Shown here: in pieces, positions 1 to 64,000 of the stretch | Numbering within the stretch: the stretch's first letter is position 1 | Layout: every line of letters starts with the position of its first letter | Assembly: GCF_963667045.1 (NCBI RefSeq) | Contig: NZ_OY762934.1 | Span: 4,160,501 to 4,224,500, forward strand | Length of the DNA: 64,000 nt | Direction of reading: 5' to 3' | From: an uncultured Cohaesibacter sp. | Lineage (GTDB): Bacteria; Pseudomonadota; Alphaproteobacteria; Rhizobiales; Cohaesibacteraceae | The notes under the pieces: model-generated | Seen by the model: the letters and a program-made list of their open reading frames with translations, nothing else | Databases searched by the model: none | What the model was told of the DNA's origin: nothing | Program-made: the position numbers and the translations under genes

Positions 1-1122
1 GTTCATCGCGCGGCTCAGGAACTGGAAATCGAAGGTGCCTTCGACGCTTACGAGAATGTTGACGGCGTTGCCATCTTTACCCATTCCTCCGGCTGCGGCA
101 TGAACAACAAGGGCTTGGGTTTCGAGATTCTCGACAAGGTTCTCTGGGGTCATGCCACTCATCCGAACGTTGGTGCGGCCGTGTTCATCGGTCTTGGCTG
201 CGAGGTGATGCAGATCGCCAAGATGCGCGAGAATTATGATGATCCGGGCCAGAGCCTGATGGATCGCTTCTACAGCATGACCATTCAGGAAGAGGGCGGC
301 ACCCGCAAGACCATCGATGCCATCAAGGCCAAAGTGCATGAGCTGTTGCCTGAGCTCAACAAGGCCCAGCGCGAACCGATCCCGGCTTCCGAGCTGAAGA
401 TTGCGCTGCAGTGCGGCGCATCGGACGGCTTCTCCGGCATTACCGCCAACCCGGCGCTCGGCATTGCCTCAGACCTGCTGGTCGGGCTCGGTGCCACGTC
501 CATCCTGTCGGAAACCTCCGAGATCTACGGTGCCGAACAGCTGCTGCTGCGTCGTGCTGCCAGCAAGGACGTCGGCGACAAACTGGTGTCCCAGATCCGC
601 TGGTGGGAAGACTATGTGGCCATGCACAAGGGCAGCCTCGACAACAACCCCAGCCCGGGCAACAAGGCCGGTGGCCTGACGACCATTCTGGAGAAATCCC
701 TTGGCGCAACCGCCAAGTCCGGCTCCGCTCCTCTGACGGCTGTCTATGACTACGCAGAACGGGTGACCGACCATGGCTTCGTCTTCATGGACACGCCGGG
801 CTATGATCCGGTTTGCGGCACCGGCCAGATTGCCGGCGGCGCCCACATGATCATCTTTACCACCGGGCGCGGCTCTGCCTATGGCTCCAAACCGGCTCCG
901 ACCATCAAGGTGGCCTCGAACGACACGCTGTTTGCCAACATGCCGGACGACATGGACATCAACTGCGGTGACATCCTGTCGGCAGGCGTCAGCCTCGAAG
1001 ACAAGGGTGCCGAAATTCTCGAGCTTATCCTCAAAGTTGCCTCTGGCGAGAAGACCAAGTCGGAAGAGCTGGGGCTCGGCAACAACGAGTTCATTCCATG
1101 GCACATCGGTGCGGTGATGTAA
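1..1122 (+). CDS. uxaA: Altronate dehydratase (UxaA family), C-terminal part
   Basis: The frame is open from base 1, so the gene starts upstream and only about 373 C-terminal residues are seen. UxaA dehydrates D-altronate to 2-keto-3-deoxygluconate (KDG). Family signatures are visible: HSSGCG near the start, GLGCE, QCGASDGFSG, and the late PGYDPVCGTGQIAGG followed by FTTGRGS and PTIKVASN, all typical of the UxaA/GarD catalytic region. The small N-terminal SAF domain, if present, lies outside the window. The next genes (uxaB, kduD, kdgK, eda) supply the steps before and after it. Galactarate dehydratase GarD is a related alternative, but the adjacent tagaturonate reductase favours altronate. 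Confidence 0.9.
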   Translation, partial: VHRAAQELEIEGAFDAYENVDGVAIFTHSSGCGMNNKGLGFEILDKVLWGHATHPNVGAAVFIGLGCEVMQIAKMRENYDDPGQSLMDRFYSMTIQEEGGTRKTIDAIKAKVHELLPELNKAQREPIPASELKIALQCGASDGFSGITANPALGIASDLLVGLGATSILSETSEIYGAEQLLLRRAASKDVGDKLVSQIRWWEDYVAMHKGSLDNNPSPGNKAGGLTTILEKSLGATAKSGSAPLTAVYDYAERVTDHGFVFMDTPGYDPVCGTGQIAGGAHMIIFTTGRGSAYGSKPAPTIKVASNDTLFANMPDDMDINCGDILSAGVSLEDKGAEILELILKVASGEKTKSEELGLGNNEFIPWHIGAVM

Positions 1123-1168
1123 TCACCGCGCTCCCTGGGTCTGATCTTTCGGCGCGGTGAGATGTTTT
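1123..1168 (+). terminator. Weak hairpin after uxaA
   Basis: TCACCGCGC (1123-1131) pairs with GCGCGGTGA (1152-1160) across a 20-base loop, followed by a short T-rich stretch. It may be a weak or partial terminator before uxaB. The large loop and short T tract make this uncertain. Confidence 0.35.
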
Positions 1169-1268
1169 CCGCGCCATCAGCCCCGGATTATGCGACGCGG
1201 CGTTCCATGGCTGCGCCTTCCGGCTTCTGGAAAGATTATCAAATACAGGTTTTACAAGGATAGCGATT

Positions 1269-2729
1269 ATGCAACGGGTTAATGAGAGCAATCTTGGCGG
1301 GCGGGCCCGTCCGACCGAACGGATCATCCAGTTTGGTGAAGGCAACTTCCTCAGGGCCTTCATGGACTGGAAGATCGACCGCATGAACGAGGACTGCGGG
1401 TCCGACTATGGGGTGGTCATCGTGCGCCCGATCGACGGTGGCGTGCCGATTTCGCTCAATGACAGCGATGGTGTCTATACGGTGCTGTCCCGTGGCGTTG
1501 GCCCGGATGGCGAGGCTGTTTCCGATGCCCGTCTGATTGCTGCCGTGCGTCGCGAGCTCAATGCGGTCAGGCAGTGGGACGAGGTGCTCGCGCTGGCCCG
1601 CAACACCGATTTTGTTGCCTTCATTTCCAACACCACCGAGGCCGGTATTGTCTACAATGCCGACTGCAAGGCAACCGACACCCCGCCGGCCTCCTATCCG
1701 GCCAAGGTAACCCGCCTGCTGCTCGAGCGCTTCAATTCCTGCGGCAAGAGCGAAGCCCCCGGCTTCCACTTTCTGCCGTGCGAGCTGATCGATCACAATG
1801 CTGACGAGCTGGAAAAATGCGTCCACAAGCATGCCAGGGACTGGGACCTCGGGGCCGAGTTCCTCACCTGGCTGAAGACCAAGAACGCCTTCTACAACAC
1901 GCTGGTTGACCGCATCGTGCCGGGCTATCCGCGCGATGAGGCTGCCGACATCGAGAAGGAACTGGGGTATCTCGATCCGCTGATGGTGACCGGCGAGCTG
2001 TTCCACTTCCTCGTCATCGAGCAGCGGGAAGGCAAGCCTGACCTGTGCCTGCCGATGGCAGAAAAGGATGCCGGTACGGTGATCGTTCCCAACGCTGATG
2101 GCTATAAGGAACGCAAGGTGGCGATCCTCAACGGTGCGCACACCGGCCTTTGCCCGCTGGCGCTGCTGTCCGGTACGGTTTCCGTGAAGGAGGCGATGGA
2201 CAACGAGGCGGCCCGCGGCTTCCTCAACACCATGCTGGAAACGGAAATCATCCCCTATCTGTCGCTGCCGCGCGAAGAGCTCAACGAATTCTCCGCTGAG
2301 GTTTTGCGCCGCTTTGCCAACCCGTTCATCGTGCATCGCTGGTACGACATCTCGCTCAACGGTCTGGCCAAGTTCCACACCCGCAACCTGCCGCGTTTCG
2401 AGAGCGCCATGGCTGCCACTGGCACCCCGCCGCGCTGCATGAGCCTGTCGTTGGCCGCCTGGCTTGCCTTCTACACCGGCGCCTTTGCGGGCAGTGCCGA
2501 ACTGCCGCCGCGGGATGCCGAGGAGGTGATTGCGACCATGGCAAGGATCGGTGCGCTGAAGGATAGCGACGGTGTTGCCGTGATGGTCAAGGCCTATCTC
2601 GCCGAAGAGAGCATCTGGGGCAAGTCCCTTGCATCCGACGCCCTCGTTGCTGCGGTGGCCGACGCCTATGAATTCCTGACCAGCGAACCGTTCGTGATGG
2701 ACCGTCTGGTGCAATGGATTGAAGAATAA
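1269..2729 (+). CDS. uxaB: Tagaturonate reductase (altronate oxidoreductase)
   Basis: This 486-residue protein of the long-chain mannitol dehydrogenase family reduces D-tagaturonate to D-altronate with NADH. The N-terminal nucleotide-binding segment reads RIIQFGEGNFLRAF, a UxaB-type sequence. The central KVAILNGAHTGL motif carries the conserved Lys and the NGAHT signature of this family. Its product is the substrate of UxaA just upstream, and kduD follows after 21 bases, consistent with one operon. A purine-rich AAGGA lies ahead of the ATG. Fructuronate reductase (UxuB) is the main alternative, but the N-terminal signature favours UxaB. Confidence 0.88.
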   Translation: MQRVNESNLGGRARPTERIIQFGEGNFLRAFMDWKIDRMNEDCGSDYGVVIVRPIDGGVPISLNDSDGVYTVLSRGVGPDGEAVSDARLIAAVRRELNAVRQWDEVLALARNTDFVAFISNTTEAGIVYNADCKATDTPPASYPAKVTRLLLERFNSCGKSEAPGFHFLPCELIDHNADELEKCVHKHARDWDLGAEFLTWLKTKNAFYNTLVDRIVPGYPRDEAADIEKELGYLDPLMVTGELFHFLVIEQREGKPDLCLPMAEKDAGTVIVPNADGYKERKVAILNGAHTGLCPLALLSGTVSVKEAMDNEAARGFLNTMLETEIIPYLSLPREELNEFSAEVLRRFANPFIVHRWYDISLNGLAKFHTRNLPRFESAMAATGTPPRCMSLSLAAWLAFYTGAFAGSAELPPRDAEEVIATMARIGALKDSDGVAVMVKAYLAEESIWGKSLASDALVAAVADAYEFLTSEPFVMDRLVQWIEE

Positions 2730-2750
2730 CGATCAAGATAAGGAGTCTCT

Positions 2751-3512
2751 ATGATGATAGAACAATTTGATCTTACTGGAAAAATTGCAATCGTAACCGG
2801 CTGTGATACCGGTCTTGGCCAAGGGATGGCCGTTGGGCTTGCCAAGGCAGGCTGCGATATTGCCGGTGTCAACATTGTCGAGCCAGCTGACACCAAGGAA
2901 ATGATCGAAGGTCTGGGTCGCAAGTTCCTCGACATCCGCGCCAACCTGATGAAGATGGACGATATTCCCGGCATCGTTGCCAAGACGGTCGCCGAATATG
3001 GTCGCATCGACATTCTGGTCAACAACGCTGGCATCATCCGCCGCGAAGACGCAATCCAGTTCTCCGAGAAGGACTGGGACGACGTGATGAACATCAACAT
3101 CAAGTCGGTCTTCTTCCTGTCTCAGGCTGTTGCCAAGCAGTTCATCGCACAGGGCAATGGCGGCAACATCGTCAACGTTGCGTCCATGCTGTCCTTCCAG
3201 GGAGGCATCCGTGTTCCGTCCTACACCGCTTCCAAGTCTGGTGTCATGGGTGTAACCCGCCTGCTGGCCAATGAATGGGCCAAGCATGACATCAACGTCA
3301 ATGCCATTGCTCCGGGCTACATGGCCACCAACAACACCCAGGCTCTGCGTGAAGATGCTGCCCGCAGCAAGGAAATTCTCGACCGCATTCCAGCCGGTCG
3401 CTGGGGTCTGCCATCCGACCTTGCCGGGCCGGTTGTCTTCCTTTGCTCGCCTGCTTCTGCTTATATCAACGGCTACACCATTGCTGTTGATGGCGGCTGG
3501 CTGGCACGCTAG
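2751..3512 (+). CDS. kduD: 2-dehydro-3-deoxy-D-gluconate 5-dehydrogenase
   Basis: A 253-residue short-chain dehydrogenase, the usual KduD length. It interconverts 2,5-diketo-3-deoxygluconate and KDG with NAD(H), in the route from unsaturated uronates released from pectin or similar polysaccharides. The Rossmann motif TGCDTGLGQGMA is at residues 16-27. NNAGI, the catalytic Ser in ASMLSFQGG and the YTASK catalytic pair follow in order. AAGGAG at 2740-2745 serves either of two adjacent ATGs (2751 or 2754). Its place in a KDG-forming operon supports the assignment over other sugar-acid SDRs. Confidence 0.87.
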   Translation: MMIEQFDLTGKIAIVTGCDTGLGQGMAVGLAKAGCDIAGVNIVEPADTKEMIEGLGRKFLDIRANLMKMDDIPGIVAKTVAEYGRIDILVNNAGIIRREDAIQFSEKDWDDVMNINIKSVFFLSQAVAKQFIAQGNGGNIVNVASMLSFQGGIRVPSYTASKSGVMGVTRLLANEWAKHDINVNAIAPGYMATNNTQALREDAARSKEILDRIPAGRWGLPSDLAGPVVFLCSPASAYINGYTIAVDGGWLAR

Positions 3513-3861
3513 GATTCTTTGAAGGAAAAGTTATCGGTTTCGGCAAGAAAAGAGTCGCGAAATCATAAACTTTAGTCTAGTTCTTGTCCTGCAAGAACCA
3601 GGCTCGGTCTGGAGGTCGCGTCGCGTGCGCGGCCTCTTTGTGCCAATGCCCGAGCTGCTTTCTTCTTTCAAGGAGACGGCAGTATCCATTGAAACAAGGT
3701 GTGATCCCGCCACCTAGAGCATGACCACGGCCCTTTGGCTGCGATCATGTCCGGATCTGCCCAAGGGTCGCCTGACTGGCTTTCCAGTCGTAGGTGGTGC
3801 GTGGGCATCGAAGGGGCGCGGAACCGCTCAAGGGGGCCCGGATTCCCTCCGGCGCTTATGT
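3513..3861 (+). other. Intergenic region kduD-kdgK
   Basis: A 349-base gap holding a terminator-like hairpin (3612-3640). A 6-bp inverted repeat (TTCTTG/CAAGAA) lies just before it. The kdgK frame stays open upstream to 3721, but the extra residues do not resemble the family, so I treat it as non-coding leader. No clear promoter is recognisable. Confidence 0.5.
3612..3640 (+). terminator. Terminator after kduD
   Basis: GAGGTCGCG (3612-3620) pairs with CGCGGCCTC (3628-3636) with one G-U pair and a 7-base loop, followed by only three Ts. It is likely a terminator or attenuator closing the uxaAB-kduD unit before kdgK. Confidence 0.5.
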
Positions 3862-4791
3862 ATGACGAAAACTGTCAGTATCGCCTGCATTGGCGAATGT
3901 ATGATTGAATTGGCACCCGCCGGTGACGGTCTGTTCAAACAGGGATTTGCCGGGGATACCTTCAATACGGCGGCTTATCTGAGCCGACAATTTTCTCCGG
4001 AAATCGAGGTTTCCTATATTACCGGTCTGGGGGTCGACCCGATGAGCCAAGGCATTCGCAAGGCTCTGGAAGCCGAAGACATCCTGACGGATTCCGTCAC
4101 CGTCGTGGAAGACAAGAACCCCGGTCTCTACATGATCGAGAATGACGAGACGGGCGAACGCTTCTTCACATACTGGCGCAACGATGCCGCTGCCAAGAAG
4201 ATGTTTGCCGACTGGTCTGCCGATCAGATTGCAGATCTTCTCAAAAAGTTCGATGTCATCTATTTTTCCGGCATTACGCTGGCTATTCTTGATGATGCTC
4301 AACGTCAGGCGCTGTTTGATGCTCTAGAGAAGGTCAAGGGGACGGTCAAGGTGGGATTCGATCCCAACTATCGTCCGAAACTGTGGCCCGATTCCGATGT
4401 TTGCCGCGCAGCCTTCGAGCGCGCCGCCGCATTGAGCGATTTCGCTCTGGTGACAGCCGATGACCATGTCGCGCTGTGGGGTGATGCGGACGGTCTTGCC
4501 ATTGCCAGGCAGTGGAAAGACTATGGGGCCAGCGAAGTGGTGGTCAAGGAAGGAGCGTCTAGCTGCCTTCTGGTCACCGGTGAAGAGGTAAAGAATGTTC
4601 CTCCTGCGGCGAAGCTGAAGCCGAAGGATACGACGGGGGCAGGGGATTCCTTTGCTGCCGGCTATCTGGGTGCGCGCGCTTTGGGAGCCACACAGGAAGA
4701 AGCCGCAAGAATGGCGCACGGTGTCGCGGGGCAGGTCATCATGCATCCGGGCGCCATCATCGATAAATCAGTTTGGACCCGCGTTAAATAA
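3862..4791 (+). CDS. kdgK: 2-keto-3-deoxygluconate kinase
   Basis: A PfkB-family sugar kinase of 309 residues that phosphorylates KDG to KDPG. The start at 3862 is chosen because the family begins close to the IACIGECMIEL strand; the longer frame from 3721 adds unlike residues. The catalytic motif DTTGAGDSFAAGYL (catalytic Asp in GAGD) is near the C-terminus. No strong ribosome binding site precedes 3862, and an out-of-frame ATG overlaps it at 3858, so initiation may be weak. eda follows after 12 bases, making a KDG-to-pyruvate pair. Confidence 0.88.
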   Translation: MTKTVSIACIGECMIELAPAGDGLFKQGFAGDTFNTAAYLSRQFSPEIEVSYITGLGVDPMSQGIRKALEAEDILTDSVTVVEDKNPGLYMIENDETGERFFTYWRNDAAAKKMFADWSADQIADLLKKFDVIYFSGITLAILDDAQRQALFDALEKVKGTVKVGFDPNYRPKLWPDSDVCRAAFERAAALSDFALVTADDHVALWGDADGLAIARQWKDYGASEVVVKEGASSCLLVTGEEVKNVPPAAKLKPKDTTGAGDSFAAGYLGARALGATQEEAARMAHGVAGQVIMHPGAIIDKSVWTRVK

Positions 4792-4803
4792 GAAGGATCG
4801 ATC

Positions 4804-5436
4804 ATGCGTGATCTGGTTTCCAGCATCTGTAAAGGTGCCAAAGTCATCCCCGTCGTCGTCATCGAAAATGTCGAGGACGCTGTGCCACTGGCTCGTTGCC
4901 TTGTCGAAAGCGGCCTGCCTGCCGTTGAAGTAACCCTGCGCACGGCTGCCGCCCTTGACTCCATCAAGGCGATCGCTGCCGAAGTCAAGGATTGCGTGAT
5001 CGGTGTTGGCTCCATCCTCTGCGAAGAGCAACTGAAGGCTTCCATCGAGGCTGGCGGGCATTTCGGCGTATCTCCGGGCACCTCGGCCATGCTGCTCAAC
5101 GCCCTTAAGGCAACCGACTGGCCGTTCCTGCCAGGCTCCGGCACCATCAGCGAAATGATGACCCTGCGTGAAGCTGGCTTTAAGGAATTGAAGATGTTCC
5201 CGGCCAATATCGTAGGCGGTGTTGGCATGCTCAAGGCTGTTGCCGGTCCGGTTGGCGATATCAGCTTCTGCCCAACCGGCGGTGTAAAGCCTGAGAATGC
5301 CGAGGAATTCCTTTCCCAGAAGAACTGCTTCGCGGTTGGTGGCACCTGGATTGCTCCTATCGCGGACGTCAATGCCAAGAATTGGGATGTGATCGCCGAG
5401 CGCGCCAAGGCCGCTGCCAAACTGGGTCAGGCATAA
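4804..5436 (+). CDS. eda: KDPG aldolase
   Basis: A 210-residue class I aldolase that cleaves 2-keto-3-deoxy-6-phosphogluconate to pyruvate and glyceraldehyde 3-phosphate, the last step of the uronate branch and of the Entner-Doudoroff pathway. The Schiff-base lysine sits in ELKMFPA, the general acid/base Glu in VEVTLRT, and the phosphate-binding loops in PGTSAM and PTGGV. Length matches the family. AGAAGGA lies just upstream of the ATG. A clear terminator follows at 5467-5503. Confidence 0.93.
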   Translation: MRDLVSSICKGAKVIPVVVIENVEDAVPLARCLVESGLPAVEVTLRTAAALDSIKAIAAEVKDCVIGVGSILCEEQLKASIEAGGHFGVSPGTSAMLLNALKATDWPFLPGSGTISEMMTLREAGFKELKMFPANIVGGVGMLKAVAGPVGDISFCPTGGVKPENAEEFLSQKNCFAVGGTWIAPIADVNAKNWDVIAERAKAAAKLGQA

Positions 5437-5466
5437 AAACCCTTTCATTATCAGACAGTTCATTTT

Positions 5467-5503
5467 GGCCATTCGGATACAATTATTCCGGGTGGCCTTT
5501 TTT
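5467..5503 (+). terminator. Terminator after eda
   Basis: GGCCATTCGGA pairs imperfectly with TCCGGGTGGCC (5488-5497 region), followed by a run of Ts. This is a standard intrinsic terminator 30 bases past the eda stop. Confidence 0.75.
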
Positions 5504-6008
5504 GTTTCATTTTGTAACAAACGCCTGTGCCCGGCTTGAGCTGTAATTTAATTCGTGTTACGAAAAAAATGCGGAAATGGCTTGACCCTGAAAAGGATCA
5601 AGGAATGTGCATGTCTGCTATGTGCGCCATATTTGTGCATGTAATGGGCGGCATTAAATTTTGGAAACAGCATTTATGTGCCTGGCTCTCACCCGATTTG
5701 TGGAGTGATGTGACAAATGACATGGGTCTTTGGTTCGGTATATTCTTGTAAAATTCCGCTATTTCGGACTGAAGCCTTTTCTTTGGTAATAGAGGATCGC
5801 GGATAACTCCCGACTTCTAGAAAAAATACCCTTAATTCATTGGATGTATATCAGTCTTGACTGTCTGATTTTTGTAATTTCTTTGAAATCAGACCTTGAA
5901 GGAAGATTAACTGAAGGCTGCGCAATAATACTATTGGCTGCTTGACTTTAGAACTAGCTGGTCAGGCGACTGAGTAAAAAGTTGCTGCGCAGGAAGAAAG
6001 GGAGAGAA

Positions 6009-6025
6009 AAGCTGAATAATCCATA
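6009..6025 (+). promoter_or_regulatory. Candidate AraC half-site upstream of chvE
   Basis: AAGC followed by 7 bases and TCCATA (6020-6025) matches 9 of 10 defined positions of the E. coli AraC half-site TAGC-N7-TCCATA. It lies about 285 bases before the chvE start, so it would serve a promoter with a long leader. The AraC protein in this window has DNA-binding helices very like those of E. coli AraC. Confidence 0.5.
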
Positions 6026-6310
6026 TTTTTGACCAAATGCCGCCTTTCCAAAATCGGCATTTCAAGGAAATATGGTCCACGGAGGATTGAAGGAGTCCAG
6101 ATTGCCGTTAGGGGCGTCTGGTTTGGGAGGAGACTTGGTGCGCTTGTGCCGGGTGAGGGTTTTCATTGCTCAAATTTCTATAGGGCAACCCTAGGCTGCT
6201 ATTCCCATCTACTTGCATTTCTATTGTGCGCTTTGATCCGCTCAGTTTGCGTCCCGTTCAACGCGGGCGCGATATTGCACCATACGTGTATTCAAGCAAG
6301 GGAGGACAAC

Positions 6311-7399
6311 ATGCTTGGACTTGGTAAACTCTTCAACACAGTAACGATGGGGGCCATGGCTTTGGCTCTTGGCGCTTCGTTCGCCGCTTCCCCTTCGGTT
6401 GCTGCCGATAAGGGTTTTGTTGGTATTGCTATGCCTACTCAGTCATCAGCTCGCTGGATTACTGACGGCAACAGCATGAAAGAACAGTTTGAAGCCGCTG
6501 GCTATCAGACTGATTTGCAGTATGCAGAAGACGATATTGCCAATCAGCTGCGTCAGATCGAGACCATGATCCTGAAGGGTGTCAACGTTCTCGTTATCGC
6601 TTCTATCGATGGTACGACCCTTTCGGGCGCGCTGCAGCTGGCCGCTGACTCCGACATCAAGGTTATCGCCTATGACCGTCTGATCCGCGACTCCGGCAAC
6701 GTCGACTACTATGCAACCTTCGATAACTTCCAGGTTGGTGTACAGCAGGCTTCCAGCCTCGTGCAGGGCCTCAAGGAACGCTTCCCGGATGCAAAGCCAT
6801 GGAACGTTGAGCTGTTTGGTGGCTCTCCGGACGACAATAACGCCTACTTCTTCTACAATGGCGCAATGTCGGTTCTGCAGCCGATGATCGATGCCGGTGA
6901 AGTTGCTGTTCCTTCTGGACAGTTCGGTATGGACAAGGTTGGTACCCTGCGTTGGGACGGTGCTGTTGCTCAGGCCCGCATGGACAACCTGCTCTCTGCT
7001 TTCTACACCGACAAGACCGTTCATGGCGTATTGGCCCCGTATGACGGCCTGTCCATCGGTATCCTGTCTTCGCTCAAAGGCGTTGGCTATGGCTCCGGCG
7101 ACATGAAAATGCCGATCGTGACCGGTCAGGACGCTGAAGTCCAGTCCATCAAATCCATTCTGGCTGGCGAACAGTATTCCACCATCTTCAAGGATACCCG
7201 TGAGCTTGCTCGTGTGACCGTTGGTATGGTGAACGCTCTGCTCGAAGGCGGAACCCCGGAAATCAACGACACCAAAACCTATGATAACGGTGTCAAGATT
7301 GTTCCTTCCTATCTGCTGAAACCAGTTCCTGTCGATGCTTCCAACTGGGAAAAAATCGTGATCGGCAGCGGTTACTACACAATGGATCAGGTCAAGTAA
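6311..7399 (+). CDS. chvE: Multiple sugar-binding periplasmic protein ChvE
   Basis: A 362-residue ABC-importer binding protein of the ribose/galactose type. The start at 6311 is set by GGGAGGAC just upstream and by the signal peptide it creates (hydrophobic stretch, then ASPSVAA as a likely cleavage site). The mature sequence begins [16 protein letters not shown] and contains [13 protein letters not shown], strongly like ChvE of Agrobacterium, which binds arabinose, galactose, glucose and xylose. gguA and gguB follow directly, then araD and araA, so L-arabinose is a likely main ligand. An AraC-like site upstream fits this. Confidence 0.92.
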
Positions 7400-7486
7400 A
7401 GATCCTCCCGGGGGAGGGACGTGGAGCATTCCACCCCCTCCATCCCGTTCTTCAAGAACGATAATGACTGTTTGCTTGAGGCTGAC

Positions 7487-9013
7487 ATGAACACCATCTT
7501 AGAAATGCGAGGAATCACCAAGACCTTTCCGGGTGTAAAGGCCTTGAGTGATGTGAACCTGACTGTCGGCGAGGGTGAAATTCATGCCTTGGTCGGTGAG
7601 AATGGCGCGGGCAAGTCTACTCTGATGAAGGTTCTCTCTGGCGTTTATCCCCACGGTACATACGAAGGAGATATCGTCTACAAGGGAGAGGTCCAGAGCT
7701 TCGCCGGGATCCCCGACAGCGAAGAAAAAGGCATCATCATCATTCATCAGGAACTGGCTCTGGTTCCGCTTCTGTCCATTGCCGAGAATATTTTCCTTGG
7801 GAACGAACGAGCCAAGAACGGCATCATAAATTGGCAGGTGGCTCATTCCGAAGCTGAAATGCTGCTCAAGATCGTCGGGCTCAACAAGCCAACCGGTACT
7901 CTGGTGACGAACCTCGGTACTGGTCAGCAGCAGCTTGTGGAAATTGCCAAGGCTCTTTCCAAGGAAGTGAAACTGCTGATCCTTGACGAACCGACGTCGT
8001 CCCTGAACGAAAAAGACAGTGCGGCACTGCTCGAGCTGTTGCTGGAGTTCAAGAGCAAGGGTATCTCCTCGATCCTGATCTCTCACAAGCTCAACGAGGT
8101 TGTGAAGGTTGCGGACAAGATCACGGTCCTGCGCGACGGTCAAACCGTTAGTACGCTGGACTGCGACAAGACCGAGGAAATGGAAAACAAGATCATCAAG
8201 GACATGGTCGGTCGCGAGTTGACCAATCGTTTCCCCCAGCGGACCCCCAACATTGGCGATATGCTGCTCGAGGTGAAGGGCTGGAACGTCTATCACCAGA
8301 TCCATGCAGATCGTCATCTGATCCGCAATGTCAATTTCAATGTGCGCGCAGGCGAGATCGTCGGGATTTCCGGCTTGATGGGCGCCGGGCGAACCGAGCT
8401 TGCGATGAGTATCTTCGGTCGGGCCTATGGCCAGAAGATCTCGGGTGAAGTTCAGTTGCGCGGTCAGCCGATCGACGTCAGCACGATCAACAAGGCAGTT
8501 GCAAACGGTCTTGCCTATGTGACCGAAGATCGCAAGGAATACGGTCTGGTGCTCGAAAACAGCATCAAGGTCAACACCACGCTCTCCAATCTTGAGGGGG
8601 TGTCGAAGGGTATCGTGATTGACGACAATGCGGAAACCCGCGTCGGTCTGGAATACAAACAGAAGCTCAATACCAAATGCTCCGGTTTGATGCAGCAGGT
8701 GGTCAACCTGTCTGGTGGCAATCAGCAGAAGGTCGTCTTGAGCAAATGGCTGTTTGCCAACCCGGATGTTCTCATCCTCGATGAACCGACGCGCGGCATC
8801 GATGTGAACGCCAAATACGAAATCTACACGATCATCAATCAGCTTGCCCAAGAGGGCAAGGGTATCATTTTCATTTCTTCGGAATTGCCCGAGTTGCTGG
8901 GTATGACGGATCGAATTTACGTCATGAACGAGGGCAGAATCGTTGGTGAAATGCCGACACAGGAAGCTTCGCAAGAGAAAATCATGCGGATGATCATCAA
9001 GGACAAAGGCTGA
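7487..9013 (+). CDS. gguA: Multiple monosaccharide ABC transporter ATPase GguA
   Basis: A 508-residue ATPase with two ABC modules, as in MglA/XylG/GguA. Module 1 has Walker [10 protein letters not shown], a variant signature LGTGQQQ and Walker [13 protein letters not shown]. Module 2 has a relaxed Walker A (GLMGAGRTE), signature LSGGNQQK and Walker [12 protein letters not shown]. The start at 7487 ([12 protein letters not shown]) fits the family and has GAGGC upstream; the frame opens earlier at a GTG (7421) with unlike residues. It powers import with ChvE and GguB. Confidence 0.92.
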
Positions 9014-9017
9014 TACA

Positions 9018-10232
9018 ATGTCACAGGTGGAAAACCCGTCTCCGGCACATTCTGACGAAGGCCATCAAGTTGCCAGCGTCGCCAGTTATCTGAAGTCTAA
9101 CGTACGTGAATATGGCCTTTTGATTGCGCTGATCGTCGTTATGGTCTTCTTCCAGGTTGTTACCGACGGTATTCTGATGAAACCGCTCAACCTGACAAAC
9201 CTCATTCTCCAGAACAGCTACATCGTCATCATGGCGATTGGCATGCTGCTCGTCATCGTGGCTGGCCACATCGATCTGTCAGTCGGATCGGTCATGGGCT
9301 TCGTCGGCGCCCTTGCAGCGGTGATGATCGTCAATTACGAAATGAACTACGTCGTCACGATCATCATCTGCCTGATCGTTGGTGTTGCCATCGGTGCGAT
9401 GCAAGGGTTCTGGGTTGCCTACTACAAGATCCCGGCCTTCATCGTGACGCTGGCCGGCATGTTGAGCTTCCGCGGTCTTACGCTGGCTCTGCTCAACGGT
9501 CAATCCATCGGGCCGTTCCCGACCGGCTTCCAGAAGCTCAGCTCAGGCTTCATTCCGGACCTGTTCGGTGTTGGTCGCCCGCACATGCTGACCATCGTTC
9601 TGGGTGTCGTTCTCAGTATCTTTCTGCTCTATGCCAGCTGGAAGGACCGCACGGAACGTGACAAGTTCGGCAACCTTGAAGAACCATTTACTTTCTTCGT
9701 GCTGAAGAACCTGCTCATCGTGTTTGCCATCAACTACCTGTCCTACATCATGGCAGGCTACAGAGGCTACCCGAACGTTCTGATCGTTATCGCTGTGCTG
9801 GTTGCTGCCTATGGCTTCCTGACTTCCTCGACCACGGTCGGTCGCCGGATCTATGCTCTGGGTGGCAACGTCAAGGCTGCCAAGCTTTCCGGTGTCAACA
9901 CCGAACGACTGACCTTCCTGACCTTCGCCAACATGGGGCTTCTTGCCGCCTTCGCCGGTCTGGTCTTTGCGGCTCGCCTCAATACGGCAACCCCGAAAGC
10001 CGGTTACGGTTACGAACTTGACGTTATCGCCGCCGTCTTCATCGGTGGTGCGTCGACTACGGGTGGTGTCGGTACGGTGACAGGTGCAATCATCGGCGCC
10101 TTCCTGATGGGCGTGATGAACAACGGTATGTCCATCCTGTCCATTGGCATCGACTGGCAGCAGGTCATCAAGGGCATCGTTCTGCTCGCCGCCGTTATCT
10201 TCGACGTCTACAACAAGAAGAAAGCCGGATAA
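9018..10232 (+). CDS. gguB: Multiple monosaccharide ABC transporter permease GguB
   Basis: A 404-residue membrane permease of the branched-chain/ribose type with about ten hydrophobic segments. The conserved permease segment GHIDLSVGSVMGFVGA is near residues 82-97, and ALGGNVKAAKLSGVN, the EAA-like cytoplasmic loop of this family, follows later. It starts 4 bases after gguA. It forms the channel of the ChvE importer. Length and order (binding protein, ATPase, permease) match the chvE-gguAB operon. Confidence 0.92.
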   Translation: MSQVENPSPAHSDEGHQVASVASYLKSNVREYGLLIALIVVMVFFQVVTDGILMKPLNLTNLILQNSYIVIMAIGMLLVIVAGHIDLSVGSVMGFVGALAAVMIVNYEMNYVVTIIICLIVGVAIGAMQGFWVAYYKIPAFIVTLAGMLSFRGLTLALLNGQSIGPFPTGFQKLSSGFIPDLFGVGRPHMLTIVLGVVLSIFLLYASWKDRTERDKFGNLEEPFTFFVLKNLLIVFAINYLSYIMAGYRGYPNVLIVIAVLVAAYGFLTSSTTVGRRIYALGGNVKAAKLSGVNTERLTFLTFANMGLLAAFAGLVFAARLNTATPKAGYGYELDVIAAVFIGGASTTGGVGTVTGAIIGAFLMGVMNNGMSILSIGIDWQQVIKGIVLLAAVIFDVYNKKKAG

Positions 10233-10619
10233 GTTTCTGGCGACCAACTATCGAGTGGGCCTTGCGTGGCCCACTCCCACCCGGATGCTGCGACGCCCGG
10301 GTTGCAGATCGGGCAGTATGCGCTGTTGCAGGGGAATGTCGGTTGAACCTGCGCCGTATCTGACAAGCGTTTTGACCATGTCTGTTCGCAGTCGAAAAGT
10401 GCTTGTAGCAAGCAATCACATTGGTGATGCGGATAGCAAAATAATCCATAAGTATAACCTTATAGGCTCTAACTGCTCTCAAGATATCTGTCCATATTTT
10501 GGATGGCTTCTGGCACGAGAACGAGAAGACCAACGGGACGGTTATACGCAGAATTGGACCAAATGCCTTGCGATTGTGAGCGGCTGGGCACGATCGGGGT
10601 GGTTGAGGAGGATATTCAG
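10233..10619 (+). other. Intergenic region gguB-araD with arabinose control sites
   Basis: A 387-base gap. A perfect 9-bp hairpin, GAGTGGGCC/GGCCCACTC (10253-10276), follows gguB but lacks a T tract, so it may protect or process the upstream mRNA. An AraC-type site lies at 10434-10471, and TCCATA recurs at 10491. The araD frame is open upstream to 10503, but those residues are not like AraD. No gene is seen. Confidence 0.55.
10434..10471 (+). promoter_or_regulatory. AraC operator (I1-I2 like) before araD
   Basis: TAGC (10434-10437), 7 bases, TCCATA (10445-10450) matches the E. coli AraC half-site at all 10 defined positions. Exactly 21 bases downstream (10455-10471), a weaker copy TAAC-N7-GCTCTA follows in the same direction. 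In E. coli the strong I1 and weak I2 half-sites are also direct repeats 21 bases apart. The araD start is about 150 bases further on. Confidence 0.68.
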
Positions 10620-11309
10620 ATGCTGAAAGAATTGAGAGAAGACGTTTTCCGTGCGAATATCGAGCTGAATGATCGCGGTGTTGTCATCTATACCTGGGGT
10701 AACGTCAGTGCTATCGATCGCGAAAAGGGACTGGTTGTCATCAAGCCGTCCGGTGTGCCCTATGATGCCATGACTGCCGATGACATGGTGGTGGTGGATC
10801 TGGACAACAACGTTGTCTGGGGCAGCAAGAAGCCCTCTTCCGATACCAAGACCCACACCACGCTCTACAAGGCTTTTCCGCAGATTGGCGGTGTGGTGCA
10901 CACTCACTCCCGTCATGCTGTCGCCTGGGCTCAGGCGCGCCGGGAAATTCCATGTCTCGGCACCACGCAGGCCGATTATTGCGCCGGTCCGGTGCCCTGC
11001 ACCAAGCCGCTGAGCGAAGAGCAGGTCAATCGCGATTACGAAACAACGACTGGCGAGGCCATCGTCGAACGCTTCAAGGGGCTTGATCCCGTAGCGGTTC
11101 CGATGGTTCTGGTTGCCGGTCATGGTCCTTTTGCCTGGGGCAAGAATGCCGACGACGCCGTGCACAATGCAGTTGTGCTGGAAGAGGTCGCCCACATGGC
11201 AACCATCACAGCCACTATTTCCAATCCCATACCGCCGCTGGAGCAGTATGTGCTCGATTATCACTATGAGCGCAAACACGGCAGAAACGCCTGGTATGGT
11301 CAGAAATAG
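10620..11309 (+). CDS. araD: L-ribulose-5-phosphate 4-epimerase
   Basis: A 229-residue class II aldolase/adducin-fold epimerase converting L-ribulose 5-phosphate to D-xylulose 5-phosphate, the last step of the isomerase pathway for L-arabinose. The N-terminus (MLKELREDVFRANIELNDRG) and the metal-binding HTHSRHA are typical. The start at 10620 gives the usual length and has GAGGAGGAT just upstream. A strong terminator follows at 11319-11364, before araA. It lies downstream of the ChvE importer, away from araB. Confidence 0.93.
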   Translation: MLKELREDVFRANIELNDRGVVIYTWGNVSAIDREKGLVVIKPSGVPYDAMTADDMVVVDLDNNVVWGSKKPSSDTKTHTTLYKAFPQIGGVVHTHSRHAVAWAQARREIPCLGTTQADYCAGPVPCTKPLSEEQVNRDYETTTGEAIVERFKGLDPVAVPMVLVAGHGPFAWGKNADDAVHNAVVLEEVAHMATITATISNPIPPLEQYVLDYHYERKHGRNAWYGQK

Positions 11310-11318
11310 TCAAGTCTT

Positions 11319-11364
11319 GCGGTTCCGAGGGGGGAATGCCTAAGCATCTTGGAACCGCTTTTTT
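11319..11364 (+). terminator. Terminator between araD and araA
   Basis: GCGGTTCC (11319-11326) pairs with GGAACCGC (11351-11358), followed by six Ts. araA, 96 bases on, would need read-through or its own promoter. Confidence 0.75.
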
Positions 11365-11460
11365 GCGCAAAGGGGAGGGACCTTGGCTTTGCATCCTTGG
11401 CGCAAACATATCCAGACCATATGCGCGAAAACGCCGGTCGAAAATTGAAAGGGCATGGAA

Positions 11461-12972
11461 ATGTTTGGTTTGAAACCTTTGAAATTCTGGTTTGTGTGCG
11501 GCTCTCAGCACCTCTACGGCCCGGAAACTCTGGCCGAAGTTGCAGACGACGCGCGCAAGGTTGTTGAAGGGCTTACAAAAGACGGACGCCTGGTGCTGCC
11601 TATCGAGTTTGCGACTGTTGCGACCACCGGTGAGGAAATTGCCGATGTCTGCCGTCGCGCCTCTGCCGACCCCGAGTGTGGTGGTCTCATCCTGTGGATG
11701 CATACCTTCTCGCCGGCCAAAATGTGGATCCGTGGTCTCAATGCGCTGACCAAGCCGATGCTGCATCTGCATACCCAGCTCAATGCAGCCCTGCCATGGG
11801 ACTCTATTGATATGGACTACATGAACCTGCACCAGTCCGCCCATGGCGACCGTGAAGCAGGCTTCCTGCATACCCGCATGCGGATTGGCCGCAAGGTTGT
11901 TGTCGGTCACTGGAGTGATCCTGCCGTTCAGGATCGGATTGACAGCTGGATGCGTGCCGCTCGCGCCTGGGACGACTGGCAGGGCGCAGGGATCTGCCGT
12001 TTCGGCGATAATATGCGCAATGTTGCCGTGACCGATGGCGACAAGGTTTCGGCCGAAATGGCCTTTGGCTTCAAGGTGGACTACTGGCCGGTTGGCGATC
12101 TGGTTGCCAAGATGGCCGAGTTTTCGGATGCAGACGTCGAGGCTGTGGTTGCGGACTATGAAGCGAACTACGATCTCGCGCCTGAGCTGCTGGCTGGTGG
12201 TGCCAAACGGGCGTCCCTGCTGGATGCTGCGCGTCAGGAACTGGCAATTTCTGCCTTCCTCAAGGAAGGTGGCTACAAGGGCTTTACCCATACGTTTGAG
12301 GATCTGCACGGGCTTCAGCAGCTGCCGGGGCTGGCGCCTCAGCGCATGATGGAGCAGGGCTTTGGTTTTGCCGGTGAAGGCGACTGGAAAACGCCAGCGC
12401 TCGTGCGCGCCATGAAGGTCATGGGCCATGGCAAGAGCGGCGCTTGTTCCTTTATGGAAGACTATACCTATGACGTTTCCAAGCCCGGTGAAGAGCTGGT
12501 ACTTGGGGCGCATATGCTTGAAGTTTGTCCGACCATTGCCGAGAACAAACCGCGCATTGAAATTCATGAGCTGGGTATTGGTGGCAAAGCTGATCCTGTT
12601 CGCATGGTCTTTGATTCCGTCAAGGGTAGCGCAATCAATGTCTGCCTGATTGATATGGGCAACCGCTTCCGCCTGATTGCCAACGAGGTTACCTCGGTTG
12701 AGCATCCGGCTCTGCCAAAGCTGCCTGTGGCGCGTGCTGTGTGGCAGTGCAAGCCGGACTTCAAGACCGCCTGTGAGGCCTGGATTCTGGCCGGTGGCGC
12801 TCATCACACCGCTTACAGCTATGATGTGACCGCCGAAATGCTGGAAGACTTTGCGACCATCGCCGGTATCGAGCTGGCCCTGATTGACGATGATACCAAG
12901 ATTTCCGACTTCAAGCAGTCTCTGCGCATGAATGAAGTCTATTGGCATCTGGCCAAAGGCATCCGCGTATAG
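11461..12972 (+). CDS. araA: L-arabinose isomerase
   Basis: A 503-residue isomerase converting L-arabinose to L-ribulose, of normal AraA length. The N-terminal [16 protein letters not shown] is the family signature, and [13 protein letters not shown] and [10 protein letters not shown]-like active-site segments follow. AAAGGG at 11448-11453 is properly spaced from the ATG at 11461; the ATG at 11455 would be only one base from it, so I prefer the shorter form. Its partners araD and araB flank it, with araC between araA and araB. Confidence 0.94.
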
Positions 12973-13000
12973 GACGGAGCCAAAGGTCAAATAAAACCTT

Positions 13001-13030
13001 GCCCGGCCAGGAAACTGGTCGGGCTTTTTT
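13001..13030 (+). terminator. Terminator after araA
   Basis: GCCCGGCCAG, a GAAA loop and CTGGTCGGGC form a near-perfect stem followed by six Ts. It separates araA from the convergent araC. Confidence 0.85.
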
Positions 13031-13098
13031 GTCTCTGTTTCAAGCGGAGGGTGAGGGGTCGCAGCCTTGGGCGCAAGGCTGCGACTGATCGGGAATGG

Positions 13099-14160
13099 CT
13101 ATAGCCCGGAGCTTTTCGGCAGGGGCACTTCTGCGGCAAAGACTGCTGTTGCCTTGTCCAGTGCGTCGTCGATCTTTTCGCCCTCGGAGCGCACGATCAT
13201 CGACAGGCTGCGCTCGCGGAAGGTGCGTGGACTCATGTTGGTATGACGTCGGAAAACGCGCGAAAAATACAGTGGGTCATCGTAGCCGACCATTTGGGAG
13301 AGGGCCTTGATGGGCACGTTGGAAACGCGCAGCACCTGCATGGCATATTGGATGCGCTGGCCATCGCGCCACTGGACGATGCCGGTGCCGATATATTTGC
13401 GGAACAGATGGGACAGGCGTGACGGCGAAAGGCAGACGTGATTGGCAATCTCATTGACTGTCAGCGGCTTGTCCAGATTGTTGGAAATCAGCGTACAGGC
13501 GGCGAGAACGCGCTCGTCGATCTCGATGTTGGATTTCTTCTCCGCCCTGTTCATCCTCGCGCAAAATAGCAGGATATGTTCCAGTCGGTTGAAGGCAAGA
13601 TCGGCTGAAAGGCTGTCGGAAAGGCCTGCCCATTTCTCCACTTCCACGAACAGGCGGAACAACTCGCTGAAGCGGCTCTCATCCTTGTGGCGCATGATAT
13701 AGACGCCATTGACTGCCTCATCCCACTCCAGCCAGGGCTTCCAGAAGGCGCGCGGCTGGAAGTAGATCCAGCGGTGCCACCATTTGTCGGCATCCGGGTT
13801 GCGGCCATAGAAATGCTGGGCGTCTGGCGGGAAGAGCGCAAGGTCGCCGGGGGTCAGAACCGTTGTATTCTTGCCATCGAACAGCTTTCCCTGACCGTCA
13901 ACGGTCAGGTTGATGATCCAGCCATGCATGCCGTTGGGCCGGTCGATATGGAAGTCGAGCGGCCCCCCTTTTTCAATCGGAGTGATCCCGGCGACCAGAC
14001 GGATGCCGAACTCGAATCCCGGAAACAGGGCAGCGACTTCCTTGTCGTAGTTCTTGATGGAACTGCGATAGGAAAGCTTGTTGAATATTCTCTGGACCTG
14101 CGGATCTTGGGCAGGATCGAAATAAGAGTGATCGTCCATGTCTCTAGCCTGATGCTGCAT
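13099..14160 (-). CDS. araC: Arabinose regulator AraC
   Basis: A 353-residue AraC-family activator close to the E. coli protein. The arabinose-binding cupin half carries LVAGITPIEKGGPLDF, IDRPNGMHGWIINLT and LFPPDAQHFYGRNP. The C-terminal two-helix-turn-helix domain has HVCLSPSRLSHLFRK and a second helix in VGYDDPLYFSRVFRRHT. It has about 40 more N-terminal residues than E. coli AraC; a shorter start exists at 14139. It is divergent from araB and convergent with araA. Half-sites matching E. coli AraC lie upstream of itself, araB, araD and chvE, so it probably controls all four. Confidence 0.9.
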   Translation of the reverse strand: MQHQARDMDDHSYFDPAQDPQVQRIFNKLSYRSSIKNYDKEVAALFPGFEFGIRLVAGITPIEKGGPLDFHIDRPNGMHGWIINLTVDGQGKLFDGKNTTVLTPGDLALFPPDAQHFYGRNPDADKWWHRWIYFQPRAFWKPWLEWDEAVNGVYIMRHKDESRFSELFRLFVEVEKWAGLSDSLSADLAFNRLEHILLFCARMNRAEKKSNIEIDERVLAACTLISNNLDKPLTVNEIANHVCLSPSRLSHLFRKYIGTGIVQWRDGQRIQYAMQVLRVSNVPIKALSQMVGYDDPLYFSRVFRRHTNMSPRTFRERSLSMIVRSEGEKIDDALDKATAVFAAEVPLPKSSGL

Positions 14161-14167
14161 TGTGAAA

Positions 14168-14184
14168 TATCAGGATCGTCCATA
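14168..14184 (+). promoter_or_regulatory. Candidate AraC half-site near the araC start
   Basis: TATC-N7-TCCATA (TCCATA at 14179-14184) matches 9 of 10 defined AraC positions. It lies 8 bases from the araC start codon, where binding would be expected to repress araC itself. Confidence 0.45.
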
Positions 14185-14232
14185 TTGTAGACGAAATATA
14201 CAGAAATGAAAAGCTGTGTTATGGGTGAGTTT

Positions 14233-14249
14233 GAGGAGAATTATCCATA
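14233..14249 (+). promoter_or_regulatory. Candidate AraC half-site before araB
   Basis: GAGG-N7-TCCATA (TCCATA at 14244-14249) keeps the full TCCATA and two of the four upstream bases. A weak CAGC-N7 copy starts exactly 21 bases downstream (14254). A TATAAT at 14277-14282 follows, but it would place the transcript start inside the ribosome binding site, so I do not assign it as the -10. Confidence 0.45.
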
Positions 14250-14300
14250 GGGACAGCGTTTTGCACGCGTTGGCGCTATAATGACAGGGAGGACAAACGA

Positions 14301-15929
14301 ATGAGTGCAACCAGTGACAACTGTGTTCTTGGTCTCGACTTTGGATCGGATAGTGTGCGGGCCGTGGTTGTTCGGGTCGCTGATGGGGAAGAGCTTTCCT
14401 CTGCCGTTGCCAATTACCCCCGTTGGGCCGAGGGGAAATTCTGCGATCCCGCTCGCCAGCAGTTTCGCCAGCATCCTTCTGACTATCTTGAATCGATGGT
14501 GTCTGCAGTGCGCGAAGCGGTCGCTGCACTGGACAAACAGCCGAATGTGATCGGTATTGGTGTCGATACCACCGGCTCTTCGCCGATGCCGGTTACGGCA
14601 GACGGCACTGCGCTGGCGCTGAAGGACGGATTTTCCACCGACCCGGATGCCATGTGCATCCTCTGGAAGGATCATACCTCGGTTGCCGAGGCGCAGGAGA
14701 TCAACGATCTCTGCCATTCCGGCAAGTTCCCCGATTATACCAAATATGTCGGCGGCATCTATTCGTCCGAGTGGTATTGGGCCAAGATCCTCAATGTTGG
14801 CCGTCGCAACCCGACCGTTTTCCGCGCCGCTGCCAACTGGGTCGAACTATGCGACTGGGTGCCGGCCGTGCTGTCTGGCGTGACCGATTCTGCCAAGATC
14901 GTGCGCTCGCGTTGCGCCGCTGGCCACAAGGCGCTGTGGCATCCCGAGTTCGGAGGATTGCCGAGCCGCGAATGGCTGCAGGCTCTCGATCCCTGTCTTG
15001 GCAATCTGACCACGCCGCTTTACAGCGAAACCAAGACCAGCGATCAGGTCGCCGGTACGCTGTCGTCCGATTGGGCGGGCCGGTTCGGTCTCAATGCGGG
15101 CATTCCGATTGCTGTTGGTGCCTTTGACTGCCACATGGGGGCTGTGGGTGCCGGTATCGAGCCCTATTCTCTGGTGCGCGTGATGGGCACATCGACCTGC
15201 GATATTCTCGTGGCGCCGCCTGAAGAGGTTCAGGATACTCTCGTTCAGGGGATCTGCGGCCAGGTGCCGGGTAGTGTTCTGCCTGATTTTATCGGCTTTG
15301 AAGCCGGTCAGTCCTCGTTTGGCGACGTGTTCGCATGGTTCGAGCGTCTGCTGCAATGGGGGCGCAATGGGCGCGGCAGGGCCGGGTCGCTGTTGCCCGA
15401 GCTGGAAAAGGAAGCAGCCGAATTGCCGCCGGGCGGTTATGGCGAACGGGCGCTTGACTGGCTCAACGGCCGTCGTACGCCGGACGCTGACCAGACGGTC
15501 AAGGCCATATTGGCCGGTCTGCATCTGGGCTCGACCGCTCCGTCGATCTATCGGGCGCTCATCGAGGCAACGGCCTACGGCTCCCGTGCCATTGTCGAGC
15601 GGTTCGAGGAACAGGGGGTTCAGGTCAAGAGCATCGTTGCCATCGGCGGCATCGCCCGCAAATCGAACTTCATTTCTCAGGTTTGCGCCGATGTCATGAA
15701 CCGTCAGGTTGATGTGGTGCTGTCCGATCAGGCCTGCGCCCGCGGAGCGGCCATTTTTGCCGCCACTGCTGCCGGAGCCTATGAGGACATTGGCAAGGCC
15801 AAGGCCGCCATGCTGAGCCCGATCGAGAAGAGCTTTGTTCCCGATCCTGAAAAGCACAAACTCTACAATGCGATTTATGAAGACTACAAGCGCATTGGTG
15901 CCTTCGCCGGTGATCTGGCCAAGGGATGA
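14301..15929 (+). CDS. araB: Ribulokinase
   Basis: A 542-residue FGGY-family kinase that phosphorylates L-ribulose to L-ribulose 5-phosphate. The N-terminal VLGLDFGSDSVRAVVVRV is the ATPase fold signature, IGIGVDTTGSSPMPV matches ribulokinases, and AIGGIARKSNFISQVCADV is the C-terminal FGGY motif region. GGGAGGAC is well placed before the ATG. It lies divergent from araC across 140 bases, as in many ara loci, while araA and araD are upstream on the same strand. A strong terminator follows. Confidence 0.93.
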   Translation: MSATSDNCVLGLDFGSDSVRAVVVRVADGEELSSAVANYPRWAEGKFCDPARQQFRQHPSDYLESMVSAVREAVAALDKQPNVIGIGVDTTGSSPMPVTADGTALALKDGFSTDPDAMCILWKDHTSVAEAQEINDLCHSGKFPDYTKYVGGIYSSEWYWAKILNVGRRNPTVFRAAANWVELCDWVPAVLSGVTDSAKIVRSRCAAGHKALWHPEFGGLPSREWLQALDPCLGNLTTPLYSETKTSDQVAGTLSSDWAGRFGLNAGIPIAVGAFDCHMGAVGAGIEPYSLVRVMGTSTCDILVAPPEEVQDTLVQGICGQVPGSVLPDFIGFEAGQSSFGDVFAWFERLLQWGRNGRGRAGSLLPELEKEAAELPPGGYGERALDWLNGRRTPDADQTVKAILAGLHLGSTAPSIYRALIEATAYGSRAIVERFEEQGVQVKSIVAIGGIARKSNFISQVCADVMNRQVDVVLSDQACARGAAIFAATAAGAYEDIGKAKAAMLSPIEKSFVPDPEKHKLYNAIYEDYKRIGAFAGDLAKG

Positions 15930-15963
15930 TCGGTGTTTGCTGCCGATTTGCCTGAAATTGACG

Positions 15964-15995
15964 AGCCCGGACGGTTTTCTGTCCGGGCTTTTTCA
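15964..15995 (+). terminator. Terminator after araB
   Basis: AGCCCGGAC and GTCCGGGCT form a perfect stem with a small T-rich loop, followed by a T run, 35 bases after the araB stop. Confidence 0.87.
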
Positions 15996-16084
15996 TTTTT
16001 CGTTTTTTCCGACAATATGCTCTAGGCATTTTTTGCGAAATGCTGCTAAAGATAGCGCGAATTTGCAATCCCATGGAGGCCCCC

Positions 16085-17152
16085 ATGAGTTCGAACTCCC
16101 GCTCAACCGAGTTCATTGTTCGCCGTCCGGATGACTGGCATCTGCATCTGCGCGATGGCGCGATGCTCAAGGCTGTTCTGCCGCATACCAGTGCCCATTT
16201 CGGGCGCGCGATCATCATGCCCAACCTGGTGCCACCGGTGGTCAAGACGGCCGATGCCGAAGCCTATCGGGCGCGGATCATGGCGGCGCTGCCCGAAGGG
16301 CACGATTTCGAGCCGCTGATGACGCTTTATCTGACCGAAGGCACGGACCCTGCCGATGTGGAGCTCGGAGCCAAATACGGTCTCATCAAGGCGTTGAAGC
16401 TCTATCCGGCCGGGGCAACGACCAACTCCGACAGTGGCGTCCGGTCCATCGAGGCGGTCTATCCGGTGCTGGAGAAAATGAGTGAACTCGATGTGCCGTT
16501 GCTGGTGCATGGTGAGGTTACCGACGCCGACATCGACATTTTCGACCGTGAGGCTGTCTTCATCGACCGTGTGCTTTCTCCGATCCGCGAACGCTTCCCA
16601 TCCCTGCGCATCGTGATGGAACATGTGACCACCGAAGACGGGGTCAACTTCGTCAAGGGGGCCGGGGACAGAACCGCCGCCACCATCACGACCCATCATC
16701 TGATCATCAACCGCAATGCCATTCTGGTGGGCGGCATCAAACCACACTATTTCTGCCTGCCGGTGGCCAAGCGTGAAAAACACCGCCTTGCCCTGCGGGC
16801 TGCTGCCACGTCGGGGGATGCGCGCTTCTTCCTGGGCACCGACTCGGCACCGCACATGAAATCTGCCAAGGAATGCGCCTGTGGCTGCGCCGGTGTCTTC
16901 AATGCGAGCAACACGGTGAACTGTCTTGCCCATGTCTTCGAGCAGGACGGGGCGCTTGACAAGCTGGAGGCCTTCATGTCCCTCAATGGCCCGGCCTTCT
17001 ATGGCCTTGCGGCCAACGAGGCCCGTATCCGTTTGTTCAAAGGCGATGACCCTCTGTCCTACGAGACGCTGGTCAGCGTCGACGGGGATGAAGTGGTTGT
17101 CTTCGATCCCGGTTTCCCCCTGTTCTGGCGCTATGAAGCCGTTAACGCTTGA
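16085..17152 (+). CDS. pyrC: Dihydroorotase (class II)
   Basis: A 355-residue zinc amidohydrolase that cyclises N-carbamoyl-L-aspartate to dihydroorotate in pyrimidine synthesis. [16 protein letters not shown] carries the metal-binding [16 protein letters not shown] the carboxylated lysine, LLVHGEV and VMEHVTT the zinc histidines, and [10 protein letters not shown] the catalytic Asp. The start at 16085 is set by GGAGG at 16075-16079; an in-frame ATG at 16073 overlaps that site. pyrE follows closely, so the two may be cotranscribed. Confidence 0.93.
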
Positions 17153-17190
17153 GCCGCTGGGTCGGTTCGTACCTCTCAAAGGATGTCCTG

Positions 17191-17901
17191 ATGATTACCT
17201 CTTCTTTTCCTGATCGCGCGCTGATGGCCGAATTGGCGGCCAAGATGTTGCTCGAAGTCAAGGCAGTGCATTTTCGCACCGATGAGCCCTTTAAGCTGGC
17301 CTCTGGCATTGCCAGCCCGACCTATATCGACTGCCGCAAGCTGATTTCCTATCCGCGTGTCCGCAATACGCTGATGGAATTCTGCGCAGCAACCGTCATG
17401 CGCGACATCGGCTTCGAGAAGGTTGATGTGGTTGTCGGCGGTGAAACCGCGGGCATTCCCTTCGCGGCCTGGATTGCCGACAAACTGGCTCTGCCGATGA
17501 ACTATGTGCGCAAGAAACCAAAGGGTTATGGCCGCGACGCCCAGATCGAAGGGGCTCCCATTGCAGGCAAGCGGGCGCTGCTGGTGGAAGACCTGACCAC
17601 GGACGGTGGCAGCAAGATCAATTTCGTTGAAGCCATGCGCAAGGCAGAGGCCGAGGTGAATGATGCCATCGTGCTCTTCTACTATGACATCTTCCCCGAA
17701 GCGCTGGAAAACATGAAGAAGATCAATCTCAACCTGCATTATCTGGCCACTTGGCGCGATGTGCTGGCAGTCGCCAAGGCGGAGAATTACTTCGACACCA
17801 AAACCCTCGAGGGAGTGGAGCGGTTCCTTGACGAGCCACTCAAATGGTCTGGCGAGCATGGTGGTGTGACCGAGATCACGGCGGTTCCCCAGAAGGGCTG
17901 A
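17191..17901 (+). CDS. pyrE: Orotate phosphoribosyltransferase
   Basis: A 236-residue type I phosphoribosyltransferase that makes orotidine 5-phosphate from orotate and PRPP. The PRPP loop reads [13 protein letters not shown] and the orotate region [17 protein letters not shown]. The start at 17191 ([15 protein letters not shown]) has AAAGGA upstream. It lies 38 bases after pyrC. A terminator follows at 17931-17966. Confidence 0.93.
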
Positions 17902-17930
17902 AACGGTCGAACGGATTGATGCCAATATGA

Positions 17931-17966
17931 GGGCAGGAGCGGGCAACCGGCTTCTGCCCTTTTTCT
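17931..17966 (+). terminator. Terminator after pyrE
   Basis: GGGCAGGAGC pairs with GCTTCTGCCC (with a wobble) and is followed by TTTTT. Confidence 0.75.
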
Positions 17967-18019
17967 TTGCTATCCAAGCGGTCTGCAGGATAGGGCACTG
18001 GCGTGGACGTGAGAAAAGA

Positions 18020-19027
18020 TCAGCAGCTCTCGCGCCAGCGGATCTTGGTGCCCAGCACAACCTTCTTGGCAAAGCTGCGACCAGCGATGCGTTCAAGCAG
18101 CAGGTCCACGGCGGTGCGGCCGATCTCCTCGGCGGGGATGGCGACCGTTGTCAGGCCCGGTTCGATGAGACCGGCGGCCGGGATGTCGTTGAACCCGACG
18201 ATGCGGATATCGTCCGGCACCTTCAGGTCAAAGCTGTTGGCGGCCTGAATGGCGCCAATGGCCATGGTGTCGTTGGCGGCGATGATGATCTCGGGGCGGT
18301 CGCTGGTGTCAAGCAACTGTCGGGCCAGTTCGAAGCCGCTGATTGGCGTCAGGCGCTCAAAGCGGACGTTGGCCGGGGCGTCCAGCCCGCGCTCTTGAAA
18401 CCAGCTCATGAAGGTGCGGCTGCGCAGGTCCGGATAGGGGCGGCGCGGGTTTTCCTCTCCCGATGAGGCGCCGATGAAGCCGAACTTTCTGTATCCCTTT
18501 TCCCATAGGGCGTTGAGGATATCGGCGGTTGCCTGTTCAAGATCCGGGTAGACGCAGTCAATGTCCTTGCGATCGGGTGGAAAATCGACACAGACCAATG
18601 GGGTTCCCAGATCGGCCAGCGCGTCGATGGTTTTGCGGCCATGGGGTCCGACCACCAGAATGGCGCTATCCTTGCGCGGGAAGTCCTCCGGCAGGTCGCC
18701 GAGCAGGCTGAAGCGGTTGTCGATCCGCAATCCGGCTTCGGACAGGCGCTTTTCGATGCTGTGGCGGATGGTGATGAAATAGGGGTCGGCGAGTTCTTCA
18801 GTGGGGTTCAGCGTGTGCAACAGGGTGATGGTCACTTGCCGGGTGCCGCTGAGGCGCTTTTTCTTGCCGCGCATGCGTGGCGGGGCATAGTTGAGGTCCT
18901 GGGCGGTCTCGATGATCTGGCGGCGCTTGCTTTCGGAAACGGACAGGCTGCTGTCATAGTTGAGGACGCGGGAAACCGTGGTCGGAGAAACGCCCACGCG
19001 TTCTGCTATGTCCTTGATGGTGGCCAT
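18020..19027 (-). CDS. LacI-family repressor, probably of the galactose genes
   Basis: A 335-residue LacI/GalR regulator. The start at 19027 gives the canonical opening MATIKDIAERVGVSPTTVSR (helix-turn-helix), then LNYDSSLSVSESKRRQI leading to the hinge. The rest is a periplasmic-binding-protein-like effector domain with VCVDFPPDRKDIDCV and AANDTMAIGAIQAA. It is divergent from galE, and a perfect 16-base palindrome lies between them, so galactose control is the natural inference. The effector is not visible from sequence. Confidence 0.83.
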   Translation of the reverse strand: MATIKDIAERVGVSPTTVSRVLNYDSSLSVSESKRRQIIETAQDLNYAPPRMRGKKKRLSGTRQVTITLLHTLNPTEELADPYFITIRHSIEKRLSEAGLRIDNRFSLLGDLPEDFPRKDSAILVVGPHGRKTIDALADLGTPLVCVDFPPDRKDIDCVYPDLEQATADILNALWEKGYRKFGFIGASSGEENPRRPYPDLRSRTFMSWFQERGLDAPANVRFERLTPISGFELARQLLDTSDRPEIIIAANDTMAIGAIQAANSFDLKVPDDIRIVGFNDIPAAGLIEPGLTTVAIPAEEIGRTAVDLLLERIAGRSFAKKVVLGTKIRWRESC

Positions 19028-19165
19028 GTCTCGACTTCCTGTTCTGTCGCTCCGATGAATGCTATCAATCACAAGAACTGCCCGTTGAAAAGGGGTGAGC
19101 TGTGATATGGCACCAAACGCGGGGCTTGTTTTAACGGAGCTGTTCGTATGCTGAAGATAATTTTG

Positions 19166-19181
19166 TAGTAAATATTTACTA
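19166..19181. promoter_or_regulatory. Palindromic operator candidate between galR-like gene and galE
   Basis: TAGTAAATATTTACTA is a perfect 16-base palindrome in the 271-base divergent promoter region. It is a plausible LacI-family operator, although most have a central CG and this one has AT. It is 117 bases before galE. Confidence 0.6.
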
Positions 19182-19298
19182 ATGTCAAATTGTGCGTTAG
19201 GCTATGATCTCTGTGAGGACTATGGTTTAACGACGAGCATTGAGCCATTCTGATTGACGGTCGGTCGCAAAGGCGGGCCACTTGCGGGGAGCTGGGAT

Positions 19299-20297
19299 AT
19301 GAAGCGAAAAGTTTTGGTGTGCGGTGGGGCCGGCTATATCGGGTCTCACATGGTTCAGCTTTTGCTGGAAGCTGGCCATGATGTCGTTGTTTTTGACAAT
19401 TTGTCCTCCGGTCATGTCGAAGCCGTCAAGGGCGTGACGCTGGAACGAGGCGATCTGCTGAACCCGGAAGACCTGGATGCGACCTTCAAGAAGCACAAGG
19501 TGGATGCGGTCATTCACTTTGCGGCGCTGATCTCTGTCGGGGAATCGGTCGAACTGCCTGATCTCTACTATCGCAACAACGTGACGGGCACGCTCAATCT
19601 GCTTGACGCCATGCGCAAGGCGGGCGTTGACCGGATCGTCTTTTCCTCCACGGCTGCCGTGTTCGGCAATCCGCAGCATGCCCTGATCGACGAGGCCCAC
19701 CCGCTGGGGCCGATCAATCCCTATGGCTGGTCCAAACGCATGGTCGAGCAGATCCTCTCCGACATGGCAGTGGCCTATGGCCTGCGCTCGGTTGCCTTAC
19801 GCTATTTCAATGCGGCTGGGGCGCATCCGAACGGGTTGATCGGCGAGGCGCACAGCCCCGAAACCCATCTGGTGCCGCTGGTGCTGCTGACAGCGCTCGG
19901 CATTCGTGAAAAGCTGTCGGTGTTTGGCAGCGATTATGAAACCCGCGATGGCACCTGCATCCGCGATTATATCCATGTGCTCGATCTTGCCTCGGCGCAT
20001 CTGCTGGCGCTCGATTACATGGACAGCCACGAGGGAGCCCATCGCTTCAATCTGGGCAATGGCAATGGCTTCACCAATCTTGAGGTCATCAAGACCGCCA
20101 AGCGGCTGACCAATCGCGACATTCCTTATGAAATGGCTCCGCGGCGGGCGGGCGACTCGGCCTCTCTGGTGGCAGACAGCAGTCTGGCCAAGTCGGAACT
20201 GGGCTGGAAGCCTAAGTTCGATGCGCTTGAAACCATCATCGAAACGGCTTGGCGCTGGCATCACGAACCCAAATATGGACCCTTTGCTGGGAAATGA
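19299..20297 (+). CDS. galE: UDP-glucose 4-epimerase
   Basis: A 332-residue extended short-chain dehydrogenase interconverting UDP-galactose and UDP-glucose. The NAD-binding [11 protein letters not shown] is at the N-terminus, and NPYGWSK carries the catalytic Tyr and Lys. The start at 19299 ([10 protein letters not shown]) is the family-like one. galT starts 15 bases after its stop, and galK follows, giving a Leloir operon. Confidence 0.92.
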
Positions 20298-20311
20298 CGA
20301 GGAGCCTGTTC

Positions 20312-21355
20312 ATGGCTGAAGAAACCTTTTCCACCGATGCACCGCATCGCCGCTACAATCCGCTGAAGGGCGAGTGGGTGCTTGTCTCTCCACACCGGAA
20401 CAAGCGCCCCTGGCAGGGACAGCAGGAAAAGCTGGTGGTCGAGGAGAAGCCGCAGCACGATCCGGGCTGCTATCTCTGTGCTGGCAACACGCGCAACTCC
20501 GGCGTCACCAACCCCGACTACAAGGGGCCGTTCGTTTTCCCGAACGACTTCCCGGCGCTTCTGGAAGACACTCCGCATGGGGGAACAACCGGAGACCCGC
20601 TGTTCCGGGCCGACAATGTGCGCGGTACCGCGCGGGTGATGTGCTTTTCCGAGCGTCATGACCTGACATTACCGGAGCTTGAAGTCTCTGACATTCGCAA
20701 GGTGGTGGATACCTGGGCCGAGCAGATCACCGATCTTGGGGCGCGCTATGACTGGGTCGCCGTGTTCGAGAACAAGGGTGCGGTCATGGGCTGTTCCCAG
20801 CCCCATCCGCATGGCCAGATCTGGGCGTCGGATTTCCTGCCCAACGAAGTGGCGACAGAAGATGCCCATCAGGCGCGGTTCCTTGCCGAAACTGGCGAAG
20901 TTCTGCTGGTGCGCTATGCTGCGTCTGAGGCCGAGAAGCGCGAGCGGGTGGTTGTCGAGAATGACGAGTGGATTGCCGTTGTGCCCTGGTGGGCGACATG
21001 GCCGTTCGAGACCCTGCTGATGCCGAAGCGCCATGTGCTGCGCCTGCCGGACCTCACTGACCCTGAGCGGAACGGCCTTGCCGATGCGCTCAAGCGGCTG
21101 TGCACGAAATATGACAATCTGTTCGAGACCGAATTCCCCTATACGATGGGCTGGCATGGCGCGCCGACCCGGGCGGGCGCATTCGATCACTGGCAGCTGC
21201 ATGCGCATTTCTACCCGCCGCTTCTGCGCTCGGCGACAGTGCGCAAATTCATGGTCGGCTATGAAATGCTCTCGGAAGCGCAACGGGATCTGACGGCGGA
21301 AAGCGCGGCGGAACGACTACGGTCGCTGTCGGACGTTCACTACAAGGCGAAATAA
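20312..21355 (+). CDS. galT: Galactose-1-phosphate uridylyltransferase
   Basis: A 347-residue HIT-superfamily transferase exchanging UMP between UDP-glucose and galactose 1-phosphate. The active-site [15 protein letters not shown] carries the nucleophilic His. [17 protein letters not shown] near the N-terminus and [15 protein letters not shown] near the C-terminus are typical. GACGAGGAG precedes the ATG. It is the second gene of the galETK operon. Confidence 0.94.
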
Positions 21356-21369
21356 CAGGGGAGGGGTGC

Positions 21370-22479
21370 ATGACTGCAGACCATGAGACGGCTTCTGTCA
21401 GGGCAGCGTTTGAGAAACATTTCGGCACGGCGCCTGACGTCGTTGCCTATTCGCCGGGGCGGGTGAATCTGCTGGGCGAACACACCGACTATAACGGCGG
21501 CTTTGTGCTGCCCATGGCCCTGAGGGGGCTCGGGGTTTCCATCGCCCTTGGCAAGGGCGACAAGCCCGGCGTCATCGAGGCCTATTCGGATACCTTCGAC
21601 CAAACCGAGGTCCGAATGATCACCGACAGCCGTGAAGGCCGCTGGTCTGACTATCTGCTGGGGTGCCTGAAGGCTGTGGCCGAGGCGGAGGTGGCCGCCA
21701 CCGGGCTTCGGGTTGCGCTTGAAACGACGCTGCCAATGGGGGCGGGGCTATCCAGCTCTGCGGCGCTGGAGGTGGTGTCCATCAAGGCGGCCCTGGCGCT
21801 TTATGGCCGGGAGATGAATGCTGTCGACGTTGCCATCAAGGCGCGGGCGGTCGAGAATGACTTTGTTGGCATGCCCTGCGGTATTATGGATCAGTTTGCC
21901 TCATCAGTGGGCGATCCGGGGGTGGCTATGTTCCTCAATACCCGTACGCTTGCCTATGAGCTGGTGGAGACTTCGCCGGATTATGCCTTTGTCATCATCG
22001 CGTCCGGCGTCAGCCATCAGCTGACCGAGGGCGGCGAAGACGGCTATGCTACCCGCGTGGCCGAATGTCAGGCCGCCTGCAAGGCGCTTTCCATCAGCAT
22101 GATAAGCGATCTCGGCGTGGGTGATCTCGGGCGCATTGAGGATCTGCCGTCGCCACTGGACCGAAGGGTTCGCCATGTGGTGACGGACAACCAGCGGGTT
22201 CTGGAAGGGGTGGTCGCCTTGCGTGACGACAACATGGTGAGCTTTGGCGAGCTGATGGTGGACAGCCACCGGTCGCAGAAGGAAGACTATCAGATCACGG
22301 TGGCTGAAACCGATGCGCTGGTTGAGGCCTGCCTCTCCTACGGTGCGCTCGGTGCGCGTCAGACCGGCGGTGGCTGGGGGGGCTCCGTGGTGGCTCTGGT
22401 TGAGGCGGGAGCTGTTGAGGCCTTCAGCGAGCGGGTGCTTACCGGTTTTGCAAAGACTTCCATTCTGGCCGTGACTTAG
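21370..22479 (+). CDS. galK: Galactokinase
   Basis: A 369-residue GHMP kinase that phosphorylates galactose at C1. SPGRVNLLGEHTDYNGGFV is the galactokinase signature, LPMGAGLSSSAALEV the ATP loop, and QTGGGWGGSVVAL the third motif. GGGGAGGGG precedes the ATG. It ends the gal operon, which is closed by a terminator. Confidence 0.95.
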   Translation: MTADHETASVRAAFEKHFGTAPDVVAYSPGRVNLLGEHTDYNGGFVLPMALRGLGVSIALGKGDKPGVIEAYSDTFDQTEVRMITDSREGRWSDYLLGCLKAVAEAEVAATGLRVALETTLPMGAGLSSSAALEVVSIKAALALYGREMNAVDVAIKARAVENDFVGMPCGIMDQFASSVGDPGVAMFLNTRTLAYELVETSPDYAFVIIASGVSHQLTEGGEDGYATRVAECQAACKALSISMISDLGVGDLGRIEDLPSPLDRRVRHVVTDNQRVLEGVVALRDDNMVSFGELMVDSHRSQKEDYQITVAETDALVEACLSYGALGARQTGGGWGGSVVALVEAGAVEAFSERVLTGFAKTSILAVT

Positions 22480-22508
22480 GTACTGCAGGTCTTTCTTTTC
22501 AATCCCTG

Positions 22509-22539
22509 GGCATCCGGTGGTGATCATCGGGTGCCTTTT
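22509..22539 (+). terminator. Terminator after galK
   Basis: GGCATCCG pairs with CGGGTGCC (one wobble) across an 11-base loop and is followed by TTTT. Confidence 0.72.
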
Positions 22540-22667
22540 GCATTTTCAGTCTCCTGGTCTTCCGGACAAGGCGCATGGCCTTCCCTGCGGATCTGCTGAA
22601 ATAGTTTTGAGGATAGGCAATTTGTCGGTTTGCTGATGGCTTGCGCCCATGGTTGTTCCGTGGAACT

Positions 22668-24203
22668 ATGCGTGACATGGCTGAGATTGAGGATCCCCTT
22701 GTTGTTATTGCAAACCGTTCGCTTGAGTGCCTTGCCGGGCTTGATTGCGGCCGGTTGAAGCCCGTACTGTCCGACCATACGGAGCTGGTTGACGCGGCGC
22801 TGCTGGACATGTTCCACCAGCCCTTGATCAGTTCGGGGCGCATGTTGATCGGCACTGAGGGGCGATTGCTGCTGCTGGACCGAAATGGCGTGCAAAAGGA
22901 GCAGAAAGGCCCTGTCGAGGGCGGGCCCGTCAGGGATCTGCCCAAGGGGGATGTGCGCAAGGCGCTCAAGGATCTGTCCGATCTCAGGGCGCTGATGCCG
23001 CTCTGCCGCTTTCGTTTCCGCTCGGTCCGGATGGCCCTCGTGGATGACGACGGCAAGATCCACCTCAAGGTCCGGTTTCTTGAAGTGCAGATGGTCGGTG
23101 GCGAGATCGGGCTGATTGCCTTTTTGCGTCCGGTGCGTGGCTATGACAGGGCGCTGGAGATGATGCGCGAGTCGCTTCATGCCCTTGGTGGCAGCCATGA
23201 TCTTGTCGGCTTCCTTTCCGGGTTGTGCCTGTCCTTCCCCGTCGGGGTGATCAAGCCCGCCATCGTGATTGGCGAGGAGGAAAGCGCCTTTGCCGTGGCG
23301 ACGGACATCATGGCCGCCTATCTGCCCGCCGCGCGGGTGAACGAGAAGGGCATCGTCAACGATCTCGACACCGAATTCCTGCATGACTACCGGATCGCCT
23401 TGCGCAAGATCCGCTCCGTGCTCAGCCTGTTCAAGGGTGTCTATGCCGACGAGGTGACCGTGGATCTCAAGCGGCGGTTCTCCCGGCTGATGGCCAAGAC
23501 CGGAAAGCTGCGAGATCTTGATGTCTATCTTCTTGAAAAACAGAAATTCTTCGATCTGATCCCGGCGCCGCTGCATGATGGGCTTGAACAGATGTTCGCC
23601 CTGTTTCTGCGCGATCGGGAGGAGGCTGCCGTGCGTCTCGCTGACCACCTGATCAGCGATTCCTATCAGAAGGAAATGCAGGAGCTGTCCGACCTGCTGG
23701 CCGCGCCCGAGCGTTTGCAGAAGGGGCCAAGTGCCGAGCAGGGCGCGCACGACTATGCCTGCCATCTCATCTGGAAGCGTTACCGCAAGATCTGCAAGAC
23801 GGCGGTCTCGATCGATGAGACCAGCAAGGACGACGATGTGCATGCGCTGCGCATTCACTGCAAGAAACTGCGCTATCTGATGGAATTCTTCGCGCCACTG
23901 TTCCCTGAAGAGGCTATCCGGTCGCTGATCAAGCCGATGAAGCGGCTGCAGGACAATCTGGGCCGGTTCAATGACTGCTCTGTGCAGATTGATGCACTGT
24001 CCGGTTTTCTCTCCGGGCGCAAGTTTCGCGATAAACCTACACAGATGAAGATTGCCCAGAGCGTCGGGGCGCTGATCGCCATCCTGCATCAGCGGCAGGC
24101 AGCCGAACGCATGCTCGTGGCCGAGAATTTTGCCCGCTTTGACAGCGAGGAAACGCAACAGACATTCAAGGCCTTGTTCCAGTTGCGGGAGGAAAGTGAA
24201 TGA
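22668..24203 (+). CDS. CHAD-domain protein with a divergent N-terminal domain
   Basis: About 511 residues. The C-terminal half (roughly 215-505) is a CHAD domain, an all-helical fold with two basic repeats: FLHDYRIALRKIRSVL near 240 and VHALRIHCKKLRYL near 390. CHAD domains are known to bind inorganic polyphosphate through such His/Arg/Lys helices. The first 200 residues have a layout reminiscent of a degenerate CYTH domain but lack its ExExK motif. That is my inference. Its stop overlaps the ParA start by 4 bases, and a CYTH protein follows, so the three are translationally coupled. The start is uncertain: 22668 has a weak GGA; 22677 is the alternative. Confidence 0.82.
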   Translation: MRDMAEIEDPLVVIANRSLECLAGLDCGRLKPVLSDHTELVDAALLDMFHQPLISSGRMLIGTEGRLLLLDRNGVQKEQKGPVEGGPVRDLPKGDVRKALKDLSDLRALMPLCRFRFRSVRMALVDDDGKIHLKVRFLEVQMVGGEIGLIAFLRPVRGYDRALEMMRESLHALGGSHDLVGFLSGLCLSFPVGVIKPAIVIGEEESAFAVATDIMAAYLPAARVNEKGIVNDLDTEFLHDYRIALRKIRSVLSLFKGVYADEVTVDLKRRFSRLMAKTGKLRDLDVYLLEKQKFFDLIPAPLHDGLEQMFALFLRDREEAAVRLADHLISDSYQKEMQELSDLLAAPERLQKGPSAEQGAHDYACHLIWKRYRKICKTAVSIDETSKDDDVHALRIHCKKLRYLMEFFAPLFPEEAIRSLIKPMKRLQDNLGRFNDCSVQIDALSGFLSGRKFRDKPTQMKIAQSVGALIAILHQRQAAERMLVAENFARFDSEETQQTFKALFQLREESE

Positions 24204-24952
24204 AGATCATCGCCTGCTATTCCAACAAGGGAGGCGTTGGCAAGACCGCAACTTCCGTCAATCTGGCCTATGCTCTGGCAGAGGCAGGCAAGCGGGTGCT
24301 GCTCTGTGATCTTGACCCGCAGGGGGCCTCGAGTTTCTATTTTCGGGTCAAGCCATCCAGGAAGCTGACGGACGAGCAGTTTTTCAAGGATGAAGACCGG
24401 TTTGTCAAATCCATCCGTGGCAGCAATTATGATGATCTGGACATCCTGCCCGCCAATATGAGCTTTCGCAATTTCGATGTCTTCCTGTCGCGCATGAAGA
24501 ATAGCCGGTCGCGTCTGAAGAAGTCGCTGAAGGCGGTCAAGAAGGACTATGACGTCATTCTGCTCGACTGCCCGCCGAATATTTCGACCCTGTCTGAGAG
24601 TGTCTTCAAGGCGTCCGACGTGGTGCTGGTGCCGGTCATTCCCACCACCCTGTCGCAGCGGACCTTCGAGCAGCTGGTCGATTTCTTCAAGGCCAACGAC
24701 ATTCCGCTCAGGAAGCTGGCGGCCTTTTTCTCGATGGTCCAGAATGTCAAGTCGCTGCATGGCGAGTTGATGGACGAGATGACGAGCCAGTACAAGAAGC
24801 AGTTCCTTTCCGCCTATGTGCCCTTTACGTCCGATGTCGAGCGCATGGGCGTGCATCGGGCACCGGTGCTGGCCAGCGCGCCGGGTTGTGCCGCGTCCAA
24901 GGCCTATCAGGACCTCTATCGCGAGATGCGCAAGAAGGTGGCCCTGAAATGA
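24200..24952 (+). CDS. Orphan ParA-family ATPase
   Basis: A 250-residue MinD/ParA-type ATPase. The deviant Walker A is YSNKGGVGKTATS at the N-terminus, A-prime is LLCDLDPQGASSFYF and Walker B VILLDCPPNIS. Such ATPases position cargo (chromosomes, plasmids, chemoreceptors, carboxysomes) on the nucleoid or membrane. No ParB-like gene is adjacent. Instead it sits between a CHAD and a CYTH gene with 4-base overlaps on both sides, so its cargo may be linked to polyphosphate (inference). A chromosomal partitioning role is unlikely here. Confidence 0.87.
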   Translation: MKIIACYSNKGGVGKTATSVNLAYALAEAGKRVLLCDLDPQGASSFYFRVKPSRKLTDEQFFKDEDRFVKSIRGSNYDDLDILPANMSFRNFDVFLSRMKNSRSRLKKSLKAVKKDYDVILLDCPPNISTLSESVFKASDVVLVPVIPTTLSQRTFEQLVDFFKANDIPLRKLAAFFSMVQNVKSLHGELMDEMTSQYKKQFLSAYVPFTSDVERMGVHRAPVLASAPGCAASKAYQDLYREMRKKVALK

Positions 24953-25449
24953 CCGTTGCGAAGCAGAAGGCGGAAAGTGTTGAAATCGAACGCAAGTTCC
25001 TGTTGCGCTCCCTTCCTGACCTGTCATCCCTGAAGGCCGGGGATGTCGCGCAGGGCTATCTAACTTCTGCCACGGATTCCATTGAAATGCGGGTGCGCCG
25101 GAAAGGCTGCGGTGCGAATGCTGCCCATTTCATGACGCTGAAGTCCGATGGCACCCTGTCTCGCAAGGAAATCGAGGTGCCGATTTCTGCGGCCCAGTTC
25201 GATAGCTTCTGGCCAGCCACCAAGGGGCGACGGGTCGAGAAGACGCGCTATGTGGGAGTGCTTTCAGACGGTCTCCGTTTCGAGCTCGATGTATTCCATG
25301 GTGGGTTGGATGGATTGAAATTGGTCGAGGTGGAATTTGCCTCGGTTGAGGCCGCGTCGCGGTTTGTTGCGCCGGACTGGTTCGGCGAGGACGTGACCAG
25401 CAATAAGGGTTACAAGAACAAGTCCCTCGCGGTGAATGGCTTGCCCTGA
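24949..25449 (+). CDS. CYTH-domain phosphohydrolase
   Basis: A 166-residue triphosphate tunnel enzyme. The start at 24949 overlaps the ParA stop (ATGA). The diagnostic VEIERKFLLRSLPD at residues 10-23 holds the metal-binding ExExK. EMRVRRKG, KTRYVG, RFELDVFHG and KLVEVEF supply the other basic and acidic tunnel residues. Members hydrolyse inorganic triphosphate or make cyclic AMP or thiamine triphosphate products; short stand-alone bacterial forms are usually tripolyphosphatases. Coupling with a CHAD protein supports a polyphosphate-related substrate. Confidence 0.87.
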   Translation: MTVAKQKAESVEIERKFLLRSLPDLSSLKAGDVAQGYLTSATDSIEMRVRRKGCGANAAHFMTLKSDGTLSRKEIEVPISAAQFDSFWPATKGRRVEKTRYVGVLSDGLRFELDVFHGGLDGLKLVEVEFASVEAASRFVAPDWFGEDVTSNKGYKNKSLAVNGLP

Positions 25450-25901
25450 CGCGATTTGAGCGCCGCATTGTTTTGCGGATTGCTGTTTTCCAACAAAAAT
25501 ATTGGATTGCCGTCTTTCGCCTTGTGTCGGTGGAAGGCGGTATTGTTGTTTCTGTGCCCTGTTTTATGGAAGAGAATAAGTAAAATTATGTATATATTGT
25601 CTCTGTGCAATATAAACCGTGCTATCCTTGATGGCGTTTCAGTAAATTTACTGGTTCGGGCAAGGAATGGGCGAGAAAATCGGTGAATTGCCCTCGATTT
25701 GAGGCGATTTGTTGCAGGGGGTAGCAGATTTACCTGTTGACCGAATAGTGGTTCGTCTGTACCGTAATGTGGACTTTGATTGCAAGCTGACCATTCCAAC
25801 GGGCCGTCTTCTTGCAGTCAGAAGCATGGCCCGTCAGCGGATCGATTGAAATACGACTTTCCGGGCCTGAAAAGCTACAGCGGAGGAAATAGGAGTAGCC
25901 G
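25450..25901 (+). other. Intergenic region before the CoA-transferase genes
   Basis: A 452-base AT-rich gap. A candidate operator lies at 25741-25772. A short hairpin-like CCGCA/TGCGG occurs soon after the CYTH stop, without a strong T run. No gene is seen. Confidence 0.5.
25741..25772 (+). promoter_or_regulatory. Candidate IclR-regulon operator upstream of atoD
   Basis: The right arm ACCGTAATGTGG (25761-25772) and left arm CCGAATAGTGGT (25741-25752) are 8 bases apart. The same right arm, with small changes, recurs before the cupin gene and the thiolase gene, and the left arm resembles that of the thiolase site. It lies 130 bases before the atoD start. Confidence 0.5.
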
Positions 25902-26555
25902 ATGAAGACAGCAACGAAACTTGAAGATGCTGCTGCGCTGATCCCCGAAGGAGCGGTTTTGCTTATCGGTGGGTTCATGGCGGTCGGAACGCCGGAGCGT
26001 ATGATTGACGCCTTGGTCAAGCGGGGAGTGGGTGGCTTTACTGTCGTCGCCAATGACACGGCCATGGTCGGCGCCGGTATCGGCAAGCTGATTTCCGCCG
26101 GATTGGTCAAGAAGGTGATTGCAAGCCATATCGGTCTCAATCCGGAAACCCAGCAGAAGATGATTGCGGGCGAGATTGAGGTTGAACTGGTGCCACAGGG
26201 GACCCTCGTCGAGCGCATTCGCGCCGGGGGCGTTGGCCTTGGTGGCGTCCTGACCCAGACAGGTCTGGGGACTCCGGTTGAAGAAGGCAAGCCGATCGTT
26301 GAGGTGAAGGGCCAGAAATATCTGCTTGAGGAACCCATTCGTGGCGATTTCGCGCTGATCAAGGCCAAGCATGCCGACTACAAGGGCAATCTGGATTATT
26401 CTTTGACCGCGCACAACTTCAACCCGGTCATGGCGATGGCGGCCGACAAGGTGATTGCCGAAGCGGAGGAAATCGTGCCGATCGGTGCCATTCATCCTGA
26501 TGCGGTGAAAACGCCGGGCGTTTTGGTGGATTATGTTCTGGAACGGGAGGCCTGA
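25902..26555 (+). CDS. atoD: CoA-transferase subunit A (AtoD-like)
   Basis: A 217-residue alpha subunit of a 3-oxoacid/acetate CoA-transferase, with the glycine-rich IPEGAVLLIGGFMAVGTPER near the N-terminus and GVGLGGVLTQTGLGTPVEEGK in the middle. With its partner (1-base gap) it moves CoA between short acyl-CoAs and acetoacetate or a related keto acid. GGAGGAAATAGGAG precedes the ATG. It lies in a set with a beta-keto acid cleavage enzyme and a thiolase, so activating acetoacetate released by the former is a likely job. Confidence 0.9.
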   Translation: MKTATKLEDAAALIPEGAVLLIGGFMAVGTPERMIDALVKRGVGGFTVVANDTAMVGAGIGKLISAGLVKKVIASHIGLNPETQQKMIAGEIEVELVPQGTLVERIRAGGVGLGGVLTQTGLGTPVEEGKPIVEVKGQKYLLEEPIRGDFALIKAKHADYKGNLDYSLTAHNFNPVMAMAADKVIAEAEEIVPIGAIHPDAVKTPGVLVDYVLEREA

Positions 26556-26556
26556 G

Positions 26557-27207
26557 ATGGACGCCAAGGAAATTATTGCCCGTCGCGTGGCTTTGGAAGT
26601 GAAAGACGGCATGCTGGTCAATCTGGGCATTGGTCTGCCGAGCATGGTTGCCAACTATGTGTCGCCCGATGTGGATGTCATGTTCCAGGCAGAGAATGGT
26701 GTTGTCGGTCTGGCTGCCCGACCGCTGCCCGGTTTTGAGAACAAGGATCTGACCGATGCTGGTGGTGGCTTCGTCAGCGCGGTACTGGGCGCAGCATCGA
26801 TCGATTCCTCCGTTTCCTTCGGCCTTATTCGCGGCGGTCATCTGGACATGACCGTGTTGGGCGGGTTGCAGGTTGATGAACGCGGCTATCTGGCCAACTG
26901 GATGGTTCCTGGCAAGATGGTTCCGGGCATGGGCGGCGCAATGGATCTGGTCGCCGGGGCCAATCAGGTGATTGTTGCCATGGTGCACACGGCCAAGGGC
27001 AGCCACAAGATCGTTCCTGAATGCACCCTGCCGCTGACGGCAGCCCGTCGGGTTTCGCTGATCGTGACCGAAATGGCGGTGATCGAGCCGACCGACGAAG
27101 GGTTGGTTCTGCGCGAACTGGGGCCTGATACAACGGTTGAGCAGGTTATCGAAGCTACGGCTGCAAAACTGATCGTGCCGGAAAATATTCCGCACATGGC
27201 GCTCTGA
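26557..27207 (+). CDS. atoA: CoA-transferase subunit B (AtoA-like)
   Basis: A 216-residue beta subunit. The catalytic glutamate lies in QAENGVVGL, the family ENG motif, and VNLGIGLPSMVANYV and GGHLDMTVLGGLQVDE are characteristic. It starts one base after the alpha-subunit stop. The frame opens at 26533, but 26557 (MDAKEIIARRVA) is the family-like start. A good terminator closes the pair. Confidence 0.91.
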   Translation: MDAKEIIARRVALEVKDGMLVNLGIGLPSMVANYVSPDVDVMFQAENGVVGLAARPLPGFENKDLTDAGGGFVSAVLGAASIDSSVSFGLIRGGHLDMTVLGGLQVDERGYLANWMVPGKMVPGMGGAMDLVAGANQVIVAMVHTAKGSHKIVPECTLPLTAARRVSLIVTEMAVIEPTDEGLVLRELGPDTTVEQVIEATAAKLIVPENIPHMAL

Positions 27208-27270
27208 TTGTATCGGAAAGGAGTGCTGTGCTCCGGCCAGCTTTTCTGCCCGTAACGACATGATTTGACC

Positions 27271-27305
27271 AATCCCGGCCCCTTGAAGGGTCGGGATTTT
27301 TTGTT
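27271..27305 (+). terminator. Terminator after atoA
   Basis: AATCCCGGCCC pairs with GGGTCGGGATT (one wobble) around a short loop and runs into a T tract. Confidence 0.85.
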
Positions 27306-27351
27306 TTCCGCCCACGAAGCGGACAGTCTTGCGGTACAATTTTTCAAGTAT

Positions 27352-27363
27352 ACCGTAATGTGA
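27352..27363 (+). promoter_or_regulatory. Candidate operator motif copy 1 before the cupin operon
   Basis: ACCGTAATGTGA differs by one base from the arm found before atoD. GCGGTA lies 15 bases upstream in inverted orientation. Confidence 0.4.
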
Positions 27364-27528
27364 TACATTGGGCGTGCGTGTAAAACTCTAAGTATTAATT
27401 GGTATTTACCCGGTATTCCCCGAAGTATGGGCGTGTCTTGTGCAAATGTGGTGAAATTCCCTCTTATAATTCAGTATTATTGTATCACAATGCGAGACGG
27501 TTGCTTGTATTTTTTGTGAGACGTTTGT

Positions 27529-27540
27529 ACCGTAATATGG
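27529..27540 (+). promoter_or_regulatory. Candidate operator motif copy 2 before the cupin operon
   Basis: ACCGTAATATGG differs by one base from the arm before atoD. It is about 515 bases from the cupin start, so the promoter may have a long leader. Confidence 0.4.
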
Positions 27541-28054
27541 AACAGGAGGGAGGGACCATCCTGAAAATTTGAGAATGACCAACATCGGTTTGTCCGGTGG
27601 CGGGAGGAGTTTGGCCTGAATTCGGGCGCCTTGAGTGGGTGCTCGTTCGTCTGGCCCGATGCGTGAAGAGGCGCATTTCCTCACCTTTTCTTGGTTTTCA
27701 GTGTGGGTCCTTTCAGGAGAGGAAAGGCGTTGGCCCCTGGTTGCTGGGACGAAAGCGTTTGCGCATGTCTCGACAGGTTGGTCTGCGGAGGGAAATCGAA
27801 CGGATTGGTATGCACCGGCAACGGGCAGGTCAGGGCTGGATCAAGCTCTGGGCGGGCTCTGGTTGTGGCTTGAAGATGGTGTCTTTCCTTGCTGGTTCCC
27901 TTTTTGGATTTGGTCGTGGTGATGGCTGCATCCGTTTGGCTGCTACGATCGGAATGAGTGGGGTTTCACCTTGATGCGGGTGGAGGTCCGTAAGGAGATC
28001 TGGCTGCTGCTTCTGCGCAGCGCCTTCTCGAAATGAAACTAACGGAGGAAGGTA

Positions 28055-28399
28055 ATGCATCTAAAACGTTTTGCAGATGCTTCGGCCTATGAAGCCCCCA
28101 ACCACTTCGGTTGCTATGGTCTGCGGCTTCAGGGTTTTGAGGAAAACGGGCCCAAGAATCAATGGATTGGTTTCAGCCAGTTCTTCCCTGGCGGCGGCGC
28201 AGGGCCGGATTCCACTCCATTCGAGAAAGTTTACATCATGATCGAGGGCGAAATGACCCTGATCATTGATGGAGAGGAAACCGTCCTGAAACCTCTTGAT
28301 TCATGCGTCATTCAGCCCGGCGAAGTTCGTGTGCTTGAAAACCGTACCAACATGACCGCCAAGATGATGGTTGTCATTCCTTACCCACCGAAGGCTTAA
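28055..28399 (+). CDS. Small cupin-fold protein
   Basis: A 114-residue single-domain cupin. The beta-barrel core is visible in PFEKVYIMIEGEMTLIIDG, GEETVLKPLDSCVIQPGEV and KMMVVIPYP. The usual metal-binding histidines of motif 1 (HxH) are absent, since the matching place reads EKVYIMIEGE. It may therefore bind no metal and act as a non-catalytic or unusual isomerase/binding protein. GGAGGAAGG precedes the ATG. It is the first gene of a run with an SDR and a 3-hydroxyacid dehydrogenase. Its function is unknown. Confidence 0.75.
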   Translation: MHLKRFADASAYEAPNHFGCYGLRLQGFEENGPKNQWIGFSQFFPGGGAGPDSTPFEKVYIMIEGEMTLIIDGEETVLKPLDSCVIQPGEVRVLENRTNMTAKMMVVIPYPPKA

Positions 28400-28403
28400 G
28401 ACA

Positions 28404-29201
28404 ATGAACGCAATGGCAAATCCACTTTCGATGTTTGACGTGAAGGGCAAGGTTGCCCTGATCACCGGTGCGTCCGGTGCCTTCGGTATGGTTGCGTCCC
28501 GCATTCTGGCTGGTGCCGGCTGCAAACTGGTGCTGGTTGCCGGCAACCAGTCCGCTCTCGACGACATCACCAAGGAATGCACGGATATGGGCGCCGAAGT
28601 GACCCCGGTCAACACTCGCCCGACCACCGCTGAAGTTTGTGATGATCTGGTGGCCAAGGCTGTTGAAGCCTATGGACGCCTCGATATTCTGGTTGTTGCT
28701 TCGGGCATGAACAAGGTTGCCCTGATCAACGACATGGAGCCCTCGACGTTTGAAGCCGTGATGGACGCCAACGTCAACCAGAGCTGGTTGCTGGCTCGTT
28801 CGGCTGCCGGACAGATGAAGAAGCAGGGTGACGGTGGCAAGATCGTTCTGGTCTCTTCCGCTCGCGGTCTGCTTGGCCATCCGGCCGGTTACACCGCCTA
28901 TTGTGCTTCCAAGTCTGCCGTTGACGGCATCACCAAGGCACTGGGTTGTGAACTTGGCAAGGACGGGATCACCGTTAACGCGATCGCTCCGACCGTGTTC
29001 CGCTCGCCTCTGACGGCATGGATGTTCGAGGACAACGAGAATGCCAATGCAGTCCGAGCCGGCTTCCTGTCCCGCGTGCCGATCGGTCGACTGGGCGAAC
29101 CGGAAGACCTTGCCGGTCCTCTGCTGTTCCTGTCGTCCAAGGCCTGCGATTTCTACACCGGTCACATCCTGTATGCTGACGGTGGCTATACGGCGGGCTG
29201 A
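28404..29201 (+). CDS. Short-chain dehydrogenase/reductase
   Basis: A 265-residue classical SDR. The NAD-binding TGASGAFGMVASRIL is near residue 22, the catalytic Ser in VLVSSARG and the Tyr-Lys pair in YTAYCASKS. The usual NNAG motif is replaced by VVASGMN, a modest oddity. The start at 28404 lies 4 bases after the cupin stop, and the next gene starts 3 bases after its own. The substrate is unknown; oxidation of a hydroxyl in the compound fed to the keto-acid cleavage enzyme is a reasonable guess. Confidence 0.85.
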   Translation: MNAMANPLSMFDVKGKVALITGASGAFGMVASRILAGAGCKLVLVAGNQSALDDITKECTDMGAEVTPVNTRPTTAEVCDDLVAKAVEAYGRLDILVVASGMNKVALINDMEPSTFEAVMDANVNQSWLLARSAAGQMKKQGDGGKIVLVSSARGLLGHPAGYTAYCASKSAVDGITKALGCELGKDGITVNAIAPTVFRSPLTAWMFEDNENANAVRAGFLSRVPIGRLGEPEDLAGPLLFLSSKACDFYTGHILYADGGYTAG

Positions 29202-29204
29202 TCG

Positions 29205-30134
29205 ATGAGCAACGCAATCCGAAATGTCGCCGTTATCGGTGCTGGTCTGATGGGGCATGGTATTGCCCTGACGATGGCGCGTGCCGGCTACGATGTGACG
29301 ATTACGGATCCGGTGGCTGAAGCGCGTGCTTCAGTCATCGACCGGATCCGGCAGAGCATGCAGGCCATGGGCGTTGCCGATGGCGAGATTGACGAAGCCG
29401 CAGCCCGGATTTCGGTTGCGGACACGATGGCAGGTGCCGTTGGCAATGCCGATGTCGTGTTCGAGGCTGCGCCCGAGAAGCTGCCGCTCAAGCAGTCGAT
29501 CTTTGCAGAGGTGGAAGCCAATGCACCCGAGCATTGCATTCTTGCGTCCAACACGTCGGTGATCCCGATCACAGACATCATGAAGAATCTGAAGCTGAAG
29601 GGCCGTGCGCTTGGAACCCATTGGTGGAACCCGCCGCACATGATCCCTTTGGTCGAAGTGGTCAAAACCGAATGGACCGAGCATGAAATAGCTCAGGACA
29701 TGATGGAGATTCTGCAAAAGGCCAGAAAAACGCCGGTTCTCGTCGAAAAGGACGTGCCGGGGTTCATCGGCAACCGGTTGCAGCATGCCCTCTGGCGCGA
29801 GGCGATCAGCCTTGTCGAGAAGGGTATCTGTGATGCAGAGGGCGTGGATACGGTCATCAAGTCCTGCTTCGGGCGCCGCCTGTCGGTGCTTGGGCCATTG
29901 GAGAATGCCGATCTGGTCGGGACAGACCTGACGCTTGATATCCATAATACGGTTCTTGCCGATCTGGAGGATCGAAAGGGACCATCTCCTTATCTCGAAA
30001 AACTCGTGGCCGAAGGCAAACTGGGCATGAAGTCGGGAGAGGGATTCCGCAAGTGGACGCCGGAGGAAGCGGACAAGGTTCGTGCGCGCGTCGCTACGCA
30101 CCTGCGTAGACTTGAAGGAATTCTGGAGGACTAG
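29205..30134 (+). CDS. 3-hydroxyacyl-CoA-dehydrogenase-family oxidoreductase, probably acting on a free hydroxy acid
   Basis: A 309-residue protein with the NAD loop VIGAGLMGHGIAL, then FEAAPEKLPLK and LASNTSVIPIT, and the family C-terminal domain from DVPGFIGNRL on. Where true 3-hydroxyacyl-CoA dehydrogenases usually read HFFNP, this has THWWNPPHMIPLVEV. As I recall, that form marks a branch including pyridoxine-pathway and other non-CoA substrates. L-carnitine dehydrogenase is another non-CoA member and also partners with a BKACE enzyme. I infer oxidation of a beta-hydroxy acid to the beta-keto acid cleaved by the DUF849 enzyme. Confidence 0.8.
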   Translation: MSNAIRNVAVIGAGLMGHGIALTMARAGYDVTITDPVAEARASVIDRIRQSMQAMGVADGEIDEAAARISVADTMAGAVGNADVVFEAAPEKLPLKQSIFAEVEANAPEHCILASNTSVIPITDIMKNLKLKGRALGTHWWNPPHMIPLVEVVKTEWTEHEIAQDMMEILQKARKTPVLVEKDVPGFIGNRLQHALWREAISLVEKGICDAEGVDTVIKSCFGRRLSVLGPLENADLVGTDLTLDIHNTVLADLEDRKGPSPYLEKLVAEGKLGMKSGEGFRKWTPEEADKVRARVATHLRRLEGILED

Positions 30135-30295
30135 AGCCAAGATAAGGCTCTCGGCGGGACTGCTGTCTCCTGCCGCAACAAGATTTGAGGCGAGGGGGGT
30201 GTCATCTCGCTTCAAGCCAAATGTCCAGGCTGGCCGGGACCGTGTCTCGCCCCGCCAGAATATAGGCAAGACTTCAGGGAACAGGAGGATGTAAC

Positions 30296-31774
30296 GTGAA
30301 CTGGGGAATTCTTATTGCCGTTTTGGCCTACGAAGTGCTGTTGATCGTAGGTCTTGGGCTGTATTTTGCTCGCAGACAAGAGCATCAGAAGAGTGAGGGC
30401 GGTTTTCTGCTCTCGAACCGCGACCTGCCGGTGGCTGTTGTTGCCGTCACGCTTGCGCTGACCGTGCTTGGCACGCCGCATATCTTCGGTGTGTTCGAAA
30501 TGACCTGGTTCCTAGGAGCCGGTTCCATCTGGTTCGGTATCGCGCATGCTGTGCTGCTTGTCGTTGCCATTACCACCACCGCCCTCTGGGCACGCCGCGC
30601 CAACGTTACCTCCATGCCCGAGTTCATCGCGCTGATTTTCGGTGAAGGTCCTCGTCTGATGGTTGGTTGCGTCATGGCTGGGCTGATTTTCGGCATTCTC
30701 ACCCTTGAATCCCAGGGCATCGGCATCGTGTTCGCCACGGTAACGGGCCTGAGCATTCAGCAGGGTGCGGTCATTGGCGGTATTCTGGGGATCCTCTATG
30801 TGATCCTTGCCGGCATGAAGGAAATCGGCTGGGTCAACCTCATCAACTGCGCGATCATGTATGTCGGTCTGATTTTGACCATGGTCTTCATGTCCGGCGC
30901 TCTGCCGGAAGGAGGCTGGGGAGAAGTAGCCAACTTTTACATCAATCAGGATCAGGCCCAGATGCTTTCGATCTTTGCGTCGCCTGAACTGCTGTTCACC
31001 TTCGCATTGGGCACAATCCTGTCAACCACCTTCTGCCAGTCCATCAGCCAGCAGCTGATTCAGCCGGCAATGGCTGCCAAGAGCGAAAAGACCATCCGTC
31101 GTACCCTCTGGCTCGCTGTTCCGCTCAACGGTCTGTTCTGCGTGTTCATCGCGTCTATCGGTCTGGCTGCCAAGGCAAACCCGGCGTTCAATGAACTCGG
31201 CCCGAAACTGGCTGCGCCGACGATGCTGCTCAACAGCCTTCCTGCCTGGCTCGTTGCCTGGTTGATGGCGTCCCTGCTGGCTGCCGTTCTGTCCAGCTTT
31301 GCGATGGCCGTGATGGCTCCGGCCACCATCTTCACCATCGACATCTACAAGAACTTCTTCAACCCGGATGCCGGTGAAAAGGAAGAGCGTCTTGTTACCC
31401 GTGTGATGATCGTTGTGCTAGGTGTTGCGGCCTTCATGGTTGCGGCCTATCTGCCGCCGATCGTGTCGGCCATGAACTGGCTGTTCGCCTGGATGACCCC
31501 GGTCTTCTGGCTCATCATCATCGGCTTGTTCTGGAAACGCTCCAACGTCGCTGCGATGATCACCCTGGCCGTGACCTGGATTGTCAATTCGGCCTGGAGC
31601 TTCTCGTCCCTGCCGTCCATGGTCGGCATGGAAGGTCAGCCAAACGTCTATCCTTGCTTGGTTGTCGGTGTTGGTCTGGGCGTTGTCCTGACCGCAATCC
31701 TGCCTGGCAAACCGGGGCTGTTCAAGGATCTCAAGGAAACTGCGCCCGTTGCTGACGCAGTCCCAGCAGAGTGA
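30296..31774 (+). CDS. Sodium:solute symporter (SSS family)
   Basis: A 492-residue inner-membrane symporter with about 13 hydrophobic segments. It starts at a GTG (30296), fixed by AGGAGG 7 bases upstream. Features include FLLSNRDLPVAVVAVTLALT in the first transmembrane region and a long core resembling SSS carriers. Its substrate is presumably the acid degraded by the neighbouring dehydrogenases and BKACE. Two tiny membrane-protein genes follow directly. Confidence 0.86.
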   Translation: MNWGILIAVLAYEVLLIVGLGLYFARRQEHQKSEGGFLLSNRDLPVAVVAVTLALTVLGTPHIFGVFEMTWFLGAGSIWFGIAHAVLLVVAITTTALWARRANVTSMPEFIALIFGEGPRLMVGCVMAGLIFGILTLESQGIGIVFATVTGLSIQQGAVIGGILGILYVILAGMKEIGWVNLINCAIMYVGLILTMVFMSGALPEGGWGEVANFYINQDQAQMLSIFASPELLFTFALGTILSTTFCQSISQQLIQPAMAAKSEKTIRRTLWLAVPLNGLFCVFIASIGLAAKANPAFNELGPKLAAPTMLLNSLPAWLVAWLMASLLAAVLSSFAMAVMAPATIFTIDIYKNFFNPDAGEKEERLVTRVMIVVLGVAAFMVAAYLPPIVSAMNWLFAWMTPVFWLIIIGLFWKRSNVAAMITLAVTWIVNSAWSFSSLPSMVGMEGQPNVYPCLVVGVGLGVVLTAILPGKPGLFKDLKETAPVADAVPAE

Positions 31775-31787
31775 GGGAGGAAATAAC

Positions 31788-31910
31788 ATGCTTTTCTGGA
31801 ACTTGTTCATCCAAACACTGGCAATCGTCATCGTGGTCATGCTGGTCGGTTCCGGGCTCTCAGCTCTGGCACGCAAAAAGGCCGCATCATCTAAAGCTAA
31901 AGGAGAATAG
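31788..31910 (+). CDS. Small single-span membrane protein 1
   Basis: A 40-residue frame, MLFWNLFIQTLAIVIVVMLV followed by GSGLSALARKKAASSKAKGE. One hydrophobic helix (about residues 6-21) is followed by a basic tail, suggesting a periplasmic N-terminus and cytoplasmic C-terminus. GGGAGGAAA lies ideally before the ATG, and the gene fits between the symporter stop and the next small gene. Small accessory proteins are known beside some SSS carriers, so a transporter subunit is likely but unproven. Confidence 0.68.
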   Translation: MLFWNLFIQTLAIVIVVMLVGSGLSALARKKAASSKAKGE

Positions 31911-31912
31911 TC

Positions 31913-32020
31913 ATGGGACTCGAAACAAACTGGATGCTGATGGTGATGGGCCTGATGGTTGCTTATGCCGCCGTGATTGTCGTGGGCATGGCTGTCCGCG
32001 CCGGTCGCAAGAAGGGCTGA
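31913..32020 (+). CDS. Small single-span membrane protein 2
   Basis: A 35-residue frame, MGLETNWMLMVMGLMVAYAA followed by VIVVGMAVRAGRKKG. One hydrophobic helix (about 8-28) ends in a basic RAGRKKG tail. AAAGGAGAA precedes the ATG, which lies 2 bases after the previous small gene. The tandem arrangement and shared topology support expression and a role with the symporter. Confidence 0.68.
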   Translation: MGLETNWMLMVMGLMVAYAAVIVVGMAVRAGRKKG

Positions 32021-32044
32021 GCCTCAAACCTCATCCAAGGACGG

Positions 32045-32060
32045 GATTTCATATGAAATC
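32045..32060. repeat. Perfect 16-base palindrome
   Basis: GATTTCATATGAAATC lies in the 259-base gap before the BKACE gene. The gap also has a 12-base direct repeat GCCTCAAACCTC (32021 and 32130) and a 9-bp hairpin TCTCCCCGG/CCGGGGAGA (32119-32149) without a T run. It may be an operator or part of an RNA structure; I cannot decide. Confidence 0.4.
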
Positions 32061-32279
32061 ACCCTTCCCCGGCTTTGCAGCCCCCCTCCTTACCTCTTAA
32101 GCGGCTGTAAAGTCTCCTTCTCCCCGGTGGCCTCAAACCTCCGGGGAGATCCTGAACCAGAATTGGCGCAGTCAAAGAGGGACTGCCCCGCCGCGCCAAT
32201 CCTATACCGAAATGAATAATCCGAACGGCTTCCGCATTGTCTTGACAGTTGCGGGGCCGAATGAACAGGGAGCCCGATA

Positions 32280-33212
32280 ATGGCACGTCAAAAGAAAACT
32301 GTGATTACCTGTGCGATCACCGGCGGCATTCACACGCCAACCATGTCCGATGCTTTGCCGTATACGCCAGATGATCTGGCTGCCCAAGCGATTGCCGCAT
32401 CCGAAGCTGGTGCTGCGATCCTTCACTGCCATGCCCGCAAGGCTGAAAATGGCTATATCTCGATCGATCCGAAAGATTTTGCCACCTATCTGCCCCGCAT
32501 CAAGCAGGCAACCGACGCCGTGATCAACATCTCGACCGGTGGCTCGGTTCTCAACACCATCGAAGAGCGCATTGCTCCGGCCCTGACCCATTCCCCCGAA
32601 ATGTGCTCCATGAACATGGGCTCCATGAACTTCTCGTTCCATCCGCTGGCAAAGCGCTATGACGAGTTCAAGTTCGACTGGGAAAAGGCCTATATCGAGA
32701 ATTCCGACGGCTATATCTTCCGCAACACCTTTGCCGATATCGAGAATGCCGCCAAGCAGCTGGCTCCGCACAACATCAAGTTCGAGCATGAATGCTATGA
32801 CGTCGGGCATCTGTATAACCTGAAATTCTGCATGGACATCGGCCTGTTCAAGGCACCGATCTTCATCCAGTTCATCTTCGGCATTCTGGGCGGCATCGGC
32901 CCTGAAGTCGACAACCTGATCTTCATGAAGCGCACTGCAGACCGTCTGTTCGGCGACGACTATCGCTGGTCGGTGCTCGGCGCTGGTGGCGCCCAGATGT
33001 CGCTCGGTACGACGGCAACCCAGATGGGTGGCAACGTGCGCGTGGGTCTGGAGGACAGCCTGTTCATCTCGCGTGGCAAGCTGGCAGAAAGCAATGCCCA
33101 GCAGGTTGCCAAGATCCGTCGGATCATCGAAGACCTTGGCTGCGAAATCGCGACCCCTGACGAGGCCCGCGAACTGCTCGACCTCAAGGGCGGCGACAAG
33201 GTCGGCTTCTGA
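32280..33212 (+). CDS. Beta-keto acid cleavage enzyme (BKACE, DUF849)
   Basis: A 310-residue zinc enzyme of the 3-keto-5-aminohexanoate cleavage (Kce) family. These enzymes condense a beta-keto acid with acetyl-CoA, giving acetoacetate and a new acyl-CoA. His49 and His51 in AAILHCHARK match the zinc histidines of Kce. R254, E258 and D259 in NVRVGLED have the spacing of the Kce Arg, zinc Glu and Asp, and NISTGG carries the Ser. Specificity varies widely in this family (dehydrocarnitine, 5-hydroxy-3-ketohexanoate and others), so the substrate cannot be named. Confidence 0.9.
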   Translation: MARQKKTVITCAITGGIHTPTMSDALPYTPDDLAAQAIAASEAGAAILHCHARKAENGYISIDPKDFATYLPRIKQATDAVINISTGGSVLNTIEERIAPALTHSPEMCSMNMGSMNFSFHPLAKRYDEFKFDWEKAYIENSDGYIFRNTFADIENAAKQLAPHNIKFEHECYDVGHLYNLKFCMDIGLFKAPIFIQFIFGILGGIGPEVDNLIFMKRTADRLFGDDYRWSVLGAGGAQMSLGTTATQMGGNVRVGLEDSLFISRGKLAESNAQQVAKIRRIIEDLGCEIATPDEARELLDLKGGDKVGF

Positions 33213-33338
33213 CGGCCTATGTGCGCCTCATGAGATGTCTTCAGCAGATGTCTTCAGCGTGGTGAGCGTTGGGAACGAACGGGGAGGCTAGCCGCAATGG
33301 CTGGCTGGTCTCCCCGAGGCACAATGAAGTGACAAGCA

Positions 33339-33371
33339 AACCTCCTGTCAGAAATGGCGGGAGGTTTTTTT
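33339..33371 (+). terminator. Terminator after the BKACE gene
   Basis: AACCTCC pairs with GGAGGTT and runs into seven Ts. The upper stem is imperfect. Confidence 0.78.
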
Positions 33372-33491
33372 GTGGTTTTGCGGCTGTCCTGCCTGTTGTT
33401 TGAATGCTTGCGAGGCTCCCATGCAAGGTAGCCCCTTATAGACTGGGGGCCGAGGGGACGTCCGTGAGGTGAGAGAGGGGTTCCTTCCAGC

Positions 33492-33526
33492 AAAAGGGCG
33501 GGTTTGACATGCCTGTCAAACCCGCC
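33492..33526 (-). terminator. Terminator after the thiolase gene
   Basis: GGCGGGTTTGACA and TGTCAAACCCGCC form a perfect 13-bp stem with a 4-base loop (33497-33526). On the minus strand it is followed by CTTTT, just past the thiolase stop. Confidence 0.8.
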
Positions 33527-33590
33527 TCATTCATGCTGTGTCGCGCCTTATGGCAGGACTTTCTTATTGTCCAGGACGGGAACGTATCCC

Positions 33591-34766
33591 TTACGGACGC
33601 TCGACGCAGAGGGCAACGCCCATGCCGCCGCCGATGCAGAGGGTGGCAAGGCCCTTCTTGGCATTGCGGCGTTTCATTTCGAACAGCAGGGTGTTGAGGA
33701 TGCGGCAGCCGGAGGCGCCGATCGGATGGCCGATGGCGATAGCACCGCCGTTGACGTTGACGATTTCCGGATCCCAGCCCATTTCCTTGTTCACAGCACA
33801 GGCCTGGGCGGCGAAGGCTTCGTTGGCTTCAACCAGATCCAGATCTTCCGCTTTCCAGCCAGCCTTGTCGAGGGCAATGCGCGACGCATAGACCGGGCCC
33901 ATGCCCATGATTTTCGGGTCAAGGCCGGCCGTGGCGTAGGAAACGATGCGGGCAAGCGGTTCGATGCCGCGTTTCTCTGCGTCTTCTGCGGTCATGCACA
34001 GGGTGACAGCTGCACCGTCGTTGATGCCCGAAGCGTTGCCAGCGGTTACCGTGCCGTCCTTGATGAAGGCCGGGCGCAGTTTCTGCAGGTTTTCAATCGT
34101 GGTGCCCGGGCGGATGAATTCGTCCTTGTCGACGATGATGTCACCCTTGCGGGTCTTGACGGTGAAAGGCACGATCTCGTCTGCAAAGCGGCCAGCATTC
34201 AGAGCCTCTTCCGCCTTGTTCTGGGAACGCAGAGCCAGCGCATCCTGCATTTCGCGGGTGATTTCCCACTGCTCGGCAACGTTCTCGGCGGTCTGTCCCA
34301 TGTGATAGCCATTGAATGCCTCCCACAGACCATCGCGGATCATGGTGTCGATCATTTTCAGATCGCCCATTTTCTGACCCTGACGAATATAGGCAGCATG
34401 GGGCGCCAGCGACATGCTTTCCTGTCCACCAGCGACTACAATTTTTGCATCGCCTAACATGACATGTTGCGCTGCAAGAGCGACGGCCCGCAAGCCCGAG
34501 CCGCAAACCTGGTTGATGCCCCACGCGGGGCTTTCGAGCGGGAAGCCAGCGTTGATGTGAGCCTGACGGGCAGGGTTCTGGCCCTGGCCTGCGTTGAGCA
34601 CCTGGCCCAGAATGGTTTCCGATACTTCGGCCGGATCAATGCCCGCGCGTTCCACAACAACCTTCAGTACAGCTGCGCCCAGATCATGGGCGGGAATATT
34701 GGCAAAAGAACCTAGAAAACTGCCCACAGCGGTGCGCGCTGCGGACGCAATTACGACATTGGTCAT
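33591..34766 (-). CDS. Acetyl-CoA acetyltransferase (thiolase)
   Basis: A 391-residue biosynthetic-type thiolase. The nucleophilic Cys lies in [11 protein letters not shown] near residue 88. [21 protein letters not shown] (catalytic His) and [11 protein letters not shown] (second Cys) follow in order. It would split acetoacetyl-CoA, made by the CoA-transferase, into two acetyl-CoA, or run the reverse reaction for polyhydroxybutyrate. It is convergent with the BKACE gene. A strong GGAGG precedes the ATG, and a dyad shared with the atoD promoter lies about 70 bases upstream. Confidence 0.93.
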
Positions 34767-34832
34767 GTTGGAAGCTCCTCCGACTTATTTCAACTGCGGC
34801 GGTTTGGAATGTCGCAGCCTTGGATTTTTGCA

Positions 34833-34864
34833 CCAAATAACGGTACATAAGAACCGCAATGTGG
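34833..34864 (-). promoter_or_regulatory. Dyad operator before the thiolase gene
   Basis: CCAAATAACGGT (34833-34844) and ACCGCAATGTGG (34853-34864) form an inverted repeat matching at 9 of 12 positions with an 8-base spacer. Arms and spacing resemble the site before atoD. It is probably bound by the IclR protein encoded next door. Confidence 0.6.
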
Positions 34865-35007
34865 TCAATGTGAATCCCGGCAATTCCACGGCCAAATCGC
34901 CTTTCTGCATCCCAGTTTGGGTCTTGAGCGGCGATATTAGTGTGGCTGAAATTTTATCGGTATTGGGCCTTCTGGTATTAGGCCTTCGTCTGCATAGACC
35001 TTTGCAT

Positions 35008-35038
35008 GAAAAAAGCCCTCTTCGATGAGAGGGCTTTC
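35008..35038 (-). terminator. Terminator after iclR-type gene
   Basis: AAAGCCCTCT and AGAGGGCTTT form a perfect stem around a 6-base loop. On the minus strand it runs into further Ts, 40 bases past the regulator stop. The plus side has fewer Ts. Confidence 0.8.
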
Positions 35039-35078
35039 CGGGGTCTTTCAGAGGACTTTTGGCGAGGCGTCGGGCCGC

Positions 35079-35849
35079 CTAATTGCTGCGCCGCGTCATG
35101 CGTTTCTTGACATGGGCTGCGGTCTTGCGAAGGGCTTCCTCGATCTCGGCCTTCTTGTCCGGATAGCGGCTTGATGGCACCGGAACGGAAATGGCATGGA
35201 GATCGCCGAACCAGTCGCGGAAGGCAAAGCCGATGGCCGAGATGCCGGGGGTGTGATGGTCTTCGTCAAACGCCAACCCCTCGGACCGGATCTTGCGCAG
35301 ATCGGCCATCACGGTGTCCATGTCGCCTTTCACGCCCCAACGGTCCCACTCGCTCAGAACCAGTTGCTGCGCCTTGTATTCCTCCATCAGGCTCAGACAG
35401 GCGCGCCCGTTTGCCGTGCTGGAAAGCGGGAAGGCTTCGCCGACGGCCGATACCGTGCGCAGACGATGGGTGCCAGGAACCTGATCAAGGAAGATCATGG
35501 CGTCTCTGCGGAACACCGACAGGTCAGATGTCTCACCCGTGGACTGGGTCAATTCGGTCAGCAAGAGGCGGCAATATTCGACGATATTGTAGCGCGTTGC
35601 TTCCGCCAGAGCGTTCAGTTCCGGGCCGAGACGCAGGCCACCGCCCTGAGAATCCGTGATGATGAAATTCTCTTGCTGAAGCGCGTTGACGATGCGCTGA
35701 ACAGTGGACCGGGGCAGATCTACCCGCTGGGCAATCTGCCCGAGGCTCATGCCGGACTGGCTCGTCTTGAGTGCGCGCAGGATGTCTGCGGCCCTTGCTA
35801 TGACCTGAATGCCGCCACGTGAATGTGTTTCTTTCTCATTGGTGGACAT
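35079..35849 (-). CDS. IclR-family transcriptional regulator
   Basis: A 256-residue regulator with an N-terminal winged helix (AADILRALKTSQSGMSLGQI then LPRSTVQRIVNAL) and a C-terminal IclR effector domain from about residue 80 (TRYNIVEYCRLLLTEL, LSSTANGRACL). IclR proteins often control aromatic or short-acid catabolism. It lies beside the thiolase at the end of the BKACE set, and motif copies occur before three units of that set. It has its own GATACA-N3-TGTATC palindrome upstream. The ligand is probably the pathway substrate or an intermediate (inference). Confidence 0.87.
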   Translation of the reverse strand: MSTNEKETHSRGGIQVIARAADILRALKTSQSGMSLGQIAQRVDLPRSTVQRIVNALQQENFIITDSQGGGLRLGPELNALAEATRYNIVEYCRLLLTELTQSTGETSDLSVFRRDAMIFLDQVPGTHRLRTVSAVGEAFPLSSTANGRACLSLMEEYKAQQLVLSEWDRWGVKGDMDTVMADLRKIRSEGLAFDEDHHTPGISAIGFAFRDWFGDLHAISVPVPSSRYPDKKAEIEEALRKTAAHVKKRMTRRSN

Positions 35850-35911
35850 GACGTTTCCGTTAGACTTGTTTCGTTTTTATAAGTGAATAATAAGATGCGG
35901 AAAATATCAAC

Positions 35912-35943
35912 CCATAATACGATACAAGGTGTATCATTTTGTT
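35912..35943 (-). promoter_or_regulatory. Candidate autoregulatory site upstream of the IclR gene
   Basis: CCATAATACGATAC resembles CCAAATAACGGTAC of the thiolase dyad at 10 of 14 positions. It overlaps the palindrome GATACA-AGG-TGTATC (35921-35935). It lies about 65-95 bases before the regulator start. Confidence 0.4.
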
Positions 35944-36027
35944 GTTTTAAAGGGATTTTGGGTGGAATATCTAGAATGATACGAGTATTTGCGGATAGTC
36001 AGCGCTGCTGAAACGAACCGTTTTACT

Positions 36028-36061
36028 GCCTCCTGAGGGGATCAGGAGGCGACTCTTTTTT
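36028..36061 (+). terminator. Orphan intrinsic terminator on the plus strand
   Basis: GCCTCCTGA and TCAGGAGGC form a perfect 9-bp stem around a 5-base loop, followed by GACTC and six Ts. Both flanking genes are on the minus strand, so no annotated plus-strand transcript needs it. It may end a small RNA arising in 35850-36027. Confidence 0.65.
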
Positions 36062-36097
36062 CGTATACAAGTTGCATTCTAGAGGATGAATGCACTG

Positions 36098-37369
36098 TCA
36101 GTCCAGAGTTTCTTCAGACTCAAGCTTGTCTATGATGTCCAGGAGCTCAATAGGGCGGGTGATCCGGTAATCGGGCCTTTCAAGCTCGTCTTTCGGCTCC
36201 TTGTCATGACGCGGTGCCCAGTCGATCCAGACGGTGGTCATGCCCAGGGCATTGGCGCCGCGAATGTCACGGGAGAGATTGTCACCCAGCATGATCATCC
36301 TTTCGGTATCGTCCTTGCGCAGCCCCAGTTGCATCATGGCCTCGATGAAGATACGCGGGCTCGGTTTGGTGATGCCGCAGTTCTCCGAAATGGAGACGGC
36401 GTCGAAATAGTCCCAGAAGCCGTTTTTCTTCAGCACATTGTGAAAACTCTGCTCCAAACCGTCGCCAATGAGGGCGAGCAGGTAGCCGCGCTCCTTGAGG
36501 CCATCGAGCAGTTGCCGACTGGTTTCAATGGGCTTGGCCGACAGGATGAGATTTTCCCTGTCTTCGCTGTAGATGCGGGTGCCCTCGTCGATGAGAGTGT
36601 CGCCAGTATCCAGAAAGATTGCCTTGATGCCACGCTTGTTCTTGCGCAGTTCCTCCGTCTGGTCGCGCAGAAGGCGCGGAATGAGGGTCTTCAGCTCGTT
36701 CCAGCTGACAAACGGCACCTTGGAAAGGTCGAAGCTCTTCTCGAAGCTGTAGCTGGGCTGGAAGCGCTTCTTGCGCAGATAGTCGCAGGCCAGAAAGTGG
36801 TCATAGGGGGAGAGAAACGACAGATGATCCTTGAAGGCATCGGTGATCTGGAAGCCATAGATCTGTTCGCTGCCGGAGCAGGCTTCATCCAACCACGCGC
36901 GCTTTTCGATGATTTCTGCCGATGTTGGTGCCAGGGCGTGTTTGCCCGGCTCGCAGAACAGCCTGATCTGGCGATCCTGCCAGTTGGACTGGCTGATATT
37001 GATCATCTCGCCGTGAGCGCTGGCAGTGATGTGGATCGGGCTGTTGTTCTCGTTCAGGTAGATCCAGACGTGATCCAGTTCATGGAGATGCTGGATGTCA
37101 CCGTTCCACCAGATGGCATATTCCAGAACGCTGTTGGTCCGGTTGGGGGCGCGGGTGAACGGGTTCTTATGATGGAAGCTGGGAGACGGCTCGCCCCGTT
37201 TCAGGTGAGAGATACCGATCACGGCCGGTTCGAACGGTTCGTTCTTGTCACATAGAAGGATGGGGGCAAGCTGTCTTGCAAGCAACGCTGTCGCGGCATC
37301 GATCCTTTCAGGAAGCGGTGCAGGGTTGGTACCCGATTCGGTCATTGTCTTGCTATCCTGGCTGTTCAT
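36098..37369 (-). CDS. HAD-family hydrolase fused to an uncharacterised N-terminal domain
   Basis: A 423-residue protein. From about residue 250 it is a haloacid-dehalogenase-type phosphatase: AIFLDTGDTLIDEG (nucleophile Asp), LLALIGDG, the Lys in GITKPSPRIF, and MLGDNLSRDIRGAN (metal-binding Asp). The first 240 residues are a separate domain I cannot name, with VLEYAIWWNGDIQHLHELDH and VWIYLN followed by ITASAHGEM, and later FCEPGKHALAP. I recall similar stand-alone proteins of unknown function. The gene is monocistronic and divergent from the LDH2-type gene. Confidence 0.75.
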   Translation of the reverse strand: MNSQDSKTMTESGTNPAPLPERIDAATALLARQLAPILLCDKNEPFEPAVIGISHLKRGEPSPSFHHKNPFTRAPNRTNSVLEYAIWWNGDIQHLHELDHVWIYLNENNSPIHITASAHGEMINISQSNWQDRQIRLFCEPGKHALAPTSAEIIEKRAWLDEACSGSEQIYGFQITDAFKDHLSFLSPYDHFLACDYLRKKRFQPSYSFEKSFDLSKVPFVSWNELKTLIPRLLRDQTEELRKNKRGIKAIFLDTGDTLIDEGTRIYSEDRENLILSAKPIETSRQLLDGLKERGYLLALIGDGLEQSFHNVLKKNGFWDYFDAVSISENCGITKPSPRIFIEAMMQLGLRKDDTERMIMLGDNLSRDIRGANALGMTTVWIDWAPRHDKEPKDELERPDYRITRPIELLDIIDKLESEETLD

Positions 37370-37883
37370 CTTCCATCTCTTCCGGTTTCGTTCGTCTCAT
37401 TCACAGAAGCACTTGCCAGCCACCAGCGACATTTGCGGCTGTTTTACCAAATGCTCGGTGCTCAAGGGAGCCTGTGGACCTTGTCCGTGTTCCCTTGATG
37501 CCCGTCATTGAAATAACAGAGCAGCATATGTCGATCGTCTGGCTGGGTGCTGTCTTTTCCGGCGCAAGTGCATCGGCGGTGTTCGGGACGTTGCTCCGCG
37601 TGGAGGCTGGTTGCAGCATGCTTCCGGACTAGTACTTTAGAACACTATTAAACTCTCATGTTGGCCATATGAAAAGGCAAGGCGCTTCATTTTTTGGTAA
37701 TCATCCTCTTATTGACAGAGTTTGTCCAAAATTTCTTTCCCCATCTGCGATTCTGGCGGACAAAAGTGGTGGTTTCTTGCATCGGTGGCAGCGCGATGCA
37801 ATTTGTCATTGTATCCTGCGGTCGCTATGATCGGGTGCTTGCTGTGGCAGGCGGTCCGGTTTGAGGAGATAAGGGGGGATGGA
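37370..37883. other. Divergent intergenic region with inverted repeat
   Basis: A 514-base gap between divergent genes. TCAAGGGA (37462-37469) and TCCCTTGA (37491-37498) form an inverted repeat 21 bases apart. The oxidoreductase frame is open upstream to 37722 without family-like residues. No gene or certain promoter is seen. Confidence 0.45.
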
Positions 37884-38969
37884 ATGCGGGATCAGTTGAC
37901 CATTGTGAGCGGCAAAGGGCGTTTTGACGCCGGGGATCTTGTAGCGTTTGCGCGCGCGGCTCTGGAGGGCATCGGTCTTTCCTCGCGCCTTAGCCCGGCG
38001 GTGGCACAGATCCTCGTCGAGGGCGATCTTCTGGGGCACGATACCCATGGCCTTGCCCTGTTACCAGCCTATCTGGCGTCGGGGAAGGCGGGTAACATGG
38101 CGCTTGAAGGCGAGCCGCGAGTGCTCAATGAACGGCCAGTTACCGCCCTTTGGGATGGCTGCAAGTTGCCCGGGCCGTGGCTGGTGAGCCAGGGGCTTGA
38201 ACTGGCGATGGACAAGGCCGAGGAATTTGGCAGCTATACGCTTTCCATTCGCGACAGTCACCACACAGCCGGGTTGGTGTCCTATCTGAAACCGGCGGTG
38301 GATCGCGGGCTTGTGGCGCTGCTGATGGTCTCCGATCCGACGGAACGATGCGTTGCACCCTTCGGTGGACGTCAGCCGGTGCTGTCCACCAATCCCTTTG
38401 CCATCGGCTATCCGACACCTGATGGCGCCGTGCTGCTCGACATGAGTACGTCGGTGACGACCAACGGCATGGTGAACCGGCTTTACAAGCAGAAGCAACC
38501 ATTCGTCCATGACTGGCTGATCGATGCCGAGGGCAGGCCGAGCCGGGATCCTGCCGTGCGCTTTGCCGAACCACCCGGCGCGATCATGCCGCTTGGGGGC
38601 CTCGCCTCCGGCCACAAGGGCACCGGGCTTGGCATGACCGTGGAAGCGCTGACCCACGGCCTGTCCGGTAACGGGCGCCATGTGGTCAAGCCGCAGGGCT
38701 GGGTGAACAATGTCTTTTTGCAGGTGCTTGATCCGTCGGGCTTTGGCGGATTGGAGAGCTTTGTTGCAGAGACCGGATATCTGGGCGATGCCATTCGCAG
38801 TTGTCTCCCCATCGAAGAGACCGGGCCTGCACCACGGGTGCCGGGTGCACGAGCGCTGCGCCTGCGTGCCGAGCGGCTGGAGCAGGGGGTTCCCCTGTCC
38901 GATGTGGTGCTGGGCGGACTTCGCGAGTGGGCCGGGACCCTCGGTCTTGCCATGCCGGTTGCCCGATGA
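37884..38969 (+). CDS. LDH2-family malate/lactate/ureidoglycolate-type dehydrogenase
   Basis: A 361-residue NAD(P)-dependent oxidoreductase of the MDG/LDH2 fold, unrelated to classical Rossmann dehydrogenases. LVEGDLLGHDTHGLALLPAYL is the N-terminal signature with the active-site His, SHHTAGLVSYLKPAVDRGLV follows, and FGGRQPVLSTNPFAIGYPT is the nucleotide-binding core. AAGGGGGG precedes the ATG at 37884. Members reduce 2-keto acids such as pyruvate, oxaloacetate, 2,3-diketogulonate or delta-piperidine-2-carboxylate. Grouping with a uronate-dehydrogenase-like gene suggests a sugar-acid substrate, but this is a guess. Confidence 0.8.
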   Translation: MRDQLTIVSGKGRFDAGDLVAFARAALEGIGLSSRLSPAVAQILVEGDLLGHDTHGLALLPAYLASGKAGNMALEGEPRVLNERPVTALWDGCKLPGPWLVSQGLELAMDKAEEFGSYTLSIRDSHHTAGLVSYLKPAVDRGLVALLMVSDPTERCVAPFGGRQPVLSTNPFAIGYPTPDGAVLLDMSTSVTTNGMVNRLYKQKQPFVHDWLIDAEGRPSRDPAVRFAEPPGAIMPLGGLASGHKGTGLGMTVEALTHGLSGNGRHVVKPQGWVNNVFLQVLDPSGFGGLESFVAETGYLGDAIRSCLPIEETGPAPRVPGARALRLRAERLEQGVPLSDVVLGGLREWAGTLGLAMPVAR

Positions 38970-39036
38970 TGGCCGTTTGCTATCAAGGACCTAAGGTTGG
39001 ATGGCTTGCGTGGTCCGGAACGGGAAGGGATGACGC

Positions 39037-39864
39037 ATGAGGCGGATTCTTTTGACGGGTGCGACCGGGATGGTCGGCACGGTTCTTGCGGATCTGGTGC
39101 CGCGGGAAGGCGAGGTTTGGCGGCTCAGTGATGTCCGTCCGATCCTGCAGACCGCCGGCGGAGCGTTCGAAGTGATGACGGGCGATCTGGCTGACCCGGC
39201 CTTCGCCATGGCACTCTGCAAGGATGTGGATGCCATTATCCATATGGCTGCCGTGGCGCGGGAGAAGGGCTGGGACGAATTGATTGGCCCCAATCTTGTC
39301 GGCTCGATCAATCTCTGGCAGGCCGCCGTGGCAAACAGGGTGGATCGCATCATTTATGGCAGTTCCAACCACGCACAGGGCATGTATCCGGTCGGAATGA
39401 CGGTCAAGGCCGGTGATGGCTATCGCCCCGATTCCCGCTATGGCCTGACCAAGATGTTCGGCGAGGGGCTGGCGCGGCTTCATGCCGACAAGAATGGTGT
39501 GAAGGCCTTTGTCATCCGCATCGGCTCTTTCCTGCCCCGTCCGACCAGCGAGCGCCATCTGCGGATGTGGATTTCCCATCGAGATATGGGGGCGCTGGTG
39601 CGGTTGGGGCTTGAGGCCGACTATCATTGCGAGACGGTGTTTGGCATTTCTGCCAACAGTCGGGCCTGCTATGACAACAGCCGCGCCTACGCGCTGGGCT
39701 ACCGCCCTCAGGACAATGCCGAGCGCTATGCCGGTGAGGTTACCCGCGAGGCAGTTGATCCGGCCAATCCGGTTGATGTGCTGCAGGGTGGCTATGCTTG
39801 TGGGCGCGACTTCACGGGCAGTCTTGCCCGTTTGCTGGAAGACATTCTGCCAGAGAGATTGTGA
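39037..39864 (+). CDS. NAD-dependent uronate dehydrogenase-like protein
   Basis: A 275-residue extended SDR resembling Agrobacterium uronate dehydrogenase, which oxidises galacturonate or glucuronate to the aldarolactone. The NAD loop is LLTGATGMVGTVLADL, the middle reads YGSSNHAQGMYPV, the Tyr-Lys pair is in SRYGLTKMFGE, and VIRIGSFLPRP and SANSRACYDNS match the family pattern. It lies 67 bases after the LDH2-type gene and 12 bases before a lactonase, the enzyme expected to act on its product. Other sugar epimerase-like activities are possible. Confidence 0.78.
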   Translation: MRRILLTGATGMVGTVLADLVPREGEVWRLSDVRPILQTAGGAFEVMTGDLADPAFAMALCKDVDAIIHMAAVAREKGWDELIGPNLVGSINLWQAAVANRVDRIIYGSSNHAQGMYPVGMTVKAGDGYRPDSRYGLTKMFGEGLARLHADKNGVKAFVIRIGSFLPRPTSERHLRMWISHRDMGALVRLGLEADYHCETVFGISANSRACYDNSRAYALGYRPQDNAERYAGEVTREAVDPANPVDVLQGGYACGRDFTGSLARLLEDILPERL

Positions 39865-39876
39865 ACCGGAGAGATC

Positions 39877-40896
39877 ATGAAGAAGACACTCATCTGCTGC
39901 AACACCAACGGGTTGGACCTGCGTCTGTTCGAGTTGGACACGGAAAGCTGGACTGTTACTGAAACCCTTCGCTGTCCTTTGCAGGGAGTGGCCGGTTCAT
40001 CCATGGCGATGCCTGCGGCTGTTATCGGCGACATGATTTATGTGGCGTTCCGCGGCGACGCTCCGGCGCTCATTAGCCTGCGGCTCACCAGGGATCGGAC
40101 GGGTGTCGAGCAGGTCGGCCATCTGGCCATCGAGGAGAGTTGTCCCTATCTCTCCCTTTCCGGCAATGGTCGCTTTCTGCTGGCAGCGGGAGGCACCAAT
40201 GCGCTTGCCGTCCGGATCGGCAAGGACGGTGTGCTCGACCGTGTTGTCTCCCGCGTGCCGCTTGGTGCGCTGGCCCACTGTGTGATGGAGCGGGGCGGTG
40301 TCGTTTACGGCACGGCCTGTCGCGATGACCTGTTGCGGCGCTATCGTCTTGACATGGAAACGGGCGCTCTGGAGGAAACGGCTGTGGTTGCCTTCCCCGA
40401 GGGCAGTGGCCCCCGGCACATGGCCTTTTCGCCTGATAGCCGGTTGCTTTATGTGATCACCGAGAATGCCGGAACAATCGTCACACTGTCGCTTGCGGGT
40501 GATGGCGATAGCGATGATCGGGGCGAGGCCCATCCGCGCCTGCTTGGGGCGGTGCCGCTGCTCGCAGGTGAGGGCCAGCGATGGTCTGGTGATTTGGCCC
40601 TCAGCGACGACGGCGCGTTGCTGTTCGCTTCCGAGCGGGCGAGCGACCAACTGGTCAGCCTGCGTCTTGATGCTTCCGGGCAGACGATGGCGGCCACCAG
40701 CAAGGTAGTATCACCAGAGCATGTACGCTCGCTTCATCTCGATCCGGATGGGGGATTTCTTGTTGCAGTTGGCAATTTCGGCCAGAGCGGAGAGGTCTAT
40801 GCCATGGAGGCGGACGGTCGGTTGACGCCGAAGGTGACGTTTGTGGCGGGGGATGGGCCAAGCTGGGTGCTCGGCCTTGACGGGCCCCGGGGCTGA
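39877..40896 (+). CDS. Beta-propeller lactonase (YbhE/Pgl-like)
   Basis: A 339-residue seven-bladed propeller of the 6-phosphogluconolactonase/muconate-cycloisomerase-like family. Typical repeats are SCPYLSLSGNGRFLLAA, GSGPRHMAFSPDSRLLYVI, DLALSDDGALLFASER and VRSLHLDPDGGFLVAVGNF. It has no signal peptide, so it is probably cytoplasmic. Following a uronate dehydrogenase, it likely opens the aldarolactone product (inference). GGAGAGA precedes the ATG. It closes the three-gene unit. Confidence 0.8.
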   Translation: MKKTLICCNTNGLDLRLFELDTESWTVTETLRCPLQGVAGSSMAMPAAVIGDMIYVAFRGDAPALISLRLTRDRTGVEQVGHLAIEESCPYLSLSGNGRFLLAAGGTNALAVRIGKDGVLDRVVSRVPLGALAHCVMERGGVVYGTACRDDLLRRYRLDMETGALEETAVVAFPEGSGPRHMAFSPDSRLLYVITENAGTIVTLSLAGDGDSDDRGEAHPRLLGAVPLLAGEGQRWSGDLALSDDGALLFASERASDQLVSLRLDASGQTMAATSKVVSPEHVRSLHLDPDGGFLVAVGNFGQSGEVYAMEADGRLTPKVTFVAGDGPSWVLGLDGPRG

Positions 40897-41230
40897 GGCT
40901 GTCGGCCTCTGTCCCCAGCGTAAAAAATGCAGCAACCGCAGGGAGGCAGGTTGCTGCACTGAAGTCATAACTGTCTTGGACCGAAAAGTACTCACTGTGG
41001 TCAGTGAGGTGCCACTTTCTGCGTTCTGGGCTGCAGGCCGTGGCTGAAACCGGGCGATGGCACATGACCGCGGAAAATGGTCATGGCTTCCGGGGACTGA
41101 TGCCGGAGGCGAAGGCAATTGACCGGTTTCCACCGAAGCTGCTTTGGCGCGAATGCCGCGGACAGTTCCGATCAGGAAACTGGCGTCCTCATGCAGAGGC
41201 CGCCAGAATGGGTGTCATTGCAACGGGGTC
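40897..41230. other. Gap between lactonase and cyclase genes
   Basis: A 334-base gap between convergent genes with one minus-strand terminator (40922-40958), about 270 bases beyond the cyclase stop. The rest holds nothing I recognise. Confidence 0.5.
40922..40958 (-). terminator. Terminator for the cyclase-family gene
   Basis: TGCAGCAACC and GGTTGCTGCA form a perfect 10-bp stem. On the minus strand it is followed by TTTTTT. Confidence 0.75.
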
Positions 41231-42163
41231 TTACATTGCGCCGTATTTGTAGAGGCGTGGTTCTGCCGGAACCAGTTCGTCCTCATCGATCTCGGCCACG
41301 CAGCGAACCATGGAGCCGTCGCCCATGTGCCAGCGGATCGGCAGAGCAAAGAAGCGGAACTTCTTGTTCTTGACCTTGTCGAGGTCGCCGCCGAGGTTTT
41401 CAACGCCAACGATGCCATTGCCGAGCAGATATTTGTGGCAAGGTTCCCAGGTGCCGCAGTTGCCTGTTGCTTCCAGCTCGCCGAATTTCTCGTCATATTT
41501 TGCCTGGCCATGCACCTTGATGTAGGTGGCGCGGTCAAATTCTGCATAGGCTTCTTCACCGAATTCGTCGATGAATTCCTCAACGATGGTGCGTCCGGAA
41601 TAGCCCGGCAGGTTCATGCAGGTGCCGTTGTTGCCCATGGAGGTGTGCAGCGGATGGTCGAGGGCCTGCTGGTCGAGAGCGACCACTTTGACCTTGTGTT
41701 TGACGAACCATTTGCCAGCGTCGATGCCGGTGCCCAGGGAGTAGTGATAGTAATCCTTGGAGTCGTCGAACTTGCGGTGCATGCCGGTGTTGAGGCAGAC
41801 AACCATGCCTTCCAGTTCTTCCGGCTTCATGCCTGCGCGTTCTACAGCAGCTTCAATGTCTTCCGGCATGATCAGCTTCCAGCGATCAACGCGGATGTCG
41901 AGGCAGACTGCATCGCCGCAATAGGCGTCGACCGGCAGTTCGTGGGTGTAGAGGGCGCGGCTGCCGTCAAACATGCGTTCCATGACGTGGCGCGGTGCGT
42001 CGCAGTGGGTGCCGGTGTGCATGGTGCATTTGATCGACTGGGTCAGAACGCCAGCCTTTGCCATGCTGTGCATCGGGGCGATTTCCGGTTTGGAGAAGTA
42101 TGGCCACAGAGGCATATCACCGAAAAACGGATGGCTCAGATCTACGAAGACTTTTTTTCCCAT
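41231..42163 (-). CDS. Cyclase-family metal-dependent hydrolase (kynurenine formamidase-like)
   Basis: A 310-residue protein of the cyclase family. The metal-binding motif HTGTHCDAPRH (HxGTHxDxPxH type) is near residue 50, and VDLSHPFFGDMPLWP near the N-terminus is the typical opening. Known members hydrolyse N-formylkynurenine, isatin or other cyclic amides. The start at 42163 (MGKKVFVDL) is chosen because the GGAG 6 bases before it acts as its ribosome binding site; ATGs at 42178/42175 overlap that site. It is monocistronic, on the same strand as the hydantoinase operon. An amide-opening role in that pathway is possible. Confidence 0.82.
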   Translation of the reverse strand: MGKKVFVDLSHPFFGDMPLWPYFSKPEIAPMHSMAKAGVLTQSIKCTMHTGTHCDAPRHVMERMFDGSRALYTHELPVDAYCGDAVCLDIRVDRWKLIMPEDIEAAVERAGMKPEELEGMVVCLNTGMHRKFDDSKDYYHYSLGTGIDAGKWFVKHKVKVVALDQQALDHPLHTSMGNNGTCMNLPGYSGRTIVEEFIDEFGEEAYAEFDRATYIKVHGQAKYDEKFGELEATGNCGTWEPCHKYLLGNGIVGVENLGGDLDKVKNKKFRFFALPIRWHMGDGSMVRCVAEIDEDELVPAEPRLYKYGAM

Positions 42164-42959
42164 TTTTAACTCCATCATTATGGCTCTCTGCTCGAGAGCA
42201 TTCTTGACGATTACGCGCCCTTCAGATGTGCATCTGAAGCTCGAAGCGACGCGGGCATTAGTCTGGGGACGTGAGCAAAAGCCAAAGAGACATGACTGGA
42301 TGTCTCATCAACAATCCGCACCATGCATCAGACCAACTGACGCAGGAAACGTTCGGTGACAGGTGACCGGGTCGTCCATCAACACCATGTTCCGGCTCGG
42401 AAAATGGCCTTGAGCGCGACAGAAATCACCTTGGGTTCCTCCACTTCGACCGACCTGTCACAATCGGCCTATCCCACTTTGCGAGATAGTCGTATCGTAT
42501 CGTGGTTAAAACTGCAATAGGGGAAAGCCCTAAGATGCTCGCATGGTGGTACACTTCTTGAAATTCTGAACAGCTAAAGGAAATGTCGCCGGTTTGCTGG
42601 CAGATGAACAGCGGGGTGGAGGGCTTATGATCGGCTGATTTCTGCGCTCTGGCGTGTGGTTTCAGAGCTTGCGAGACCTGTTTACTGGATGTTGAAATCC
42701 CGGCAGCAAGCGAGCAGATGGCGGCTCGAGAGGGGCTGTCGCGGCTCTTTTGGGTGCGAAAATCCGTCTGGCTGTACCACCGGATATTGGAGCAGGGGCA
42801 AGAGCTGTATCGCATGCGAGGTATGGCGAGGGCTGACGCGCGCAAGGCATGGCTGGGGGGCGGCGAGGCATCCCTGGCGCTATCGGGGCGCTGGGCGCGG
42901 AAAGGGCGGCCATGCCAAAATAAAAGGGTGGCAGGAAAGCCTGCCACCTTGTTGAGTGT
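42164..42959. other. Long gap between cyclase and hydantoinase genes
   Basis: The 796 bases hold the hydantoinase terminator (42915-42950) and, at 42489-42503, the tandem CGTATCGTATCGTGG. Frames in 42426-42955 on both strands are biased and unlike known proteins, so I read them as chance. The cyclase promoter must lie here. Confidence 0.45.
42915..42950 (-). terminator. Terminator after the hydantoinase gene
   Basis: GGTGGCAGG (42927-42935) and CCTGCCACC (42940-42948) form a perfect stem with a 4-base loop. On the minus strand it is followed by CTTTTATTTT, 10 bases past the hydantoinase stop. Confidence 0.87.
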
Positions 42960-44375
42960 CTAGCTGACGAAGGCGGAATAGCCGCGCTTGAGGAAGTGTC
43001 CGTCACCGACCGAGCCGGTGATCTTGCCTTCCTCGCAAGCGATCTTGCCGCGTACCAGTGTCATCACCGGCCAGCCCTTGACCTTGTGCCCCTCATAGGG
43101 GGTGTAGTCTGCGGCGTGATGCATGCCAGCTTGGGTGATGGTTTCCTCCCGGTTCGGATCCCACAGTACGATGTCGGCGTCAAAGCCCGGCGCGATGGAG
43201 CCCTTCTGGGGGTAGAGGCCATACATCTTGGCATGGTTGGTCGAGGTGAGGGCAACGAACTCGTTGAGCGTGATGCGGCCCTTGCCAACGCCTTCAGAAT
43301 AAAGGATCTGCATGCGGTTCTCGACGCCCGGCAATCCGTTTGGTACCCAGCGGAAGGAGGTTCTTGCCTTGCCGGACATCTTGCCTTGCGGGCCTTCATA
43401 GAAGAACGGGCAGTGATCGGAGGAGAAGGTCTGGAAGACGCCGCCGCGGATGCCTTCCCAAATGGCGTCCCAACTGTCGTGGTCGCGTGGCGGTGGCGAA
43501 CAGACGTATTTGCTGCCGCTGTCGTCCATGTTGAGGCCTTTCATGTCCTCAGCGGTGAGGGCGATATACTGAGTGCAGGTCTCGCCATAGATCTTGATGC
43601 CCTTCTGCTGGGCCCAGCGGATCTGCTCCATGGCCTCGCGGCCGGAGACGTGGACGATCATGATGGGGACATCCAGGAGCTGGGCGTGGCTGATGGCGCG
43701 GTGGGCGGCTTCCCGCTCAACGATCTGTGGGCGTGAAACGCCGTGATAATAGGGCGCGGTCTTGCCTTCTCGTTCCAGTTTCTCGGTCATGTAGCGGATG
43801 GCGTCATAGCCTTCGGCGTGGACCATGACGAGGGCCTTGCAGTCCTTGGCACAATCGAAGACTTCGAGCAGTTGGCGGTCATTGAGTACCATGTCATGAT
43901 AGGTCATGAAAACCTTGAAGGAGGTGTAGCCATCGGCCACAAGGGCGGGCAGTTCCTGACCCAGGACCTGCGGGGTCGGGTCGGTGATGATCAGGTGAAA
44001 GCCATAATCGCAATAGGCCTGTCCGCGGGCGCGAGAATGATAATCCTCGACGGTTTCCCTGAGGCCTGCGCCGCGTGGCTGCTGGGCAAAGGGAATAACC
44101 GTGGTGGTGCCACCGGCAATGGCCGAGCGGGTGCCGGTTTCAAAGCCGTCCACCATCTGCGGGGTGCCCGGTGCGGACGGCTGGGCCAGATGGACATGGC
44201 TGTCGATGCCGCCGGGCATGACCAGCAGGCCGGAGGCGTCGATTTCCTTGTCGGCGCTGCCCAGATCCTTGCCCGTTGCGACGATCACGCCACCCTTGAT
44301 GGCGATATCGGCGGAAAAGGTGTCTGCAGCCGTGACGCATGTGCCGCCACGGATCAGCAGGTCAAAATCAGCCAT
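42960..44375 (-). CDS. Dihydropyrimidinase/D-hydantoinase
   Basis: A 471-residue amidohydrolase that opens hydantoin or dihydropyrimidine rings to N-carbamoyl amino acids. The di-metal site is complete: H60 and H62 in DSHVHL, carboxylated K154 in SFKVFMTY, H186 in VMVHAEG, H242 in VHVSG and D320 in SSDHCPF. It is the last gene of a minus-strand operon led by a polyamine-type ABC importer, which may supply its substrate. The plus-strand N-carbamoyl-D-amino acid hydrolase would take its product onward. Confidence 0.88.
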   Translation of the reverse strand: MADFDLLIRGGTCVTAADTFSADIAIKGGVIVATGKDLGSADKEIDASGLLVMPGGIDSHVHLAQPSAPGTPQMVDGFETGTRSAIAGGTTTVIPFAQQPRGAGLRETVEDYHSRARGQAYCDYGFHLIITDPTPQVLGQELPALVADGYTSFKVFMTYHDMVLNDRQLLEVFDCAKDCKALVMVHAEGYDAIRYMTEKLEREGKTAPYYHGVSRPQIVEREAAHRAISHAQLLDVPIMIVHVSGREAMEQIRWAQQKGIKIYGETCTQYIALTAEDMKGLNMDDSGSKYVCSPPPRDHDSWDAIWEGIRGGVFQTFSSDHCPFFYEGPQGKMSGKARTSFRWVPNGLPGVENRMQILYSEGVGKGRITLNEFVALTSTNHAKMYGLYPQKGSIAPGFDADIVLWDPNREETITQAGMHHAADYTPYEGHKVKGWPVMTLVRGKIACEEGKITGSVGDGHFLKRGYSAFVS

Positions 44376-44393
44376 GGTACTGTCCTTTCCAAA

Positions 44394-45176
44394 TTACTTC
44401 TGAGATCTCCGGCGGATGAATTCGCCAAAGCCGATCAGGGCGATGTTGGCAATGACCAGCATCAGCGCGATGGAATCCAGCGCCGGGGACACGTTGAAAC
44501 GAAAATCCGATGCGACCAGAATGGAGAGCGGCTGTTCGCGTCCGCTGAGGAAGGACGTCAGCACATATTCGGCCGACGACAGAACGAAGGCGATGAACCA
44601 TGAGGCCATCAGGCCATTCTTCATCAGCGGCAGGGTCACCCGCTTGAATGCCGAAAAATGGCTGGCGCCAAGGTCGAAGGCTGCTTCTTCCAGTCGCTTG
44701 TCGATGCGCATCAGCACCGAGGCGTTGACCAGAGTGGTGAAGGGCAGGATGACGATGGTCTGTCCGGCGATGATCGTCCAGAGGCTGCGGCCGATGCCGA
44801 GGTCCGCCAACAGGATCAACTGGGCAACCGCCAGAATGACCTTCGGAATGAGGAAGGGCATCAGCACGAAGACCAGCAGCAGAAAGCGATAGCGCATCGG
44901 GTAGCGGGTCAGTGCCAGCGCTGCCATGGCGCCCAGTATTGTCGAGAACAGGGCGGTGGGAATGGCGACAAGAAAGGTGAGCTTCAGGCCGCCGAGCAGG
45001 CGGCCATCGGTCAGGGCCTGTGTGTACCATTCGGTGGTGAAGCCTTGCAGCGGAAAGGCGATGATCTCGGAGGAATTGAAGGAGAAAATCGCGATCACGG
45101 CGATGGGCAGATACATCAGGATATAGACGACCCAGATCCAGCTGTAGGCGAGGATGGTTTGTTGGCGACTGATCAT
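44394..45176 (-). CDS. ABC importer permease, PotC type
   Basis: A 260-residue permease with about six spans and the EAA loop EEAAFDLGASHFSAFKRVTLP near residue 180, typical of spermidine/putrescine-type importers. The start at 45176 (MISRQQTIL) overlaps the PotB-type stop (ATGA). It pairs with the next permease and the ATPase and binding protein upstream. The substrate is unknown; the hydantoinase partner suggests a hydantoin or ureido compound. Confidence 0.86.
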   Translation of the reverse strand: MISRQQTILAYSWIWVVYILMYLPIAVIAIFSFNSSEIIAFPLQGFTTEWYTQALTDGRLLGGLKLTFLVAIPTALFSTILGAMAALALTRYPMRYRFLLLVFVLMPFLIPKVILAVAQLILLADLGIGRSLWTIIAGQTIVILPFTTLVNASVLMRIDKRLEEAAFDLGASHFSAFKRVTLPLMKNGLMASWFIAFVLSSAEYVLTSFLSGREQPLSILVASDFRFNVSPALDSIALMLVIANIALIGFGEFIRRRSQK

Positions 45177-46042
45177 GCTTCCCCTCCCACCAGAGCCTTG
45201 CCCAATGTCGAGCGACTGATGACGATCGCTGCAAGCGCGAAGAACAGTGCCAGAATGGCCAGCATGGTCCATGCAATGGCTGAGCCGAGCGGCCAGTCGA
45301 AGGCCGTGCCGAACAGGTCGTTGATGGCGCTGATGATGGTGATGCCGGACGCACCGCCCACCAGTTGCGGGGTGAGATAGTCGCCCACGACCATGACGAA
45401 AACCATCAGGGACCCGGCGATGAGTCCGGGCATGGTGAGCGGCAGGGTCACGCGCAGAAAGGCACTGCGAGACCCGGCTCCGAGATCCCGGGCAGCTTCC
45501 AGCAAGCGATCATCGAGCGCCTCGAAGGCCAGCCAGAGACCGATGACCATGAAAGGCAGATAGTTGTAGGCCAGAACGATATGGGTGGCGAGCGGCGAGA
45601 AGAGCAGGGCGTCGATCGGTTTGTCGACCACACCGAGCCAGATCAGCAGGCTGTTGAGAACGCCTTCGGCGCCGAGCAGAACGCGCCAGGCGAAAATGCG
45701 CACCAGATCGCCCGTATAGAGCGGCACAAGCAGCAGGGTCAGCAGCGCGGATTTGTAGATTGTCACACGCTTGGCGATGAACCATGCCACCGGATAGCCG
45801 AGGATGGCCGTAATGACGGCAATGCCTGCGCCGGAGAGGAAGGCCTTGAAAATCAGCCAGCGATAGGTACCGCTGCCGGCAATGCGCATATAGTTCCTGA
45901 AGCTTGGGTCCTTGATGATGGCCACGAAGCTGACGGAAAAGAAGGAATAGGCAAAGAGGATTGCCAGCGGCGCAATGCACAGGGCTGCGACCGCGGCGAA
46001 CACCGGAACCGAAAGCGCATTGCCGATGGTGATGCGTTTCAT
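45173..46042 (-). CDS. ABC importer permease, PotB type
   Basis: A 289-residue permease. PLYTGDLVRIFAWRVLLG and the EAA loop LLEAARDLGAGSRSAFLRVT fit PotB/PotH-type subunits. The start at 46042 (MKRITIGNA) overlaps the ATPase stop by 4 bases, and the next permease overlaps its own stop, so all three are translationally coupled. It forms half of the membrane channel. Confidence 0.86.
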   Translation of the reverse strand: MKRITIGNALSVPVFAAVAALCIAPLAILFAYSFFSVSFVAIIKDPSFRNYMRIAGSGTYRWLIFKAFLSGAGIAVITAILGYPVAWFIAKRVTIYKSALLTLLLVPLYTGDLVRIFAWRVLLGAEGVLNSLLIWLGVVDKPIDALLFSPLATHIVLAYNYLPFMVIGLWLAFEALDDRLLEAARDLGAGSRSAFLRVTLPLTMPGLIAGSLMVFVMVVGDYLTPQLVGGASGITIISAINDLFGTAFDWPLGSAIAWTMLAILALFFALAAIVISRSTLGKALVGGEA

Positions 46043-47121
46043 GGCTTTCCCGCCCCCTTTGCAGCGGTGATCCATGCGCGGTCAAGAGCAAAGGCGAGGC
46101 TGACATTGCTGCCGGCTTCCGGCGGGGTGATGTCCTGAACCATCATGTCCAGCGCTGTGCCATCGGCAAGGCTCGTTTCCACCAGCCATTCGGCCCCGCG
46201 GAATACGGTATGGGTTACCTTGGCAGGGATGCCTTCGCCGGTGGAAAGTGACATCAGTTCGGGGCGCAGCACCAGTGCCGCCTTGTCGCCGGCAGCCAGA
46301 TGGGCTGTTGCCGGTGCGGTGAAGGCGCCAACTGCCGTTTCGATGGTGGCCTTGCCTCCGGGGTCAGTGGTGGTGATCTTGCCGGCAATGAGGTTGGCCC
46401 CACCGATGAAGTCGGCCACATAGGCGCTGGCCGGATGGCGATAGATCGCTGTCGGGGTGCCCTGTTGCTCGATGGCCCCGTCATTCATGACGATGATATG
46501 GTCCGAGAGGGCGAAGGCTTCTTCCTGGTCGTGGGTGACATGCAGGAAGGTGGTGCCGAGACGCCGCTGCAGATCCTTCAGTTCGATCTGCATGTCCTTG
46601 CGCATGCGCCGGTCGAGAGCCGAGAGCGGTTCGTCGAGCAGCAGGATGCGTGGTTCGTTGGCTATGGCGCGTGCCAGTGCCACGCGCTGTTGCTGTCCGC
46701 CGGAGAGCTGGCGCGGGCGCCGGTCGGCCATGGCCTGCATCTGCACCATGGCGAGCGCGGCGTCGGCCTTGCTGGCGATCTCGTCCTTCGAGAGTTTCTT
46801 GTAGGACAGGCCGAATGCCACATTCTCGCGCACGCTCAGGTGCGGGAAGAGGGCGTAGCTCTGAAAAACGGTATTGATGGGGCGCTGGTTGGCGGGAATT
46901 CCGGCCAGCGACCCACCATCGAGTTCGATGACGCCGGAGGAGATGTCTTCAAATCCTCCGATCATCCGCAGCAGGGACGTCTTTCCGCATCCCGAGGGCC
47001 CTAGAAGTGTCACATAGGTGTTGGACTGGATCGTGAAGTCGATGCCGCGAACGGCATGCACGGGTCCATATTCTTTGTGAACCGCGATCCCCGTTAAAAG
47101 AGGAGGGGTTTTCTTGTTCAT
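46039..47121 (-). CDS. ABC importer ATPase, PotA type
   Basis: A 360-residue ATPase with Walker A LGPSGCGKTSLLR, signature LSGGQQQRVALARAI, Walker B ILLLDEPLSALD and the switch His in HVTHDQEEAF. The C-terminal TOBE-like region runs from about residue 280. This is the PotA/FbpC layout. It energises the importer with the two permeases that follow and the binding protein before it. Confidence 0.92.
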   Translation of the reverse strand: MNKKTPPLLTGIAVHKEYGPVHAVRGIDFTIQSNTYVTLLGPSGCGKTSLLRMIGGFEDISSGVIELDGGSLAGIPANQRPINTVFQSYALFPHLSVRENVAFGLSYKKLSKDEIASKADAALAMVQMQAMADRRPRQLSGGQQQRVALARAIANEPRILLLDEPLSALDRRMRKDMQIELKDLQRRLGTTFLHVTHDQEEAFALSDHIIVMNDGAIEQQGTPTAIYRHPASAYVADFIGGANLIAGKITTTDPGGKATIETAVGAFTAPATAHLAAGDKAALVLRPELMSLSTGEGIPAKVTHTVFRGAEWLVETSLADGTALDMMVQDITPPEAGSNVSLAFALDRAWITAAKGAGKP

Positions 47122-47155
47122 TTCAGATGCCTTGCAGGATGCGGAAAGGAATATT

Positions 47156-48238
47156 TTAGCTAGCCTTGACTTCGTTCCAGAGCGCGACCCACTCGTTGTA
47201 ACGAGGTGGGTTCTGCTTCCAGACGAAGCTGTCCATGATGCTCAGATCGCTGATGAAGATCTTGTCCTTCTGCTCATCGGAGATCAGGTCGCGGGCAGAC
47301 GAGGTGCTCTGTGCGTAAGGGCCGCCAACAGCCAGTTCCTTGCCGTAATCCGGGCCGAGCAGATAGTTGACCAGCTTGAAGACGGCATCGAGCTTTTCGC
47401 CTTCGACGCCAGCCGGAACGGCCAGCGTATCGCACCAACCGATGACACCCTGTTTCGGTTTCGCCATGCCCATGTCGAGGCCGCGAGCCTTGAGGTCATA
47501 GTAAGGTGGCACCCAGGAGAAGGCGCAGACGACTTCGCCCGAAGCGAACAGGTTGGTGAGGTCGGAAATGGAGTTCCAGTAGGTGCGCAGCAGCTTCTTC
47601 TGGGCCATCAGGGCTTTCTTGACTTCAGCCAGCTGCTTGTCGTCCATAACGAACATTTCCTCGCGCGGAATGCCCAGATACATGGCGGCAATCATGATGC
47701 CTTCCAGCGCATAGTCGCGCATGGCCAGCTTGCCCTTGTATTTGTCGCCCTCGAAGAAGACGGACCAATCCGGCTCTTCGTCCATCAGGTCAGCGCGATA
47801 GACGACCGGGTTGATGCCCCAGTAGAACGGAATGCCATAGGTTTTGCCGTCCTTCTTGCCCAGCGGCGATGACTTGAAGGCGTCATAAAGCAGCTTGCCA
47901 TTGGTAACCTTGTCGAAGTCGATCGGCTGCAGCAAACCGGATTCGACGTAATATTCCACCTTGTCGAGGCCCGGAGTGATCAGGTCGACGGATTCTGCGC
48001 CACCGGCACGAAGCTTGGCGAACTGTTCGTCGTCGGTGCCGATGAAGGTTTTTGCGATGTCGATGCCAGCGTTGGCATCGAGGAATGCCTTGAGATATTC
48101 AGGCTTGGCCAGGTTTTCCCAGGTCATCCAGGAAATCTCGGTTGCCGCCAAGGCGCGGTTGATCGGAGACAGCGCACTCAATGCAGCGCCAGCAGCCACG
48201 GTCTTCAGAAGGTCGCGGCGATTGATGTGAAAAGCCAT
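47156..48238 (-). CDS. Extracellular solute-binding protein, PotD type, Tat-exported
   Basis: A 360-residue periplasmic protein. The N-terminus NRRDLLKTVAAGAALSALS is a twin-arginine signal, ending near RALA-ATE. The mature part (ISWMTWENLAKPEYLKAF, GIPFYWGINPVVYRADL) matches the spermidine/putrescine-binding fold. It is the first gene of the five-gene importer-hydantoinase operon. TGAAA/TTTCA repeats upstream may bind the RpiR protein encoded next to it. The true ligand is unknown. Confidence 0.87.
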   Translation of the reverse strand: MAFHINRRDLLKTVAAGAALSALSPINRALAATEISWMTWENLAKPEYLKAFLDANAGIDIAKTFIGTDDEQFAKLRAGGAESVDLITPGLDKVEYYVESGLLQPIDFDKVTNGKLLYDAFKSSPLGKKDGKTYGIPFYWGINPVVYRADLMDEEPDWSVFFEGDKYKGKLAMRDYALEGIMIAAMYLGIPREEMFVMDDKQLAEVKKALMAQKKLLRTYWNSISDLTNLFASGEVVCAFSWVPPYYDLKARGLDMGMAKPKQGVIGWCDTLAVPAGVEGEKLDAVFKLVNYLLGPDYGKELAVGGPYAQSTSSARDLISDEQKDKIFISDLSIMDSFVWKQNPPRYNEWVALWNEVKAS

Positions 48239-48330
48239 AAAATGTTCCCTTTCAAGTCACTCGGAATAGGAGTGTTGCTTGTTCTGGTGAGGTCGATCAT
48301 CGTTGATTGCGATCCCCTAAATTAAAATAC

Positions 48331-48368
48331 TTTTTCAAAAAAAGATCAATATGAAAAAAAAGTTTCAT
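48331..48368 (-). promoter_or_regulatory. TGAAA/TTTCA repeats before the importer operon
   Basis: TTTTTCA (48331-48337), and ATGAAA with TTTCAT as an inverted repeat 6 bases apart (48351-48368), lie in the 144-base gap before the binding-protein gene. Similar repeats occur before both RpiR genes, suggesting a shared operator. Confidence 0.45.
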
Positions 48369-48382
48369 TTTTGGGCAATTGA

Positions 48383-49276
48383 CTAAGTTTTATGCATTTC
48401 CTTTCCGACCATGGGGGCTCCCAGTTGGTCCAGCTTGCTGTGCAGTTGCTCGATTTCCTTGAGGCGGTCCACGGCTTGATCCCCAAGGGATTGTGAGACG
48501 CCAGAGCAGATGTAATTGATCAGGCTCATTGGGGTGGCGTAGCTGTCAAACATCGTGTGACCCTTGCAGTGGCAGCGCAATGTCAGGGTCGCCAGTTGGG
48601 ATGTTCTCCCGGCGGTCATGTCGGTGATGAGAATGCTCGGTGCGCCTGCCTCGTGGATCGCTTCCATGACATCCCGCAGCTGGGCCGGGCGGCGGCGGAA
48701 GCCAAAAATGAGGAAGGTGTCGGTGCGGTTCATGCTGGCCAGTTCCTCGCCAAAGGACATGCCTGCACTGGGAATCAGCCGTACGTCCGGCTTGAGATTG
48801 ATCAGCAATGCGCGGGCGTAGGTGGCCAGGGCCATGGAGTTGCGAAAGCCGAGCGACCAGATTCGCGAGGCGTTTGTCAACAGGCTGATGGCCTCTTCGA
48901 GGGCGCCTGCATCGAGCATTTCGGCGGTTCGGGTGAGGTTCTGCAGGTCCTGCGCAATATGCAGACCGAAATCACCCTTGGACAGACGCTTGGTGCCTAT
49001 GCCGGTCAATTCGTAGAGGGGGGATCCCCAGTCCTCGGTCTGGCGATTGAGGATGCGGGCTTCGTTGTAGTTGGCGTAGCCAAGCCGCTTGAAGAAGCGA
49101 GCCGCAGTGGCTTTGGAAATTTGGGCCCGGTCCGCCAGTTCGCCGGCGGTGAAGCTGGCCAGATTGCTTTGCGATTCGATGACGACGTCTGCCAGTCGCC
49201 GTTCAGAGCCCGTCAACTGGTCGTAGATTTCGGAGATTCTGACGTCGATTGTCTTGGGTTTTTCTTGATCGCTCAT
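48383..49276 (-). CDS. RpiR-family regulator 1
   Basis: A 297-residue regulator. The N-terminal helix-turn-helix region holds LTGSERRLADVVIESQSNLA and GELADRAQISKATAARFFKR. A C-terminal SIS domain follows from about residue 120 (RIWSLGFRNSMALATYARAL, FLIFGFRRRP). RpiR regulators usually sense phosphosugars, but here all neighbours handle amides and amino acids. It lies between the importer operon and a second RpiR gene, with TGAAAA/TTTTCA repeats just upstream of its start. Confidence 0.87.
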   Translation of the reverse strand: MSDQEKPKTIDVRISEIYDQLTGSERRLADVVIESQSNLASFTAGELADRAQISKATAARFFKRLGYANYNEARILNRQTEDWGSPLYELTGIGTKRLSKGDFGLHIAQDLQNLTRTAEMLDAGALEEAISLLTNASRIWSLGFRNSMALATYARALLINLKPDVRLIPSAGMSFGEELASMNRTDTFLIFGFRRRPAQLRDVMEAIHEAGAPSILITDMTAGRTSQLATLTLRCHCKGHTMFDSYATPMSLINYICSGVSQSLGDQAVDRLKEIEQLHSKLDQLGAPMVGKEMHKT

Positions 49277-49296
49277 TTTTGCATCACTATCCGGTG

Positions 49297-49328
49297 TGAA
49301 AAAAGATTTTCAAAATCTGAAAATTTCT
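49297..49328 (-). promoter_or_regulatory. Triple TGAAAA/TTTTCA array before RpiR gene 1
   Basis: TGAAAA (49297), TTTTCA (49307) and TGAAAA (49318) alternate with 4- and 5-base gaps, about 20-50 bases upstream of the start codon. A strong candidate for autoregulation. Confidence 0.5.
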
Positions 49329-49532
49329 CTTCATTACCTAGCATTTTTCCGCATGCTATTGAAAGCCGGAAATTGAGGCGGGATAGTTTGTCCCAGGCGC
49401 GCATCCGAGGCACACTGGCTGTACTTTCGGAGCGCAATCCGGGGGTGTCGCGGGTGTGTCTGTCGAGGCGAATTATCCGGTGCTCGCTCCGGTGCGTGAT
49501 GAAACCAGCCGGGGGCATCTGGGGGGGGATGT

Positions 49533-50381
49533 CTATTCGAATTCCCCCAGTGCTTCGTGTTGCCGTTCGATGCGCTCCAGATGGGCCCGGCCACGAGCTC
49601 CGGCGCGATTGAGCGAGGCGATGGCGATGTAACGGGCAACAGAAATGGCCGCCGACAGGCTGTCGAACGGTGTGCTGGTCTCCACATGGGTCATGAAGGT
49701 CCAGTCTGCCAGCCCCGGTTGGCCGCGAGCGGTGGGGTCGATGAACAGCAGGATCGGGATCCTCTTTTCCCTGCTGGCCTTCATGATGGCTTCAAGGCGC
49801 ACCGGTCGTCGTCTGAGCGCGAAGACGATCAGCAGGTCCTCGGGCAGAAAATCGCCAATGTATTCGCCAACGGTTTCGCCGCCGGTGGGCATCAGCTGGA
49901 CATCGCCACGAAACTGCAAGAGCTGCCAGCGCAGATAGTTGGCCAGCATGTTGCTGTTGCGATAGCCCAGAATGTAGATGCGGCGGGCGGCGAGAATCTT
50001 TTCGCATACGGCATCGATATCTTCCGGGTTCAGGCGCATCAGGCTGTTCTGCAGGACGCTGATTTCCTCCTTCATGTAGTCGGACAGCGAGATGACATTC
50101 TTGCGGCTCTTGCGTTCGAGATAGAGTGGCGAGCCCCAATGGGTCCGGTCGCGGGCCAGCAGCTTTGCCTCTTCGAAGCTGGCAAAGCCTAGGCGGCGGA
50201 ACAGGCGGGTGCCCGCGGCCTTGGATACGCCAGCCAGTGCCGTCAGCTCGGTCGCCGTGTAGGAGCTCAGGTCGCCCGGAGAATCGAGGATGGCATCGGC
50301 CAGCTTGCGCTCGGATTCGGGCAAGTTGTCGTATTCCTCATGAATGCGGATTTCGATCGATTTGACGCGGGTGTCAGTCAT
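49533..50381 (-). CDS. RpiR-family regulator 2
   Basis: A 282-residue paralogue of the preceding regulator, with LPESERKLADAILDSPGDLS, TELTALAGVSKAAGTRLFRR and a SIS domain (RIYILGYRNSNMLANYLRWQ, LIVFALRRRP). GAGG 6 bases before 50381 selects that start over 50438. It is divergent from the TRAP transporter operon, which it probably controls. The two paralogues likely split control of the ABC-hydantoinase and TRAP-lyase units. Confidence 0.87.
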   Translation of the reverse strand: MTDTRVKSIEIRIHEEYDNLPESERKLADAILDSPGDLSSYTATELTALAGVSKAAGTRLFRRLGFASFEEAKLLARDRTHWGSPLYLERKSRKNVISLSDYMKEEISVLQNSLMRLNPEDIDAVCEKILAARRIYILGYRNSNMLANYLRWQLLQFRGDVQLMPTGGETVGEYIGDFLPEDLLIVFALRRRPVRLEAIMKASREKRIPILLFIDPTARGQPGLADWTFMTHVETSTPFDSLSAAISVARYIAIASLNRAGARGRAHLERIERQHEALGEFE

Positions 50382-50411
50382 AGTAGCCTCAGAGGTCTTG
50401 TTTGCAGCGAC

Positions 50412-50465
50412 AATATTTGAAACTTGAGTATCAATCAATATTGACTTTTTGTTACATCTGTTTCA
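50412..50465. promoter_or_regulatory. Divergent regulatory region between RpiR gene 2 and dctQ
   Basis: TGAAAC (50418) and GTTTCA (50460) are inverted, and AATATT occurs at 50412 and 50437. These resemble the TGAAA/TTTCA repeats before the other two minus-strand promoters. Confidence 0.4.
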
Positions 50466-50502
50466 GTCTTGGTTGCGAGGCAGGCTTTTCTGGAGTGTTG
50501 GC

Positions 50503-51021
50503 ATGGAAATTCTCGCGAATAGAGCGTCGCTTTTCAGTCGACGCCTGAACTGGTTTGTGGAGCGCCTGTGTGTTGCGCTCATGGTTCTGCTGGTGCTGGA
50601 TGTCTGGCTCGGTGTGCTCGTTCGGTATTTGCTGCCTCTTGACTGGACCTTTACCGAGGAACTGGCACGGTATCTGATGATCTGGATGGCACTGCTTGCC
50701 GTGTCCTGCGGTGTGGCCCATCGCGAGCATATCGGGGTTCTGGTCATTTTTGAACGCTTTCCTTCCGTCATGCGCAAATGGCTTGCGGTGTTGTTCGACG
50801 TGATCGCGTTTGTGTTCTTCTTCATGATTTTCTTCTACGGCATCGGCTTTGTGGAACGCGGCTTCGGCCGGTTCACGATGATTGCCGAGATCCCCAAGGG
50901 TTGGCCCTTCATGGGCGTGCCGCTTGCGGCTGCCTGCGCCTGTTGCCAGTTGGCGCTGGTTGCCATCCATGACTTTTTTGCAAAGGACGGTGTGGCGGCC
51001 GCCGACAGGGTGGAGATCTGA
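50503..51021 (+). CDS. TRAP transporter small permease (DctQ)
   Basis: A 172-residue membrane protein with four hydrophobic segments. FTEELARYLMIWMALLAVSC is the characteristic DctQ motif. The start at 50503 is set by TGGAG 7 bases upstream. It forms the membrane complex with the large permease, which starts 2 bases after its stop, and the binding protein after that. Confidence 0.87.
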   Translation: MEILANRASLFSRRLNWFVERLCVALMVLLVLDVWLGVLVRYLLPLDWTFTEELARYLMIWMALLAVSCGVAHREHIGVLVIFERFPSVMRKWLAVLFDVIAFVFFFMIFFYGIGFVERGFGRFTMIAEIPKGWPFMGVPLAAACACCQLALVAIHDFFAKDGVAAADRVEI

Positions 51022-51023
51022 GC

Positions 51024-52304
51024 ATGATCTGGGTTGCTGTTACCTTTTTCGGCCTGTTGGCGATTGGCATGCCGGTCGGTTTCGTTCTCGGGGTCGCCGG
51101 GATGGTGGGAATCATGGATATGGGCGGCGGCAAGTTCCTGTCGATGGCGCCGGATCGCATGTTCGCCGGGCTTGACCTGTTTCCGTTCCTCGCCATGCCC
51201 TTCTTCATTCTTGCTGGCGAAATCATGAACCGCACCGGCATCACCAACAACCTGGTGAAATTCGCCGACTCGCTGGTTGGCTGGATGCGCGGTGGCATGG
51301 CCCATTCCAACATGGTGGCCTCGGTGATGTTTGCCGGGCTCACCGGTGCGGCCACCGCAGACGCTGCCGCCTTCGGCAACACGCTGGTGCCGGCCATGGT
51401 CAAGCAGGGCTATTCCAAGCCCTTCGCCTGTGCGGTCACGGCTGCCGGATCGATCATCGGGCCAACCATTCCGCCCTCGACATTGGCGGTCATCTATGGC
51501 TCCATCATGGGGGTGTCGATTGCCGGTCTGTTCGCTGCGGGCATCCTGCCGGGGTTGCTCATCTGCCTCATCTGCATGGCGGTGATTGCGGCGCTTGGTG
51601 AAAAGCTCAACCTGCCGAAGTCCAGGAAGCGCCCAAGCCTGATGGCGATTTTCAGCGCCTTCCGCGAGAGCCTTCTGGCACTGGTTCTGCCGGTGTTCAT
51701 TCTTGGCTCGATCCTGGGGGGCATAGCCACCCCGACCGAGGCTGCCTCCATCGCTGTGGCCTATGCCCTGTTCGTCGGTGGCGTGATCTATCGGGCGCTC
51801 ACCTTCCGTGATCTCTATGAAATGATGGTCCGGACGACGCGCATTACCGGCATCATCTTCCTGATCATTGCGTCTGCCTCGATCCTTGGCTGGTGGCTCA
51901 CCTTCAACCAGATCCCGCAGGCCATTGCCACCTTCTTCCTTTCGGTCAGCGACAATCCCAACGTGATTATCGGCATGATCGTTCTCCTGTTGCTGTTCAT
52001 CGGCCTGTTCATGGACATCAACGCAACCCTCATCATCTTGGCTCCGGTTCTTGTGCCCCTGACCCAGAGCATCGGGATGAACCCGGTTCATGCAGGGATC
52101 ATGATCATCCTTGCGCTGAATATTTCACTCATGACGCCTCCAGTCGGTGCGTGCCTGTTCGTGCTCGCATCGGTCACCAAAGAAAAAATAGAAAATATCA
52201 CCAAGTCCCTTTGGCCCTTCCTCCTGGCTGAGATTGCGATTTTGTTGCTGGTCGCATTTTGGGAGGACATGACACTGTTCGTGCCAAGGCTGCTGGGGTT
52301 CTAA
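51024..52304 (+). CDS. TRAP transporter large permease (DctM)
   Basis: A 426-residue protein with about 12 spans. Family motifs include PFFILAGEIMNRTGIT, SMLFAGLTGAATADAAAFG-like VMFAGLTGAATADAAAF, and IIGPTIPPSTLAVIYG. It couples sodium flow to uptake of a carboxylate captured by DctP. It lies between dctQ and dctP in the usual complete TRAP set. Confidence 0.91.
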   Translation: MIWVAVTFFGLLAIGMPVGFVLGVAGMVGIMDMGGGKFLSMAPDRMFAGLDLFPFLAMPFFILAGEIMNRTGITNNLVKFADSLVGWMRGGMAHSNMVASVMFAGLTGAATADAAAFGNTLVPAMVKQGYSKPFACAVTAAGSIIGPTIPPSTLAVIYGSIMGVSIAGLFAAGILPGLLICLICMAVIAALGEKLNLPKSRKRPSLMAIFSAFRESLLALVLPVFILGSILGGIATPTEAASIAVAYALFVGGVIYRALTFRDLYEMMVRTTRITGIIFLIIASASILGWWLTFNQIPQAIATFFLSVSDNPNVIIGMIVLLLLFIGLFMDINATLIILAPVLVPLTQSIGMNPVHAGIMIILALNISLMTPPVGACLFVLASVTKEKIENITKSLWPFLLAEIAILLLVAFWEDMTLFVPRLLGF

Positions 52305-52339
52305 TCCAGAGCAATGACAAAAACAAACGGAGCAATCAC

Positions 52340-53380
52340 ATGAAACTCATGAATTCAGTCAAGTCAGTGATGTTGGGAGCCATCGCCGCAGGTGTGATGG
52401 CAGGAACAGCCTTTGCTGCTGATGTTACCATTCGTATCGGTCACCTGAACCCGGCCGATCCGACCGAAAGTCATTCCGGTGCCATGACCGCTGTGTTCAA
52501 GTCACTGGTGGAAACCGCCTCCAACGGTGAAATCGAAGTCAAGCTCTTCCCGAACGGCCAGCTCGGCAAGGACAACGAAGTGATCCAGCAGGTGCGCGAC
52601 GGCATCGTGGAATCCTGCATTTCATCCGCCGGTGGCGTGGCTCAGCATTATCCGCTGGTTGGCGTGTTCGACATTCCGTTTGCCTTCCCGAACATCTATG
52701 TCTCCGACAAGGTGATGTCGCTGGATAGCGATTTCGGCAAGAAATTCGCAGCCGACATGGACGCCAAGACTGGCCTGCACACCCTTGCCATGCTGGATAG
52801 CGGTGGTTTCTTCGCTTTCACCAACTCCAAACGCCCGATCAAGACCGTGGCTGACATGGAAGGTCTGCGCCTTCGCACCATGACCCTGCCGACCCATCAG
52901 GCAATGGTCAACTCGCTGGGCGCGAAGGCGACCCCGCTGCCATGGGCTGAAGTTTACACTGCCCTTCAGACCGGCGTTGCAGATGGCGAAATGAACCCGA
53001 TTCCGGTCATCGCCTTCGCCAAGTTTGACGAAGTGCAGAAATATCTCTCCATCACCAACCATGTCATCACCCCGTATGTCTGGTTCATGAATGGCGATTT
53101 CTACAACTCCCTGAAACCGGAACACAAAGCCATCGTTGACTGGGCTTCTGAAGTGGCCACCAACGCCGGTCGTGGCATCTCCCGCATCATCGAGGCATCC
53201 GACAAGGGTCTGCCGAAGCTGGCAGAAAAGATGGAAATCAACTCGGTCAGCCCGGAAGAAGCTGCCAAGTTTGCCGCCATCGCACAGCCTGCGGTTCGCA
53301 CTCTGATCGAAGAGAAATTCGGTGCAGAAGGCACGGACATGCTGAACGCGCTGATGGCTGACATCGACAAATACAAATAG
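52340..53380 (+). CDS. TRAP transporter substrate-binding protein (DctP)
   Basis: A 346-residue periplasmic protein. The start at 52340 yields a Sec signal ending GTAFA-ADV. Family features are FPNGQLGKDNEVIQQVRDG, GLRLRTMTLPTHQAMVNSLG with the substrate-carboxylate Arg, and ATPLPWAEVYTALQTGVADG. Neighbouring lyase and carbamoylase genes suggest an amino acid or N-carbamoyl amino acid rather than C4-dicarboxylates. A terminator follows at 53396-53425. Confidence 0.9.
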   Translation: MKLMNSVKSVMLGAIAAGVMAGTAFAADVTIRIGHLNPADPTESHSGAMTAVFKSLVETASNGEIEVKLFPNGQLGKDNEVIQQVRDGIVESCISSAGGVAQHYPLVGVFDIPFAFPNIYVSDKVMSLDSDFGKKFAADMDAKTGLHTLAMLDSGGFFAFTNSKRPIKTVADMEGLRLRTMTLPTHQAMVNSLGAKATPLPWAEVYTALQTGVADGEMNPIPVIAFAKFDEVQKYLSITNHVITPYVWFMNGDFYNSLKPEHKAIVDWASEVATNAGRGISRIIEASDKGLPKLAEKMEINSVSPEEAAKFAAIAQPAVRTLIEEKFGAEGTDMLNALMADIDKYK

Positions 53381-53395
53381 TGGCACCACAAACTT

Positions 53396-53425
53396 GCGGC
53401 GGGCGTTTCTGTCCGCCGCTTTTTC
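53396..53425 (+). terminator. Intra-operon terminator between dctP and the lyase gene
   Basis: GCGGCGG and CCGCCGC form a GC-rich stem followed by TTTTTCTTT. It probably raises transporter mRNA over that of the downstream enzymes. Confidence 0.8.
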
Positions 53426-53529
53426 TTTCCCATTTGAGCGGTTTTTCTGATCCCTGCCTGTGTTGGCCAACAAGCCTTGCTGCCGGGCAGGGATCAAAAG
53501 AGCCGATCAAGCCAGAACAAGAAAAGACA

Positions 53530-54726
53530 ATGATGAAGATTTCTCTTGTAAGAGCGTCCCGGAATCCAGAGGCGTCCCGGACGCTTCCTTCTCTTCCTTT
53601 TGAAAAGGACGGCATGGATATCGCCCGCAGCACGATCAGCAGCTGGCCGGGCTATGCGCCGTCGCCGATCCGGGAGCTTTCCGATCTCGCAGCCGAGCTT
53701 GATCTTGGCAAGATCTACTTCAAGGATGAATCCGTCCGCTTCGGCCTTGGCAGTTTCAAGCCGCTAGGCGGTGCCTTTGCCGTCAGCCGGGCGCTGAGCC
53801 GCTATCTGTCGGCGGAGACGGGGGAAGTGGAGCCTGATCTCGCATCTCCTCAGATGAAGGCGCGGGTGGTCAACCTGACAGTGACCGCCGCGACCGATGG
53901 CAACCATGGTCGTTCGGTGGCGTGGGGTGCGCGGATGTTCGGCTGTCGCTGCGTGATCTTCGTCTGTTCTTCGGTCACCCGACAGCGCAAGGATGCCATT
54001 GCCTCTTACGGCGCGGAGATCCGGGAAGTGGATGGCTCGTTCGATGATGCCGTCCGTCTGGCAGCAAAGACCGCCAAGGATGAAGGCTGGTTTGTCATTC
54101 CCGATACGTCCGACGGGGAAACCGTCGAGGCACCACGCGATGTGACGCAAGGCTACATGCTGCTGGTGGACGAGGCGCTGGACCAGCTCAGGGACGAGCC
54201 GCCGATCACCCATCTGTTCCTGCAGGCCGGGGTCGGGGGCATGGCGTCCGCCAGCGCGGCCCGTTTCTGGCAGGCCTACGGCGAGGAGCGGCCCGTCACG
54301 ACCATCGTCGAGCCGGAGCAGTGTGCCTGCTGGTACGAGAGCCTTGTGGCTGGTGAGCCTGTCGCCGTGACCGGCGACATCGACTCGGCCATGGCCGGCC
54401 TCTCCTGCGGCGAGGTTTCGCTCATTGCCTGGCCGGTTCTCAGAACCGGCGCCGATTTCATGATGACCCTCAGCGACGAAGCCGTGCCGGTCATGATGCG
54501 TTATCTCGCCGGGAAGGGACAGGATGCCCGCCCGGTGATTGCAGGGGAAACCGGGATATCCGGGCTTGCGGGACTTGTGGCCGCAGCTCAGGACGCAACC
54601 CTGCGCAAGGAATTGGGCCTTGGACCAGACAGCCGTGTCTTCGTGGTCAACAGCGAAGGGGACACGGATCCAGAGGCTTACAAGACAATTGTTGGCAAAT
54701 CAGCAAGTGAGGTACTTGAACAATGA
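53530..54726 (+). CDS. 2,3-diaminopropionate ammonia-lyase
   Basis: A 398-residue fold-type II PLP enzyme, the length of E. coli YgeX. It converts D- or L-2,3-diaminopropionate to pyruvate and two ammonia. K77 in GLGSFKPLGG is the PLP lysine. D123 in ATDGNHGRSVAWG and D192 in PDTSDGE correspond to the two catalytic acids of the family, and AGVGGMASA is the phosphate loop. The start at 53530 fits this length. The next gene overlaps its stop. It would form pyruvate from whatever the carbamoylases release. Confidence 0.9.
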   Translation: MMKISLVRASRNPEASRTLPSLPFEKDGMDIARSTISSWPGYAPSPIRELSDLAAELDLGKIYFKDESVRFGLGSFKPLGGAFAVSRALSRYLSAETGEVEPDLASPQMKARVVNLTVTAATDGNHGRSVAWGARMFGCRCVIFVCSSVTRQRKDAIASYGAEIREVDGSFDDAVRLAAKTAKDEGWFVIPDTSDGETVEAPRDVTQGYMLLVDEALDQLRDEPPITHLFLQAGVGGMASASAARFWQAYGEERPVTTIVEPEQCACWYESLVAGEPVAVTGDIDSAMAGLSCGEVSLIAWPVLRTGADFMMTLSDEAVPVMMRYLAGKGQDARPVIAGETGISGLAGLVAAAQDATLRKELGLGPDSRVFVVNSEGDTDPEAYKTIVGKSASEVLEQ

Positions 54727-55970
54727 CACACCCGGCTTTTAGCAATCTGCGGATCGACATCGACCGCTTGCTCGGGCGCCTTATGGCTTTGGGGCAGGAT
54801 GGCGCTCTTGAGGGGGGTGGCGTATGTCGGCTGGCGCTCAGCGACACCGACAAGCTCGGTCGCGACCGGGTCGTGGGCTGGATGAAGGACTTGGGGCTTA
54901 CGGTCACCGTCGACAAGATCGGCAACCTGAAAGGCATTCTGCCCGGCCGCGAGGATCTGCCGCCAGTGATGATCGGTTCGCATATCGATACCGTGGCCAC
55001 GGGTGGTCTTTATGATGGCAACCTGGGTGTGCTGGCGGGTCTGGAAGTGATTTCCGTGCTCAAGGACAGCGGCTATGTTCCGTTGCGGCCGATCGTGGTT
55101 GGTGCCTTTACCAACGAGGAAGGTTCGCGCTTTGCGCCCGACATGCTGGGCAGTGCGGTTGATCGTGGTTCGCTGCCGCTGGACGAGGCGTTGGCCGTCA
55201 AGGATGCCGACGGATTCGTGGTTGGCGAAGAGCTTGCCCGTATCGGCTATGCCGGTGAGGCCGAGCCGGGGCAGATCACGCCCTATTGCTTCTTTGAAAT
55301 GCATGTTGAGCAGGGCCCCGTTCTGGAAGAAGAGGGGGATCTTATCGGCGCAGTGACCGGCGTGCAGGGCATCAGCTGGACCGAATATGTGGTTGAGGGT
55401 GTCTCCAACCATGCCGGTACGACCCCGATGCGTCTGCGTCACGATGCTGGGTTTGCCGCCGCAAGCATCTCAGTCGCGGCCCGCAAGGTAGCCGGAGAGG
55501 TCGGTGATGGTCAGGTCGCTACCGTTGGTGTTACCGAGCTTGACCCCAATCTGGTCAACGTGATTGCCCGCAAGGCTCGCCTGACTGTGGACCTGCGCCA
55601 TATTGACGAGCAGAAGCTGCAGCAGGCCGAGAAGATGCTGGCCGCCGAGATCGAATGCATCTGCCGGGCCGAAGGCGTTTCCGTCACGGCTCGCAAGCTG
55701 GCCCGTTTCGAGCCGGTTATGTTCAATGAATCTATGGTCGATCTTATCGCCAAGACCGCCAGGGAACAGGGCTATGCCGTGCGCCGCATGCCTTCTGGCG
55801 CCGGCCACGACGCCCAGATGTTCGCCCCCGATTGTCCAACGGCGATGGTCTTTGTGCCCTCTAGGGGCGGCATCAGCCACAATATCGAAGAATACACAGC
55901 ACCCGAAGAACTGCAGGCAGGTGCCAATGTGCTGCTGCAGGCGGTTCTGACCAAAGCTGAAGAAAGATGA
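54723..55970 (+). CDS. M20-family amidase/hydantoinase-carbamoylase type hydrolase
   Basis: A 415-residue di-zinc enzyme of the N-carbamoyl-L-amino acid hydrolase/allantoate amidohydrolase/beta-ureidopropionase group. Metal ligands are visible: H87 in GSHIDTVATGG, D98 in LYDGNLG, E132/E133 in FTNEEGSRF and the His in FEMHVEQGPVLE. VSNHAGTTPMRLRHDAG is the dimerisation/substrate region and SGAGHDAQMFA the last ligand. It overlaps the lyase stop by 4 bases. It likely removes a carbamoyl group from an L-ureido acid, possibly making diaminopropionate. Confidence 0.88.
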   Translation: MTHPAFSNLRIDIDRLLGRLMALGQDGALEGGGVCRLALSDTDKLGRDRVVGWMKDLGLTVTVDKIGNLKGILPGREDLPPVMIGSHIDTVATGGLYDGNLGVLAGLEVISVLKDSGYVPLRPIVVGAFTNEEGSRFAPDMLGSAVDRGSLPLDEALAVKDADGFVVGEELARIGYAGEAEPGQITPYCFFEMHVEQGPVLEEEGDLIGAVTGVQGISWTEYVVEGVSNHAGTTPMRLRHDAGFAAASISVAARKVAGEVGDGQVATVGVTELDPNLVNVIARKARLTVDLRHIDEQKLQQAEKMLAAEIECICRAEGVSVTARKLARFEPVMFNESMVDLIAKTAREQGYAVRRMPSGAGHDAQMFAPDCPTAMVFVPSRGGISHNIEEYTAPEELQAGANVLLQAVLTKAEER

Positions 55971-55980
55971 GGATCTGGCT

Positions 55981-56904
55981 ATGTCACGTCCATTGAAAGT
56001 TGCTGCCGCCCAGTTGGGGCCGATTGCGCGCGAGGAAACGCGTAGCGAGGTTGTTGCCCGTTGCATCAAGCTGATGGAAAAGGCCCACACGCTGGGAGCC
56101 GACCTCATCGTCTTCCCTGAACTCGCACTGACCACCTTCTTCCCGCGGTGGTATTTCGAGGATCAGGCTGATGTTGATACCTTCTTCGAAACGGAAATGC
56201 CGAGCGCCGAGACTCAGCCACTGTTTGACGCAGCCCGGAAATACCAGATGGGTTTCTATCTGGGCTACGCCGAGCTGACCGTTGAAGAGGGCAAAGTGCG
56301 CCATTTCAACACCACCATCATTGTCGACAAGACCGGCGAGATCGCAGGCAAATATCGCAAGGTGCATCTGCCCGGCCATAGCGAATATGAAGACTGGCGG
56401 CCGTTCCAGCATCTGGAACGTCGCTATTTCGAGACCGGAAACCTCGGTTTTCAGACCTTCGATGCGCTCGGTGGCAAGCTCGGCATGTGCATCTGCAACG
56501 ATCGCCGCTGGCCGGAAACCTTCCGTGTGCTCGGTCTGCGCGGGGCCGAACTGATCATGATCGGCTACAATACGCCGGTTCACTATCCGCAGGCACCGGA
56601 ACATGACCATCTGCAGAACTTCCATAACGAGCTATCGATGCAGGCTGGCGCCTATCAGAACGGCTCCTGGGTTGTCGGCGTTGCCAAGGCTGGCAAGGAA
56701 GAGGGCTGCGACCTGATCGGCGGTTCCTGCATCATCGATCCGACCGGCCAGATCGTGGCGCAGGCCAAGACACTGGGAGACGAGGTCGTCTTCTTTGAAT
56801 GCGATCTGGATCGTTGCGATGAAATCCGCAAGAACGTCTTCAACTTCCAGCGTTACCGTGAACCCGAAAACTACACCCCGATAACCGAACCGAAAAAATC
56901 ATGA
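55981..56904 (+). CDS. N-carbamoyl-D-amino acid hydrolase
   Basis: A 307-residue nitrilase-superfamily amidase, close in length and sequence to the Agrobacterium D-carbamoylase. The catalytic triad falls at the positions I recall for that enzyme: E47 in IVFPELALTTFFPRW, K127 in GKYRKVHLPGH and C172 in CICNDRRWPET. It splits N-carbamoyl-D-amino acids to D-amino acid, CO2 and ammonia. Together with the minus-strand hydantoinase it completes a D-hydantoin pathway. It lies 10 bases after the M20 gene and overlaps the next gene. Confidence 0.92.
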   Translation: MSRPLKVAAAQLGPIAREETRSEVVARCIKLMEKAHTLGADLIVFPELALTTFFPRWYFEDQADVDTFFETEMPSAETQPLFDAARKYQMGFYLGYAELTVEEGKVRHFNTTIIVDKTGEIAGKYRKVHLPGHSEYEDWRPFQHLERRYFETGNLGFQTFDALGGKLGMCICNDRRWPETFRVLGLRGAELIMIGYNTPVHYPQAPEHDHLQNFHNELSMQAGAYQNGSWVVGVAKAGKEEGCDLIGGSCIIDPTGQIVAQAKTLGDEVVFFECDLDRCDEIRKNVFNFQRYREPENYTPITEPKKS

Positions 56905-58373
56905 CATTTGTGTTCAAACCTGAAGTCGCTGACGAGAAAGCCCTCAAGAAGGTTGCCGAGTCTTTTCGCCGCTACGATATTCGCCTGCCGCTGTTTGCCG
57001 AGCTGATCGATCCGGTTACGCATCTGACGGATATGGCAGCAGATCTGGCCACGGTTGATCCGGATGCCGCGGATTCACGCAACCTGTTCCGTGTGCACTG
57101 GCATAATGACGCCGAGCGCAAGGGACTGGTCGAGGTGCCCGAGCATATCGTGCTGCCCAAGGAGCTGACCGGCGTTGACGCCAAGATCGTCATCGCTCTT
57201 GGCAACCGCTTCCCGATGATCAAGGCCCACAAGGTGCTGCCTGCCTATGCCTGCCTCGTGCAGCGGCTGGTTTCGGGCAATTTCGATCCCTATTCCCAGC
57301 GTGCCGTATGGCCATCCACCGGCAACTACTGCCGCGGTGGCGTCGCCATCTCGCGCATTCTGGAATGTCACGGGGTTGCGGTTCTGCCAGAAGGTATGAG
57401 CCAGGAACGCTTCAACTGGCTGGAAAGCTGGACGCTCAGCAATGATGACATCATCCGCACGCCGGGCTGCGAGAGCAACGTCAAGGAAATCTATGACGCC
57501 TGCAACAAGCTCAGCCAGGATCCGGACAATGTGATTCTCAATCAGTTCGCCGAGTTCGGCAACTATGCGGTTCACCGCGCTGTGACCGGTGCGGCGCTTG
57601 GCCGGATCTTCGATGCGCTCAATGGTGAGGGTAACCTCACCATGGCCGGGTTCGTCTCTGCGTCCGGTTCTTCGGGTACGCTGGCTGCCGGTGATCACCT
57701 CAAGCAGCATTATGGTGCAGACATCGCCGTGGTCGAGGCGCTGGAATGCCCGACCCTGCTTTACAACGGCTATGGCGACCACAACATTCAGGGCATCGGC
57801 GACAAGCATGTGCCGCTCATCCATAACGTGATGAACTCCGACTATGTCATCGGTCTGTCAGAGGCAGGCTCGGACATGCTGAATCTGGTGTTCAACAGGC
57901 CGGACGGGCAGGATTACCTCAAGGACTATCGCGGCGTCGAGCCCGAGCTGATCGAACGCCTGTCGGCCCTCGGGCTGTCTTCGATTGCCAACATCCTTGG
58001 CGCGATCAAGCTGGCCAAATACCAGAAGCTCGGGGCCAATGACGTTGTCATGACCGTGGCAACCGACGGCGCCGAGATGTACAGCACCGAACAGCCGAAA
58101 GCCTTGCAGAAATATTTCGGCAACCGCTTCGACAAGACCCTTGCGGCGCAGGCTTTCGGGGCGCAGGTCGTCGGTGCATCGGTGGATCACGTGCTGGAGC
58201 TCACCCGCATCGATCGCGAACGCATCTTCAACCTGGGTTACTATACCTGGGTCGAGCAGCAGGGCGTCGAATTGAAAGATTTCGACAGCCGTCGGGATCA
58301 GGCCTTCTGGGATCAGCTGGTGGATGACCTGCCAGCTTGGGACGGTCTGATCACGTCCTTCATGGCTGGATAA
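56901..58373 (+). CDS. PLP-dependent fold-type II enzyme of unknown specificity
   Basis: A 490-residue protein of the cysteine synthase/tryptophan synthase-beta superfamily, clearly longer than the usual 300-400 residues. The likely PLP lysine is K111 in MIKAHKVLPAYACLV. The substrate loop is STGN (139-142) in WPSTGNYCRGGVAI, and a serine-rich phosphate loop is SGSSGT (255-260). About 100 N-terminal residues precede the core. It overlaps the carbamoylase stop by 4 bases. It may eliminate, desulfurate or racemise a D- or diamino acid; I cannot name it. Confidence 0.75.
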   Translation: MTFVFKPEVADEKALKKVAESFRRYDIRLPLFAELIDPVTHLTDMAADLATVDPDAADSRNLFRVHWHNDAERKGLVEVPEHIVLPKELTGVDAKIVIALGNRFPMIKAHKVLPAYACLVQRLVSGNFDPYSQRAVWPSTGNYCRGGVAISRILECHGVAVLPEGMSQERFNWLESWTLSNDDIIRTPGCESNVKEIYDACNKLSQDPDNVILNQFAEFGNYAVHRAVTGAALGRIFDALNGEGNLTMAGFVSASGSSGTLAAGDHLKQHYGADIAVVEALECPTLLYNGYGDHNIQGIGDKHVPLIHNVMNSDYVIGLSEAGSDMLNLVFNRPDGQDYLKDYRGVEPELIERLSALGLSSIANILGAIKLAKYQKLGANDVVMTVATDGAEMYSTEQPKALQKYFGNRFDKTLAAQAFGAQVVGASVDHVLELTRIDRERIFNLGYYTWVEQQGVELKDFDSRRDQAFWDQLVDDLPAWDGLITSFMAG

Positions 58374-58402
58374 AAAGCGCCAGCCAAAGCTGAATGATCA
58401 AA

Positions 58403-58436
58403 GGCGCGGAGCAGGCTTCTGTCTCGCGTCTTTTTG
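58403..58436 (+). terminator. Terminator after the PLP enzyme gene
   Basis: GGCGCGGAGCAG pairs imperfectly with CTGTCTCGCGTC, followed by five Ts. It closes the plus-strand operon, facing the convergent cutC. Confidence 0.6.
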
Positions 58437-58440
58437 GTCT

Positions 58441-59190
58441 TCACCGGGCAAGTGCGGCCTTCAAAGCCTTCACCTTTTGCGCATCGGTCTGCCGGTCTGA
58501 TGGCAGGACAAAGCCGAGATCGGCGACCTTGCCTGCGTGGGGTCGTGGGCTTGAGCAGGAGGCATGGATCTCCCTGATCCCCAGTTTGAGGAAGGGTGCA
58601 ACGGTGTCGGCGTTGATGCCGCCGCCGGGCATGATGGAGAGCCTGTTGCCAGCCTGTTCGATAAGGCGTTGCAAGACTTCGAGGCCGGCAAGGGCTGTGG
58701 GTGCGCCACCGGAGGTCAGGATCCGCCGGATGCCGAGTGAGAAAACCTGTTCAAGCGCCTCGGTGAAATCCGGCACCATGTCGAAGGCCCGATGCAGGGT
58801 GATGTCCAGAGGGCCTGCTGCTTGCATGAGGGCCTTGAGGGCGGAGAGATCAAGGCGGCCGTCTTCTCTTGATGCGCCGATGACGACACCGGCAAGTCCG
58901 GCGTCGCGTGCAGCCTCGCTGTCATGCTGCATCAGCGTGATTTCCTCTTCAGAAAAGACAAAGTCGCCACTGCGCGGCCTGATGAGCGCATGAACCGGGA
59001 TGGGGCTCGTGCGAGCGGCCAGCGCCATGAACCCTTGCGAGGGGGTCACCCCACCCGTCGCCAGCGCGGAGCACAGCTCGATCCTGTCTGCACCAGCCTC
59101 AATTGCCATTTTAAGACCTTCGGGCGTGTCCACGCACACCTCGAGGAGAGGGTCGTTTTGGGCACGATGGGCGCGGCTGGACTGGGCCAT
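58441..59190 (-). CDS. cutC: CutC-family protein
   Basis: A 249-residue TIM-barrel protein of the CutC family, once linked to copper homeostasis but of uncertain biochemical role. LEVCVDTPEGLKMAIEAGAD, RIELCSALATGGVTPSQG and MPGGGINADTV are the family motifs. The start at 59190 replaces a longer frame with unlike residues. It follows nagK by 37 bases as the last gene of the amino-sugar operon, suggesting a role near sugar metabolism rather than copper. Confidence 0.87.
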   Translation of the reverse strand: MAQSSRAHRAQNDPLLEVCVDTPEGLKMAIEAGADRIELCSALATGGVTPSQGFMALAARTSPIPVHALIRPRSGDFVFSEEEITLMQHDSEAARDAGLAGVVIGASREDGRLDLSALKALMQAAGPLDITLHRAFDMVPDFTEALEQVFSLGIRRILTSGGAPTALAGLEVLQRLIEQAGNRLSIMPGGGINADTVAPFLKLGIREIHASCSSPRPHAGKVADLGFVLPSDRQTDAQKVKALKAALAR

Positions 59191-59227
59191 GGCACGGTCT
59201 TTCCTTTCCGTTCGGTTGCTGGTCTTG

Positions 59228-60145
59228 TCAGGTAATCTGACGCAATCCGAGGATGGCGGCACCAACGAGACCGGGTTCGAGACGGTTTTGGGCAGGCACG
59301 ACGAGCGGCGTTTCCGGGCCGACCAGCATCCGGCCGCGTACCGCCTTATCGATTGCAGCGATCAGTGCGGGCACGTTCGAAAGCCCGCCGCCAACCGGAA
59401 TGATGGTTGCTGCGGTGGTGTTGACGATCATGGCAAGCGGCGCAGAGAGAATGTCGAGGAAGACATCAATGGTGCGGCTGGTTGCGGGGTCCTGTTCAAG
59501 CCAAAGACTGAGAATGTCTTCTGCCGAAAGATCCTTGTCATGGATGTCATGGATGTGCTTGTGGATCTTCTCGAGGCCGCGCGCGCCGCAGGTGGCGTCG
59601 AGACAGCCATCAAGGCCGCAGCCGCAATGGAACCGGGGCAGGGAGACGGGCGGGTTGCCTGCCTGAGTGGCCGCCACCGGGCCATGGCCCCATTCGCCCG
59701 CATAGCCGCCTCTTGAGTTGATCAATTGCCCGTCGACGACGAGCCCGCCGCCGACGCCCGTGCCCAGAATGATGCCGAAAACAACGTGATGGCCTCTGCC
59801 AGCACCGCATTCGGCTTCGGCAATGGCAAAACAATCGGCATCATTGGCGATGATGACCGGCAATCCCAATGCTGCCACCAGATCCTTTTGCATGGGGCGG
59901 CCATGGAGGCAGGGGATGTTTGCCACCACACCAAGACCAGTTCTGGGATGCTGAAAACCGGCGATCGAAATGGATACGCAACGGACCGCTTCGGGGGATT
60001 GGTCAATGACGCTCTTGAGGGCAGCCACAAAAGCATCAAAGTCATTGGCTGGCGTGGGAATGCGCGGCACCGGCGTTATGTGTTGCGGGTCTTCGGCCAG
60101 AGCGCCCTTGATCGTGGTGCCGCCGATGTCGAAGCAGACGATCAT
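59228..60145 (-). CDS. nagK: ROK-family kinase, probably N-acetylglucosamine kinase
   Basis: A 305-residue ROK kinase. The ATP loop is FDIGGTTIKGAL, the sugar site is in IANDADCFAIAEAECGAG, and ILGTGVGGGLVVDGQL follows. The zinc motif HCGCGLDGCLD has Asp where most ROK proteins have Glu. The nagA start overlaps by 4 bases on the upstream side, so phosphorylation of GlcNAc to GlcNAc-6-phosphate is the best guess. N-acetylmannosamine is an alternative. Confidence 0.85.
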   Translation of the reverse strand: MIVCFDIGGTTIKGALAEDPQHITPVPRIPTPANDFDAFVAALKSVIDQSPEAVRCVSISIAGFQHPRTGLGVVANIPCLHGRPMQKDLVAALGLPVIIANDADCFAIAEAECGAGRGHHVVFGIILGTGVGGGLVVDGQLINSRGGYAGEWGHGPVAATQAGNPPVSLPRFHCGCGLDGCLDATCGARGLEKIHKHIHDIHDKDLSAEDILSLWLEQDPATSRTIDVFLDILSAPLAMIVNTTAATIIPVGGGLSNVPALIAAIDKAVRGRMLVGPETPLVVPAQNRLEPGLVGAAILGLRQIT

Positions 60146-61317
60146 TGCGGTACCTCTCCGTTTTCATTGCTGTGCGCACACTGACCGGCGATGAAGGTGG
60201 CGCGCAGGGACAAGTCCTTGTCCAGAGCGACGAAATCTGCGTCAAACCCGGGTTTGAGTTGGCCTTTGCTGCTGGCGCCGATGGCTTCGGATGGATAGCG
60301 AGAAGCCATCTTGAGCACCTCTTCCAGCGACAGCGGCAGGGTGTCGAGCGCCTTGCGGACCATGGAGATCATGTCGATATCGGCGCCGGCCAATGTGCCG
60401 TCTGCAAGGGCCAGGCGACCTTCGCGCCGGAAGGTCTGGCGGCCGCCGAGGATGAATTCGGTGACATCGGTTCCGGTTGGCGACATGGCATCGGTGACAA
60501 AGAAGATGCGCCCCGGCCCCTGCTTGGCGCGAAGGGCAACGCGCATGTTGGCATTGGCGATGTGATAGCCGTCGGCAATCATGCCGCAATAGGCGGTATC
60601 GGTTGTCAGAACCGCGCCAACCAGCCCCGGCTCGCGGTTGCGCATCTGGCTCATGGCGTTGAACAAGTGGGTTGCCATGGAGGCTCCCGCCTCGAAATAG
60701 CGAAAGGCCGTCTCGGCGTCGCAGTCCGTGTGGCCAAGGCTCACATGCCAGCCTCCGGCGACCAATGCCCGGACCTGCTCAACGGTGACATTCTCCGGCG
60801 CGACGGTGATCATGCTCTTGCCGAAGCTGCCCTCTGCTGCGAGCAGCACCGAGAGGTCGCTGTCTTCCATCGGGCGGATGAAATCGGCCACATGCACCCC
60901 CTTGCGCGGTATCGACAGATGCGGACCTTCCAGATGCAGGCCAAGGAACCCCGGCACCTTTGCTGCCGCGGCTTGCTTGCCTGCAGCAAGGGCCCGGTCG
61001 CGCACGTCGGGGCTGTCGGTGATGAGGGTTGTCATCAGGGCTGTGGTGCCAAAGCGGGCATGGGCTCGGCAAATGGTCTCGATGCCGTCTTTCGTCGGTG
61101 TTTCATTGAGCAATGCCCCGCCGCCACCGTTTACCTGCAGATCGACGAACCCCGGCACGATCATCGCCGTTCCACCGCTATGCTGAGCATAGTCGGCGGG
61201 AACCTCGGTTTGCGGCACAATCGCAACGACTGTATCGCCCTCGACCAGCAGGGCTGCGTGTTCGTGAAACCGGGTGCCGTCGAATATCCGATCGGCTGGG
61301 AAGGCTGTTTTGTTCAT
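60142..61317 (-). CDS. nagA: N-acetylglucosamine-6-phosphate deacetylase
   Basis: A 391-residue amidohydrolase making glucosamine 6-phosphate and acetate. Features in order: GFVDLQVNGGGG, the metal Glu in LGLHLEGPHLS, SLGHTDCDAE and HLFNAMSQMRNREPG with metal histidines, and the catalytic Asp in FVTDAMSPTG. It overlaps both neighbours by 4 bases, so nagB-II, nagA and nagK are translationally coupled. Confidence 0.92.
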   Translation of the reverse strand: MNKTAFPADRIFDGTRFHEHAALLVEGDTVVAIVPQTEVPADYAQHSGGTAMIVPGFVDLQVNGGGGALLNETPTKDGIETICRAHARFGTTALMTTLITDSPDVRDRALAAGKQAAAAKVPGFLGLHLEGPHLSIPRKGVHVADFIRPMEDSDLSVLLAAEGSFGKSMITVAPENVTVEQVRALVAGGWHVSLGHTDCDAETAFRYFEAGASMATHLFNAMSQMRNREPGLVGAVLTTDTAYCGMIADGYHIANANMRVALRAKQGPGRIFFVTDAMSPTGTDVTEFILGGRQTFRREGRLALADGTLAGADIDMISMVRKALDTLPLSLEEVLKMASRYPSEAIGASSKGQLKPGFDADFVALDKDLSLRATFIAGQCAHSNENGEVPQ

Positions 61318-62333
61318 CGCGTTACCGTCACTTTCTTGAGAGCCGCTGGCTTGTCCGGGTCCAGTCCACGGTGAAGCGAAAGCTGCTCCACAAACCGATA
61401 GAATGGCACGATCAGGGCGAGGGCATCGGTCAGCGGATGTCCTGTGGCGATGAAGGGCAGCTGGATCGCATCAGCGGATTTGTCTGATGAAATATAGCAA
61501 TGGGGATTCTTGGGAACGACCCCGTTGATGATCTCCACAATGGAATCTTCCGCCGCGTCACGGGCGGCAAAGGCAATGACCGGGAAGTCCCGGTTGACCA
61601 GCGAGACCGGGCCATGCAGCATCTCTGCCGAAGAATAGGCTTCGGCGTGTAACACGCTGGTTTCCTTGCATTTGAGCGCAGCCTCGGCGGCAATCGCCAT
61701 GGTTGGGCCACGCCCGAGAGTGTAGAGCGACTGGGCGCTTGACACGGTCTCCAGCATGAAAGACCAGTCGAGCGCTTCGGCCTTCTCCAACTGTTCGGGC
61801 AGGTTGGCAAGGGCGTTCTTCAAGGGCTTGTCATCGGCCCAGTAGGCGATGAGTGCAAGCCCGGCGACGATGGAATTGACGTAGGATTTGGTGGCGGCAA
61901 CGGCTAGCTCCTCACCCGCTGCGATATCGAGCGTATAGGCGCAGCTGTCGGCAAGTGGAGACGGTACGGTGTTGACGAGGGCCGCTGTCAGGGCACCGCC
62001 TGCACGGGCTGTTTTGGCCATGGCCACGATGTCGGCGCTGGCACCAGATTGGGACACGGCAAGCGCGGCGGCGTGTCCCATCTTCATGGGCGCACCAAAG
62101 ATGGAGGCAATGGATGGCCCTTGCGAAGCGACCGGCAGGCCCAGAACCAGCTCGATGGCATATTTGAGAAAATAGGCGGCGTGGTCGGACGAGCCACGCG
62201 CGATGGTCACGACCACATGGGGATCAAAGGCCCGGAAGGCTGCGGCCACGGGCGCGATCGTTTCGGGAGCAGAGGAAAGCAGGCGCGCAACCGCTGCCGG
62301 GATTTCTTCGGTTTCTTGCCGCATCAGGGTCAT
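61314..62333 (-). CDS. SIS-domain glucosamine-6-phosphate deaminase (NagB-II type)
   Basis: A 339-residue protein with two SIS domains, like the isomerase half of GlmS without the glutaminase domain. TIARGSSDHAAYFLKYAIE and VSQSGASADIVAMAKTAR form the first phosphosugar site, and TLGRGPTMAIAAEAALKCKE the second. In operons with nagA such proteins replace classical NagB and convert glucosamine 6-phosphate to fructose 6-phosphate. It lies between gntR and nagA. Confidence 0.87.
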   Translation of the reverse strand: MTLMRQETEEIPAAVARLLSSAPETIAPVAAAFRAFDPHVVVTIARGSSDHAAYFLKYAIELVLGLPVASQGPSIASIFGAPMKMGHAAALAVSQSGASADIVAMAKTARAGGALTAALVNTVPSPLADSCAYTLDIAAGEELAVAATKSYVNSIVAGLALIAYWADDKPLKNALANLPEQLEKAEALDWSFMLETVSSAQSLYTLGRGPTMAIAAEAALKCKETSVLHAEAYSSAEMLHGPVSLVNRDFPVIAFAARDAAEDSIVEIINGVVPKNPHCYISSDKSADAIQLPFIATGHPLTDALALIVPFYRFVEQLSLHRGLDPDKPAALKKVTVTR

Positions 62334-62444
62334 GACAAACAGCTTTCTTTCTGGCTTTGCTTTTGCTTTCTGGGGCGCATCTGGAACCGTTGGTCCGGCG
62401 CGTTGTTGAAGGCGTCAATGCTGACGCCCGACGATGTTGGCGCC

Positions 62445-63209
62445 CTATCTTGGAAAACTCATTTCCGCGACGAAGTCATAGGTGTCGCCGCGATAAAGGG
62501 ATCTGGTGAATTCGATGGCCCGGCCGCTCTGGACGTAGGAAATGCGCTGAATGCTGAGACCGGCGATGCCGGGTGCTACGCCCAGCAGCTCCGCCTGGGG
62601 AGCCTGAAGGTTGACGGCTGAAATCTTCTGCACGGCGCGAACCGGCCGGTTGCCGCTGCGTTCGAGGATTTCATAGAGCGAGCTTTTCACTTCCTCCGGG
62701 TCCGGCAGAATGTCCACTGGCAGAACCGCCCTTTCCAGCGCCATCGGCTGGCCGTTGGCCTCGCGCAGGCGATGCAGGCAGGAGACATGGCCGCTGGCGG
62801 ACAGACCGAGGGTCAGGATCTCTTCCGGCGAGGGGCGACGGATTTCCCGCTCCAGCCAGTTGGACGAGGTCTTGAGGCCGCGGGCCAGCATGTCCTCGGT
62901 GAAGGAGGTGAGGTGGGAGAGCGACTGTTCCACCTTGTTGGCCTGCTCGCGGACAAAGGAGCCCGAGCCCTGCCGCTGCTCGACGACGCCTTTCTTGACA
63001 AGTTCCTGAATGGCCTTGCGGACGGTGACGCGGGACAACTCGGCCAGCTCGGCGATTTCCCGCTCGGCGGGCAGCGAGTGACCTGGCAGCAGAAGCCCCT
63101 GTTCGATCCCTTTTTCAATGCGACGGCTGAGGACGGCATATAACGGTCCCGTCTTTTTGCTCAGCCAGTCGCCGGATCGAAGGAAGTCTTCCACATTCAT
63201 CTGGGGCAT
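62445..63209 (-). CDS. GntR/HutC-family regulator, NagR-like
   Basis: A 254-residue regulator. The winged helix shows LPAEREIAELAELSRVTVRK and QRQGSGSFV, and the UTRA effector domain begins near residue 95 and includes ALERAVLPVDILPDPEEV. UTRA domains in nag clusters bind GlcNAc-6-phosphate or GlcN-6-phosphate. It leads the nag operon and is divergent from the murQ-like gene, so it probably represses both. Confidence 0.87.
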   Translation of the reverse strand: MPQMNVEDFLRSGDWLSKKTGPLYAVLSRRIEKGIEQGLLLPGHSLPAEREIAELAELSRVTVRKAIQELVKKGVVEQRQGSGSFVREQANKVEQSLSHLTSFTEDMLARGLKTSSNWLEREIRRPSPEEILTLGLSASGHVSCLHRLREANGQPMALERAVLPVDILPDPEEVKSSLYEILERSGNRPVRAVQKISAVNLQAPQAELLGVAPGIAGLSIQRISYVQSGRAIEFTRSLYRGDTYDFVAEMSFPR

Positions 63210-63479
63210 CCCCGCATCACTCTTTGAGCCTTGTCCGATTTGCCTTTTGAAAAGCGGTCTGAAAAGGGGCGATATCCATTGTAACAGGATGGCTGCTTGT
63301 CTTTCCGCTGTCTCCTTTTTTCATACCGCAAAGATGGCAAGAAAGAAAGACCAAAACAATACCAAATTTCTGGCTGCTTAAAATTTTTGCCCACAATGCA
63401 TGAAATTACACCACAATAAGCGATAGACATTTGGTACTTGATAGGTATTATATTGAAATGTCGAAATAGGGGGACAGTC
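63210..63479. promoter_or_regulatory. Divergent promoter region gntR / murQ-like gene
   Basis: A 270-base AT-rich region. AATACCAAAT (63359 region) and ATTTGGTACT (63429 region) are roughly inverted and may be halves of GntR sites; TTGATAGGTATTATATT follows. I cannot assign a certain operator or promoter. Confidence 0.4.
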
Positions 63480-64000
63480 GTGGTCAGTATCACGGAAAAG
63501 CTGCACGCCAATGCTATTGGCCTTGATGCGCGCGAGCCGCTGGAAATTGCAGCTCTGCTCGTGCAAAGTCAGGCCGATGCGGCGCGTGTGGTGGCTGACG
63601 TCCTGCCTGAATTGTGTATGGGGGCGGAGTATATGGCCGCTTCGATGCATGCCAAGGGCTCCCTGATCTATGCGGCAGCCGGGTCATCTGCCCTGATGAT
63701 GCTGGCTGATGCGCTGGAGCTTGGCGGCACCTTCGGTATCGAGCCCGGGGCCGTCCGGGTTCTGATGGCCGGTGGCATTCCAGACAATTTCCAGATGCCC
63801 GGGGATACCGAAGACGAAACGGCTTCCCTCAAGAATACCCTTGCCGACGTTACCGCAAGGGATACGCTGGTGGCCGTGTCGGCCAGCGGCAGCACGCCCT
63901 ACACTCTGGAGGCGGCCCGTATCGCCAAGGAGAAGGGGGCGCGGATCATCGCCATTGCCAACAATCCCGATACGCCACTGCTTGCGCTGGGTGACTGTTC
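63480..64000 (+). CDS. MurQ-like N-acetylmuramic acid 6-phosphate etherase, N-terminal part
   Basis: An open frame starting at a GTG (63480) with AGGGGGA 5 bases upstream and running off the window, about 173 residues seen. It is a SIS-fold protein with MurQ features: LDAREPLEIAALLVQSQAD near the N-terminus, LIYAAAGSSA, ELGGTFGIEPGAVRVLMAGG, DTEDETAS and VSASGSTPYTLEAAR. The usual SGRLGVLDASE stretch is replaced by SSALMMLADALE, keeping one Glu. MurQ removes lactate from MurNAc-6-phosphate to give GlcNAc-6-phosphate, which feeds NagA. Its divergence leaves room for a related phosphosugar substrate. Confidence 0.78.
   Translation, partial: MVSITEKLHANAIGLDAREPLEIAALLVQSQADAARVVADVLPELCMGAEYMAASMHAKGSLIYAAAGSSALMMLADALELGGTFGIEPGAVRVLMAGGIPDNFQMPGDTEDETASLKNTLADVTARDTLVAVSASGSTPYTLEAARIAKEKGARIIAIANNPDTPLLALGDC

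Follow-up and report, generated by a model that had tools for sequence, protein, structure and literature searches.

A putative RpiR-controlled, uptake-fed gene module for ureido-bearing 2,3-diaminopropionate compounds in an uncultured Cohaesibacter

Two divergent gene units of an uncultured Cohaesibacter sp., found in the 64,000-nucleotide stretch of its DNA that we analysed (the window), combine a D-hydantoinase and two carbamoylase-type enzymes with a diaminopropionate ammonia-lyase (DAL), two importers and two RpiR-family regulators. On balance, we regard the two units as one catabolic module under RpiR control, fed by uptake and similar to the lower half of the reductive urate pathway, that would act on compounds with a ureido-bearing 2,3-diaminopropionate skeleton. 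We infer its substrate, the order of its steps, the importer specificities, the role of the PLP enzyme plp490 and the binding of the regulators from gene content, protein families, catalytic residues, conserved linkage and shared dyads. An initial annotation had proposed that a ureido-hydantoin, an albizziin-like compound or a purine fragment is converted to 2,3-diaminopropionate. The linkage to urate-type genes in Acidimicrobiia, the linkage between DAL and the D-carbamoylase and the dyad shared by both operons point to such a route, and the interpretation as a whole is partly supported.

Results

Gene content of the two operons

All the genes named in the initial annotation (cyclase-type amidase, hydantoinase, M20 enzyme, D-carbamoylase, DAL, PLP enzyme, two importers and two RpiR regulators) are present in the window by profile or PDB matches, ABC permease 2 being recognized from its open reading frame (ORF) and blastp (Table 1). 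The plus operon carries the TRAP importer (DctQ/M/P, 50449-53380), DAL, the M20 carbamoylase, the D-carbamoylase and plp490, a PLP enzyme of 490 aa. Facing it, the minus operon carries a Pot-type ABC importer (44394-48238), the D-hydantoinase and the PF04199 hydrolase. Each operon has one RpiR regulator gene, and the two regulators are 37% identical to each other (blastp). DctP probably starts at the ATG at 52340, although its ORF opens at 52259. The DAL ORF (53380-54726, plus strand) opens too early, and the likely start, an ATG at 53530, gives a protein of 398 aa that matches several relatives in the genus. Part of the gene calling was done with simple callers, and some genes were missed; a 173-aa ORF at 42426-42947 was not accepted as a gene, and Rfam gave nothing at the gathering threshold within the window.

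Table 1 Features of the locus, with positions in the window
Feature	Position	Strand	Evidence
PF04199 'cyclase'-family hydrolase, last in minus unit	41231..42178	-	Pfam PF04199 111.2 bits, cut-off 23.1
D-hydantoinase / dihydropyrimidinase	42960..44375	-	NF009941 699.7 bits (cut-off 647); TIGR02033 540.8 (cut-off 393)
ABC permease 2 (Pot-type)	44394..45272	-	ORF and blastp similarity to permease 1
ABC permease 1 (PotB-like)	45173..46075	-	PF00528; NF007044 below cut-off
ABC ATPase (PotA-like)	46039..47121	-	PF00005, PF08402
ABC substrate-binding protein (PotD-like)	47156..48238	-	PF13416 97.7 bits; NF007048 below cut-off
Dyad TGAAA-N6-TTTCA before minus unit	48352..48367		Pattern search
RpiR-family regulator 1 (rpiR1)	48383..49276	-	PF01418 and PF01380
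Dyad TGAAA-N6-TTTCA before rpiR1	49297..49312		Pattern search
RpiR-family regulator 2 (rpiR2)	49533..50438	-	PF01418 and PF01380
Dyad TGAAAC-N4-GTATCA at rpiR2 start, before dctQ	50418..50433		Pattern search
TRAP small permease DctQ	50449..51021	+	PF04290
TRAP large permease DctM	51024..52304	+	PF06808; TIGR00786 over cut-off
TRAP solute-binding protein DctP	52340..53380	+	PF03480; TIGR00787 over cut-off
DAL, 398 aa	53530..54726	+	NF006058 431 bits, cut-off 276
M20 carbamoylase/amidohydrolase	54723..55970	+	TIGR01879 408.6 bits, cut-off 204
N-carbamoyl-D-amino-acid amidohydrolase (D-carbamoylase)	55981..56904	+	PDB 1FO6, E 6.9e-127, full-length match
plp490, PLP fold-type-II enzyme (predicted)	56901..58373	+	AlphaFold2 and Foldseek

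The D-hydantoinase matches the PDB D-hydantoinase 1NFG (E 4.5e-132), has the metal-site motifs and, with TIGR02033 over its cut-off and 39% identity to E. coli HyuA (blastp), was classed as HyuA-type; a second dihydropyrimidinase-type gene in the host genome is 42% identical to it. In the PDB, the PF04199 hydrolase resembles metal-dependent hydrolases and kynurenine formamidases only weakly, and its gene is found in four of the five genus relatives carrying the minus unit, not being seen in the G015 stretch. DAL exceeds the cut-offs of NF006058 and TIGR01747, stays below that of the stricter YgeX model TIGR03528 (319.7 vs 532), is 38% identical to YgeX (blastp) and keeps K77, D120 and D189, which we take to be the YgeX catalytic residues. 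The complete triad claimed earlier for the D-carbamoylase is indeed there (Glu-Lys-Cys, presumably E47, K127 and C172), together with an NDRRWPE motif, and the enzyme is predicted to hydrolyse N-carbamoyl-D-amino acids. The PDB matches of the M20 enzyme are amidases of the hydantoinase/carbamoylase family. A YgeY relative was ruled out, since blastp against the E. coli protein returned nothing at E<=1e-3. The resemblance to ygeX, ygeY and hyuA noted earlier therefore holds for DAL and the hydantoinase, and for the M20 enzyme at the superfamily level only.

Conserved linkage and shared dyads

The gene order dal-m20-cnh-plp, in which cnh is the D-carbamoylase gene, is kept in eight of the 18 genomes of the host genus, and the whole plus operon including TRAP recurs in a Kiloniellaceae MAG (L041), so its assembly is not due to chance. 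A window-type hydantoinase accompanies this gene order in six of the eight genomes and is found in none of the ten genomes without it. Among 385 Alphaproteobacteria, DAL is present in 42 of the 67 genomes having a D-carbamoylase vs 42 of the 318 lacking one, and the two gene starts lie at most 3.1 kb apart in 12 genomes from 10 families, host included (0.43 expected). Among the loci compared, hydantoinase and DAL were seen together in only six genomes, all of the host genus. A further candidate, a hydantoinase beside DAL in G104 (L293), was dropped because its blastp match spanned 62 residues only.

Three 16-bp operator-like dyads lie in the window against 0.09 expected in a shuffle test, which is post hoc because the pattern was defined after viewing these promoters; conservation among relatives tests the pattern better. 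The dyad before the minus unit is kept in five genus relatives despite altered spacer letters, and the one at the start of rpiR2 recurs between rpiR2 and the TRAP operon in L141, L142, L197 and L041/L274. This conserved dyad at three promoters ties the plus and minus operons together, and the RpiR proteins may bind the dyads as candidate operators. The first reading was to fall if the two strands were not coexpressed, and the dyad shared by both would speak against that case.

We also considered that the operons might be unrelated neighbours, with the plus operon serving a ureido-diaminopropionate and the minus operon, with its PF04199 hydrolase, another hydantoin or cyclic amide. The plus operon does stand without the minus operon in G007, G016 and the stretch read of L041, and hydantoinase and DAL share none of the loci compared outside the genus. 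However, the window-type hydantoinase occurs only where the plus operon is, and the dyad is common to both operons and conserved, so we find such independence improbable.

D-carbamoylases linked to DAL or to hydantoinase

Hydantoinase with D-carbamoylase is a classical pairing, and the locus could instead scavenge hydantoins and N-carbamoyl-D-amino acids in general, using the hydantoinase and broad D- and L-carbamoylases; any action of DAL on D-serine or diaminopropionate would then be coincidental. From 99 other D-carbamoylase copies, 35 loci were read (the best 20 and 15 hand-picked), and two with a known adjacent DAL were added. Among these 37 loci, ten have DAL (two of them chosen because DAL was known there), six have a full-length hydantoinase, none has both and none has an SsnA or YgfK relative. 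Three more loci (L285, L287, L288) were added for an SsnA-profile match, and the classical pairing was also seen in L285 and L287. In the D-carbamoylase tree, the Acidimicrobiia and DAL-linked enzymes form one clade (support 0.77) and the six hydantoinase-linked enzymes another, with modest support at the split and with members having neither neighbour in both clades. This split, the adjacency of DAL and D-carbamoylase far above chance in ten families and the YgeX catalytic residues kept in DAL all count against general scavenging, making it an improbable account of the locus.

Relation to urate-type genes

Reductive uric acid degradation is encoded by xdhD-ygfK-ssnA-hyuA-ygeW/uacY-ygeY-ygeX; its enzymes were assigned only recently, and the pathway is described as anaerobic (PMC12507026, PMC12990295). 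YgeW and UacY are absent among the genes at the locus. SsnA, the aminohydrolase that marks this pathway, was not found in the host genome (best match 41.8 bits, cut-off 455.5). Dearomatisation in the pathway is assigned to YgfK, UacX or an F420 reductase; the host genome has no YgfK match over the cut-off, and no listed YgfK match lies before profile position 424, leaving the first 423 positions unmatched. With neither SsnA nor YgfK detected, no complete purine route was found and the substrate would have to be imported, which is why we describe the module as uptake-fed. Xanthine dehydrogenase, reported as absent in the initial annotation, is represented by an XDH-type gene in the genome, outside the window. 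As candidates for the urate-reducing XDH of the XdhD/Se type, the genome offers two MoCo enzymes, one recognized by a 240-aa piece best matching xdhB and the other scoring above the threshold set for an aldehyde oxidoreductase.

Relatives of the M20 enzyme (54-60% identical) and of the D-carbamoylase (55-60%) are found near each other and near XDH in four Acidimicrobiia genomes (L089; L271; L272; G452, read as L107 and L270), where an SsnA-like gene either adjoins XDH or is about 6 kb off. Eight SsnA-like proteins that we scanned scored 224-283 bits, under the curated cut-offs of 444-455, and most genomes behind this linkage are MAGs. A luciferase-family reductase adjoins SsnA in L270 and L271, and this family is reported beside SsnA in Chloroflexota (PMC12507026). 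L272 carries an equally long gene at the corresponding position. Only two of the 385 Alphaproteobacteria genomes have SsnA over the cut-off, and the stretches read from both (L230, L231; L290) are without relatives of plp490, DAL, the M20 enzyme and the D-carbamoylase, so a true SsnA near such a system was rejected there. Weaker SsnA-profile matches on the D-carbamoylase contig in G340, G418 and G442 were rejected as closest to an 8-oxoguanine-deaminase query (25-28%).

The same chemistry might serve another source than purine fragments: plants, peptides or antibiotics could supply albizziin or similar N-carbamoyl-diaminopropionate compounds. The host genome without SsnA or YgfK fits this source, as do Alphaproteobacteria DAL/D-carbamoylase pairs without SsnA nearby, some of them beside oligopeptide-type ABC importer genes. 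Albizziin, however, needs no hydantoinase, and relatives of both carbamoylases adjoin SsnA-like and XDH genes; we judge this origin unlikely, if worth keeping in view.

The PLP enzyme plp490

The AlphaFold2 model of plp490 (mean pLDDT 91.1, pTM 0.92) gave Foldseek matches to CysK, cyanoalanine synthase and CBS (best E 3.4e-16, TM-score by target 0.80). By this model, plp490 is a fold-type-II PLP enzyme with a cysteine-synthase-like core and N- and C-terminal extensions. K111, invariant in 33 aligned rows, is the candidate Schiff-base lysine. The protein falls under the Pfam PALP cut-off (32.2 vs 35) and reaches no NCBIfam model's own cut-off (TIGR01139, 69.5 vs 351; TIGR01138, 23.7 vs 394), and no DAL model was listed for it at E<=0.001.

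At least 588 stretches in one collection match plp490. Among 80 loci, kept as the best-scoring ones and not at random, and with many contigs ending nearby, SsnA-like, XDH, YgfK- or YgeW-type genes lie near plp490 in ten, and the stretches read of the other 70 have no such gene. DAL or a second PALP gene (f1) is near plp490 in 44 of 86 rows; f1 was ruled out as a DAL on the L089 copy, which is without D120 and D189 and for which no DAL model reached E<=1e-20. In nine of the ten assemblies with a urate-linked plp490, DAL was not found at E<=1e-20, and L067 combines XDH-, SsnA-, YgeY-, HyuA-, YgeW- and YqeA-like genes without a YgeX. All ten urate-linked copies fall in one main branch of the plp490 tree, the window copy being in a branch without such members. 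A D-carbamoylase is present in only 4 of 12 genomes having plp490 and an SsnA-like gene, and the stretch read of G101 shows a TRAP-dal-m20-cnh operon but no plp490.

Discussion

In the pathway that we propose, the ABC importer would take up a 5-substituted hydantoin, with ureidomethyl-hydantoin (UMH) as the likeliest one, whose ring the D-hydantoinase would open to give 2,3-diureidopropionate, and the TRAP importer would take up open ureido acids directly. The D-carbamoylase may then hydrolyse the 2-ureido group to give D-albizziin and the M20 enzyme the 3-ureido group to give 2,3-diaminopropionate, the two standing in for YgeW/UacY and YgeY, respectively, and DAL would yield pyruvate and two ammonia. 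A second PLP enzyme, plp490, may act at the diaminopropionate/albizziin stage, by beta-elimination or by handling the other enantiomer. An R configuration has been proposed for the ureido intermediates, by which bacterial albizziin would be D (PMC12990295); this would suit a D-carbamoylase. The order of ureido-group loss and the stereochemistry were named as open in a commentary (PMC12990295), and our reading bears on both, including which ureido group leaves first.

If the proposal is right, the lower half of the urate pathway can occur as a module in its own right, equipped with importers and with enzymes of other kinds, and UMH, diureidopropionate and albizziin would pass between organisms. 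Within the D-carbamoylases, which are used in industry, one branch would gain a natural substrate, and the plp490 family would gain a testable function. In the portions of the literature searched, including PMC10107544, PMC7431475 and PMC11503299, we found no citable statement on the natural role of hydantoinases or D-carbamoylases, and the search gave no paper joining 'N-carbamoyl-D-amino acid' with 'diaminopropionate' or 'uric acid'. Tentatively, and with rather less confidence than in the module itself, we suggest a joint reading in which plp490, a widespread enzyme, replaces YgeX in the reductive urate catabolism of several phyla (many with f1), with 2,3-diaminopropionate or albizziin as its substrate. 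The DAL-linked D-carbamoylases might then be a third, UacY-like hydrolytic way to remove the 2-ureido group, one D-carbamoylase branch might naturally act on 2,3-diureidopropionate, and Alphaproteobacteria like the host might scavenge such intermediates.

Compared with the cysteine synthase/cystathionine beta-synthase family, plp490 shares the fold-type-II PLP core, the candidate lysine K111 and the substrate loop, but its 490 aa include additional segments at both termini, and it matches no curated model at its cut-off. Reductive pyrimidine degradation (Pyd) likewise uses a cyclic amidohydrolase and then a ureido-acid hydrolase, whereas here DAL would cleave the proposed product, a diamino acid. 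Hydantoin utilisation (hyu) systems have in common the D-hydantoinase and a D-carbamoylase, the latter matching 1FO6 over its full length; in the window, however, this pair is coupled to DAL, plp490 and TRAP, and its D-carbamoylase groups in one clade with DAL- and urate-linked relatives. With the reductive urate pathway, the module shares a D-hydantoinase, the proposed loss of two ureido groups, DAL and the proposed product pyruvate. It differs in a host genome without detected SsnA or YgfK, in having a CN-hydrolase D-carbamoylase where that pathway uses YgeW/UacY and an M20 enzyme of the hydantoinase/carbamoylase family where it uses YgeY, and in adding plp490, two importers and the RpiR genes.

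Organization and conservation of the two units

The host genome of the window is a single contig of 5.24 Mb, and each strand of the window carries one of the two units (see the table). The window D-carbamoylase matched 1FO6 across its full length and retained the catalytic triad, and the M20 protein is a member of the hydantoinase/carbamoylase amidases that gave no match to YgeY, the M20-superfamily peptidase of E. coli. The diaminopropionate ammonia-lyase (DAL) scored above the cut-offs of NF006058 and TIGR01747 and below that of the strict model for YgeX, the E. coli DAL. The YgeX residues K77, D120 and D189 are retained in it and in 19 of 20 aligned relatives (six from the genus Cohaesibacter), the twentieth (L204) being a short sequence in which the K77 column is missing.

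Eight of 18 genus genomes carry the DAL, M20, D-carbamoylase and plp490 genes together (plp490 is a 490-residue PLP enzyme), seven of them accompanied by the TRAP genes; in a ninth (G011), M20 and plp490 stand alone within the stretch read. The window-type hydantoinase (>1000 bits) was found in 6/18 genomes, adjoining the plus operon in all six, and thus the hydantoinase unit occurs only with the plus unit, which sometimes occurs without it. The remaining hydantoinase matches in the genus (345-361 bits) represent a dihydropyrimidinase-type gene, 41-44% identical. The ABC-hydantoinase order is kept in the five relatives read further, four of which show the PF04199 gene.

The window contains three copies of the dyad TGAWA-N6-TWTCA, against 0.09 predicted from shuffles, and none of 100 shuffles reached three; the whole host genome holds 23 copies versus 6 of the reversed pattern. 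All five relatives with both units have three dyads at corresponding places, several differing in their spacers. Three other genomes (G007, G016, G101) and a Kiloniellaceae MAG likewise carry the dyad that separates rpiR2 from TRAP. A search of loci L050 and L284 found none. The dyads in the window and its relatives support the idea that RpiR-type regulators may control the two strands jointly.

Gene orders and coordinates of the features discussed (positions are those of the stretch named)
Stretch	Coordinates	Strand	Features
Window, minus unit		minus	rpiR1 - ABC binding protein - ATPase - two permeases - D-hydantoinase - PF04199 hydrolase
Window, plus unit		plus	TRAP DctQMP - DAL - M20 - D-carbamoylase - plp490; rpiR2 divergent
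Window, dyads	48352-50433		before minus unit; before rpiR1; at rpiR2/dctQ
Window, amino-sugar gene set	58441-62333	minus	adjoins plus operon; nagA (TIGR00221 above cut-off), NagB-II-like gene (below its cut-off), CutC-like gene and ROK-type kinase (both recognised by eye); no visible tie to the ureido-acid finding
L133, host (contig G000:C1, about 1.017-1.027 Mb)	1547-12079		molybdenum aldehyde-oxidoreductase cluster; NF045668, TrsS-type radical SAM, DVU_1551 NTP transferase and others above cut-off, XdhC-like factor below
L208, DAL/D-carbamoylase locus	5468-7177		urease alpha gene or D-serine-dehydratase-domain gene nearby
L215, DAL/D-carbamoylase locus	12210-13289		as L208
L290, genome G133	558-4451		SsnA above cut-off; YgfK-like neighbour (25-27%); DAL elsewhere in genome
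L231, genome G345			as L290
L063, L066, L086, Hyphomicrobiales and other alphaproteobacterial MAGs	11523-17393 (L063)		plp490 next to CoA-transferase, luciferase-family and radical-SAM/CofH-type genes (from scans of cluster representatives)
L091, L097, marine Alphaproteobacteria			316-aa ORF with DAL match - one ORF - plp490 - M20 and M24 peptidase-family genes
L089		one strand	m20 - YgfK-like - D-carbamoylase - Se-XDH-like - SsnA-like - plp490 - f1
L089, f1 member	11471-12550		without DAL residues
L271, genome G457			m20 - D-carbamoylase - Se-XDH-like - SsnA-like - luciferase-family reductase - amidase
L272, genome G458			first four genes as in G457; later genes alike by length alone
Genome G452			m20 - D-carbamoylase - Se-XDH-like - three opposite-strand genes (~5 kb) - luciferase-family reductase - SsnA-like - DAL

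DAL and D-carbamoylase across Alphaproteobacteria

Among 385 Alphaproteobacteria genomes, D-carbamoylase (E<=1e-75) was found in 67 (100 copies), DAL (E<=1e-50) in 84 and both in 42 (Fisher p 3.8e-16, which ignores kinship). The two genes start at most 3.1 kb apart in 12 genomes from 10 families, the window's genome included, against 0.43 close pairs expected (11-kb limit, 4.3-Mb genome). At 37 D-carbamoylase loci outside the genus, DAL was present in 10 (two selected for having it) and a full-length hydantoinase in six (47-56%), a seventh match reaching just 27%; none of the 37 had both, and no SsnA or YgfK relative was seen in them. Two further D-carbamoylase loci, L285 and L287, have a hydantoinase. 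In a 56-row D-carbamoylase tree, one clade (0.96) contains all six hydantoinase-linked enzymes, the eight DAL-linked survey enzymes share another with the Acidimicrobiia ones (0.77), and enzymes with neither neighbour occur in both. The neighbours at L208 and L215 are consistent with D-amino acids and nitrogen of the urea type. SsnA exceeded its cut-off in only two of the 385 genomes, G133 and G345.

Structure and contexts of plp490

The AlphaFold2 model of plp490, made from a 33-row alignment (mean pLDDT 91.1, pTM 0.92), resembles cysteine synthases, beta-cyanoalanine synthase and cystathionine beta-synthase, with TM-scores of about 0.8 by target. Neither K111 nor the STGN loop varies in the 33 rows, and no curated family model matched at cut-off. 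Taken together, these results suggest that plp490 is likely a beta-elimination or beta-replacement enzyme acting on a 3-substituted alanine, and its gene neighbours point to diaminopropionate or albizziin as the candidate substrate. Relatives of plp490 are not tied to urate alone: other scanned representatives neighbour CoA-transferase, F420-linked or M20/M24 peptidase-family genes. The differing context of L063, L066 and L086 suggests another plp490 substrate there, and the arrangement in L091 and L097 resembles hydroxyectoine-type clusters. A second PALP family, f1, adjoins plp490 in 25 of the best 80 loci by clustering and in 30 by tblastn.

plp490 and the carbamoylases near urate-type genes

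The plp490 search matched at least 588 stretches, the best 80 of which were analysed, with urate-type neighbours taken as genes meeting set identity thresholds within each stretch. Ten of these best 80 carry SsnA-like, Se-type xanthine dehydrogenase (XDH)-like, YgfK- or YgeW-like genes: Rhodovulum sp. PH10 (L050), Acidobacteria (L062), Armatimonadota (L067), Acidimicrobiia or their families (L070, L084, L089, L107), Thermoanaerobaculia (L072) and Chloroflexi (L073, L113). SsnA was the top NCBIfam model for all eight SsnA-like proteins scanned, every score being below cut-off (PRK07203, 242-283 bits, cut-off 444; TIGR03314, 224-268, cut-off 455.5). The XDH of L050 and the YgeW of L062 exceeded their own cut-offs, and the XDHs of L089 (758) and L084 (805) fell below the cut-off of 830.

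DAL was found at E<=1e-20 in 3 of 15 genomes and, among the ten of these with plp490 near urate-type genes, only in G452; G457 and G458 had none at this threshold, each absence being weak evidence because most of these assemblies are MAGs. L067 holds plp490 and f1 with XDH-, SsnA-, YgeY-, HyuA-, YgeW- and YqeA-like genes, without YgeX. Across 86 plp490 rows (the best 80 loci, the window and five from the genome search), f1 lies nearby in 30 and DAL in 14. Read most simply, these counts suggest that the diaminopropionate step at urate-linked loci would fall to plp490, either by itself or together with f1. The window's branch of the plp490 tree has no urate-linked member, implying that the role may differ between branches.

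Both carbamoylase types stand beside urate-type genes in L089, G457, G458 and G452. Of 12 genomes that have both plp490 and an SsnA-like gene, 4 carry D-carbamoylase, which is present in 6 of the 15 searched overall; in G457 and G458 the stretch with the M20/D-carbamoylase operon does not include the plp490-f1 pair (L087, L101). An M20 relative adjoins XDH in L084, and in L050 one lies beside an rpiR1 relative (41%) and XDH. The L050 group adjoins a protein with a partial match to PF07969, the family given for UacY in PMC12507026; this protein matched no NCBIfam model at E<=1e-40.

Proposed relation to the reductive urate pathway

A profile search of the host genome found no SsnA and no YgfK; the genome does carry an XDH-type gene. 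Since two importers stand beside the enzymes, the most natural reading of the gene content is that the host would take up, through these importers, intermediates released by other organisms. The main rival is that albizziin from other sources would feed the module. The module would correspond to the lower half of the reductive route, which, as described in PMC12507026 and PMC12990295, leads from urate through yanthine, ureidomethyl-hydantoin, 2,3-diureidopropionate, albizziin (or an isomer) and diaminopropionate to pyruvate, the ureido groups being removed by YgeW or UacY, plus YgeY.
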